From: Priapulus caudatus
Taxonomy: Eukaryota; Priapulida; Priapulimorpha; Priapulimorphida; Priapulidae
Direction of reading: 5' to 3'
NCBI RefSeq assembly: GCF_000485595.1
Contig: NW_014577292.1
Location: forward strand, 7,572 to 71,571
Length of the DNA: 64,000 nt
Shown: positions 1 through 64,000 of the stretch, piece after piece
Position numbering within the stretch: position 1 is the first letter of the stretch
How the letters are laid out: each line of letters starts with the position of its first letter
Position numbers and translations under genes: made by a program
Notes under the pieces: model-generated
Database searches by the model: none
Seen by the model: the letters and a program-made list of their open reading frames with translations, nothing else
What the model was told of the DNA's origin: nothing

Positions 1-24
1 CTAACCCTAACCCTAACCCTAACG
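1..24. repeat. Telomere-type CCCTAA repeats at window edge
   Basis: About four CCCTAA units open the window and then stop in unrelated sequence. The C-rich strand reading inward is the orientation expected at a left chromosome end. However, the same repeat sits in the loops of mobile elements throughout the window, so this may be a fragment of another such element. Confidence 0.6.
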
Positions 25-307
25 CAAAAAAGGGGCTTGAACGACCGACGGCTGGCGTACCTCCAGCCACTGCGTATTATATTCTCGTTATACATAGAGC
101 GCTTTTACAGCAATTTATTTAAAAGCAGCAGCAGGAGTTTTTTGCCGTTTGCTCATGAGTGGCACTGTGGTGAGTGCTGGGTGAACTTTGTCGTTACAGT
201 CGGTCGTTGTCGCTCGCTACAGTGTGGCTGCGCCAGTCGCCGCGACTTTGTCGTTTGTCGTTACGGTCGGTCGCTGTCGCTGCAGTGTGTCTTGGCCTTT
301 ACTTTGG

Positions 308-551
308 GGTGATACTCCATTAGGAGTGTTTCCAACTTTAATGTCATTAATGGTCATAATAACATATATATATATATGTGGTCATGGTTATATATTAGTT
401 TGTGGTTTAATGTCATTTAGGGTTAGGGTTAGGGTTTGGGTTAGGGTTAGGGTTAGGGTTAGGGTTAGGGTTAGGATTATCAATCATTAATCACTAATCA
501 TTAATCATTAATGATATCAAAGTTGGGAACACTCCTAATGGAGTGTTAGCC
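308..551. mobile_element. Foldback element with TTAGGG loop, 9-bp target duplication
   Basis: Inverted arms of roughly 45 bp share ACTCCATTAGGAGTGTT and a CATTAATG-rich inner part. They enclose a run of TTAGGG units at about 419-475. The element is flanked by the exact direct repeat TTACTTTGG at 299-307 and 552-560. No protein is encoded. The insertion lies in the spacer or intron downstream of the last visible PIGN exon. The 9-bp duplication is typical of Mutator-like elements, but no transposase is present to confirm the superfamily. Confidence 0.75.
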
Positions 552-749
552 TTACTTTGGCCTGAGAAAAAGTTCAATTCTCATACAACATTGACATGTG
601 CATTATATACATTTGTATTCAGCATGTTGTCAACCCATGATTATAATACAATGTTGAAAAGACTGAACAAAATATCGTGCACTTTTAATGATATGATTTA
701 AGTGATTTATTTTTATGATACGACACCTCTGCATTAGTTTTAGACTTAC

Positions 750-3700
750 CAACATCTGTACAGCAATGATTCCTAAACACACAGCCATCACAGCTGCCAT
801 CAGTTGTTGATTTAGCATGAGGTACTTCAAAGCATCACCAAATACCAACCGCCTGTAAGAAAAAAATAGTTTGCTATGTTTCAAATTGTTTGTATCGAAT
901 GATTTGCTATCAAAACGTGAACGATTCTTTTTTAAATCGTGGAAGGGTTTTTGATAATGCAACCCTTCGCAAGTAAATCTCTGTAAAACTGCTGCTTAAA
1001 TACTAGTTAGAGCATTCAAAAATTGCACATACTGACTCAGCACATGTGACCAAAGGATGAATGGCAGAAAGCAGTACACGTAGTACATAGGTGGGCTAGA
1101 TCTGTCTGAAAGAGATGAACACAGAAGCAAAATATAATATTTCCATTAACATGTAGTTTTGGTGCATATTTATGTTACACACAGCAATTTGCATTTGCAT
1201 AATTTAGGATTCTAGACAATGTATCAGCCGAAAGCATTTTAACTAAACATTTAGCAATAAATTCTGATAGGATGATACTCATACATAGCAGATTGGTTGA
1301 AACAAATTACATACCAGCCAGAAAGACTGAAACAGCAGCAAGCAGCAGTAACAAGCGAACGTTTTCTCGCAGTATATACAGCAAGCCTTCCCCATCGTGG
1401 TCATGTGCATTTCTCTGTGGCACGATGTCTGTGTGATGTTGCAGTATTTCTATCACGATGCAGGCAACCCAGCCAAGGAAACTCATCACAACACTGATGT
1501 TGAGTAACAGCCTGTTTATAAGGAAAACCACAATCCATACCATAATTTTAAATGACATGTGAACACATATTGCATACATTATACCAGAATTCGTTAGAAT
1601 ATAGTCAGAACAAACATGCATCATATTAACGAGTCTGCCTAGCTGAATTGTATTTACCAATCATAGGTCTGATAATAGTCCAGTCCAGACAATGCCAAAT
1701 TAATCAGCTCTCTGCCGGCATTTATGGCTCCCTCATACTCCTTCTCCATCAGCAGATTTTTCACATTATCTTTTCTTGAGCTTTGTTCAGAAGCAGGAAG
1801 TAGAGGAAATGGTCTTGCCATCACAGAAAATGTCATATCTAGCTTTTGCTTCTCTTTAACCATGAGCTGTTCTGTAACCTGCAACGCGTTGGTAAACAAA
1901 GCGTGTGCTTTGAAAGAATCCGATTCTTCTAGATAGTCCAGTGGCAGAAGACCAACAGAGTTCATGCTGAAGGGAACACCAATCAGTGAGGACATGAGTG
2001 GGTTGATGTCAGCCTGATTCACGTCGGTACGTCGCACAGAGGCCAATCCCCATTCACTGCTATAATCATCCTGGGGGGCTGTTACTGTGGTTTTCTCTGC
2101 TGCACGTAAACCTGCTCCCCAAGCAACTAACGGAGTCAGCGTCTCGTGTGGGTGGCCTGCACCATGTGACCCTACAAATACCAAATACCAAACCAGTTAT
2201 TTTAAAGGACGTCTGGTGTCACCATAATTGAATTTTCGTTAAAAAAACAAGTATAAATCTGCATATTACTGTAGGCATTTACCAGCTAGTATTGTTTAAT
2301 TATTAGAAATTACTAACTTTGTTAGCAATGTATTTACCAGCATTCTACCAACATCTATTTACTACTGTAGTAAACTATCAAATTTTTGTTGTTAAGTTGC
2401 CTTTTCTAAGTTCCGGTTTAGTTATATGTTGAATACAACTTTAAGCTTCAAACTAATAATTGTAATATAAGTTTATATATACCCCAATTAGTCATGCCAT
2501 GATCAGAGGTAAAAATATAAGCAGTTTTCTGGTCATGTTGAAAGTACTCCTCAATTTCATTGACAACAGTTTCCACTCCCTTGTCAACAAGGTCTATGTT
2601 CTCCATGTATTCCCTAAAAACACAAATTTACTAAAAAAATATATAATAACAATACGGATATATTCGAGGACTTACTCATTTACTAATATTGATATTCATC
2701 AAAACTTCCACACAAATATGACATACACAGAGTTGTATATATTTGCAATAGCCTATTTTTTACAAACTCTTTCAGAATGGTTTAAGATTACTGCATTATA
2801 TTATGTATGGTAGATTAAAACCAACAAGTTACAAAAGTACCTAGACATGGGTCTGTGAGAGTGCCCCTGGGTATCTAGTCCAAGTAGGTGGAGGAATAGA
2901 ACAATCTTGTCCTTGGACAGCATATCTGCTAGCGTTTCATTATTTCCTGCTGACTGTAAATGTTCCTGAAAAGTTTTCACATAGTAACAGAACTAGAATA
3001 GCAAATTTTATTCTTTAATGGAATTATGGCAATATGCAAGATGCCCTAACTAGGTGTTTGCATTGTTTTACTACTGTGAAAACCTACAGGTCTCAGACAT
3101 GTATTTTTTATTAATGGAAGTTGAATGAATATATCCCACCATAATATATAGTGGTGATATCCGACCTAAATTACCTTAAAAGCATTCTGCGACTATAATA
3201 CAAGGACAGTTGACAGCTTTCCTGTACGAATACGATATATAATGTGTATATGTGTATATAATGTGTATAATATATAATATGTCACACACACCTTCACTTT
3301 TTCAAATACCCAGGTATCAAGCACGGATGCATCCTTGGAAGCGAAGTCTTCCATGTCTGGCTCATACATATCAGTGAAAACATGGTCACCTGTTGCACCT
3401 GAAAAAACAAATTAGTCATATGTTGGATCACTTCCAAGTAAATCCAAAAACAAATGCAAGAATTCATAATGTCATTATTTATTCATCATCTCTTCTTGAT
3501 ATAGTATCAACTTTTTATCATAAAAAAGGAAAAACTGCTACATGTATGCAGCAAGAATATAATCAAACAAACTAGTACCTTTGGAAAACATTGGCAGAAT
3601 GTCTGGGCTTCCCCAAGCCCAGGTGTATCGGCTTTCATTGAATAAGGTGTCAAATGGCACTGGGTTCTCTTTCCATCCTAATTTAAGAAAGGAAATGACA

Positions 3701-4952
3701 CTATGAAATGTGACATAGTGGCAATACCTAAGATTAATCTCATATTAATTAGTCTGAATTATACACGGTTAAATGTACCTTTTATAAAATACCACCATAC
3801 AAAGTGAGTTTTATCACATTTTTTTTCACTTTGTTGTTGAGATAACATGCAACTACTATATAGCTGACATGACCTATCTATGATGGAACACATGTAAACA
3901 CCTTTACTTATGTATACACAATATTTATCCGATTCAAATGCAAGCAATCACTGCATATTCTATATTTACATGTTCACATGTCAAAAAGTACAAAAATAAC
4001 GGTACCAGAATTGTCCTTACCCTTTGTTACAGCACTAACATCTTCATAAATACCAGCAATGATAGCAACATGGCCAGGCCGAGATTCTGTAGGCACATGT
4101 GTATGGGACACACCCCATGGACCCCTGTCTTCCACGATTTTCCTATGAAATACAAACAGCTATTTAATTTCATTACACATGTATATATTATGTAAATATG
4201 TTCACAGTTGATTGTTTCCCTCATTTAGGCAGGGTATTTCATCATTTAAAGGAAAACGGCCTAGCAGATGAGTACACATTATGATATTTATTTGATTTAA
4301 AATACTATATACCTACACATTTCTATTCTCAGACATTCACTTTCATTATTAGACATTAAAAGATATTTAAACCGGGCCATGTTATCATGTCATGACACCT
4401 ACAACTTGTCTTGCCTTCTGATGAACTTGGACTTCTTAATCTTTATTTTGCAAGTTTTAGACTATGAGCTAAACACAAAAGTGTCCTATTTATAACCTAA
4501 TTCCCACCTACAATTATTAGAAAGCCTACAAATATGGAAATGTGTATTAATTTGCATTTAAATCCCACCATTGAATAACATTTTATCAAAAATCATATCA
4601 CGTAATAGCTTCAAATACAGATGGCTTTATCAACCATCTATTTTGTTGATGTGTTTACTTGAGTTAGCATATAGGCTAATTATAATTAGATGATGGGGTG
4701 CAGGTATACCAATAAAACATATATATACCTCAAATATTTTGCCGTTTCGCTTTTAGCATGCCCACCAAATAGCGAGTCTGCCCGCAGTCCATCTGCCACA
4801 AACAAGACTAGCCGTTTTGCAGGTGGAGATACTGGCAGTTGATATGGAGTCATGCCATGTACAAGAGGTGTGGTGAAGTAGATGTCAAATATCGAGGAAA
4901 ACAACACCAGATGTATACCAATACAGAGGAAGACCTGCCATTTCTCCTTCAT
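750..4952 (-). CDS. PIGN: GPI ethanolamine phosphate transferase 1 (PIGN), N-terminal part, 10 exons
   Basis: PIGN adds ethanolamine phosphate to the first mannose of GPI-anchor precursors in the ER membrane. Exons on the minus strand, with consistent phases: 4729-4952, 4021-4142, 3579-3677, 3292-3398, 2841-2965, 2483-2613, 1658-2171, 1315-1511, 1051-1105, 750-852, giving 559 codons. A signal-anchor segment is followed by [11 protein letters not shown] (metal site), PTESRPGH (catalytic threonine region), [12 protein letters not shown] and TSDHGM, then [16 protein letters not shown], as in the alkaline-phosphatase fold of the family. The last three exons start the multi-span C-terminal domain. 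The donor at 1050 is weak but keeps frame. The start at 4952 gives the hydrophobic segment directly; an in-frame ATG at 4967 is possible. Human PIGN is about 930 residues, so roughly 370 are not in the window. Confidence 0.93.
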
Positions 4953-5649
4953 CCTTAAACGAAACATTTCTATTGTTTTATATACAGTATTTGCTTTTAT
5001 ATACAGTATCCTAATCATTAAATGTCTTAATTGATTAAACGTCTAACAATAGGCCTATAATTTTACAGTAACACTAGTATTATGAACTACCACTAAAGTA
5101 AAGGAAGGGATGATAAGATTAGAGTTCGGGATTACTAATTATACTAGCCTAGGTATACGTACAATTAAAGCGTGTATTGCGAGAATTTTCCAGTGTTTTC
5201 CCCACTTTTTTGATACCTACCGTTATTGCTTGAGTAACAGCAATTGTCTAGAGTAACAATAAAATGTCTTAGAACCTTCGTATTCACCGAAAACTGCCAG
5301 TTTCAAACTAATCGTTTTTGTAAACATTCGTTTTCTGTCATCTTGAACTAACAGGAAGTATGGATTAGCTTGTGGCACCACCGCTTATCTGCCATAACCA
5401 CCGTACCGGCCCCACCTTTTTTTCAATTCATCACCGACACAAATACAAGTTTACCAATTCTGCCATTAGGCATTGTCGCGACACAATCAAATGCATTGCT
5501 GTTACGATGTGTTCATATCCAATTTTCTATGCTATAAGTATAACTCCATAAAATCTTAGTATTTTTAATGTGGTGTATATCAGTGATATTTTCCGCTGTC
5601 AGGTGAGACTAATATTCAGCTATATTAGTTTTCTGAGCAAAATCTCGGC
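4953..5649. other. Upstream region of PIGN, no gene seen
   Basis: AT-rich sequence on the promoter side of PIGN. I see no long open frame, no clear core promoter motif and no repeat with recognisable ends. Confidence 0.4.
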
Positions 5650-6330
5650 AGTAGGGTCATCCGTGTCAGATGGCAGCCCAATGGTAGCACCTTAACCCCA
5701 TTTCCAAAATTGGCTGAAATTGCTTTATGGGGTAATTATTAGGACTGAAAAAGCTGAAATTCAAGATTCAAGTCTCGTCGGACAAACGGTTTCAGCGCTA
5801 TCGGCCAGCGGCCTTTTGGCAATTTGCGGCCCAAAATGACGCACCGCCGCCTGCAATTTTCAAATGGTCATGATCCTCTGTAACTACAGGCCAAATGCGT
5901 TAATATTGGTGTCTTTGGAAGCTAAATTGGAATAGGCCATCCAAATCTGTCAGTTATTGTTATAGTCGCGCAGTATAAAGTTTGATGACCTTTTGACCTT
6001 TACTTTGACCTTGAATTTGACCCTGTGGATCACGTAACCTTGAGATGAACTTTATTGAAAATTATACCTCAACATGTTTTCTACATAATATACAAAAATT
6101 AGAGATATAATATTTTTTGTTTGCTTTCCAGCTCTTCTCAAAGTTGGCATAGTAGGTGCAATAACGCCTATTCCTATGCAATGCTGTACATGTAGGCACA
6201 TATGTATACCATTCCAATCTATTTCAGATATCAAGTTAATCCCAAACATTGGCTTTGCTGTACATAACTTGATTGAGAATGACAGGTGGCAATAACATTC
6301 TAAATGACTATTCAGTCTAATGAAAAATCA

Positions 6331-7056
6331 TTATATTACCATGTTCTCAATTATCAATAATTCATTGATCATCAATGATCCAGTCCGGATGCACACTTGA
6401 AATCCTCGCAGCATCGTTTTCTGAGATAAAGTACTTTCTGGAAGAGGATGATGTAAGAGATGGGGTGTGTTGATTGTACACAGAATATCATCTTCTGTAA
6501 CCCAGCATTGATCTGTTTCCAATGGCCATTTGAATTGCTTGGTAGGTCCATGAGGGTGCATGAAATTGATGTGGTAGTCCCCAAACTCCTCCGAAATTTC
6601 GTCCACCATGCCAATCCACGGAAAGCCGTCATAAAGACAGCAGACCAAGTTTTGTTCCTTTATTTCTAATTGCACAGATGGTTCTGGTTCTAGTTCTGCA
6701 TCATTACTGTCTGAAACATGTACTAAATCCGCAGGGCCAGCTTGGTTACTCAACTTGTACACATGTAGCGTAGAGTTGGAGACTGGAACTAATCTGTGGT
6801 ATTGCAGTGTCCCTTTAATAGTTTTCACCATGTCAAACCTGTTCTTTAACTCTAAAGCTGATTGAGTTACATCCTCTGGTGTCACATTGAAAAACGTGAT
6901 ACCAGGGATATTCTCCACGTAGAAATCCATAATTCCGTTCGCTGTCAGAATCTGGTCATTATATGGGCGCTGCAGGCTAGCCTTGGTGACTAGTCGCTTG
7001 ACAGTCCCTCCTATACCGTCACAGGCACTCTTGCCATGTGATGTTGCAAAGAAGTT
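6331..7056 (-). pseudogene. Transposon-type protein fragment, longer copy
   Basis: The open frame runs from the loop into the left arm. From 7056 it reads NFFATSHGKSACDGIGG, then TVKRLVTKASLQRPYND and MDFYVENIPGITFF, then the part shared with the right arm (DGFPWIGMVDEISEEFGDY, QCWVTEDDILCTINTP). The first ATG in the usual frame is at 6930, but the frame extends upstream, so the true N-terminus is lost at the inverted junction. I recall similar HGKSACDGxGGTVKR segments as multicopy uncharacterised proteins in invertebrates, which fits a transposase-like origin. I cannot name the superfamily. Confidence 0.55.
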
Positions 7057-7069
7057 CTGAGACAGTAAT

Positions 7070-7408
7070 GATGCAGAACTAGAACCAGAACCATCTGTGC
7101 AATCAGAAATAAAGGAACAAAACTTGGTCTGCTGTCTTTATGACGGCTTTCCGTGGATTGGCATGATGGACGAAATTTCGGAGGAGTTTGGTGACTACCA
7201 CATCAATTTCATGCACCTTCATGGACCTACCAAGCGATTCAAATGGCCATTGGAAACAGATCAATGCTGGGTTACAGAAGATGATATTCTGTGTACAATC
7301 AACACCCCATCTCTTACATCATCCTCTTCCAGAAAGTACTTTATCTCAGAAAACGATGCTGCGAGGATTTCAAAGGTGCATCCGGACTTGATCATTGATG
7401 ATCAATGA
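7070..7408 (+). pseudogene. Transposon-type protein fragment, shorter inverted copy
   Basis: This is the second copy of the C-terminal part of the frame at 6331-7056, in opposite orientation. It has conservative changes (for example MMDEISEEFGDY against MVDEISEEFGDY) and a frameshifted tail after CTINTP. It lacks the segment encoded in the loop, so it cannot be a complete gene. Confidence 0.55.
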
Positions 7409-8115
7409 ATTATTGATAATTGAGAACATGGTAATATAATGATTTTCCATTATACTGAATAGTCATTTAGAATGTTATTGCCACCTGTCATTCTCAATCA
7501 GGTTATGTACAGCAAAGCCAATGTTTGGGTTTAACTTGATATCTTAAATAGATTGGTATGGTATAAATATGTGCCTACATGTACAGCATTGCATAGGAAT
7601 ATAGGCGTTATTGCACCTACTATGCCAACTTTGAGAAGAGCTGGAAAGCAAACAAAAAATATTATATCTCAAATTTTTGTATATTATGTAGAAAAGGTAA
7701 AAATGTTGAGGTATAATTTTCAATGAAGTTCATCTCAAGGTTACGTGATCCACAGGGTCAAATTCAAGGTCAAAGTAAAGGTCAAAAAGTCATCAAACTT
7801 TATACTGCTTCTATATAACAAATAATGACAGATTTGGATTGCCTATGCAAGTATAGCTTTCCAAAGACACCCATATCAACCAATTTGGCCTAGTAGTTAC
7901 AGAGATATAACCATTTGAAAATTGCTGGGTGCGTCCATTTTGGCCAAACTCGCCAAAAAAGGGCGTGGCGTAGCGTGAAAACCGTTTGGCGTTTGTCCGA
8001 TGGAGCTGAAATTTGAAATTTCAGCTTTTCAGCCTAAATTACCCCATGCCCATAAACCAAATTTCAGCCAATTTGAAGTAGGTCAGGTGTAAATTTCCAT
8101 TTTTTTTTGGTGATT

Positions 8116-9221
8116 TGACACGGAATGACCCAATACACACTTTAAAGGCGCACTAGAAAATACATTTACTTTTTCCATTGTAGGAGAGGAAGATCTAGAG
8201 CCTAGACTAGAGGTACTCAAGTCAAGGTGAAGGTGCTTAAATTGATAGAGATAGGCCTACTGTCAAAGCTACTAAATAATATTCCAGCAAAATTTATGAA
8301 AGATGGATTTTGGAAAGATGATTATTTGCTCAGCTCTTATATAACCAGTCATTACACATTTAATCAACAACATGTCATTCAACCAAGGGAATAATTCTTA
8401 TACTAGTCATGAAACATTGAAAGCATACCACAATTGAATAACATGCCATGCCACGATTTATTGATTAACTTGAAGCATGGGCTGAATGTCACAAGTAATG
8501 TTGGAAACAACCACGTTTTATTTAGTAAAACGTTGGACGTATATATATTTCGCGATTATTTATTATCATCTAATCCCACAGTGAATGAAGTACCTTTTCG
8601 GCTTTCCTACTCAGGCTACTGATCTTTCCCATCCATCGACGATCGACGCCATGATCGACGCAGTGCCAGTGGTGCCCTCGTGCGTGCGGTGTGCGCACGA
8701 GATTTGACAGGCAAGTTGGGGCCATAGAAATAATACACTAGTTAATAGACTAAAATGTCTGTATAGATAGGTCATAGATACAATTATTTATTCATCAATG
8801 AATTTCTTATCAATTCAAAGACATATTGATAGGTGGCCTTAGAAGCGAGAATGCTGAGCCCGTTTGCCCGCGTCATTCTGCGTTTCCGACTGGGCGGCGC
8901 CGCGGCGCAACAACTTTTGGTAACAACAGCAACAGGAAAGATAGACTGGTTCATTTCCCATACATCAACCTACGCACTTACAGAGTAAGATGATTGGGGC
9001 CTAGGATCATGGAAAATAGGGTCCATCTAAAGACAGTTCTTCCTGCTACACGCTGAGTTTACTGAGTTAGATTTGTACTTTTGTAGTCTTTTGGTGAGTT
9101 ATATTAGTAATAGTACTAACCTTTGTCACTAGTGTTTGTTACTGATAATATGTTTGCTGCTCTAGCACTTGAACCGTTTCAAGATTAAACTGGTAATGAA
9201 TAAATACAAGTTATATCGACT
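8116..9221. other. Intergenic, no gene seen
   Basis: Low-complexity AT-rich spacer with a short GC-rich patch around 8630-8700 and 8850-8930. No supported coding frame, RNA gene or bounded repeat. Confidence 0.4.
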
Positions 9222-9308
9222 ACCAGTGCCAGTGCCAGTGGCAGTGCCAGGCAGTGGCAGTGGCAGTGCGGCAGTGCCACTGCCACTGGCACTGGCACTG
9301 CCACTGCC
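9222..9308. repeat. GCCAGT tandem array folded into a palindrome
   Basis: Runs of GCCAGT turn into their complement (ACTGGC/ACTGCC) near the middle, forming a perfect-looking hairpin of about 85 bp. More CCACTG units resume at 9616-9640, so the next element interrupts this array. Confidence 0.8.
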
Positions 9309-9615
9309 GCAGATGAGATGGGGTCGTTGTCGTATCAGGTACTAGTACTACAGATATGTACCCGAGGTAGTTTGAAGTTGTTTAGTATTATGTTTATATT
9401 TTTATATGAGGTATGTTTAGGGTTAGGGTTAGGATTAGGGTACACTTCTGGGCTCAGGGATAGAGAAGATGTCCAGTCCTATCTTATCAACTAACATCAT
9501 CCTATCCAATCACCGTACTGTACTGTAGTACAAGTCTGGGGCCACACTTTGTGTATACATATATGTACCTCGGGTACATATCTGTAGTACCTGTTACGAC
9601 AACGACCCCTTGAGC
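9309..9615. mobile_element. Foldback element with TTAGGG loop inside GCCAGT array
   Basis: Inverted arms begin near GGGGTCGTTGTCGTA at 9320 and end with TACGACAACGACCCC at 9609. The inner arms share GATATGTACCCGAGGTA and its complement. TTAGGG/TTAGGATTAGGG units are at about 9418-9440. Direct repeats GCCACTGCC lie at 9300-9308 and 9616-9624. Because the surrounding sequence is itself a CCACTG array, this duplication is weaker evidence than in the other copies. Confidence 0.65.
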
Positions 9616-9640
9616 GCCACTGCCACTGCCACTGACTCGC

Positions 9641-9837
9641 AGCTAGGGCCTGCATACCTCCCAAATGGCCATTGGTTGATACAAATCTAGTTATTTTTTT
9701 AATTAAATATTAATTAGGGTTAGGATTAGGGTTAGGGTCACAATGCACCATAAACGTTTTATTAAAACAGGAGTTTCAGACATGTGATTTGTATCAACCA
9801 ATGGGATTTGGGAGGTATGCAGGCCCTACTAGCTGCG
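9641..9837. mobile_element. Foldback element with TTAGGG loop (second subtype)
   Basis: Arms of about 45 bp share GGCCTGCATACCTCCCAAAT and TTGGTTGATACAAATC and enclose TTAGGG/TTAGGATTAGGG units at about 9715-9740. I could not read a matching target duplication, so boundaries are approximate. Confidence 0.55.
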
Positions 9838-9895
9838 TGTCTGCCACTCGCACTGTGGCACTGACACTCAGTCTAATAGTCACTCTCTCACTGAC

Positions 9896-10854
9896 GCTCA
9901 TAGGGTCAATGACCCCCAGGGTACTGCCGGAACGTACCCTGGGTATACCGGACCATACCCTGGTAACTATTTGATATGGTTAGGGTTAGGGAGTAGGCGT
10001 AGGCGACTATTGATCTTGATTGTGTACTGCGTCGACCGCGTATACGCGTATTATGACGCAGGTGGTGGGGCATGGTGAAATTAGGCGCTCTCGGCTGCGA
10101 CCGCGACACAGATGGCGTCGATTACGGTCTGTGTGCAGGCATACCAGTCCACGATGGTCCGTGGAAAGAATGAGTTCTTGAATTCTTTTGTTGAGGTTCT
10201 AATGACTGCGAGTTTGTTGTCGTTTTTGCTCCTTGTGCGCGATGGACTCATCCTGATGTACTGGACTTTTGGGATCACAGTACTTCCAGAGAGAATTTTG
10301 TTGAGAAGGTTGAGTCGCTTCTCTTTACGGCGTAGGTGAAGATTCGGCCAATTAAGTGATTGTAACATTGCAGTTACGCTGTTGGTTCTGCCATAATCGT
10401 TGCAGACGAATCTAGCTGCGCGGCGTTGGATCATTTCAATTTTTTCTGTCTTTTTTTAAATGTGGGTCCCAGACTGTGCAGGCATACTCTAGCTTAGACC
10501 GAATGAGAGATTTGTATGCCGCTTTCAGCGTTTTGGGCGCGTATTTCAAATTCCTTTTGACGAAGCCAATGGTGCTGTTGGCTTTCGCACATAAACTATT
10601 GATATCTTCAGGGTGTTAGAGAGAATTACGCCGAGATACAGAGTTTACTCAACCTCCTGGAGAAATTTTCCATCTATTTCGTAGAAGTACGATAGTGTCT
10701 TTTTTTCCGTGTTGCACGCAGAATGTAACACTTCTGGGCGTTAAATCGCATGTCTCGGCCCAGGATTGAAGGATGGACAAGACTCCCTAGACTCGTTAGT
10801 AGAGTAGGCGAGGTACGGTCCGGCATATTAGATAGTACCAGGGACCCTCTCAGC
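9896..10854. mobile_element. TTAGGG foldback element split by a LINE insertion
   Basis: The left half (9896-10008) carries CCAGGGTACTGCCGGAACGT, GGTTAGGGTTAGGG and GAGTAGGCGTAGGCGAC. The right half (10785-10854) carries CCCTAGACTCGTTAGTAGAG, TAGGCGAGGTACGGTCCGG and TTAGATAGTACCAGGG. The uninterrupted relative at 50938-51231 shows these halves contiguous. Flanks CTCACTGAC (9887-9895) and GTCACTGAC (10855-10863) differ at one base, consistent with an aged 9-bp duplication. Confidence 0.75.
10009..10784 (-). mobile_element. 5'-truncated non-LTR retrotransposon (LINE), C-terminal RT remnant
   Basis: The minus strand encodes the tail of a LINE reverse transcriptase: MRFNAQKCYIL, YKSLIRSKLEYACTVWDP, then MIQRRAARFVCNDYGR, LNWPNLHLRRKEKRLNLL and FKNSFFPRTIVDWYACTQ ending near 10081. 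This order is typical of CR1/L2/jockey-like elements. At least two frameshifts separate the pieces. It lies inside a foldback element: GACT at 10005-10008 and 10781-10784 may be a short target duplication. No endonuclease or catalytic RT core remains, so it is a dead 3' fragment. Confidence 0.8.
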
Positions 10855-10879
10855 GTCACTGACTCACTCAGGCATCTGG

Positions 10880-11120
10880 CTCAGGCATAGCTCTAGCACT
10901 GACTCAGTGCTCAGGTAGTGCTCAGGCAGTGCTCAGGTAGTGCCCAGGCAGTGCTCAGACACTGCATAGGCTATAGGTACAATAATGTAACCCAACAAGA
11001 GTAGTACCCTACTCTTGTTGGGTTACATTATTGTATCTACATAGGCTAGTGATCAGGTAGTGCTCAGGTAATGCTCTGGCAGTGCCCAGGTAGTGCTCAG
11101 GCACTGACTCACTGACTGAG
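10880..11120. repeat. Minisatellite of GTGCTCAGG(C/T)A units
   Basis: Degenerate units of about 10-11 bp related to AGTGCTCAGGTAGTGCTCAG repeat across the segment. They are interrupted by the palindromic element at 10974-11039. Confidence 0.75.
10974..11039. mobile_element. 66-bp near-perfect palindrome with 9-bp target duplication
   Basis: TAGGTACAATAATGTAACCC and its complement flank a short central GTAGTACCCTAC. Exact direct repeats CATAGGCTA lie at 10965-10973 and 11040-11048. It has no coding capacity and sits inside the minisatellite. Confidence 0.75.
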
Positions 11121-11130
11121 CAGGCAGAAA

Positions 11131-11580
11131 ACTGACTCACTCGGGCAGGAAAACCACGTAGACATCGAGACTTTGATTATGCATTTTGTGTTTATTCAGT
11201 GATTCACCATCGTTTTATTATTGAAACGTTCCAAGTGCCAGATCAAGGATAATTTGGGCCCTGCATATGTGTTTTCGCATATGTGCCTGTGATTGAGAGT
11301 AAGCATCAAACAACAGACTAAAGTTACCAATGAGATTGTGCAGAGCGATACCTCTCGCGTATGGCTTCATACCATAGCTAAATTGCTTTAATTCACGCTA
11401 TATTGAAATAAGCACATCTAGATGATAAGTAATCATATTTAAAATACGTTTGTACATGGCTGTGTTGTGTTACAAATTCCCACAGTCATATTCAAATGAA
11501 ATGTTGTTGCCATGATAATGTCTTTTGGATTTATTTCATTTTCCTGCAGGAAATACGTTATATTCTGTAAATACCAAAAG
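11131..11580. other. Upstream region of CYBA with a solo foldback end
   Basis: At about 11180-11235 the sequence TTATTGAAACGTTCCAAGTG resembles the right end of the foldback family at 58243-58656, without a partner arm. The remainder up to the CYBA start is AT-rich with no other feature. Confidence 0.4.
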
Positions 11581-13768
11581 ATGCGCCAAATTGAGTGGTC
11601 CATGTGGGCAAATGAACAGGCACTAACCAGTGCCTTGCGTAAGTATATATTAGACATATGTATATATGTATAGATATATGTGGATAACATGTGCCGATCA
11701 TAGGGGTTCACATATGGGAAATACAGCAATTTCAAATGATTTATGGAACTTACTGCTTAATGCACACAATTCGGTCATAATTGCCAAATTATGCTCAGTT
11801 GGTAAAAATAGGCAGTGGCAAATTTCCATTATAAACCATAAAAATTATTTTTGTTGAACCCATGCATATATATTATCATGAACATATGAATATCCATATA
11901 AATATTACAGGACATACATGATACATATGTTCATAACAGTACGTATATTGCTTTTTTCAGTCACATTTATTGGTGGCGTTATGGGCATCACACAGGTTTT
12001 CAAAAACTGGGGATTTGGACTATACGGCATGTATCTTTTCATGTTGTGCACTAGATTCAAGAAATTAATAATTCAAGAAATTTATTATTGTATGTTTGTA
12101 TTTGACAATAATTACTATTAGCTGCCAATAAAGCAGAGCTAGGATTTTTAGTCTAATGTATATTATTGTAATGTACATCATCTGAAATATCTTATTAGCA
12201 TAAGTTAATTATTTGGAGCTTATTTGGATTATTTTAATTTCGAGGTTGGAGGAATAACAAAATAGTTGATGGTAAATTGCACAAGTTTAAACTCTGTAGA
12301 GATTACTATTTCTTAAAAGTGTAACTCTTCGTATATAACCTTGACCTAGCCCAATAGCATAATCAGCATACTTGTTGGACTTTTCGAATATCCCCGGGGC
12401 AAACGCATGAAGGGAACGACAAATGAGAGAATGTGAGTATATCTAGAGCATTAAGCTGGAATTAGTAAGGCTATTATCAGTATAGGTATCTTGCTGCTAA
12501 CCATTGGCTTTCTTGTGACTATAACCAGTTGTTATATATTGCAATTGGGTGAAATGCACTCTGTTCCCACACTTATACATGTGCACGTTTATAGCTCATG
12601 TTAGCATGCATTTTTATGACAGGTATCAACGGTTCATCACAGTAGCTTTGAGCAAACTTGGATTTTTCAGTCAGAACTACTTCATCCGCTTTATCTTATA
12701 TATCTTGTAAGTACCTTTACTGTGGATACATTCATCACCAGTGTATTGCTTCTTTGTTACTACACTACTCCAGTTCTATCCCCCCAAGGCTGTAAACAGA
12801 TCTTATAGCATAGGCCAAATAAATGACCAAGCCTTGTTGACTCATTTTCTAAACTTGACATATAACTTGACAAGTTTACACATACCATTTTTCAAGGTTT
12901 ACTTTGATCAAGGGGTCATTTGCATTTATATAAATTTGATTAAAATATTGTTTTCTAATATAGTAATATAAGTTAATTATTTGGAGCTAGTTCCACCCAT
13001 GCATATTTTAATTTCGACTTTACTAATATAGTAAGACCTCTTACAGAATGTTGGATTCCATAGTCTAAAAGCAGTGCAAGACACGATAATGTAAATGTAT
13101 ATAACGGAAATCATGGAGAAGCAGTCGTAGCGATTTGAAATATAATTAATTATATGGATTTTGTAGTTTTTGTTTATTATTTCAGGATTGGGGTGCCATG
13201 CTGTTTTCAACTTCCGATAGTACTTGGTGGAATATGCTTTTTTTGCACAAGTATAATTTATTTTGTGGTATGTACCATCTATCCGGCTATAGACAGCATT
13301 TCTCCTGCTCAGCAAGAAGAACAAATTCACACTGTTCGATATTTAATATTTTCTGCTTTGTTTTCTTTGCCAATTTGACTTGCAAGGCTGGAGTTTGTCT
13401 AATGTTATGTAGCATGTTCTGTGGTTAATAGTATGTAAAAATATGGATAAGGTATACACACATAGTTGCATACACATTTTAGGTTAAAGGTATAGTAGTA
13501 TATAGGGAAAGTATATACGCAAATTTATATACTCTAAAATCTCTGTCCTTGTTTAAAAAGTTATCTTCATTGTGAACTTGTGATCTATTGGCAGGCTGCA
13601 ATGAAAGGTGAATCATGGAAACCTGCGGGTCTAGAGAAACCAGACAGACAGGGTAGCCAAGTGGTTGCTGGTGTAGTAAGCAATCCACCACCTGTACCCC
13701 CTCCGCGACTACCAGAGGATGTGGCTCAGTCTGTGCTTCAGAGACAGATGTCTGGTAGGAGAATCTAA
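11581..13768 (+). CDS. CYBA: p22phox, cytochrome b-245 alpha chain (CYBA), 6 exons, 177 aa
   Basis: p22phox is the small membrane partner that stabilises NADPH-oxidase (NOX) catalytic subunits and docks p47phox-type organisers. Exons: 11581-11638, 11961-12030, 12367-12432, 12623-12706, 13186-13267, 13595-13768, all GT-AG and in phase. The product begins MRQIEWSMWANEQALTSALL, matching the vertebrate N-terminus. It keeps the GG pair of the first membrane segment, FEYPRGKRMKGTTNER, NYFIRFILY and the MKGESWKP motif. The C-terminus has SNPPPVPPPRLP, the proline-rich SH3-docking motif. Human p22phox is 195 residues; the difference is mainly the tail and three residues in exon 3. The position of human His94 is Tyr here. 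The start is fixed by the conserved first exon. Confidence 0.95.
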
Positions 13769-14014
13769 CTACACTGACCTATCGTACAATGAACAAAATC
13801 TTCACTATAATTCTAGTCACTGCTGATGTCATAACTTACTTTTGATTTTCCTGGACGTTGTACTGTAATTGCAGTGGATCTTGACCAGTTCTTGCTGTAG
13901 CTAGAAAACAATATTTTAATCAAATTTATAAAATGCAAATGAACCCTTGATCAATGTAAACCTTGAAAAATGGTATGTGTAAACTTGTGACTAATAATAT
14001 TATTATAAACATAT
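13769..14014. other. 3' flank of CYBA
   Basis: AT-rich sequence after the CYBA stop. No canonical AATAAA is obvious in the first 200 bp, so the poly(A) site is not placed. Confidence 0.35.
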
Positions 14015-14686
14015 AAGCCTCGTCTACAAGACGAACCTTAACTCGAGTTAAGCGTCTACACGGGGCCTTAACTCGAGTTAAGGTAACTCGAGTTAAGGTA
14101 ACTCGAGTTAGCGTTAACGCGAGTTAGCTTAACCTCGCCAGTCTACGACGCACGCACGTCTACGTGCACATGCACACGCGCGCACACACGCACGCACGCA
14201 CGTGTACGTGCACACACACGCACGCACGTGCACGTGCGCACGCATGTGTACGTGCACACGCACGCACACACTCTTGCACGCACGTGTACGTGCACACGCA
14301 CGCACGCATGCAGGCACGCACGTGTACGTGCACACACACGGACGCACGCACGCATGCACGCACGTGTACGTGTACACGCACGCATGCACGCACGTGTAGG
14401 TACACACGCACGCACGCATGCATGCACGTGTACGTGCGCACGCATGTGTACATGCACATGCACGCACGCACACATGTACGTGCACACGCACGCACTCACG
14501 CATGCACGCACGCACGTGTACGTACACACGCACTCACACACACACACGCACGTTTACATACACACGCACGCACGCATGCATAATAAATCGGTAATAATCG
14601 TTATCGGGTGTTGTCGTGTAGACGCTACATAATCGCTAACTTGAGTTAACGCTTAACGCTTAAGGTTCGTCGTGTAGACGAGGCTT
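14015..14686. mobile_element. Foldback element with CpG-rich ACGTGCAC core
   Basis: Ends AAGCCTCGTCTACA-GACGAACCTTAA and their complement define terminal inverted repeats of about 30 bp. Inside are palindromic AACTCGAGTTAAG blocks, then about 440 bp (14145-14580) of degenerate tandem repeat built from GCACGCACGTGTACGTGCAC. Open frames in the core are repeat artefacts made of Cys/Arg/Val/Ala or His/Thr. The flanking TA bases fit a very short target duplication but cannot be resolved because the ends are palindromic. Confidence 0.75.
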
Positions 14687-14690
14687 ATAC

Positions 14691-15704
14691 ATATACTTAT
14701 CTATGTTCATCGTGTTACAACGTGGACGTACTTGACTTTGTAATCGAACAATAATTGTGCAATTGGCAAAGAAAGATCTCATAACTATAATTCATGCTCT
14801 ATTGATATTCGCATTATTTTTGAATGATAGGCTTATATTTGAAGTGATCGGTAGTTATAATCGTGTTACTGTATGAGTATAGCGATTATGCTCATGCAGA
14901 GGAATAAAATCAAATGACCAAATAGCTTAGAAAATTTCATTGCATTTATTTTCTATCAGCAGGATATCGTATAATACCCTTTCTGATTCAGATGTTTAAT
15001 GTGAAATCAATAAATTATGGGGTGTTTAATTGAAGTACAGTTTCATAGTTTTATAGGACAGTGTATGTTGTTTATATATATACATATATATATATATAGA
15101 TATATATACTTGTATATAGTGGAATATATTTTTCAAACTCTGAATACCTATATAAATGTATAATTGAGTGTGAATATCTATAGAAATATATTTTTAATTA
15201 TATGCCATTATGAATATAATTTTTTTGTTTTTGTTATTTTATAATCATCTTTAAGATATTATGGTTATGTGTGTGTATGTGTATTTGTGCGTGCATGCGT
15301 GCGTACGTGCGTACGTGCGCGCGTGCAAGCCAAGAGTCTTAGATCACGATATCTGAAATACAGGGCATTCCACTCACAAACACAAATTTTGTTACAGTAG
15401 TCAGTTGGTACAGAAGAATGATGAAATGCACTTGAATCAACGGAAATTAGAAGAGTAGGTACACTAGCACTGCACCCACCCATAAAAATGGAGAGGTAGG
15501 GTGTATAGAGCTAGAATGAGACAAAACGTGAACAAAGAAAGATGGAGCAAGAATAAGAGAAAACAAAAGGGATAAGAAAATTTATCATCAGAGTTGTTAG
15601 AGCGAACAGGCTAATCCAGGAATATGGAAAATTGAGTGAAAGTCTTATCCCTCGATCATCTGCCACTGTTCCTTATTACCCTTTATCATCAAGAAGATGA
15701 TATA
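14691..15704. other. Intergenic, AT-rich, short microsatellites
   Basis: Contains a (TA)n run near 15070-15110 and a TG/CGTG-rich run near 15265-15325. No supported gene. Confidence 0.4.
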
Positions 15705-15711
15705 ATCGTAG

Positions 15712-15750
15712 CAGGAGTAAGATACTATAGGATCCTATATCTTACTCCTG
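15712..15750. mobile_element. CAGGAGT palindromic mini-element, 39 bp
   Basis: CAGGAGTAAGATA and its complement TATCTTACTCCTG around a CTATAGGATCCTA centre. Exact 7-bp duplication ATCGTAG at 15705-15711 and 15751-15757. Confidence 0.75.
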
Positions 15751-15757
15751 ATCGTAG

Positions 15758-16160
15758 TGTAAGTACATACTTACACTATCATCTATTATTTTGCATTCAC
15801 TTATTCAACCTGTGATCTTCTCAACTTCTTTCTGATATTATGCGTATATAATATATATATATATGTAAAAAATATATCGTCGTTGTCTATTGTCTCCTCA
15901 TTTCTCCCTTCTTTTCATTATCAATTCGTACCTTAATTGCTCGACTCATATCCCGTTATCTCCTTTTTCTGATTGTTCGACTTTTACTATTCTTTCCCAG
16001 GCTAGCCGCCCCCCTCCCCCCCCCCGTCCCATTGACTTCCCTGCTCTGACTTATATTCCTTCTCTCATCTTTCGCTCGTGGCTTCCCTGTTTACTTTTCC
16101 TTATAGGACAGTCCCTTGATGTGGCGGAGCTGATAAGGCTCGACCACTGAGTTGTATATA
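15758..16160. other. Spacer with pyrimidine-rich stretch
   Basis: A C/T-rich block lies at about 15885-16100, including a run of C at 16009-16026. The 86-codon frame across it has biased composition and no recognisable domain, so I do not call a gene. Confidence 0.35.
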
Positions 16161-16167
16161 ATAACGT

Positions 16168-16219
16168 CAGGAGTGTATAATATATATCATAATCTATATT
16201 ATACACTGTAACACTCCTG
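16168..16219. mobile_element. CAGGAGT palindromic mini-element, 52 bp
   Basis: CAGGAGTGTATAATATA at the left, with its near-complement followed by a slightly interrupted ACACTCCTG at the right. Exact 7-bp duplication ATAACGT at 16161-16167 and 16220-16226. Confidence 0.75.
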
Positions 16220-16548
16220 ATAACGTTATAATAAATCTGAGTGGCTTGGCAGTGTCCAGAGCTAAAGTTACGTTTCTGGCCAGGAGAGGGCGCCTATGGG
16301 TAATTAGGAAAGATGGCCGCGCCCATACACATAATGCAAAGTGATTGCATTTGGTAATTTATCGTGTTTGCTGTAGTTTAGAAATAGTTTTCTCAAAATA
16401 TTGCAGTGGCAACAATCTTACAGCCCGGTCTCAATGTTTTCAGCACTTGGTCACGCTAATTTAACCATCTATTGTATTGAGTATTGAATTTGTACTGCCC
16501 GGGCATAGACTACGAGCTTGTGGAGCAAGCCCGGGGTGGAACACTACT

Positions 16549-16830
16549 GCTGAGAGGGTCTATGTCTCCCGGGGTACTGCCAGAACGTACCCTGGGTACG
16601 GTGGGGTATACCGGAACGTACCCTGGTACTATCTAATATGCCGGACCGTACCTCGCCTACTCCACTAACGAGGCTAGGGAGTCACCTATGCCTACTCCCT
16701 AACCCGAACTCTAACCCGGCCTAATCCTAACCCTAACCATATCAAATAGTGACCAGGGTACGTTCCGGTATACTGGACCGTACCCAGGGTACGTTCCGGC
16801 AGTACCCTGGTGGACATAGACCTTATGAGC
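16549..16830. mobile_element. Foldback element with CCCTAA loop, 9-bp target duplication
   Basis: Long inverted arms contain GGAACGTACCCTGG and TATACCGGA. The centre carries TAGGGAGTCACCTATGCCTA followed by degenerate CCCTAA units at about 16696-16740. Exact direct repeats AACACTACT lie at 16540-16548 and 16831-16839. It is the same subfamily as 50938-51231 and 9896-10854. Confidence 0.85.
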
Positions 16831-16879
16831 AACACTACTAGTACTGTCACTAGAGATATGTTATAACTTATAATTATAT

Positions 16880-18096
16880 CAGGAGTTAATGAGACAAAGG
16901 AGTTTGACTCGTATTTGGTACTGATTTCACTACATTTTTGTCGTACGAGTTCGATGTGAATAACAATACAAATGTATACAAACATGAGCTTCTTTTGTTC
17001 ACTGGTCCTGAATTTTTTATTCTATCTTCTGGTAGTATTACAAACCGCGTAGCTTCCTTCGTTTTGACATAAATCATACTTTGGCACGACATGGTTTTCA
17101 CGTTATTTACCGTCGTGTGGCGTTGCCAAGCCGCAAATTCTCATGCACAGCAACACGAAGGAGGCGCAGCAAGGAATTTAGGCCGTATAGTCTAGCCGAG
17201 TGCAGAAAATGCGCTTAGAAATTACGCTGTGGCTATATGCCCGGCAGCCGGGCATGGTCTTCGATTTCCTAAATGCCCGGCAGTTCCTAACCCTAACCCT
17301 AACCCTATCCCTTGTTTACTTGAGATAACGCTGAAAATTAAAAACCGGGCATTTAGGAAATCGGAGACCGTGCCCGGCAGCCGTCAGATATATGCCAGCT
17401 GCCGGGCATATAGCCACTCTGTAGAAATTAAGTTGTGCCCATGCTGGGTTTAAAAATTTAAACTATTTTACATTTAAACTATAGTTAGAATGCTTTGTTT
17501 TTATGGTTGAATCCAGCAGTTTTTTTTTTAATAAACGCTGCGCTGGTAAAATATCTGAACTACTTCACCCGCGGAGGAATGATGTGTATGAATCTTAGCG
17601 GGTAAATTGACGCTCCAGCTGATTGTAGCTTTTCGCATATGTGTTTTGCATAGCAACCGTTACTGTGTAATTACAGGCAAACGCATGTGTTTACTCCTTA
17701 CTTATCATCACCAATAGTATGTGATAAAGGCGAGAGTTAACGTTGTCATCACCCGGCTTTGTTAGCCGAACAAAAACTTTTTCACGAGATAACGTACGGG
17801 AGACACGATCCCTGCCGCGCCTCCTTCGAGTTGCTGTGCATGAGAATTTGCGGCTTGGCAACGCCACACGACGGTAAATAACGTGAAAACCATGTCGTGC
17901 AAAAGTATGATTTATGTCAAAACGAAGGAAGCTACGCGGTTTGTAATACTACCGGAAGATAAAATAAGGACCAGTGAACAAAAGAAGCTCTTGTTTGTAT
18001 ACATTTGTATTTTTATTCACATCGAACTTGTATGACAAAAATGTAGTGAAATCAGTACCAAATCCGTGTCAAACTCCTTTGTCTCATTAACTCCTG
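16880..18096. mobile_element. Long CAGGAGT-end element, copy 1, with captured ORF in both arms
   Basis: Terminal inverted repeats of about 300 bp start CAGGAGTTAATGAGACAAAG and end with the complement. Both arms carry an ATG frame beginning MSC(K/Q)SMIYVKTKEATRFV and running through ILPED. The flanks ATTATAT (16873-16879) and CTTATAT (18097-18103) differ at one base, giving a probable 7-bp duplication. The related copy 2 is at 45085-46105. The interior has no transposase. A second element, 17225-17421, has inserted into it. Confidence 0.8.
17225..17421. mobile_element. CCCTAA-loop foldback nested in copy 1; empty site in copy 2
   Basis: Arms share GTGGCTATATGCCCGGCAGC and ATGCCCGG/CCGGGCATTTAGGAAATC, with CCCTAACCCTAACCCTA at about 17288-17308 in the loop. 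The exact 9-bp repeat TAGAAATTA lies at 17216-17224 and 17422-17430. The homologous position in the sister element, about 45413-45422, has the single sequence TAGAAATTA, so the unoccupied site can be read directly. Confidence 0.9.
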
Positions 18097-18103
18097 CTTA
18101 TAT

Positions 18104-18385
18104 ATATAGACCTGTGGAGAGCCATGGTGAAACGAATTATTCCTGATTTATGAGCTATACCAGCATCACTATTGCTAATGATACCGTGATCGCATGTATT
18201 CTTTGGGATATACATGTGTTTATCATGATACATTTTTGATACATTTTTGATACATATCATGAATGAAGTGCTACATGTTTTGCAGTTGCTGTGAAGAGTC
18301 AAAATGTCAGGAATATGGAGCAAAGGTGTGAAACGTGGTTTAATATACATGTCACTGCATAAGTTATGAAACGGCTAGTCGCTGC
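18104..18385. other. Upstream region of ACSF3
   Basis: About 280 bp between the long element and the first ATG. No clear TATA box. It includes a direct repeat GATACATTTTT around 18228-18252. Confidence 0.35.
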
Positions 18386-21300
18386 ATGGTGCTAGGTGAA
18401 CTCAAATCTCTCATCTCCAGAAACATGGTTCTACAAAAACTATATGTTACAAGGAAGTTGTGCTGGGCCCTTGTACCTCATCATTTGCCAGTTTGGAAAT
18501 TCCGATGTGGTGCATTGAGCTGTGTAAGAGCAATAGGTTCGACTCACCAACGAACAGACTCAATCTTTGTCAAAGCTGCACATCATGGAGATAAAGCAGC
18601 ACTCGTAGATAGCCATGGTGTACATACATACAAGGATTTGCTCAAGCGCAGTGAAGCCACTGCCCAGCGCATACGCCACGCACTGCGTGAGCAGTTTGAC
18701 ATTAAAGAAGCCAGGGTGGCAGTGCTTTGCCCACCTGACGTCTCCTATGTCACAGCGCAGTGGGGATGTTGGATGGCAGGAGGAGTGTTTGTTCCCCTAC
18801 ATCACACCCATCCAACACCTCAGCTAGCGTACTTCATCGCTGACAGTCGGTGTTCCATCGTTCTGACAACAAAGAAGTTCAGCCCTGCTATAGAGAGCAT
18901 CGTGGAGAGTAGAGGACTGCAGATCCTCCATCTCGATGAGGAAGATCAGGTTGAAGATGCCGCTGCGTCGGACATGACGTGTCAGAGGCAGCCGCTCTTA
19001 GGTTTAACTGACGAGGAGTATGCTTCTAGAAGAGCAATGATAGTTTACACAAGTGGAACAACAGGTCCGGCGAAAGGTGTTGTGCTGACGCACGCTAATC
19101 TACAGGTACTTGCATATTCCCCTGCCCAATATGAGCATGGCCATATCATTGATACGTATACACATTAACGCATTAATTTGTCATGTTTGGTTTTTGTTAT
19201 TTATATGATAGTGGGATCTGGTCATATTCTATTAAAATAATAATGGTTTTGAGATGAATGGCCCATTATAGACTGTGTAAAGGGCATCACATGGGTAGCT
19301 CTTGTCAAATTACTTGTTTGTGATTGGGTATTAAGAAAGTGATAGTTGTCTGAACAGAGTTGCAATATAAATTTTTATTTCAGGCATCGATGATGAGCAT
19401 GATACAAACATGGAAATGGACAAGGAATGACGTCTGCTTGCATGTGTTACCTCTGAATCATGTGCACGGTATCATCAATGCTCTCATGACACCACTGTAC
19501 TGTGGCGCCACCTGTGTCATGCTGCCTGAATTCAATGCTCCCAAAGTAATTGCCCACATGTGGATTGTGGATAAATCTTTTGTAATTAGCGTGTTGTTTC
19601 TTAAAAAATAGCAGTATTAATCAAGATCTATATGTGTGTCTCTATGTATTCATGTATTTTGCTGACACTGTAAATGAAAGTATTTTGATATTTTTTGTCA
19701 GTATACACGTACTATAATGTGTCTCGCAGTTATTGGTTATGTTAATATTATACATTCTGGATTTATTAATAGGTTTGGTTTAAGTTGCTGTCGACTGTAG
19801 ACACCGAGCACAGAGTGAACGTATTTCATGCTGTGCCAACCGTTTATGCAAAGCTCATTGAAGACCATGAGGCCAGGTTCCAATGTGGAATCTCCATTAG
19901 GAGGGCTCACGAATATATAAAAGCTATTTGCTCAGAAAAAGTTAGGTATGCACTCGTCATGTATGGATGTCAAACCGTGTTCGTTTCACATTTTGTGATA
20001 ATTTACATTGATCATAATTTGCCGTAGATGGATTTGTGCCTGGAAAGTTGTCATTTTTTAGTAGGATTTACATCACTGTATGGGACTAAGGGAATACTGG
20101 TGGTCACTGGTTAGATATGCATTTGTCTTGACAACTGACTAATGGTGTGTAGCGCTCAGAGCTTTTTGAGAACTGCTGTCACACTGACTACTAACAGATA
20201 AAAAAAGAAAGGTGAACAAAGATGTCAGATATTTGAGGCCCCAACTGTCCTTGCTGCCAATATAAGGATCTATGTCTATGGTTATTTTTTTTACACTTAT
20301 AGACTAATGGTATGTGGGTCAGCTGCTCTACCTCAGCCAATCTTGCGCAAGTGGAAAGATATTACTGGCCATACACTTCTGGAGCGATATGGAATGACAG
20401 AAGTTGGCATGGCACTGTCCAACCCTTTACACGGAACCCGAACTCCTGGTATATGTTTAAATACTGCTTTTGTTTGCACATTGCAGTCGTTTATGTATGC
20501 AAACATACTGCATCAGATGCTCCATGTAAGAGGATAGAACAAAGCAAGATGTTTATTTATGAACATCTATTATATTGTTGTTGGTAACCAGCTTATTATT
20601 GTTAAAATGGGATTAGAAAAATTCGCACATGCCTAATTTGTAAATTATCACCACTCCTCATATCATACCAAACGAAAATTTGCTCTTATGTAATGATGTA
20701 AAATAATGCATGGGTTTCTCTACTCAATAAGTGACATACTTATCATATTATGTAAAATTAATTTAATAAATAATTTGTGATGTCGTCTTTGATACATGTT
20801 TAAAAATGTTTACTTCCATCCATAATTGTATCTCTAGTACATTTTTAGCTGAAAGATTTCCCATAGGAATGTATATCCAATTCCATGATAGGAGTTAACG
20901 AGCAAACGCTATTCACATTACGGATTTTTCCATAAGGGATGGTTTTTCTAGAATGCATTACTTTTGTAGTGTGGCGTATTATTGTAGGAAATATCTCATA
21001 CCCTGGATAACAGTAGATTGGTGTATGTGCCCTGATATGTAGCGAACATTGCTGTTTTACTTACGTTTCTATGTCAGTGATCAACTGTATCACCTGCAGT
21101 TATGCTTATGTTAGGTTCCGTGGGAAACCCTATGCCAGGAGTTGAGGTGTGCATTGCAAGACCCAACTTTTATTCTGCGAATGGTTATGATGCGATTTGC
21201 CATGGAGACGACCGAAAAACTGTAGTAGCAGAAGGAATGAATCATGAGGTATATGCATGATTATATGTGTTACTGCGCACCTTAATCATCTCTTTTTAAT

Positions 21301-23114
21301 CAGTGCTCTTTTTAATGTATTATTAAGCTGTCTATTCTTTACACTAATTGTTACTAGTAATTTGAAACCTTGGAATTGAGGTTGTCCAGCTTTATGCAAG
21401 AGTTCGACAATACCAGATCAAAATCCGATATGCCATAAGAACTGTAATGTAATCGTAAACATGCAATGATGTTTACTTTTATTGGCCATCCCAGTGATGT
21501 ACCAAATTAAACTTTATTTCAAAGGTTGGTGAGCTGTATGTTAGAGGTCCAGCTGTGTTTAAGGAGTATTGGGATAAACCTAGCGAAACCGAAGCAGCTT
21601 TCACAAAGGATGGATGGTTTAAAACAGGCGAGTACTATTTTTCAATCATTTGCCATCACTAGAAACTAGTGTTTGCCTATATTTTGTAATATATCTATAT
21701 ATATTTAAAGTTGTTCAGCCGAATTAGTCCGTACTCGCATAACTAGAGAACTCTGCAGCCTAGAGGAAAATCTATATATTTAAAGTTGTTCAGCCGAATT
21801 AGTCCGTACTCGCATAACTAGAGAACTCTGCAGCCTAGAGGAAAACTAAAGATATTTTCAGAATCAGCACGTCTGGGAGGAAAGCATGAAAATTTAAAAA
21901 GTTAAAAATTGATAAAAATTCTATTCATCAATAGATGGCGGTGCGTACAGATTAACATCATGTACGTGTGAATCCATGGTGTGTACCCTTAACGGCGCAG
22001 TGGCGTAATTGCTAGAACATCCGTCTCCTACACCTGGATTTCGAGTCTGAGCTGGGGAACTTATTTTCCCCTTTTTTCCTTTTTTTCCCTTTACCTACCT
22101 CTTTAGTATGTATTATTTTTACTTTTTTACTTTTTAATTTGTATTTTTTATGTTTAATGTCTTATCTTTTGATTTCTTATTATTTTTTACTGTTTTGGAT
22201 GGGATGGGATGCGGTGCGATGGGATGGGATAGGATGGGATGGGATGCGGTGCGATGGGATGGGATGGGATGCGGTGCGATGGGATGGGATGGGATGGCAT
22301 GGCATGGGATGTCATGGCATGGCATGGGATGGCATGGCATGGCATGTCATGGGATGGCATGGGATGCGATAAGATGGGATGGGATGGGATGGGATGCGGT
22401 GCGATGGGATGGGATGGCATGGCATGGAATGGGATGGATGCATGGATAGATAGATAGATCGATAGTTAATTTTTTTTGGGTATTTTCCTTTCAACCAAGC
22501 GGTCACCAACTGAGTAACGCCACTGATTTCCCCGGGAAACGCCGGGTATCCCGCTAGTACTAAATAATTGTATAAACTCATCCCTGTGGGGTGAGTGTGT
22601 GCGTGCATGCGTCATATTGGAATGGCAGTCATTACATGACATAACTATACTTCACATTGTCTCTTTTTTTCTTGAGTAACTAATGTGACCATGCTTATTA
22701 CGTGTTAGTCTGTTATATCTTTTGTGATTTATATGCACAGGAGACACTGCCCAATTCGAGAATGGCATGTACAAGATTCTTGGGAGGACGAGCGTAGACA
22801 TCATTAAGAGTGGTGGCTACAAAATAAGTGCACTGGATGTGGAGCGAGATCTATTGCAGCACGTCAGTATTGTGGAAGCAGTGGTTGTAGGGTTGCCAGA
22901 CATTACGTGGGGACAGCGAGTTGCAGCTCTCTTAGTAATGAAAGACGGTGTGTGCATCACGGCCCATGACTTGAAAGCGTGGGGAAAGAGTGTAATGGCT
23001 TCTTACAGTGTTCCAAGCATCGTTAAATGTGTGGAATCTATACCACGCAACAACATGGGGAAAGTTAACAAAAAGCAGATTCAAAAAGAATACTTTCCAG
23101 AGTACTTTCAGTAA
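18386..23114 (+). CDS. ACSF3: Malonyl-CoA synthetase, mitochondrial (ACSF3), 7 exons, 603 aa
   Basis: ACSF3 activates malonate (and methylmalonate) to the CoA thioester in mitochondria, supplying mitochondrial fatty-acid synthesis. Exons: 18386-19105, 19384-19545, 19773-19945, 20303-20448, 21115-21248, 21525-21627, 22741-23114, all in phase. Adenylate-forming motifs: [12 protein letters not shown] near residue 220, [50 protein letters not shown] near 380, [15 protein letters not shown] near 500 and a C-terminal [12 protein letters not shown] with the catalytic lysine. The basic N-terminus fits a mitochondrial presequence. An alternative start at 18425 would remove 13 residues. Human ACSF3 is 576 residues. 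The intron after exon 6 uses a GC donor (CAG|GCGAGT). A SINE-like sequence and minisatellite occupy that intron. Confidence 0.95.
21696..21845. repeat. 75-bp tandem duplication in ACSF3 intron 6
   Basis: Two nearly identical units contain TTGTTCAGCCGAATTAGTCC and TCTGCAGCCTAGAGGAAAA. No coding or RNA motif is recognised. Confidence 0.8.
21986..22062 (+). repeat. tRNA-derived SINE head (A and B box-like) in ACSF3 intron 6
   Basis: GGCGCAGTGGCGTAATTGCT resembles a tRNA 5' half with an A box. GGATTTCGAGTCTGA, 30 bp later, resembles a degenerate B box (GGTTCGANTCC). A T-rich tract follows. The acceptor stem does not close convincingly, so I call it a tRNA-derived SINE or tRNA pseudogene rather than a working tRNA. 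Confidence 0.5.
22196..22440. repeat. GGGATGGGATGCGGTGCGAT minisatellite
   Basis: Units built on GGGAT, with TGCGGTGCGAT and GGCAT variants, fill about 245 bp within ACSF3 intron 6. Open frames here on both strands are repeat artefacts. Confidence 0.9.
22488..22530 (-). repeat. Second tRNA-like A-box sequence, minus strand
   Basis: The minus strand reads GGCGTTACTCAGTTGGTGAC, a good match to a tRNA D-arm/A-box. No B box is visible downstream, so this is at most a truncated tRNA-derived SINE. Confidence 0.3.
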
Positions 23115-23192
23115 TCAACACTTTTAGCAGATACGCACACTGTTAAAAAGCTTGGGAGTTTAACAGAAATTCCCAATTTTGTAAAATAAGGA

Positions 23193-23198
23193 AATAAA
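23193..23198 (+). terminator. Poly(A) signal AATAAA of ACSF3
   Basis: Canonical AATAAA 79 bp after the ACSF3 stop codon, implying a short 3' UTR. Confidence 0.6.
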
Positions 23199-23219
23199 CA
23201 GAACATGTGTCTTTTCAAT

Positions 23220-25023
23220 AGACTAGTTTATTCCAATTCAGGTTCAAATTAAAAAAATGTTTATTAATAAATAATTAGTATTTTAACACTGTACAACGAC
23301 ACAAATGCAAGAAATAACACGTTACAGTACATAATTATCATGTGAACCACAGGAGTGGTGAAAGATTCGCAGGTCACTGGACTCTCCCACTCCTAGGAGT
23401 ATGGTCACAAGTTATAGGATTGCAACTGAGTCATAAAATTCTGATAGTAGCCGATTAGTAATGCTGTAATTAACATATGAAAAAGAGCATAATCAAAACA
23501 AATGACAAACAACGAAAATCGTTAAATGTATAAATAAATGATATATGATAACATAATAGCAAAATAACCTGACCGCTTTACTGATACAATAGATCTGTTC
23601 TGTGCAATAGTCCGAAGTTACTATATAATATATAAAACAAAACAAAAATAATAAAACGGTTAATCTTCAATATAAAACGTAGAAGTATTGATATATTTAT
23701 TATATATTATTTAATTATTATATATTTATGTATTATTTGTATATTATATGATATTATCAGGAGGTTTGACGGTACGCACAGGCGTGAAAGAGAAGGGTAG
23801 GATAATAAGTAAGGGAGTAAATTAGAAAAGACTGATAGTAGGGGGACACGATGTTCCTTTATTAACAAGATAACACCGGAGGTGAACAAACAGGTGCAAC
23901 GTGGGTTAACTCACACCGGCGCGTGGGTTAGCTCGTGGATTCCTCCTCGACGTGGGCGCGTTAACCCTATTCATCATCCTCCTGCTCTTATGCCTCGCGC
24001 AGGCGTCTCCATCTTCCCTTTGTCTCTAACAGGTGCGTATTACTCTCGTCCTCAGAGATCACTAGGCTCTTCACGGCAGATAATTTCGGCCCGCGTCGTC
24101 AAGTATCCACTACGTGACTAATGGAATACTAATATTTCCTCGTGCCGTCATCAAGTATCCATTACGTGAGATTATAGTGAACTTCATCAAAGTTCCGCAT
24201 TGATGCTAGCGTGCGACGTCATTGGCATAGTGACGTATATTCTTAATGACATAAATATGTTTCACTGGAATATAATTTAAGTATAATATTGGTCGCTACA
24301 GTATAATGTAAAATAATGTAGTAATGTAATGTATATTACCAAACGATGAACAAACAATACAAATTACAATTTACAATACTGATAGTAGCATTGCAAATTA
24401 TAAACATAACGTCTGGATCAGTTATATATAGTTTCAGGAGTATATCAATATATCAGTGTATTGATACACTCCTGATAGTTTTGTAATAGGTTATCTCTAT
24501 AACACTGTTTAAATTTTGAAAAGGGTATAACTTTTTAATATACATTAGTGATCAGTCCAGAGTTTCACAGCTGTGAATGTTATTGACTTATATCCGAGCG
24601 TATAGTTATCGTAGTACACAATATCGTGTTTATAACGCATTTTGTCTACTCAAACGTAATATATAAATATATATATATATATATATGTATGTATATCAAT
24701 GAAAGTAAAACATACTATCATAGTTGGTGCGTTGCGTATAATAAGAAATTAACAATTTCGCCTCATCCAACATTCAACTCTGAGCAGCTACAATTCAACC
24801 ATGCTATATTTAACGGTTACATAAACTACGGTATCCGCCAAGTCAGTATGCATACACATCAGTGCGTAAGCGCTCTGAGCATATAGGGAATTTGATTTTG
24901 CGACACATAGAAACTGCTGCACATACAGCACGCAACTGGGCAAATTCAGAAACGAAAAATGCTTTAATCGAGTTTAAAATATACCTTACAATGAAAACGA
25001 CATTAATCCTCCGTATATGTATA

Positions 25024-25070
<47 letters not shown>

Positions 25071-25380
25071 TATATACATAATATAATTCTCAATATCAAC
25101 ATCAAGACATCAAAAATTGAGCACTTATAATGACTAGGCTATAGTAAAATATTAAGATAATAATAATAAAATCTAACTATATGGATATATGCACATATAA
25201 TTACAATACATATAGTGTTAATTTCTGAATACAAAAATTCCAGATAAACAGCAGCGTGCGTGCGTGTGTGGGTGTGTGATGGTGTTGGCTTGGTATCCCA
25301 TGTGAACCCAATCCAAACCGTTTCAAAGAAATAAAACGTGCCAAATGCAGGCCCGTAGGCAGTTTTTTTACGGGAGGGTG
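23220..25380. other. Intergenic between ACSF3 and the CBFA2T gene, left part
   Basis: Mostly AT-rich. A CpG-richer block at 23755-24290 contains a direct repeat (TCAAGTATCCACTACGTGA near 24099 and TCAAGTATCCATTACGTGA near 24150), and may be an unidentified transposon. (TA)n and TG runs lie near 24660-24690 and 25015-25075. No gene supported. Confidence 0.4.
24435..24474. mobile_element. CAGGAGT palindromic mini-element, 40 bp
   Basis: CAGGAGTATATCAATA and TATTGATACACTCCTG form the arms. Exact 7-bp duplication ATAGTTT at 24428-24434 and 24475-24481. Confidence 0.8.
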
Positions 25381-25389
25381 CGATCCAAC

Positions 25390-26440
25390 GAGTATACGGA
25401 CCTAATACCCCATTCACACCAGGGCCCTGATCTCAATACGCTCGTACTACGCTCTAAGAGCGTGGTGGAAACGTGTAGAACGCAGTATGAACGTATATGG
25501 ACGTACTGCGATCGCGATCGAGCGCGGTGCAGTCACCATGAGCGTGGAGAGCGTGGCCAAACTTTGAACATGTTCAAAACAATCGTGGTGCGAGCGAGGC
25601 GAAAAGACAGCGCAGTGCGGGCGTATTAGAGACGTGGAAGGCGTAGTACCCACGTAACTCGAGCGTAGTACGACCTTAATGATCGTATCGCAAGCGTGTC
25701 GGGTGCGTGAAAATTGTCGCCCCGTTCTCAGCACGATGTCAATACGTTTTCATCACGCTGTTACTACGTCCATGGAGATGTCTCTGCGACCTGACCACGC
25801 TCTCGCTATGACCATGGTGCGTCTCTAGCAAGCTCGACCCGTTCGCACTACGATTGTACTACGCCCAACACGCTCAGACCACGCCGTTGTGGCGTTCGCA
25901 TTACGTGTTAGTTACGCTCAGATCACGTCCTGCGAACTTGGGATATAAATTGGGGTGCTACCCTGGCCACCCCACCAGTGTCCACTATGGATGAGGCAAC
26001 ACTACTCCATGTCATGTTTCTCGTAGAAGGACAACTCGAATTACTTGATTGCCAAGCCCTCATCATGCTGAGGAGGATGAGGAGAAGAAATAGAAGTATT
26101 TTGGCGGCATAGTTGTAGCATACTATTATACTATTATGGGTATAAAATCAGTAGAAAATAATCTTGATGTGTACAGCACGGCAGAACGAATGATGATGTC
26201 TAGAACGCGGCGCGGTATTTATATGGTCGTTGCCAGCGCAGTCGGCGCCTGCCTAGAGCGGGATTAAGTCGCACTAGGAGCGTGACTGGCGCGCAGTTGA
26301 GGCGCGGTGAGCGTTGATTAGGCGCGGTGCAAGCGTCGTTTGAACGCAATGCGATCTGATTGGTCGCAATAAAGACGCAGTGAGCGCAGTGCAGGCGTGA
26401 TGCGGGCGTGGTGAAAGCTTGTTAACGAACACCGGACGCG
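25390..26440. mobile_element. Probable DNA-transposon remnant with degenerate CpG subterminal repeats
   Basis: About 550 bp on the left and 250 bp on the right are filled with loosely repeated GCGNNNTACG/ACGCTC-type motifs in opposite sense. Between them lies GATATAAAT (about 25942), which looks like a TATA box, then a short ATG frame. The layout resembles an animal PIF/Harbinger-type element, including an opening CCCATTCACACCAGGGCCC. The right end and target duplication are not clear, so the superfamily is a guess. Confidence 0.4.
25987..26112 (+). pseudogene. Truncated 41-codon frame with Arg-rich end
   Basis: Starts MDEATLLHVMFLVEGQ and contains LRRMRRRNRS before a stop. It sits about 40 bp downstream of a TATA-like box in the centre of the element above. 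An Arg-rich N-terminus is common in Harbinger-type transposases, but there is no catalytic domain. Confidence 0.3.
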
Positions 26441-29400
26441 CCAGTCTCTAGGGGGGTCCGGGGAATTGTGAAAATTAGGTTGTCTGAGACTGCATTTCGC
26501 GCGTTTTGAAGGCAGTATGATATGAAAACAGGCAGCCAAAAGCGAACCTTAAAACGTGGACATTTCTCAAATTTTTGAACTTCAAAATGGATTTTTTCCC
26601 ACAAAAACGTGGACCTCCACAGCCTGTGTGTGTGTGTGGGGGGGGGGGGGGCACCCGTCGCACCCCCCTTCCCTGCGGGCCTGAAATGTACGTATGCACC
26701 TATATATCCTACATATTATTACCAGGAGTTATTACGGGGTTTTATATTGATATTGTGGTATATGTCCTATATTTTGGTAGAAAGAGTTAAACGTTTTACA
26801 AAGCTCTGTCATGTCTGCTGTTGGAATTTTCTTTATTTGTTATTTCATCTGGAATAATGGAGGTTTTATTTGTTATCTTGATAATACTGTTAATGTTCTT
26901 TCATGTCTTTTTTAAGTTGGACTTACGTTGGAGTAGGTTTTCTTTGTAATAATTTCTTTTAGCAAGTTCTTTGGTGTGGTTTAATCTGTTTGAGTATTGT
27001 TTATAGATTCTTGTGCAGAGTTGGTAGTATCGCGTAGGTGCATGGCAGGCTTGAAACATTCCCCCCCCCCTTTAATCGAGTTTAGTAGCAATCTATAGTT
27101 TCTGGTGGAGTTTCTTTTCCTTGCGCGATAGGATTATTACGTACTCACGTTATTACGTTATTACGTTATTACGTACTCACTAATGGTTGACCTTCAAATC
27201 AATAACGTTATTGAATTGCTACGAATTTCGTGTTGTACCAAATACAGAAGATAATGATATAACAGATGCACGTGACAGTTATGTATGACATAAATTTTAT
27301 TGTAAAATAAAACTTTTGAAACAATGTTGATACGGTATGATACAGATCCATATAATTAGACCTACATATAACTGTCATGAATTCTAAATACAGCTGATAA
27401 ATCACAATAACTTATTGACAAATAAACACTGACAACGAATACACTTGCGACTTGCATGAAAACAAGTCACCACTACATTAAATCGGGAGTATTCTTCAAT
27501 TGTATTTTACACTGCTTGTTACAAAGTGGAGGGGGAACTGTTTTAATAGACTATTGACGATTTCTTCGTAGTAGCATTTAATCAGTAGCATTAACTATTC
27601 CCCAACCACCATACTTACTTCACATAGCTAACACCAACCTGGAGAGCCATCGAAAAAATGTCCATAATAAGCTGGAAAGTTGAGTCATTGCGAGGGGCTG
27701 TTACATTGGAACCATGCAGCAGTAGCAGCTAAGCAACTTTTCTTATTCAACGAAAAACAATTTAACCAGTTAAATATAGATCAACGAGCATACAACTGCA
27801 AGTATCAAAGAGCCAATATTAGCAATCATGCTTGAAAAACAATTGTTAGATATCGACTGAACCCCTAATCTGTTTCTACTCAGAATAGCTGTTTTGATCT
27901 CATAATTCAATTTTCAATTTTCACCAAATTACCTGCTGGCTAGAAGCATGGATAATTTAATTCGTGGTCAACAGTCAACGGTGCTGTGCTGGAACAGATT
28001 TTTTTCCGTTCACGCGTGTTAATGGGTGAAGGCAGGTCTGAACTTGTTAACAGGGTAAATAGGATGTTTGTTTCTCCCTAATCATAATCACCATCGCATT
28101 ATTAGTTCGGAAAGAAATGCAATTGAACCCGATGCCGGTCACCCACTATAGTGGATTTATTGTTAAAGTTCTCCAACCAACATTAATAATAGTTGATTTC
28201 ACCTAGTCTACTTTACAAACGGGACCAGCTAGCTCACACTAGTAACGAAGGTTACAGATTCAGTAACTGAAACAAACCTGCCCTTTACATTTACATCTGT
28301 ACTGTGTATTTGACATGTGAATGCACTTACATTGAAATCTAAGTGCACAAACCTATGAGTATAAGCAAGCATACGACAACCACCTGATATTTCCGTGCAA
28401 CAGCATACATTCTCTATCAAGCATAAAAATCTTTTTGACCCAGGGTTTAAACCTTTATTTACACAAATACACTTATTTACAAACCCCTTCGGCAAAAATG
28501 GCTGATACATGTTTTGAAGTGAGCCTACCAACAGCTATTACTATCTACATAGCTATAGCAACTGTGCACAACGGACAGCCTGCAGGGAATACTTTTGAGG
28601 CCTACCTGACTTTTTACCTGATGTGTTCCGTTGAACACAAAATTAAACATATTGCACAGACCAAACTAACACAACAAGTGCATTGCTTCTTGTGAGTACC
28701 CTTAAACAGAAAGCCACAAATGGCTTCCTTAACTCAGGCAAGTTCCATTTATCCACCTAGGGCTCTGTATCAAGTACCTGACACCTATACAATGTTCTGT
28801 ACAGATGTGATGCAGGCCATACATAAACATGTTTAACACAACAACATTCATGAACGAACATATATGCTTAGATGGTGCCAAACTGATTTTAGCATTGTCA
28901 GAACAGATAGTTAACAAACTTTTAAGTAATGTATAAACATATGTAGAAGGAACTCACACAGGGGGGTTGGCCCAGTGACCTGAAATACTTTGCATTCTGG
29001 TTCAACAAAACCCCAAACAAACTGTACTTGAACAATTAGTGTAACGAGGGTAGAGTTGGTCCAGCTGAAATAATCATAAGGTTTACCTGAGGACTCATGA
29101 GATATGGTCCATGCCAGGACTATTGAGAGTTGGTTCAATTTAAAACTCAACTTAGAATCGTAATATTGCAACTCTTACGCTGTTTTGCTTTAAGCATACT
29201 TGACCACATGTTGTTGATAAAACAATGACTAGAATTAGCCATGTGGCAAGCTGTTTAGGTTTAAACATGCAGGAAACTCCACATATTCATTAGGTCATTA
29301 CGCTTGATCATATCTACTATTTGATCAACTGGCATAAATAACCCTACAAAGTGAGTTCAGCGACAAAACATCTTGCTACGCCTTCACACGACCACTCGAC

Positions 29401-29928
29401 TACACCTATGCGCTTTACACACAATTACAGAATATATAAATGATGTGTCTAAACATATTTAACAGAATAGTGTTTCCTGAACAAAGCCAATTTAGTATAT
29501 ACACTCTGGGATTGTCCTACCCACACATGGCATCTAGCAATTTACCGACAGAACTATGTATAAGACTCGATCTATATCACTCGTGTCACCTGCTAAGCTC
29601 AGTATGTAATATGACCACACCTGGTTTTAACCTGTTTCTAAGGCTGTTCAGTAAAGTGCTCAAGCTGCAAGCTTGATTTTTGTCCACAACCAGCATTTTC
29701 CAGCATCTATCACTACGATTCTGTGACAAGAAACTCTTTGCAATGGCCAACTGTTTTATCTCTATATGTGTCTAGCTACACATATGCTACACCCAAGTGG
29801 AAGTACTAGCACTCATCAGAAGATTCCTTTAACGACTAGTAATGGATACGACATTTTTTATCTACATTCGCCCTGGGTTCGTGTCGAGGCCTTATTCCAA
29901 TGTTTGTAGCAAGGTTTCAGCAGGCAGA
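26440..29928. other. Gene-poor spacer before the CBFA2T 3' end
   Basis: A G tract lies at 26636-26651 and a C tract at 27061-27070. GGGGGGTCCGGGGA at about 26450 resembles a motif at 57876. The rest is AT-rich without a supported gene or bounded repeat. Confidence 0.4.
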
Positions 29929-29934
29929 TTTATT
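29929..29934 (-). terminator. Poly(A) signal AATAAA of the CBFA2T gene
   Basis: AATAAA on the minus strand about 60 bp after the stop codon. It is the first such signal and would give a very short 3' UTR. Confidence 0.45.
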
Positions 29935-29993
29935 AGTTGAATCACAGCATCCAGCTTCTCTATATATGGTTCAGTGCCATAGATACTGATCGC

Positions 29994-37352
<7,359 letters not shown>

Positions 37353-38900
37353 CTGCAATTAACGCAGAAGAACATCATACACAATTGAACCAATACTTGC
37401 TAGGTCGTTGATATGAACACCAATGATTAAATTAAGGCGAAATGAATGACTGCTCCGTGCACGATAGTTGAGAGCAGAACATTATAAGGTGAAAATACTC
37501 ACGAACAGTTCACGAGAACGTAAAATCCCAATACTGATATCAAACACATCAACATCTGACGTCTGACCAAAATACACGTGCAGGTCAGACCTACCAAAAG
37601 CAATCTGAAATACAGTAGCAACCACCTTCTTTCTCTAACACACATAAAACTCCGTTGATTAGCGCAACCACTGCGATGTCTGTCTCCTGCATATATCGAA
37701 AGAAGCACAAACTCGAGACAGCTGAGAGACGCGGCCCGTACACCAGGTGCGGCGTTTCACCGCTCTGCTATTTATGTAGCACTGACCTGGATCGCTTGAA
37801 CAGCACGCTGTCATCCGGCGCTCACAACGCTTATTTAGGACCGCACAGGTGGCTAAGTCAGGCAACTCTGAGACCTGCTACAACACTAGCTCTAGCCGAT
37901 GAGGTTCGCCGCTAACAGACAAAGGATGGGGGGAGGGAAAGAGTGATAACAAAGAGCCGCGGTGCAAGTTATGTAAATACGTTGCTCATTGAGCCAAAAG
38001 ACCCCCACTCCCTCATGGCTAGGAAATCACCTAAGTAGTAAATCTCTTTGTGAATCCTATAGTAATGAAGAGAGGTTTCCACCAGCCATGTGCATAGTGC
38101 ACCTGGTTACATTGACAATATACCAGCTGAAGTATTATTTATTTATACCAAGCATTTTACACTGCTCCTTTACTAATCACTCTCTTTGCTATCAGACCAA
38201 ACTAGGCCGAGATAACATGAATGCAACACTTATTCTGTTACCTAATTCTGCAACAAACACCTTCCATTGGGGTGCATTGCCTCGTTCAATTATACACCGT
38301 TTGATACATTATCTGAATGAGATTTATTTCCATGCACGCCTTTATTACAAAAATATTTTGCACTTCATATTAGTTTCTTAAATTACGTAATCTGAATATA
38401 GTAAAAACGTGTTGTATAAAATCGCGAAAGGGGTAACTGACTGCATGAGGCCATACTGACCTCACAAGCCGATGTGAATTAATGGCAGCCAGGGCAATCG
38501 GTCTAACATAAGGCGCATTTTGCTTTGCCAAAAGTGCTGTCGTTTGTGAATTGTGTCATATCGTTAAAAGCCTGCATGACACTAGCTATTCTGTCATCAC
38601 AGAAATGCTAATAAATAGCCAACACCCACATAGTGCCATTAGTAGCTGGTGTCTAGTGTAAGATACAGTGAAGATCCCAACTCTTGATCACAAATCTGTA
38701 TCATTGAGCTTAATTCGTTCTGCGTATATTACAATGCTGTTCCTGAACTAAACATAGACGGGGACTGGCATGATATCGCTACTTGCATTACCATTGTTAC
38801 GGGGAGCAATTACAACTCCGCTCCAAGCCGCAATGCGCAAGAGGTCCTTTATGAGATAGAAACAATAATATTATGCAAGGCGCGTATTAATCCACTAAGC
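37353..38900. other. Upstream of the first certain CBFA2T exon, no gene seen
   Basis: No supported gene. A GC-richer stretch at 37700-37960 could hold promoter sequence or a 5' UTR exon, but I see no defining motif. Confidence 0.35.
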
Positions 38901-39018
38901 TACGTGTACCGTGTTTGGCATCGGCGACGCACCTGGCCACATTATGCAACGTATCTGCCAGCATCACCTACATTGCAGCTGCTTTCGCTGCACAGACAAG
39001 GCCCTGTCACATGTGCAC

Positions 39019-39074
39019 ACACCCGCACGCGCACGCGCACGCGCACGCACACGCACGCACGCGCACGCACACGC

Positions 39075-39130
<56 letters not shown>

Positions 39131-39138
39131 ACACACAG
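39019..39138. repeat. (ACGC)n/(AC)n/(GC)n microsatellite
   Basis: Alternating purine-pyrimidine tract of about 120 bp ending in a (GC)n run, with strong Z-DNA-forming character. Open frames across it are artefacts. Confidence 0.9.
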
Positions 39139-39354
39139 GCGTACTCGTATAATAAGGGCACCCTGTGAATGCGCGCAACTGGCTCGCCCTTGAGATGGGG
39201 AAACTGGACCAACTGGCAGCACAGCTGCTCCCTTATATGTAGTGGGTTGGTGACAGTCTATGTCTCGCCAGCCAGCAAACGAGTGAGCACAGCTGTACAA
39301 TCAGCAACAGCTTCTGGCACAACAAAGGTGCAAATGAAAGTATCGACTGGGTTA

Positions 39355-39750
39355 CGACGAGGACACCAACATCTACAGATGCCGCGTTTGAGACAAATTT
39401 GCATGGATGCATACTTCCCTGTCACACGAAGTATACGAGACGAGCGTCATACGGTGTTGACAATCTATATATAGTAGTGGTAGTATGACACAGCAGTCTC
39501 GGGCCCTGCAGAGCAATATGATAAAAAAGACCATCTACAGATGCCGCGTTTGAGACAATTTTGCATGGATGCATACTTCCTTGTCACACAAGTACGAGAC
39601 GAGCGTCATACGCTGTTGACAATCTCTCTCTTTATATATATATATATAGCATCAGGAGTCTATCAATATATATTGATAGACTCCTGATAGCATCACACAG
39701 CACAGTATCGCCCTGCAGAGCAACATGATAAAAAAGACTTTCCTTTCCAG
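39355..39750. repeat. Tandem duplication of about 175 bp
   Basis: ATCTACAGATGCCGCGTTTG, TTGCATGGATGCATACTTCC and ACGAGCGTCATACG occur in both copies, at about 39369 and 39532. GCCCTGCAGAGCAA follows each. The second copy contains the mini-element at 39653-39686. Confidence 0.8.
39653..39686. mobile_element. CAGGAGT palindromic mini-element, 34 bp
   Basis: CAGGAGTCTATCAATA and its exact complement. Exact 7-bp duplication ATAGCAT at 39646-39652 and 39687-39693. Confidence 0.85.
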
Positions 39751-40054
39751 AGCGCAGAGTGCCGTCGGATTGGTTCACCTTTCCACGTTTTCACATCAAA
39801 ATCACAGTATCTCATTCGCCGCCCATACGCTTATCAAATTTCTACTCGTACGTTATACATGTGTTATGCGAGTGATTTTAATTTAGTGGCAATGTACCGA
39901 CATCAGTGAAGACGCAAATATAAGATAATCCTGCAAAGTAAGATAATGATCTAATATGCGCACCCACGTCAAATTAACGTCCAACAAATGTCCTTATCTA
40001 TGCGCGGGTAGCAAACACTAAAAATTTCATATAATGAAAGTGTCAATGACACTG

Positions 40055-40669
40055 TAGCTCACCTTGGGTGTGATAAAAGAGGGAGGTGTGTATATAAAGC
40101 AAGAGTATATATGGGAGAACTCCCATTATATAGCATATCTCCCATTATATACTCTTGATAATGATGATATATGAGTAATTTTTGATGCGAAAATAAATGT
40201 TTCAGATCTGTTAGCATACAATCTGATAGCGTTGACCGTAAGCAGACACTGAACTGCATAGTGAAATTGCAAAAATATACATAATTTGCATAATTTAAAA
40301 AATATATAAAAACCCGTGTGATATGTTTTGGGGCCAGTTCTTATTCATTCACATACCAGAATTGAGCAAAATCCGTTGAACTTGAACTGACTTATGGCCA
40401 TTTCCATTTTTACCAAAAAGTGGACGTCGCTCCAAAATAAGACGTTCAAACCTCTCTCATAGGAGTAACAACTATATGCAATTTGAAACATGTGGGTCAA
40501 ACGGTTCCTGAGTTATCGTTGACCGTAGCCAAATGTTGACGGACGGACGGACGGACGGACGGACGGACGGACGGACGGACGGACGGACGGACGAACGGAC
40601 GGACGGACGGACGTACGACGGACGACACCCCATGGCAATAGCTCATCTTGACGATGTCAAGGTGAGCTA
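40055..40669. mobile_element. MITE-like element with TAGCTCACCTT ends and (GGAC)n tract
   Basis: Ends TAGCTCACCTT and AAGGTGAGCTA are inverted. A run of about 18 GGAC units at 40541-40616 precedes ACACCCCATGGCAATAGCTC and the right end. I recall similar AGGTGAGCTA-ended repeats in other marine invertebrates. A palindrome (40091-40154, CAAGAGTATATATGGGAG and its complement) lies near the left end and may be a nested insertion. Confidence 0.6.
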
Positions 40670-40999
40670 AAAATGGGCGGGGGGATCATAAAACGTCTTC
40701 AATTGCACTGCGATTCCTTTGCCGTTACAATGACTAAATAGGATCATAAAGCGGTTATTCTCCTACTGTCCAGCTGACCGATGGAAACAGCAATGAAGGC
40801 GAAATTCAGGCACAACAGACCTGTAATGCCATGTCGGGTATATCAAATAATATACTACTATATACGCACATGCATCGACCTGCCTGCAAGGCCAAAGCAA
40901 TAAATAGAACAATCCACGTGTTATAGGCTCCCGGGCTTCACGAACCGTCACATGTAAACACTGTGTGCACAAAACGCACGGGGGCTCGTTTGATGGTGC

Positions 41000-42770
41000 C
41001 AATCTTTATGTGAGGAGTACATAGATTGTCACGGCGCAGATCTCCTCTAGGTATAAATTTTGCTAATCATTCGATACGCGCCTCCTTCGCGACTCCGTCC
41101 GCGGACCTCATTACGGTATACTAAATACTAAATAGCAAAGGCAGCTATTCTCAGTAACGCCCTAGACTATTGACTATTGGCAGACGACCGCACATGATTA
41201 GGTTCGTAAAGCCACAATCTAACTACAGTTCCCTCAAGCTATCGTGTAGAACGCAAGCGCACAAAGCTGCAGCGCGAACACTAATGATAATAATGTACCG
41301 TTGTCCGACGACATGCCGCATAGTAGAATTCTATACGCTCTTTCCGGATCCTTCCTTCTGTCAGCCCAGAAGCCGCAGCAACTCGGCGCATACACACACA
41401 CACACGAGCGCGAGCGCTCACACTAACAGATTGTCTGTTGCAACGGCGTATATCCGCGCCACCAGGCGGTACGGGGACAGCTGGCGGTCAACCACAAGTG
41501 CCGCAACAACGTGAATGAATGAAATGACCCCGCTACTACCAGCAGTAGCAACAGCAGCCAGCACCCGCGACAGATCCACACAGCATATGCCGGTACATGT
41601 ACAAAAGCTGCAACCTTTGTGTGCCCGGACAATGCACGGTAGCGGCAGCTGGTTGGCTTGGCAGCACGTGTCGGTTGGCGGGTATGTCGGCCCGCCTGCC
41701 TGCCTACCCGCTGTCGGAAGGAGCTACACTGCTTGCCCAACAAATAGCGTCTAAATTGCTTCGGCAAATGAGAAGGCTGGCTAGATGAACAGATTAACTG
41801 CTATTGCTTAGCGCAGCGCAACATTCATAACGCCTACGACGCTCGCATATCCTTAGCAGACGTAACGTAATATTCCGTCTTACCACAAACGCGCGACGCA
41901 ATCAAATTTGTTCGTAATTACGGTATCCCTCGTTGCACATTGCGCATTAAAACTTCATCCATACGTGAAAATCAAATAAAAACATCTCATCTGAATTTTT
42001 TATCATGTAAATTCCGGATTTCTAAAAAAAGAAAGAAAACTAGGTTCCAGACACTCGCTGTGGCATGAGCCGACACTATAGTGTCGCATCTAGCTAGACG
42101 TCGATACCATTATTTCACATAAAATTTAAACTCCGAAAGATCCATTATTGCAAGCGACGCGAACAAAAGTGAGACAATTGCCGAGCAAATTGGCAATGTA
42201 GAAGAAGTAGAGCTTGTAACACCTGGCAACCGCTGCGAGGCAGCTCGTACGGAGAGATTACATAACTCCGTGCAGATGGCCAATCTACAGGCAAATAAAG
42301 GCAGGCATTGCCAGGCAAACAGATAGACGCGATAGCGTAAATGGGTATTAATGTCCCGATACATGTAATATGGTGACAGGTGCCTGGTGTGCGATTCGAT
42401 TTATTATTCACTGAGACAATGAACGCACCGCATTTTGCAAATTATCATAGATTAAATAAGCCTAGCAACGGTTATACACAGCACAGGTCTTGTGATCGTG
42501 TATGATTATCGAGGCGTATTATAGCCGCTATGTGTTCAATAGCAGGAGAAGAAGACGAGCAACTGATTCAGCTGCTGCACCACTGTCCGCGGAGAGTGAA
42601 GACCAACTTATGACTACCAGGACTACCAACTAATCATAAAAACCTGTCATGCTACAATAGTTTGATGTTTTGTCGATTTTACTACAACGTCATCGAATGT
42701 AATTCACTATTTTTATAACCCGAAAAGGTTGAAGATGTAAAAGACGCCATAATTTTTCTTGTGCGCTGGG
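41000..42770. other. No gene seen
   Basis: Moderately GC-rich spacer with many short frames but none with a recognisable domain or splice structure. (CA)n at 41393-41406. Confidence 0.35.
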
Positions 42771-42777
42771 TTCTTAA

Positions 42778-43264
42778 AGCCGCACAATGCGCATCCAAAC
42801 GCTAATTTCTCCAGTACTAGAGTAGCAAATACTTCGTGTCATGCATAATCACACTATTTTATGACAAAATAAACTCTAGTTGCTCCCATTTCACTGCGCG
42901 TTTGCTTAAAACCCACAAGAAAGAGGTGAGAAAACTGGCATTCTGGTGCAAACGCCGACTGTTAGCCAAACAATTTAGCCTCGAAGTGGTGAGGTGAAGT
43001 TACATGTTTTTATCTTTGCTACACCCGTACCGCTGTACCGCAGCACCGCTGCACGGTTGCTTGGGGATTGGGGAAATTGTCAACAACATCGGAGAATTTG
43101 AACAACATTGGAGGTATTTTCAAATAACCTTTATAAGACAACGCGCAGTGAAATGGGAGGAACTAGAGTTTATGTTGTCATAAGGTAGTGTGATTATGCA
43201 TGACACGAAGTATTGGCTAGTCTAGTACTGGAGAAATTAGCGTTTGGATGCGCATTGTGCGGCT
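42778..43264. mobile_element. DNA transposon remnant with 130-bp inverted ends and TTAA duplication
   Basis: Arms begin AGCCGCACAATGCGCATCCA and extend inward through GCTAATTTCTCCAGTACTAG and the TTCACTGCGCGTT region. Each end abuts TTAA (42774-42777 and 43265-43268). A TTAA duplication is typical of piggyBac and Kolobok elements. No transposase remains. Confidence 0.75.
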
Positions 43265-43269
43265 TTAAG

Positions 43270-44760
43270 TAGGAGTGCTGAGTGTGCAATGAATGTACAC
43301 GATGAATAGAACTGGTAACCAGCCCAGCACACATTGCATGATACGCATATATATATACATTTCTCAAAATTTTTGAAAACACAGTTATCTGCTGTTAATA
43401 AACCGAGAAAATGCTTGTCAGCATCCGCGTCGGGGAAAATGCTAACGCACGCATCCTCATACTACTACTAGTAAATTTTAAAAGCGATGAGTCGTTACTA
43501 TGGCAGTTATTGCTGACTAGAAGATGCCTGCTGACGGCTCGTGTTGCCCCCTAGTGGCTAATAGCTAATGGACGCGAATCGCGATGACTGGGTGCATGGA
43601 GACAGGCTGCACGCATGCCTGTCATGCGCGAACACCTGCATGCAGAGTGCACCAGCACCTGCATCCTATGGCAATAATTAATCCAGCAAATTATTACAGC
43701 TTGCAAACATCTGCCCCCTCACTCAATATATCGCTGGTGCCGAGTACATAGATCGTTATCAAAATGTATAGAATTATTATGGCATTATATAAAGTATTTC
43801 TTGAATAGCCATTAGCAAAGAATATCAACAGTCGGCTTATTCAACGGTGTTTAGATGAGAAACGAATTCACAGCGACTTACTCAGTTCATTGAAAGAGAG
43901 CTTCATTGTAACAGATAAAGGGACATTAAAATCAATTTTTGCATTTTGCACTGACAACATTACTAATGGACCAAGGGTTCACTTATACAACGTAATGTAT
44001 TAATGCACATTAGCTCCCAATAATACATCTATTTCATCGCAACAACAAGCGAAGTTAGTATATACTGTCTGCCTTGATGGTGATACGATTTATGTCAGAA
44101 AGCACGTAGGCTAAAGTTATCAAACGTGCAGAGAAACCACGGTTCCATGGTTAACTCTGCTGCAGTTATTCTTACAATGATGCTCATTGTTCGTGTATTC
44201 CACAAAGATCCACTACGGCTACAGCACCACTTATTAAAACGCTTGATAAATACTAGCGCATCTACCACGGACATCGAGGTAACCCCGCCGAGGCCAATCT
44301 AAGCTAGCAGCGATAGCGCTCGCATTGGGAACACCCATAGGAATGCCATTCTGTCTGGTGTCGCTGAGGGGCCGCCTCTGGCACCGCCGGTCTCACTCTG
44401 AAGTGATCATCACTCTTTCACAAAGACAGCGACACTGCTGGCTACCTAAACGCATGAATGGGCGCTATGTCCCGCAGACAGGAAGCACACTGCTGTCTGC
44501 GGACAATCACGATGCGTGCTGAATGGATGGCAACGTCAAGGGACAACCAAAACAGCCGAGAAAGGTCGCTCAGTAACGAAAGGGGCTGGCGGGTTGGGGT
44601 GGAATAGTAATAAAGTGGCCATTGAAGTCAGACTACGAAAATATTATAAGTAGTACATACGGTTTTAAGTGTGATTAAGAGGCTGAGAATAACCTAAAAG
44701 TAATCAGCGGTAGCCTGCTGAGTTACCGATCCAATAACTTATATATTAAAGCATAATATA
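43270..44760. other. No gene seen
   Basis: A GC-richer patch at 44280-44530 has a 65-codon frame without recognisable domain. The remainder is ordinary spacer. Confidence 0.35.
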
Positions 44761-44770
44761 TAAATTATAT

Positions 44771-44812
44771 CAGAAGTAGATAATAGGGGATTCCCTACAA
44801 TATCTACTTCTG
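44771..44812. mobile_element. CAGAAGT palindromic mini-element, 42 bp
   Basis: CAGAAGTAGATA and TATCTACTTCTG arms. Exact 7-bp duplication ATTATAT at 44764-44770 and 44813-44819. Confidence 0.8.
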
Positions 44813-45084
44813 ATTATATGCATAATATTACAGATTCGGAAAAAACGTCCTGCCCTATCTACCTATGCTACCTCAGTGATAATATCAAAATGTCTTTGAA
44901 CGTACTATACACTCAATACATATATATGCATGTCCCATTTTAATTCACAAATATCTTACCCAATTGAAACAAACAATAATATAAGTGCTTCAGTAGAAAC
45001 AATTGACAATCACACAGGAATAATATATATAACAATACACATATAATAACTACATATATACATATATATATATATATATTATAT

Positions 45085-46105
45085 GAGTTAATAAAGACAA
45101 AGGAGTTTGACACGTATTTGGTACTGATTTCACTACATTTTGTCGTACGAGTTTGATGTGAATAAAAATACAAATGAATACAAACATGAGCTTCTTTTGT
45201 TCACTGGTCCTTATTCTATCTTCCGGTAGTATTACAAACCGCGTAGCTTCCTTCGTTTTGACATAAATCGTACTTTTGCACGACATGGTGTTCACGTTAT
45301 TTACCGTCGTGTGGAGAGGCCAAGCGGTAAATTCGCATACACAGCAACTGGAAGGAGGCGCGGCAGGGCTTTTAGGCCGTAGTCTAGCCGAGTGCAGAAA
45401 ATGCGCTTAGAAATTAAGTTACGTTGCACCCATGCTGGGTTTAAAAATTAAAACTATTTTACATTGAAACTATAGTTAGAATGCCTTGTTTTTATGGTTG
45501 AATCCCGCAGTTTTCTTAAATAAACGCTGCGCTGGTAAAATATCTGAACGACTTCACCCGCGGAGGAATGATGTGTATGAATCTTAGCGAGTAAATTGAC
45601 GCTCCACCTGATTGCAAGGAGCTAAATATAAATAAGGAGTTATATTTAGCTCCTTGCCTGATTGTAGCTTTTCGCACGAGTTTTGCATAGCAACCGTTAC
45701 TATGCAATTGCAGGCAAACGCATGCGTCTACACCTACCTTACTTATCATGACCATCTGTATGTGATAAAAGCGAGAGTTAAAAAACTTCTTCGGGAGATA
45801 ACGTGCGGGAGACGCGATCCCTGTCGCGCCTCCTTCCAGTTGCTGTGTATGCGAATTTACGGCTTGACCTCGCCACACGACGGTAAATAACGTGAAAACC
45901 ATGTCGTGCAAAAGTACGATTTATGTCAAAACGAAGGAAGCTACGCGGTTTGTAATACTACCGGAAGATAGAATAAGGACCAGTGAACAAAAGAAGCTCA
46001 TGTATGTATACATTTGTATTTTTATTCACATCGAACTCGTACGACAAAATGTAGTGAAATCAGTACCAAATACGTGTCAAACTCCTTTGTCTTTATTAAC
46101 TCCTG
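45085..46105. mobile_element. Long CAGGAGT-end element, copy 2
   Basis: Sister of 16880-18096. Inverted arms of roughly 270 bp carry the same captured frame on the minus strand (left, ATG near 45287) and the plus strand (right, ATG at 45901): MSCKSTIYVKTKEATRFV through LPEDRIRTSEQKKL. The right end is GAGT-complement ACTCCTG followed by ATACTAT. The left terminus has lost a few bases in a (TA)n run, so the duplication cannot be confirmed. It carries a nested mini-element at 45615-45656. Confidence 0.8.
45615..45656. mobile_element. CAAGGAG palindromic mini-element nested in copy 2; empty site in copy 1
   Basis: CAAGGAGCTAAATATAA and its complement. Flanked by CCTGATTG at 45607-45614 and 45657-45664. 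The homologous site in copy 1 near 17614-17630 reads straight through as CTGATTGTAGC, so this hairpin was added after the two copies diverged. Confidence 0.9.
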
Positions 46106-46896
46106 ATACTATGTATATATGTATGTATATATCAATTATGTTATATATATATGAATGAATGAATGAGCAAGAAAGATTGCCTAACATTTCCACAACCGCG
46201 AGTAAACGTGAGTGTTCAAGTGCTACAGGCGAGCAGGCAGGCGCACACATGCGCATACACCCGGTCACTTGTGTAGAGAGAGAAGATCGGCAGGTTGCCG
46301 TGGTCACAGCACTTAATTACCCCACCGGGCGGATTTTCTCACCTCCGCAAAATGACTCGCTGAAAAGAGAAATGCTATAAGCCTGCAACTAATCCGGCCA
46401 CACGTTGCACAATGTGCACTGTTGCACAAGGATTACTTGTACAAAGGCTGCACATATTAGCGACAACAATAACATATTCATGATGTGAAAACTGATTTCG
46501 CGGAGTCGAAAGCTGCGCTGCACTCATCTGCTCCGCAAATATTAGGGGAATTAGTTATTTGCTGGTTGACATGACAACGATTCACTCTACTCTCCGTCTC
46601 ATGAAAGTTTCAAGGTGAAAGAGCTTTCAGCCAGAAAATACAGCCATCAGGGGAAAATAATGCTCTCAATATTTCATGCTGCGCATTCTGAGGGCTGAAA
46701 GCACGTTTGTGCCATTATACCCGGCCACACAAACGCTCATTAAATTTTCAGTCTTATTTGCTGATCAACGGGAAGCTACATTTTGATACGTACTCTATAT
46801 TTCCCATATGACTCACTCGGTGACAGGGGAAGCAGTCCATGCTGATCCTATGCCATGTCACTAAAACCGAGGCCTGATGATGTTTTACATATTTAA

Positions 46897-47619
46897 GGAT
46901 ACTCTCAACCTTTTGCACGGGTATTGCTCTAATGAAGATTAAACGTTTATTGACGAATGAATCGAATCAATCACTTGTTTTATTTATAGATGAGATATAT
47001 CTCTATGCTCAAGGCAAAAAATTTCATAAAATTTCCACCACCTAATTATGTTACCACAAAAATTTTGAATTTTTATGTAAAAATGGTATTTTGGATATTT
47101 CTCAATTACCAGAAAGAGTGAGAATACAAAATTTTCGCCACATGTTAAGCACAATATGTACCAAAATTGTGCATCAGGATTTTTATTTAAGTTTCATATT
47201 TACCGAAAAAAATTAAAAAAAAACTGCCTAAAATTCAAGTCGCACGTTTGAATTTAAAATTTTTGCGAATAAAGAGACATAACTAATAAAATACGGCACT
47301 TCCCTGACACACTTTTTTACAGCAATATGTTACCATTAAAACGAGTGTAAAATTAAATTATTCCGAGTTGTAATCACAGAGAAATATCCATTTATACATC
47401 GACTACTAAGTCAGAAATTGGAACGAAGAAATCAGCGTTTTTCTGACGTCAGCCGCGGCTCACTACACATGTACGCGGGCAAGCAAAACGCTCTGACAGT
47501 TCACATGTACCGTTATATGGAGAAATGAGCATGTGCACAGGTGGCACATAGAGTTAGCCATCGAATAAAGTTGAAAATGAAAAATCGGTAAAAATGTTCC
47601 TAAAACCTTGAGAGTATCC
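46897..47619. mobile_element. MITE with GGATACTCTCAA ends and TTAA duplication
   Basis: Inverted ends GGATACTCTCAA(C/G)CTTTT-like, each abutting TTAA (46893-46896 and 47620-47623). The interior is AT-rich with no open frame. It looks like a piggyBac- or Kolobok-type non-autonomous element. Confidence 0.7.
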
Positions 47620-47639
47620 TTAAAAGATTGCTATTCGAC

Positions 47640-47746
47640 CACGCGCACAGGCGTGTACGCACGCACGTAACACACGCACGCACGCACGTAAAACACACAC
47701 ACACACACGCACGCACGCACGCACGTAACACACACACACACACACA

Positions 47747-47786
<40 letters not shown>

Positions 47787-47795
47787 CGTAACACA
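47640..47795. repeat. (ACGC)n/(AC)n microsatellite with GTAA interruptions
   Basis: Blocks of CGCACGCACGTAACACACAC repeat several times. The open frames across them are artefacts. Confidence 0.9.
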
Positions 47796-47839
47796 CGGGC
47801 GCGCTCTAAGTGCCGATTTATCACTTCCACCGAATTAAA

Positions 47840-49690
47840 TTAAGATGACACGAAATTAAGCTAGACGAGGACATACCATGGAATGGTGAAATAGCGTGTA
47901 ATAGATCTAACAACGCACAGCGTGTGAGTGCACAACGCAGGCGTAATTCTGTGAGTATCGCTCGCTACAGCAAGGCCTACGGCAAAATGAGTATTGTACT
48001 TCGTTTCTTGCATCACCAGACACTAGAGCATAGCTCAATATCGCAACGTGTTCAAGCTAATATCACACAGCAATGTGCCGTTACAGACAGCCAACACCTG
48101 CCAGGAGCAGCGCAAAATCTAACCGACATCACCTGGCGAGCAGAATTTCCGTTAAACTGAAATTACGACTTTCAGATAAAGCCTTTTATTAAAGGTCCTT
48201 CCCTTGACAGCTGGGCTATTGTTGATTGTTTTAACCACCACGTCGTGCCCAAATGCCAGGGCAGATGTGCAGGACATTTATGCCACACACAGCTTCGCTG
48301 CAGAATGTTGGACCAGACAAAAGAAAATTGCCTACTAAAATCATCGACAAATGGACTCGTGTCTGGTGTTTCTTCGTACCTACGCATCAGCTGTCGGAAC
48401 GACGAAAAGATTGTCAAAATAGGATAAAACTAGCCACGTGAAAGCTTGCACTGAGCGTCCACATGCATAGAATAATATTTTATCAAACGGCTGCATTTGC
48501 TATGCCAATACAGGGGCAGTGTTGGGCGGTGGAAATTGCAAGAACTATGGAAGACATTATTTCATTAACCATGCAGGCAAATATTTACAACAAAAGTGTG
48601 AGTGCCAGGCTGCTTCCCTGCATCTAGTGCATACCATATGGCGCATTTCGCAGCGTTTAAAAATTAATTCGACCACCTCGCAGGAAATTGCGCTTGCACG
48701 GTAGGTAATGCATGCAAGCACACGCAGCAGTGACAACTATACACCTAGTCTACATACCCGTGCGAACCGTCTACGCTGGCCTGCTGCCACTATGCTCGCT
48801 GTATCCATCCATACCTACACGTATTTTACCATAATGTATTGCACATGTATGAACTTGAGCCACTATCTCGCTGTTTTTCACATGATTATAGAGACACGTT
48901 TTGCTTTGGCATCTCGACTAATCATTTACCGACGGCACACTAGCGTTTAAACCAAATTATACAGATTCACCACACAACATAACACAAAGGAATTCCGGCT
49001 ACTCATATATCTCACCCTAATCAGGCAAGAAAGGAAAGGACTTCCTCCGCCAGCTTCCACTAAAGGGCAAAGGTAGATTAAAAGTACTGTTAGCAGAAAA
49101 TATATTCCACACACACGCTGCTCATACGGACACGTGCTGGAATCCACAAATTAGGGCTTCTCTTGAGCACCTGAGACCTATAGCTTGATAACACCTGAGA
49201 ACCGTAGTAATAGTAGCTTCTTAGAAATAATACTGGTCACACATACCACATACAGCAAACGAAATAAACATTTCACTTAATGTGATCTTTGGTTCGTCAC
49301 GCGTATTATTAAAAAAAAAATTAAATAGTGACATTATTCGTCGTATTCGGTCTGCGACCAGAAGCCAAACCATTTGAGCCGGTAACGATGTATCCGGTAT
49401 AGTATCCGAACATCGACTTCATCCCAGCACTGGAGGTCAACAGATATCGAGGTGAACCACTGATATCTCTAGCCTTTATACCCACGAAAACTCTTAATGC
49501 ACGAACTAATTACCATATCCGTCGTTTCTCATAGCTTCCTCAACAGGTGGCCATATGGCCCTACTTCACCGGACGATGAAATACAAGTTACATGCACGTT
49601 CAGCTGCACATACTACTACTGTGAGGCTCACTCAAGCTCCCAGTGAGCGAAACCTATGTTCATAATGACAAGAGCGTATTAAAAAGGAGA
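47840..49690. other. No gene seen
   Basis: Spacer of mixed composition. Frames of up to 81 codons show no domain or splice context. Confidence 0.35.
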
Positions 49691-49695
49691 GCGTA

Positions 49696-49950
49696 CAACG
49701 GTGAAATGCTGAAACCATGCTGCAGTATAAGTCGAATTAATAAACTTTGCCCGTTTTATTTTGACGATTCTTTGACAGCCACTACGTATCTCGAGTCGGT
49801 TTTCGGCGAAAATACCAGATTTTCACCGCTCATTATCTCAGCGTAGGGACATCGTAGGGACAAGCGGTTGGTTTTACATTATCAAGGAAGGGCAGCTGAA
49901 TAATAATACATCAAATAATTATCAAAATAAAACTCGTAAAATGTCTTCTC

Positions 49951-50004
<54 letters not shown>

Positions 50005-50414
50005 TCTCTCTCTCTCTCTTCCCTTCCCTTTTCAATTTTCACCTTCCTATATCTTACGCCATCTTCCCCTTTCTCGTTTCTTTTTTATACCTGTCTCTTC
50101 CTCAGTCCTGCTCCCCCGCTTAACCTCCCCGCATGGCCACTGATAACAGNNNNNNNNNNCAACGGTGAAATGCTGAAACCATGCTGCAGTAGAAGTCGAA
50201 TTAATAAACGTTGCCTGTTTTATTTTGACGATTCTTTGACAGCCACTACGTATCTCGAGACAGTTTTCCGCGAAAATACCAGATTTTCACCGCTCATTAT
50301 CTCAGCGTAGGGACATCGTAGGGACAAGCGGTTGGTTTTACATTATCAAGGAAGGGCAGCTGAATAATAATACATCAAATAATTATCAAAATAAAACTCG
50401 TAAAATGTCTTCTC

Positions 50415-50463
<49 letters not shown>

Positions 50464-50599
50464 TGTTCTTCCCTTGCCTTTTCAATTTTCACCTTCCTAT
50501 ATCTTACGCCATCTTCCCCTTTCTCGTTTCTTTTTTATACCTGTCTCTTCCTCAGTCCTGCTCCACCGCTTAATCTCCCCGCATGGCCACTGATAACAG
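49696..50599. repeat. Near-identical 450-bp duplication separated by an N gap
   Basis: CAACGGTGAAATGCTGAAAC through GCATGGCCACTGATAACAG occurs at 49696-50149 and 50160-50599, with a few substitutions and a different (TC)n length. The two copies abut the run of N exactly, which points to an assembly or haplotype artefact. Confidence 0.85.
50150..50159. other. Assembly gap (10 N)
   Basis: Ten ambiguous bases. Frames crossing it should be ignored. Confidence 1.
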
Positions 50600-50937
50600 C
50601 ACGCTGGTAGTATTTTAAATATTTAATACACTCATTACGATCTGACTAATGAACTAACACGATGAATTTGTCATTGAGATGAGCATCTCCTGCACAGTAC
50701 ACCATTCATCCACTGCTATACACAGTCAACTATTCCATTATTATATACTAGTGTATCTTATATTAATTACCATATACTCATCAAGAGCGGCCAACACTTG
50801 TATTTAACATTAAGTATTATCCTCTCTTGATATCATATACCCGTGTTCAGACGATGTTCAATACCTGTCTGAGCACCACCAAAAAACATAGCGATTACTA
50901 ACAGTAACAATACTTGCCTTCGTCACAAGTTAGCAAT

Positions 50938-51231
50938 GCCGATAGGGTCGATGTCCCCCGGTATACCGGAACGTACCCTGGTAACTATCTAGCTGATATG
51001 GTTAGGGTTATTGTTAGGGTTAGGGTTAGAGTTAGGGTTAGGGTTAGGGTTAGGGTTAGGGTTAGGGTTAGGGAGTAGGCGTAGGCGACTTCCTAGACTC
51101 GTTAGTGGAGTAGGCGAGGTAAGGTCAGGCATATTAGATAGTAGTATTTAGTACCAGGGTACGTTCTGGTATACCGGACCGTACCCAGGGTACGTTCCGG
51201 CACGACCCTGGGGGACATAGACCCTATCAGC
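50938..51231. mobile_element. TTAGGG-loop foldback element, intact reference copy
   Basis: Arms GCCGATAGGGTCGATGTCCC and GGGGGACATAGACCCTATCA with inner GGTATACCGGAACGTACCC. About ten TTAGGG units lie at 51001-51073, followed by GAGTAGGCGTAGGCGACT. Exact 9-bp duplication GTTAGCAAT at 50929-50937 and 51232-51240. Confidence 0.9.
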
Positions 51232-51239
51232 GTTAGCAA

Positions 51240-51864
51240 TAGCACTACGTAAAAATTACATAATTGACTACGCACGTCCTGGAAATACGAAGTTACGTAT
51301 GTTTTACAACGAGCGACAAAAATGGTATCACCAATGACAATATCAGTTTAACGCGTAACTAATAGCGGTTTCAAGGTTTTGCCGCGCGGATAAACCAACG
51401 CATGTATGGTACTCCCCCCCCCCCACTGTCAAATGCCACGGCTTAGTTACATTGACTACCCTACAAGGATTAGTGTGAACAGATTACACTGACAGCTGAT
51501 GGATTTCGGTGCAAGCCAGATGATCATGACTATGCCATCTGCTCATCTAGTTTAGTCATCGCCAGCAGCAGCAGGAGTATCACCCGTGATACCAGGCTTC
51601 GCACCCACCCACTGACCTTTGTATGGATTACGTTACCAACACTGAGAGACACTCGCCCACAATAGTCCCAAATGACGCGCGAATCCTTTCTACTTGGCGC
51701 TTACTCGATTTTTTTCTTTCTCCTGCGTGGCATAAAAGAGCCCCGCTGTTCAGTATGTATACAACCTTGCATTTACCTCGTCTACGGCTGATGCCACTAT
51801 TCGTGATTCATCATGCTCCATCCAGCCATTTCAAATAACCATTTATTCACTATCCATTTCTTCA

Positions 51865-51904
<40 letters not shown>

Positions 51905-54230
51905 CAGGATATTATATCTATCAAATTCAGTCAATTCCGCGGAACGCACATAGACCCCCCCCCCACGATTTAATGGCCATGAATATCACTCCCTTGCCCA
52001 TATAAAGCGTACAGCATCAACCACCAGCTTCGCTGACAATTACAAGCCTAATATTAGCGCTAAATTAATCAAGTATGATCCGATGCTGGTGTGTACCCGC
52101 AACAAAGTGCTACTTACCCTGACCAGCAGCCACCTGAGACCACGCCACAATAAATTCATATTGCGCTCATAATTCTTAATTGGAACTATGGGTAGGAGCA
52201 AGCAGATGGTCAATGATATCTTATTTTGGAAGTCACAGATAGTATGCCAGCGGTGTTGAACACTTTAGTTGGACCGACGAATTACACAATATTAAATAAT
52301 TACAATATTTTAGCTTTATTACTGTTCCGTTCAGTTAAATTACATATTCACTATACTAGAAATGCCTATTTTTGCTTTTCAGTAGCAAACTGAACGACAT
52401 TTTAATTTCACCAATATTACGTCTATTGGTAAGGCTACGACTGTGGGATTCTCGAATTTTGCATTAAAATGTTGTATGGTCACTGAGATGCTTGCCGTTG
52501 TTAACATTGTGTATATTACGTTAATTATGTATGAAGTCTACAATTATTGTCTGACAAATTATCAAAAATAAATATTTACCGTGACTCCAGTATTGTTTGA
52601 ATTTCTTCTACTCTCAAAATAGCTATAAGTCTGTAAAGGCTAAGCAGACGTATACAGCAGCTACATATGGGCGGTGAGTATTACTAACAGACAGTGAAAC
52701 AAGAGCGCGGATGGAACATTGGATCTGCAATCATCAATCAGTATGGCTGTGCTATGGTTGATGATTCAGCTGTTGTCTCTTGGGAAAGACCTATAATTTA
52801 TGTTTACATTGCCCGGCAGTATCGCCGTAGCAAGACACATGTAATTGCTGCATGTAAATACATATATACATAATGCACATAGTGGCTTGAAGACACGGAT
52901 GGATGTTTCACCTTAATAGATCTGTCAAGTTATAGAATTATTGTAATAGAATATATATATATAATAGAATAAAGTAATAGTAGATAGCAGAATGTGAAAG
53001 ACCCGAAAAGAAAGAGTGAGAAGCTTGCAGAACGCATGCAGTAAAAAGAAAACAGACCTATGTGACCTTTAGTTATTTTTAAAAAGTGGTGGGGAACATA
53101 TCTTAGTTATAGGTTGTCAGTAGATTAATGAAAACAAATGGCACAAATTATCACCCAGTTATAAGGTCACAAGGTGCGACATGTCACAGCGAATGGGACA
53201 AGCGTGGAAGCATGGGTGTGATGCCACGAATCCATCCGGACAGCTTGGATGAGAATTTCAGATTCATGATCAATGCAGACGAGAAAGACAATAGAATTAT
53301 GCACGTTAGTCATGCAATCTTAAGTGCAGGTTAGATATATGGGTGAGGGACTACTTTTCAAAACAGAAACACTATCTATAGTTATTTCGCCGATGACACA
53401 GGGGGTATCACATGAATTTTCATCTACCTGTGAATAAGACTGAACTCAATACATTGCTTCTAACACTCGTTCATTCAATGATTAGCAGTAATGACACCAC
53501 GACCGAATTAAAATGCTCACAGTGACTACGTTCCAAACTTATTTAGACCAAGTACTAGGTTCAGATACAGTTCCACATCAATCTTTGTTAAACACACGGG
53601 CATGAAATCAGTCTACGTGTTGTGAAGAATCTGGTACATAACCTAATTCTGGGCAAAGACATGATGTAAAATGTTGGCAAGCCATGATAGGTGTAGACAG
53701 TTTGATCGAACCCATGAATCAGGGAATTGAGCCACGACTGACAAAACGTAACGAAGCTTTTGGTTAAGATGTAAAACTAGTGTGCAAACAATCGGATGAC
53801 AAGTGGTACTATCAATCAGCTAGCCTGCCATGGCTGTGCAACTAAACGTGTAAATAACACGAGTAGGTAGGATTGCAATAAATGACCGCTTATTGTAACA
53901 CTAACAGTGACCAGCCAGCTGAAGGTATGCAACTGAATAGATATATAGTATGCCATAAAATAAGCCATTTGTCCATTAAAATAAACATCGGTCTATACTG
54001 GCGTACACCTGATTAGACATTGAAACTAGGAAGCGCACTATAGATTGAGCATTATCCTAATCAACAATGTCATAAATTTAGTGGAAAGGTGCACCTACTC
54101 TAGTAATTGAGCACCGGTACAAGCTTGATGTTATGTTATGCAGCAACCGACTAACCAAGAAGGTGGTAACTGACTTCACTCAAAAAAGCACAACAATTCT
54201 GTGAATGTAAATATTGATACCGCAGTGCTT
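51240..54230. other. No gene seen
   Basis: AT-rich with a (TA)n run at 51866-51903 and a poly-C at 51955-51964. The 68-codon frame at 53128 has no recognised domain. Confidence 0.35.
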
Positions 54231-54244
54231 GTGCAGGCTTTATC

Positions 54245-54274
54245 CAGAGCCGTATATAGAGATATACGGCTCTG
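54245..54274. mobile_element. CAGAGCC palindromic mini-element, 30 bp
   Basis: CAGAGCCGTATA and TATACGGCTCTG arms around TAGAGA. Exact 8-bp duplication GCTTTATC at 54237-54244 and 54275-54282. The smallest of the family. Confidence 0.8.
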
Positions 54275-54297
54275 GCTTTATCCACATATATATATAC

Positions 54298-54352
54298 GAG
54301 AGCTAATAATACATTTATTATTAGCTCTCGAGATTGTATTATTAGCTCTTGA
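54298..54352. mobile_element. Palindrome GAGAGCTAATAATA, three arms
   Basis: CGAGAGCTAATAATA pairs with TATTATTAGCTCTCG, and a further TATTATTAGCTCTTG follows. This suggests a mini-element with a duplicated right end. Confidence 0.5.
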
Positions 54353-54399
54353 TATAAATTATGTACATGGTGTATATAAGCTATTTACATACATGTGCA

Positions 54400-57300
54400 C
54401 AAAACATGTATGTAACAACAGGCGATGATTCAGCAATTGGGAATTCATCGATTAGGGAAAAACTGCATTAAAAGGCAAAATTTGTCTGTCATCTACGGCA
54501 GGCGATGTCAAGTAGAATGTGCAGACAACACATGTACGCGCAGATCTCCGGAATAACTACGACATATGCTGACAAATACACGCGCATCATCTGCCTACAA
54601 CTTCTGCGTGCACTCTACATGTAAGGTCTTGATTGCCAGTATTGTATGTCAGCAGCGTGATAGATTATCGCCATGCTAGCCAAGATGCACGCCGCATATA
54701 TAGGAAAGCACGACCGCGATGCAGTTGAGCCAATAAAGCGGGACGGCGGTATTCGCGGTGGCTCCATGTTTCAAGAACTCAAAGCATGAACTTTGTAGGG
54801 TGTCTTCCAGCTGTCACAGTTGTGTGTATGCTAAAAGCGCGTGCTCGCTCGCTCGCTCGCGTGAGTGTGTGCAGCTGCCGTACCAACCCTGCCAAAATGC
54901 AGGCTGTCCTGTTTACACGATGAACTAGTGCTGTGTTACAGCATTCCTTCCTTTCACATCTGGTTTATTTAAAAGGTGTTTCAAAATCCATGTTGAGGAA
55001 GGGGAGTGATATAGGCGCTATCATCTGACCTGTGCTGGTTCTATATTGGCCATGTGGCTCCAAGCAATCAGCGCACATCTGGCAATTATATTAACTCTGT
55101 GGCATGTGAAAAATTCCAACTTCTCCCATGTGGTAGCCTTGTATAGACTGAGCCATGGGTGTTTGGCGCCGTACAATGTTTTCCTTTTTGCTAGCCATAT
55201 GGGCTGCTAACTGTCACATAAGACTTGATACTTGCTCTTCTTCTGGGTAGCTGTTTATGTAGGAAAAACTAAATGCCAGCAGTAGTTTTTTTTTACCAAG
55301 AATGAAAAAGATCAAACATAAATTTGGTATCAATCTATGTGCAAGTATGTGAAGCAGCAACCAACACGTGTATTCAAGAAATGAAATGAGATATTTACTT
55401 TTTTATACGAAAAACAAAAAATATACAAATAAAAACAATACCATAATAGAAATGTAGACTTGTGGAATGAGTCATAGTCTAATAACAGATGCATCTGCTG
55501 TGGATTACTCACATAACATTCAAATTTCACTGCGCGAACTTTCATCCATATGACGCCAACATTCGGCCTGGCAGTTACACAGTATAGTTCTTTTTACTAG
55601 ATATATTTATATAATATGATAACTAGCAACAATATTTACATACATAACGTTTAAGAATTGAAAACATAAATTAACTGAAAAAATGTAACAATTGATAAAT
55701 CCCACAGAACTTTGTGACAGTCCTGCTACGAGGAGGCGAATCAATTGTACATGTTTAGTGATAAATGATGGCAAAGAAATTGGGTTGAATAACGTCACTT
55801 TATTTTACCAAGATTTCGTTCATGAAGCTAGTGTCAGTATGTGCACATTTAAAATTCTTTCCATCAATTGTATGAACAAATTCCTTGTAGACAAAGCATG
55901 CATGCACATGTGGCAGATGGCTGGCGTATTAGCAGAAGCATTTATGCGTTTACAATAAGAAAGATACCAGAATGCGCAAAAATGTGACAGCAGATCTATA
56001 AAGAATAGCAGTGATAAAAACTCAGTTTTACATCAGTAATGAATTAAGTGCATCTCTGCATCAGCGACGTTCCTTCGTTGTGAGTTTAACATAAAACATA
56101 CAGCGAATCCAGTGACAATTGCTAGCACGATCCTTGATATATATAATGAAATAATAAAACAGGAAGATTAGTTTCCTTTACTTACCATTATTGGTTGATA
56201 ATGATAGTGTGCTCTCGTTTGGGACACTAACGACCTAAAAGCCACAGCTTCGCCACGAAATTCTTGTCATTGCTTAGCAGAACTAAGCTGAGTGCAATGG
56301 AGTTTATGTACCCACCTCACACTTAGTCAAAACAACAGGCGTTTGTACATTTCGGCTGCGCGGCTCTCATGACTAGCACAGATGATGGACAACCGACATG
56401 TGTTTGCCTGATGTTAGCCAAGTGTCGGAATGCTTGTGCTTCCTGGTTTACCAGTGTAGCACGGGGAAGGAACGCCTGGCATGTAAACCGGGCATATTGG
56501 GAAGTGAGCTCCCCGGGTTATAGTTACGAGCAGCGATACCCGAGCTCCCCAGCAGCTGTTCCCAGCCACCCTGAATGTTACATAACCCTGATCACTCCTC
56601 AATTCGGGCTCGCTACCTTCTGTGCCATCAGGAATCATCAGACATCAAAAAGCGGATGGTTCTTGTTAAATGGTGACACCCACTGCCGCATCCTGGTTTG
56701 CATGTGCGGCAATTTATACTAACTGATGGTGTTCCTGGCCATGTGCGTGCCACACACCCATCACAGAACCCGATCCATGTGGGAAGTCTTGTGTTTTCCC
56801 AGAGGAAAGAAGTAACAGGATCACACTTGATTGGTCATGTGAACTGCATTTTTTTAAACATTTTCCCACAATTGCGCACATGCAGCCGTGTAACAATTTT
56901 AGAAAATTCAACCCTGGCAAACTTTCCAGTGACTAAAACATCAACAACCAAGGACCACATGGCTTTACATGCACAAAATATAGAAAAATATGAAATAATT
57001 TGATATCGCTAATATACACGAGCCTTTCCCCTTTGGACAATTGGGTTGGCAAGCCCTAGGGGCAGGTACACACGGCTGCGTGCATACAAGGGTCTATGTA
57101 ATCAATGTGGTGGTGCAAGTACAAAACAGTGTATGCCAGCTGGACTGGTGTTATAAATTTTTCATATTTCATTAACAGCTCAACAATATTACTGTAAATG
57201 TAGATGCCTGGTAGTGGTAGATATATATTCAGGAATAACTTCCAACCGCGGAATAATTTACCATGCGCAGGAAGTGAAACGCAACATTATTGTTATTGCT

Positions 57301-57690
57301 AGTGAAAAGGTGTTCTGGGAAAAAAAAAAATTAAAAATTGTTGCGCTTATAAATTATTTAAAGGTCTCATGAATTTAATGAAAGGCTTATGGAAATGCAA
57401 AAAGACACAAGATTCAGCACGTACTGCATTCAGTCCAAGTAATTAGTGGTTCTATAAATGTAAATTGTTTACTCACACTGCAGTACGCACTAGAACCTAT
57501 GGATAATCACGAAATAAAGATGTATATATATATACATGTGGGCTATAGTATTTGCGCCACTACAACTACTAGAAGGGGCAGCTATCTGTTTAGACATGAT
57601 TGCGTACCTGAGCTACACAGTACACACAGCTCTAGAACAGAAGTTACAGAACTATATAGGCAATATAGCCCTTCGCTCTGCCACAGGCAT
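54400..57690. other. No gene seen
   Basis: Ordinary spacer. A GC-richer block at 56340-56700 with a 117-codon frame shows no domain and no repeat ends, so it is left unassigned. Confidence 0.35.
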
Positions 57691-57705
57691 AGCTCTAGTA
57701 CTATA

Positions 57706-58132
57706 GCTCAAGGGGTCGTTGTTGTCGTATAGGGACTATATAATGCTAGTCTAGGGAGTCGCCTACGCCTACTCCCTAACCCTAACCCAGGGTTCTCCAA
57801 GCTTTTTCATTATAGCATGGCGGGTGCTGCCTTTACGGTCCTAGTTGCAAATCGTCGAAGGCGGTTTGCGTGCTAGGGGGGTCCGGGGGCTATGATATTT
57901 ATAGTGGCGGGTGCATTTTAGGATGGCGGGGCTCGACGATAGCCTGGCGGGCCGCCAGGCTATAAGTGCTCTTGGAGAACCCTTAAACCCTAACGAAAGG
58001 GTCGTTGTCGTATAGGGACTATATAATGCTAGTCTAGGGAGTCGCCTACGCCTACTCCCTAACCCTAACCATATCAGATAGTTACCTCGGGTACATATAT
58101 GTAGTACCCTATACGACAACGACCCTTCGTGC
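57706..58132. mobile_element. CCCTAA-loop foldback element with internal duplication and nested MITE
   Basis: Outer ends GGGTCGTTG(TTG)TCGTATAGGG and CCCTATACGACAACGACCC. The left half, including GGGAGTCGCCTACGCCTACT and CCCTAACCC, appears twice (about 57711-57788 and 58008-58070), with a MITE of about 195 bp between. Flanks AGTACTATA (57697-57705) and AGTACTAGA (58133-58141) match at 8 of 9 bases. Confidence 0.75.
57789..57983. mobile_element. Nested MITE with AGGGTTCTCCAAG ends
   Basis: Ends (C)AGGGTTCTCCAAG and CTTGGAGAACCCT are inverted. The interior has GGGGGGTCCGGGGGC and a GCCTGGCGGGCCGCCAGGC palindrome. The ends are hAT-like. It inserted in CCCTAA repeats, which makes its target duplication unreadable. 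Confidence 0.6.
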
Positions 58133-58242
58133 AGTACTAGAGCTTCCACAGGTAGCTCCAAGAAACGGTCTTGCTAGGGTTAGAAGACCATAGGTAATAT
58201 AGGGTAATATAGACAATCGGTCGCACAGCCTGGTCGAGCTAC

Positions 58243-58656
58243 CACAGGCATTTGGAACGTCTCAATAAAAAAAAAAAGGTAAATAAACACAAAATGTATT
58301 TACTACCAGTCTTAATGTTTCTCTACTCTATTTCGCCTATAATCACCTGTAAATGCCGGTCAAATGCTCATCTGCAACACACAAGTACACTGCACGCCCG
58401 CCCTGTGCACAAACAACATGAATAAGAGAGATTATATTGATCATCTCAAGATTGATGATCTCTCTTATTCATGTTGTTTGTGCACAGGGCGGGTGTGCGG
58501 TGTACTTGTGTGTTGCAGATGAGCATTTGACCGGCATTTACAGGTGATTATAGGCGAAATAGAGTAGAGAAACATTAAGACTTTGGTACCGTAGTAAATA
58601 CATTTCGTGTTTATTTACCTTTATTTTATTTTATTGAGACGTTCCAAGTGCCTGTG
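58243..58656. mobile_element. Foldback element with 200-bp arms, CACAGGCA ends
   Basis: Nearly perfect inverted arms from CACAGGCATTTGGAACGTCT inward through TTTCTCTACTCTATTTCGCC and GATGAGCATTTGACCGGC to a centre near 58447. There is no coding capacity. The flanks share only GCTAC, so the duplication is uncertain. Confidence 0.85.
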
Positions 58657-58817
58657 GTTGCTACATTATTGTTATGGTACGTGAAACACACGGCGTAATA
58701 TATACTATGGAAAATGCACAGTCCGGGTTGTTTTCTATCACCCTTTGATGGCTGTTTTGTTTGGAGAACTGAAAATATTTCCAGGGCCCAATCCTAGTTT
58801 AGCACCCCGGATTAGTT

Positions 58818-58911
58818 CACAGGCACTTGGAACGTCTCAATAAAAAAAAAAGGTAAATAAACACGAAATGTATTTACTACCAAAGTTATTGAGACGTTCC
58901 AAGTGCATGTG
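58818..58911. mobile_element. 94-bp short derivative of the CACAGGCA foldback family
   Basis: Keeps only the outermost arm of about 50 bp on each side (CACAGGCACTTGGAACGTCT and complement). Exact 8-bp duplication GATTAGTT at 58810-58817 and 58912-58919. Confidence 0.85.
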
Positions 58912-59353
58912 GATTAGTTTAGCACATTTGCGAAAATGAAGGTCGGGGTTCCAAACTAGGATTGTGCATATTGCCAGGTAAGTTCAAAGGCAAAATATTA
59001 CAACCATTGCTCACGTACGTGGCTTCTTCGTCAATGACACAACACAACGTTTTCTCTCGCCGAAGGCCTCACAATAGCATTAAACATATAGGTACATATA
59101 TATAACGTATATTAAACATAACCTATCAGTATGCGGGCAAAAATATCTCACACCTTGTTGCTAGTGGTAATACTAATAAGTAATAGTATTGATACTTAAC
59201 CCGACCAGGCTGTGTGACTAACGTCAATACACCGCAATACACGTCAATACTAGGGGTATTCTAACCCTAGCAATACCGTTTCTTGGAGCTAATTGATACT
59301 TAGCTCTAGCCTCTAGAACTATACTAGCTTTGATTACATTGACGCAAACTTAC

Positions 59354-59432
59354 TGACAATATCCTGCAAGCAGATCATGGACATTCGGTTGCTCGAATCT
59401 GGCTCTGGGTTATTTCCGTTCAACCACAACAT
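59354..59432 (-). CDS. Candidate first coding exon of the CBFA2T gene
   Basis: A minus-strand ATG frame, MLWLNGNNPEPDSSNR then MSMICLQDIV, ends at a strong donor (CA|GTAAGT) in phase 1. The first certain CBFA2T exon (acceptor at 37352) needs exactly phase 1 and would join in frame as DIV|NYRENNMPDSP. Vertebrate family members also splice alternative first exons just before the MPDSP segment. The distance would be a 22-kb intron filled with transposons. This is inference from phase and position only, because the residues themselves are not conserved. Confidence 0.3.
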
Positions 59433-60300
59433 GCACGGCAGCGATTCTCCGTCTTGGAAGAGCTAGGTCTCGCTCCCGCGTTCTTCCCTTCTCGAGTCAC
59501 GTTTCAGTTGCACCGGCTAAGATAAACTGGCTGAAGCCTACGGTTCAGTTCGCACAATTATAACAGTCAACGGCGATAGATGATTCCCTATAGTCGAAAC
59601 GCTTGCTAGCGCGTAAACTAGTCAGTGTAAGTTCGTAGCTGCCATGCATGCTCTCACTATGCGACGTACAAGAACGTACGACGGTGGAAGACCGCAGTAT
59701 ACTGCCTGCTCGCACGTGTTGCCTGCATTCTTCACTGAACAGGGACAGCTGCACATATGGCGCGGTGTACTGAGCGGGTCGTGCCACTTTTGCAAGGGGT
59801 GAGTCGCTGGTCAGCACGCGCAGCTCGCGTCTTATCCGGCTGTCACATGCTACCGTACGCACGTGGCTATTGTTGTCTTCCCGCCACACAAATCGTTCAA
59901 GGTCATTTGAGGGCCTGGTATGGGGCAGGTGTGTTAACGTCAGGTGCACAGGCCAGGTGTGCAGACTAGAGAGGAAGCTTGTAAATCTTGAAATTGGTAT
60001 CCTTCGTCATGAGTAGTATATATTGGCGGTCGATGGCTAAATATAGTATTACGTGAACAGCTACGGAGTGTTATGAAAAAATATAAGTTGTTCAAAACTA
60101 AGGCGATGTATATAGCTTATAATAACTTACAAATGATATCATGAAAATTTATGATATCCCGGGCGTGAAAAGATCTCACTGAAAGCACCCACCCCGCTCA
60201 GAAGTACAACAACGGCGAGATATTGATCACTGGTAAACGCGAGTTGAACACAGACTGGCAATACATGTGCGTATAATTAGAACCCGCAAATGCAGATATA
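59433..60300. other. No gene seen; possible promoter region
   Basis: GC-richer at 59450-59960 than the surroundings, which would fit a promoter if the neighbouring exon is real. No core motif identified. Confidence 0.25.
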
Positions 60301-60311
60301 CATAATAATAT

Positions 60312-60380
60312 CAGGAGTGTATCATAATAATATTCTATTTACATTCTATTCTATTCAGATTCTATTATTATACACTCCTG
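60312..60380. mobile_element. CAGGAGT palindromic mini-element, 69 bp
   Basis: CAGGAGTGTATCATAATAAT and ATTATTATACACTCCTG arms around a TTCTATT-rich centre. Exact 7-bp duplication ATAATAT at 60305-60311 and 60381-60387. Confidence 0.8.
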
Positions 60381-60860
60381 ATAATATAGGTATGTGCGGT
60401 AGCCTATGTCAAGTTCCTATCGCATATACTTTAATGAGCGCAAACACACATACGTACGCACGCACACAATTTTACCTAAATATTTTCGACCAGTTTAATT
60501 ACTAGATTTATACACAGTAGTTGTATTTACAGATGTACGTGCACACTGTAGGAGACAGACCTCATTCTGCTGAGTGCTAGGAAAGGTATAGTGTGAACCA
60601 GCGATACTATAATACATTCTCGTGTATGCCGATGGTGCTGTCCATAAATGGTTGCATATAATAGCCTCGAACAAGCGACCTGAGGCTACATCAGATCTTA
60701 CGATAGATATCGTAACATGACTCAATAGGCACTGCACCTGGATAGCCAGGATAGGTGTAGCGCTTGTATGCTGACAGTTTTCTCTGTTCCCTGTTACCTA
60801 CACATTGCAGAGCAGTATCATCACAGACGGAGCTCATTCATGAATGCGGCGATTATAGTA

Positions 60861-60956
60861 ACGCGCGCGCGCGCGCACACACACACGCACGCACGCACAC
60901 ACACGCACGCACACACACACACACACGCACGCACGGACGCACGCACACACACACGC
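60861..60956. repeat. (GC)n then (AC)n/(ACGC)n microsatellite
   Basis: Alternating purine-pyrimidine run of about 95 bp. The overlapping frames are artefacts. Confidence 0.9.
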
Positions 60957-60969
60957 CGTATTTAATTTG

Positions 60970-62222
60970 CTACGTAAAAACGTTTTTACCCGATGTCAAA
61001 AACGCTCGTGTATATATATATATACGTTGTACACACGCATATATGTGCGAATCTCACAATGCCAATGCGCCCGGGGCAAGGGGATCATTTCTCATTCAGT
61101 TTTCCCGAGCGTTTACTCAGATGCTGCCGAGATATTAGCACGAGACGGAAACAATCTCCACCTGCATTTCATGAAAGTGAAACATTTATTGTTCGCTGTG
61201 TTCACGCGCAGGCAAAGCCGGTCTAAGGACCAACTACCGATTCAACATAGAATTAAAATGGGCGCTTGGTCTATTCAGTTGGCTTGATCACGTGACTGGG
61301 ACTGGCTTCTAACGTATTAGATGACATTTGAGAATATTCCTCATTGCAAGGTATAGATAACACCGGCAAAGTAGCTATTATAATTGTTTTGTTGTTTGCA
61401 GTTAGATTGTTTTTCTCTCGATTTGACTCACGATGTTCAAGATCCCGGGAGGTTTGCTTTGCTATCTAAGAAAAACTCTAACAAAATACATGGATGGCGG
61501 TTTGCACTGGCAGGTGTTACGGTTTCTCGTCTTCTAACCGAATCCTTTCTTAGAAAATATGTAATGTGACGCCAAAACGCGAAAAGGAAACATATGGCTG
61601 TTCGTAATGCTACACAATTCAGCCCACTCTCATAGGAGGACGAATCTACACAAATAGTAACTGATCTATAATAATCGAGCGCTGACAAAACGCGTTATGC
61701 CGAAATACCATATGATTTAGCAGTCTCGGCGCGGTTATTAGATATATTGAAGATATATGCAAAACAGATGGGTGCACATGCAGTGGCAATGTGTGCGCCA
61801 TACCGTTCGCAGTAGGAAGCATATGCAGATAAACGATAGCGATAGAGCCATATACAGAGCAGGGAATACGCCACCACCTCGTACATTGCCGCCACGATCT
61901 CAATGTTGTCACCATATGTATAAGTAATAGTAACCACAATTTCAGGTGATAATTCCAGGTTTAAGATTATTTACTCCGGATTGTACTTGGCTTATAATCA
62001 TGGAAACAGCTAGCATTTTTATATCTAAAATGCGGAAAAACATCTGAGAAACAAAAGTTTCTGTTCGTGCATTACACATTTAATTCACGTTGGATCAAAA
62101 GGGTGAATCTAAAAGGCGTTATGAAAAGTTCTTAGCTCAACGTCAATGCTAGATTCATATGACAATCAGTAGCATTACAGATACATGTAATTGTCATAAA
62201 AAGCGCTGTATCACAGTGTAGG
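60970..62222. other. No gene seen
   Basis: Frames of up to 106 codons overlap on both strands without domains. Short (TA)n at 61012-61024. Confidence 0.35.
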
Positions 62223-62230
62223 CCTATACT

Positions 62231-62691
62231 CAGGGCCCGATTTAAGAGTGGGCAGAGTGGGCAGCTGCCCACGGGCCTCCACAAACCAGGGGCCTCCACA
62301 TTATTTAATAAAAAAAAAATTGTGAAGGAAAAATATAGGCTGACCTGAATGACATGCACGCAACCCGTATCAATCAAAACCAAACCGTTATTGCGCGCAT
62401 TTTACATCTTACATACGTATGACATAGCGGCATAACCCATATTGTATTTGTTTGTGAATGGTATACCCGTAGTCAACTACAGGGGGAAACGTACCAACGG
62501 TTCAACGTAGTTAATATTCTCTCTCTTATTGCAGTTAACTTTGTTATTTTGCAAGATAGCACTATACACATGATATGTATCTATGTCTTAATTGTTACCT
62601 TTTAGTTTTTAGTATTTTTTTCTAAGGTAGTGGGGGCGCCTCCATAAATGATGGCTGCCTATGGGCCTCCACATGTCTAAATTGGGCCCTG
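62231..62691. mobile_element. hAT-like MITE, CAGGGCCC ends
   Basis: Ends CAGGGCCCGATTTAAGAG and CTAAATTGGGCCCTG are inverted, with GGGCCTCCAC motifs just inside both. Flanks CCTATACT and CCTATATA match at 6 of 8 bases. The terminal CAGGG and 8-bp spacing are typical of hAT elements. The interior has no transposase. Confidence 0.75.
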
Positions 62692-62699
62692 CCTATATA

Positions 62700-64000
62700 C
62701 TCACTCAAAAGATAATTTTTAGTTTTTTTCTTGTTACTGTCTATAGTGTTAGTCAGTTTGTGTATGTGAGATATTTGTGAATGCAATTTAAAATTTGCAG
62801 GTATCCGAATGTTAATGGGAATAAAGATAATATATTCTGATCATGTTAAAACATACAATTCTAATCAGATAGGCCTACACCTATATAGCAGAAAGAAGTT
62901 TAAGATCGAATCATTTACGATGGGCAAGTAATTTTGGTCAAGATGGATGCCAAAAAACGGAGCAATCCAACCGGAAATTCGAAGCAATCAGCGCAGAAGC
63001 TTTCTACGTTAAATTAATTTATGAAATGATTCCATCAAATATATTAGTGCTGACATTAAGGCAATGTGTATTAAACATGTCAATGTAGTTTAAACACAAT
63101 GCAGAGTTCATGGCATCATTAAACCACAATGTGGTATTCATACATTCATGGAATTTCCACCCAATCACCCACTAAACATTCATTGCAGTGATGAATCGAT
63201 CGACACCATCTCAGGCTGATTCTCAGCTATATTAAAAACTGTAAACACGTGTAACTATAAGCTTGGCTATAAGCATATAATAAGACATATTTGTGGGTTG
63301 GCTCGTAAATACTTTTTCAAAACGCATGCACGTCACACAGAAATGATTCTCATTTCTAATATATATACGTGCATGTGCAAAACATGCACAAATTTCTTGT
63401 TCTTTCATTCGTCGTCTCGAAACAAACACGGTCATATATCTACAGTTCCCTCAAAACCTCACTTTAATTAATAACAATTAAATATGTATCGCGGGAAAAA
63501 ACAAAATGCATCATTCATCGGGCTTTCAATGCGAATTATTTGTATTGCGTTGCTTCAGAAACTCGTTAGGCTACTATTAAATTTAAGCTAAAAAGCTGCA
63601 TAGTAGTTTTTTAATGCAGTGTAAGCCGTTGGAAGATCCTGCTGCAGAAATCACATTAATGAATTAAAACAATTTAGCAAAATATTATTCTAGTTTTCAG
63701 ACGTTTGCCTTCTTAATTTGCAGTGAGGAAACCCTATATGCGTCGAATTTGCAAACTTAATTATATAATTAATTTACCGATTCAGGAAGCTGACATATTG
63801 TCACCACGCAAATTTCACTCATAGCCACGCGAAATAGTTTGCGTGAGAAGCTCACAAGCACAAACCGTGTATGTGTGGCGAGCAATATAGGACATCGCTA
63901 AAGATAACAATTACGTGAAAAATGACCCGTGGGCCATTTTGAGCAGTAAATGAGTAGTTAGCCACGTGCATCAATGGTAGAGGCGTCTGCAAGAACACTG
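62700..64000. other. No gene seen
   Basis: AT-rich spacer to the window end without a supported gene, RNA or bounded repeat. Confidence 0.4.

Follow-up and report, generated by a model that had tools for sequence, protein, structure and literature searches.

Jumping DNA, in the form of hundreds of small hairpin elements, has spread telomere sequence across the chromosomes of this animal genome, and most of the interstitial telomere places sampled in it are transposon-borne. The elements are probably unrelated, non-autonomous foldback DNA transposons of the cut-and-paste type, which carry an inherited telomere tract in their loops and trade halves there. How short telomere repeats enter chromosome interiors is an old question; here the tracts are linked, base by base, with transposon ends, target duplications and families of copies.

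Foldback elements in the window

The window (the whole stretch of 64,000 nucleotides that was analysed) contains eight foldbacks with telomere-repeat loops, all reported by the first-pass annotation and all confirmed by locating them again in the sequence; no strand is assigned to any of them. Family A comprises E4 (9887..10863; element 9896-10854, tract 9980-9991, duplication CTCACTGAC/GTCACTGAC matching at 8/9), E5 (16540..16839; element 16549-16830, exact duplication AACACTACT, tract 16697-16738 with the C-rich strand on +) and E7 (50929..51240; element 50938-51231, exact duplication GTTAGCAAT, tract 50997-51073). Family B comprises E2 (9300..9624; element 9309-9615, tract 9416-9441), with the duplication GCCACTGCC read directly in the sequence at 9300-9308 and 9616-9624, and E8 (57697..58141; element 57706-58132, duplication AGTACTATA/AGTACTAGA matching at 8/9), in which family B termini surround part of a family A core and the left part occurs twice (57718-57787 and 58001-58070), on either side of a further insert. 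The remaining three are a family C foldback, E1 (299..560; element 307-551, 8-bp duplication TTACTTTG, TTAGGG tract 417-479), a family D foldback, E3 (9626..9849; element 9635-9840, tract approximately 9711-9738, best-fit duplication CTGCCACTG/CTGCCACTC matching at 8/9) and a family E foldback, E6 (17216..17430; element 17225-17421, exact duplication TAGAAATTA, tract 17286-17312). E4 is interrupted by an insert that, judged by eye, resembles, on the minus strand, the 3' end of a LINE, and E6 is nested inside another foldback (16880-18096).

Four exact 9-bp flanks had been claimed, and exact repeats do abut the arm ends of E1, E5, E6 and E7, but E1 is better placed as an element with an 8-bp duplication because family C fits 8 bp better; its alternative limits (308-551, with the 9-bp duplication TTACTTTGG) were set aside. 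The two flanks described as matching at 8 of 9 positions are indeed those of E4 and E8, and the exact duplication described as lying in a tandem array is that of E2, which sits in a CCAGTG array, yet has a duplication that fits the target motif of its family. Since E3 lies in the same array, its duplication says little alone.

Together the eight elements make up 2,916 bp of the window, later inserts included, and contain 10 of its 11 tandem TTAGGG tracts (at least two hexamers).

Arm families, genomic copies and target choice

The arm sequences had been taken to form several unrelated groups, which holds for the distinct arms of C, D and E but not for A and B, which agree in their terminal motif and in their choice of target; moreover, E8 has B ends and a 47-bp match to A at 98%. 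Families A and B are not independent, having both ends and cores in common. A single family for all elements was rejected, since the only matches that the C, D and E arms have within the window are with one another and with the tract; in place of the one mobile element that had been proposed there are several families, differing in duplication length and target preference. The arms of A show a partly repeated unit of 21-30 bp, and C has a short AATCATT array. The labels of families F to M, the interpretation of locus L148, the nested element at L142 and the family C junctions were assigned by reading the sequence.

Copies were sought in the window's own genome (385 Mb), those of B, C, D and E with single-arm queries that excluded the telomere tract and those of A with the tract in the query; first-look candidates numbered 414 to 1930 per family, and the copies taken from all families were the best-scoring ones rather than a random sample. 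Exact 9-bp duplications flank 20/28 copies of family A, 14/20 of family B and 12/20 of family E (46/68 pooled), several of those of E being AT-only words such as ATAATAATA, whereas an exact 9-mer match was found by chance in 107 of 2,000,000 random position pairs 200-400 bp apart in the window. Both ends were found in 14 of the 20 fetched copies of family C, and the duplication is exact at 8 bp in 11/14 and at 9 bp in 7/14. Family D is weak in this respect, with an exact duplication and good ends in only 3/20 copies; one copy of family F has a 9-bp duplication and one of family G an 8-bp duplication. Thus, target duplications at dispersed sites support the mobility of the elements. With long inverted arms able to snap back around a short loop and, in A, B, C and E, target duplications around dispersed copies, they resemble FB-type transposons.

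The target preferred by A and B is NNNANTNNN: A4 and T6 are present in 20/20 exact duplications of family A and in 14/15 of the family B list, against 0/8 in family C and 4/13 in family E, which make no such choice. Because A and B choose NNNANTNNN and C fits 8 bp better, more than one transposase is likely. The 8-bp duplication of C is that expected of hAT transposons, which have a CAGNG-like terminal motif; C is not filed among them because its ends (GGGTGATAC and GGCTAAC) lack such a motif. An exact-pattern search for relatives gave 0 matches in viral_contigs and 0 in genome_contigs. Within the length limits of the protein search, an exon of a host gene had 5 hits, none above 48% identity, and the named relatives of a 268-aa ORF were all from animals.

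The telomere tract and its genomic distribution

At least one TTAGGG hexamer is present in 76/80 stretches fetched by their arms, and at least two in 68/80. The proposal had been staked on the tract being commoner here than in other foldbacks, and it is so in the part of that comparison that was run: among eight other foldbacks of the window, hand-picked from palindrome lists (one of which showed 25 of 48 pairs), none has a telomere hexamer that is part of the element itself (0/8). In a further palindrome family of this genome most members leave no room for a tract: 24/29 facing pairs span at most 110 bp among the first 100 places listed. A telomere loop as a trait of every foldback was rejected on these two grounds. 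The small palindrome at 58818-58910, which counts against the explanation preferred here, lacks any telomere hexamer even though its arms are flanked by an exact 9-mer, GGATTAGTT.

In DNA folding, the tract is placed in the predicted hairpin loop of both folded elements, E7 (z -8.05; 63/77 tract positions unpaired) and E6 (z -12.4; its tract read as unpaired). Tract length differs between copies in hexamer steps.

Viewed from the tract side, overlapping matches to (TTAGGG)4 number 1909 and 2007 in the genome, whereas the reversed control gives 0 and 1. In a run of 20 (TTAGGG)4 places taken in listed order, 12 lie between inverted arms, compared with 9/400 random positions, and 15/20 lie in foldbacks once homologues of A and B are counted. 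The suggestion that mobile elements could explain interstitial telomere tracts is borne out, as they hold most of the 20 places sampled. Interstitial telomeric sequences formed by break repair are not known to be inserted with target duplication or as part of a transposon; the tracts here lie between arms with duplicated targets. Nor do the elements resemble the TRAS/SART/MoTeR type, which inserts into telomere arrays and encodes reverse transcriptase, copies of A to E being short, inverted-repeat and internal. Twenty random 10-kb stretches (approximately 122 kb non-N, too little for a rate) contained no tract of at least two hexamers; in one of them a gap truncates a family B arm, and another includes a copy of the dispersed repeat S, described below.

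Half-elements joined at the tract

Among 95 listed junctions of family D, 44 carry an unrelated left half, repeat S, and among 99 listed places of S, 44 are joined to the right half of D, both listings covering contigs up to C163. The left arm of D is present in 14 of 20 fetched D right halves, absent in 5 and unclear in 1. Loci L120 and L123 have another left half in common (72% over 181 positions). L144, which has an exact duplication, has 66 bp in common with E8 at 86%, spanning the B-to-A junction, though the A consensus matches only 17 bp of L144. The left arm of family C meets the tract at no fewer than three different points (by reading). At these junctions a given half-element is linked across the tract with more than one kind of partner half, and some of the joins are multi-copy; the first-pass annotation had not noted this behaviour of the tract as a meeting point for halves of different families. 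Assembly gaps adjoin several such elements, and single-copy chimaeras may be assembly errors. Exchange at the tracts is read here from its apparent end products, and retroelement insertion or microhomology deletion could yield some of the joins. Single-linkage clustering of tract flanks grouped unlike flanks and was set aside.

Origin and spread of the tracts

The probable explanation is that foldback families, moved by at least two putative transposases, pass the tract on by inheritance. Where they lie in the loop of a palindrome, tracts may break or stall in replication or gap repair; the telomere repeats exposed would then prime on the tract in a different element, and families would exchange loops and halves. 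One acquired tract could thereby spread into unrelated families. In a fungus, interstitial tracts with at least three TTAGGG units are described as breaking and being repaired by break-induced replication (PMC7367193). The first tract may have come either from a TTAGGG-tailed repeat or from the action of telomerase on a break. Quite possibly, though short of probably, the tract is a shared, recombination-prone module through which exchange reaches beyond the family and perhaps beyond the superfamily; transposons that differ in their transposases and have unrelated ends would swap halves there, and telomere sequence would thereby have been carried to perhaps more than 1,000 internal sites.

A separate gain of the tract by each family, when the hairpin tip of its founder broke and telomerase or end-joining acted there, followed by inheritance in the copies and no exchange between families, seems unlikely, though it deserves consideration: by reading, tract flanks in C, D and E differ between families and variant hexamers are common to copies of one family, and vertebrate interstitial telomere repeats are reported to be inserted at double-strand breaks (PMC8537989). 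Against it, E8, L144 and the multi-copy join of S, tract and D indicate sharing across families, and rare events that placed the same repeat at the same position in many families are less economical, even if the first gains could have occurred so. It is decidedly improbable that the foldbacks are passive landing sites for a dispersed repeat S with a TTAGGG tail, inserted into or next to the loops, and that the tracts are its tails or remnants. S has 311 matches and contains a word like the tRNA B-box; a pattern that places (TTAGGG)2 within 30-60 bp after S matches 151 times, with some overlap, and the control 0 times, and at L134, L141 and L125 S lies left of the tract with differing right sides. 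However, among the fetched loci S (at least 50 bp, E at most 1e-6) is found only in these three and in random stretch L043, which lacks a tandem tract; it is absent from the fetched copies of A, B, C and E, and ARAGORN finds no tRNA in L134 or L141. Since 44 of the 99 places listed for S lead into the tract-arm junction of D itself, the tail may belong to D.

A functional tract, which would bind telomere proteins or form a G-quadruplex in the loop and so aid replication, movement or site choice, is improbable: the tract is kept in most copies of unrelated families even though its length varies by hexamers, and its predicted position in the hairpin loop of two elements is suggestive, but in family A the tract blocks diverge more per column (0.046-0.123) than the arms (0.007-0.029), which argues against strict sequence constraint. 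Gaps beside several elements and single-copy joins are what assembly artefact or chance would produce, a reading that is scarcely credible given the exact duplications of A, B and E and the excess of (TTAGGG)4 over its control, both of which refute it for the elements themselves.

Relation to known transposons and telomere-repeat elements

A literature search found no description of foldback families with telomere-tract loops. Inherited tracts and exchange of halves among foldback DNA transposons, the reading preferred here, would nevertheless have several partial parallels. The duplications of A, B and E (9 bp) and C (8 bp) fall within the 8-11 bp of MULEs, which often have long terminal inverted repeats, and among which Rehavkus combines 9-bp duplications with an internal minisatellite (PMC6446971, PMC5225508, and PMC6446971 for Rehavkus). 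Rehavkus is marked by a PHD-finger transposase. The MULE domain is present in the genome (46 matches); at the 2 of 46 loci read, no transposase with matching ends, and no autonomous or coding partner with A to E ends, was found. Muta1 is described as having no target preference (PMC5225508), whereas A and B have one. Tm1 of root-knot nematodes, a Mutator/Foldback element, has duplications of 8-10 bp (mostly 9) at 45/53 complete elements, and resembles the present families in its foldback inverted repeats, its MITE-like members and the capture of a host motif, the histone hairpin, between its arms; it differs in that its terminal inverted repeats consist largely of 13-15 bp tandem repeats and that "telomer" is absent from the main text of the article (PMC3169594), whereas here the piece between the arms is a telomere repeat found in families with unrelated arms.

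Interstitial telomeric sequences of the TERC-ITS kind are also short internal TTAGGG tracts, but PMC8537989 reports no preferential insertion by transposon content, whereas most tracts sampled here are inside transposon-like elements. Many of the sampled tract-bearing elements have target duplications. MoTeRs are likewise mobile DNA carrying telomere-like repeats (PMC7367193), and interstitial tracts are described as sites of breakage and recombination; MoTeRs and FoTeRs are, however, retroelements at chromosome ends (PMC7367193, PMC12857005), unlike the internal foldback DNA elements found here.

Tests can now address whether telomere proteins bind the tracts in the loops, whether these tracts are fragile or act as healing points, and whether unrelated transposons exchange parts via an identical loop. 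Caution is indicated in that, in assemblies of genomes of this kind, interstitial telomere signals and gaps may point to transposons rather than to fused chromosomes. The eleventh tract of the window, CCCTAA repeats at 5-22 (in feature 1..60, no strand assigned), lies directly right of an assembly gap; the window start was considered as a contig end, which was rejected as the window spans positions 7572-71571 of its contig and the preceding 1,000 bases are all N. Its flank matches a dispersed repeat also present at locus L145 (92%, 48 bp).

Foldback elements with telomere repeats in the loop

The eight foldback elements of the window (E1 to E8), in which inverted arms surround a TTAGGG/CCCTAA tract, were detected by two methods and by direct reading of the sequence, and include 10 of the window's 11 tandem TTAGGG tracts. 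The first-pass annotation had attributed exact 9-bp target duplications to four of them (E1, E5, E6 and E7) and duplications matching at 8 of 9 positions to two others (E4 and E8); a search around the arm ends found all six again, and the duplication of E2, read from the sequence, is GCCACTGCC. By chance, random pairs of 9-mers drawn from the window 200-400 bp apart are identical in 107 of 2,000,000 draws. The element set as first proposed is real, strongly non-random and genome-wide, with a wider extent than was claimed, but it is less uniform. Movement of the elements looks ordinary; what is new is that unrelated families share a telomere loop and that this loop serves as a joining point. 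Among the titles and abstract openings listed for open-licence papers, none describes transposons whose loop holds telomere repeats; other descriptions may exist outside that scope, in which Repbase is not included.

Grouped by their arms, the elements form families A (E4, E5 and E7), B (E2 and E8), C (E1), D (E3) and E (E6). The genome (385 Mb in 2,952 contigs, the window being G000:C232:7572-71571) yielded 1930 first-look candidates for A with the whole of E5 as query, and 1164 for B, 507 for C, 636 for D and 414 for E with a single tract-free arm as query, numbers that are not counts of verified copies, 40 candidates having been scored per family. The junction of tract and arm in D has 142 + 141 exact matches in the genome. 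All 40 scored places of B are 100% identical over 70 bp, which suggests that B transposed recently.

Two elements carry inserts: that of E4 (10036-10780) has a minus-strand ORF (10081-10455) which by eye resembles the 3' terminus of a LINE reverse transcriptase, and that of E8 (57788-57987), with inverted ends CAGGGTTCTCC and GGAGAACCCT, lies between two copies of the left part of E8. The CCCTAA at the left edge of the window was considered as a contig end and rejected because the 1,000 preceding bases are N; its flank matches a dispersed repeat of another locus (L145) at 92% over 48 bp.

As single-stranded DNA, E7 and E6 fold more stably than shuffled sequences (z -8.05 and -12.4, respectively), with 63 of 77 tract positions unpaired in the predicted fold of E7 and, by reading, all of them in that of E6. 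The predictions show a capacity of both elements for a hairpin with the tract in its loop, a capacity and not an occurrence in the cell.

Target duplications and transposases

Exact 9-bp duplications flank 20 of 28 copies of A (28 of 40 scored places, E5 included). With 20 of the 40 scored places considered for each other family, exact duplications were found in 14/20 copies of B, 12/20 of E (AT-only words among them) and, with good ends, 3/20 of D (L111, L114 and L129); both ends could be located in 14/20 copies of C, of which 11 have an exact 8-bp match and 7 an exact 9-bp match. In duplication lists compiled by hand, the exact duplications of A have A at position 4 and T at position 6 in 20/20 cases, and this A-N-T pattern fits 14/15 duplications of B (14 copies and L144), 0/8 of C (including E1) and 4/13 of E (including E6). 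Since duplication length and target preference differ between families, we infer that the families depend on more than one transposase.

The 9-bp duplications and long inverted repeats fit the Mutator superfamily, for which PMC6446971 gives duplications of 8-11 bp. Assignment to that superfamily is withheld because no transposase with the same ends was found: the MULE domain has 46 matches in the genome, and the two of these loci examined lack ends of families A to E.

Telomere-repeat tracts across the genome

Overlapping matches to (TTAGGG)4 in the genome number 1909 in forward and 2007 in reverse orientation, the reversed pattern giving 0 and 1; 42 places account for the first 100 matches listed, which would scale to approximately 1,600 places genome-wide. 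Among 20 tract places (the first in listed order, contigs C1 to C4, two close ones being joined as L147), 12 are bounded on both sides, within 350 bp, by inverted arms no shorter than 25 bp and at least 80% identical; for randomly drawn positions the count is 9 of 400 (Fisher p = 5.8e-13). Of the 20, eight belong by homology to A and two to B, and the addition of three A/B copies that failed the arm test places 15/20 in elements. These include two new arm families, F (L136, exact duplication TGCGGGTAG) and G (L139, exact 8-bp duplication GTTACTTT), and other new ones (L141, L147 and L149) at which a search for duplications found none. Of the remaining five, L134, L145 and L146 have matches to other dispersed repeats beside the tract, L137 lies at an assembly gap, and L148 was given no class.

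Counted on the better strand of whole fetched stretches, at least one hexamer is present in 28/28 copies of A, 20/20 of B, 18/20 of C, 19/20 of D and 19/20 of E, and at least two in 28/28, 19/20, 18/20, 16/20 and 15/20, respectively, the figure for A being biased because its query held the tract, and those for B to E, obtained with tract-free queries, referring to best-scoring copies. The single hexamer of L064 lies outside the remains of the arm itself; by reading, the tract-less copies L064, L077, L092 and L124 are without a second arm, and the tract-less L086 is interrupted by a gap. Tract length differs among copies by hexamers, and variant hexamers are shared by copies of one family, as expected from inheritance plus slippage. 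Divergence in A is higher in the tract blocks than in the arms.

Eight other foldbacks of the window, picked from two inverted-arm searches (one with 25 of 48 pairs listed), have no telomere hexamer of their own, the one at 16880-18096 containing E6 as a nested insert; a search at their ends found no non-repetitive 9-bp sequence that is exactly duplicated. The nearest to an exact duplication is TAAACATATA/TATACATATA (9/10) around the foldback at 14012-14689 (ends AGCCTCGTCTACAAGACGAA), which has an ACGC-type microsatellite core in place of telomere repeats. A small palindrome (58818-58910), within a cluster of other foldbacks, has the exact 9-mer GGATTAGTT adjoining its arms and no hexamer. 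A further palindrome family, with ends CAGGAGTAGATAATA, has 934 + 946 = 1,880 matches in the genome, and 24 of the 29 pairs that face each other within its first 100 listed places span 110 bp or less; these are very small palindromes, many of the pairs being 35-90 bp across. Most arm-selected copies carry the hexamer, against none of the eight window foldbacks. One longer CAGGAGTAGATAATA copy (L142) does have, by reading, CCTAACCCTAACC between its arms and ATATATGT on either flank.

The tract as a joining point

Halves of different origin meet at the tract. In E8, B ends and 47 bp matching A at 98% are present; L144, which has an exact duplication, shares with E8 66 bp (86%) spanning the B-to-A junction. 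Such a mosaic seems, from this shared junction and duplication, to have moved as a unit, a weak case because the A consensus matches only 17 bp in L144. Of 20 copies of the right half of D, 14 keep the left arm of D, 5 lack it and 1 is unclear; among the places listed (contigs up to C163), this right half is joined to a dispersed repeat, S, at 44/95 junction places, equal to 44/99 S places. S also stands left of tracts with different right sides (L134 and L141), a third left half is common to L120 and L123 (72% over 181 positions), and in C the left arm, by reading, enters the tract at at least three points (L075, L076, L079, L080, L081, L085 and L090). On their sequence, these joins can be read as exchange or deletion with one end in the tract. 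A fungal study concludes that three or more TTAGGG repeats are enough for stalling and breakage, with break-induced replication between tracts (PMC7367193); by analogy, such tracts may break in the present genome too.

S itself (TTTACATGATTTATTTACAAC, 162 + 149 matches, e.g. in L134, L141, L125 and L043) is often followed by TTAGGG repeats and carries a word resembling a tRNA B box; ARAGORN found no tRNA in L134 or L141. On its minus strand, L134 matches U2 snRNA at 625-730 (Rfam RF00004, 64.8 bits), a piece that is probably a U2-derived copy.

Other features of the window

A large foldback (5707-8074, arms of approximately 1 kb at 90%) includes a minus-strand ORF of 268 amino acids, which has no Pfam match and 285 relatives with E-values no higher than 1e-8, the named ones among the 120 listed being from animals, as would fit an animal host. 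Two near-identical neighbouring stretches around a run of N (49776-50593), with the same peptide words in two ORFs, are possibly a duplicated assembly end.
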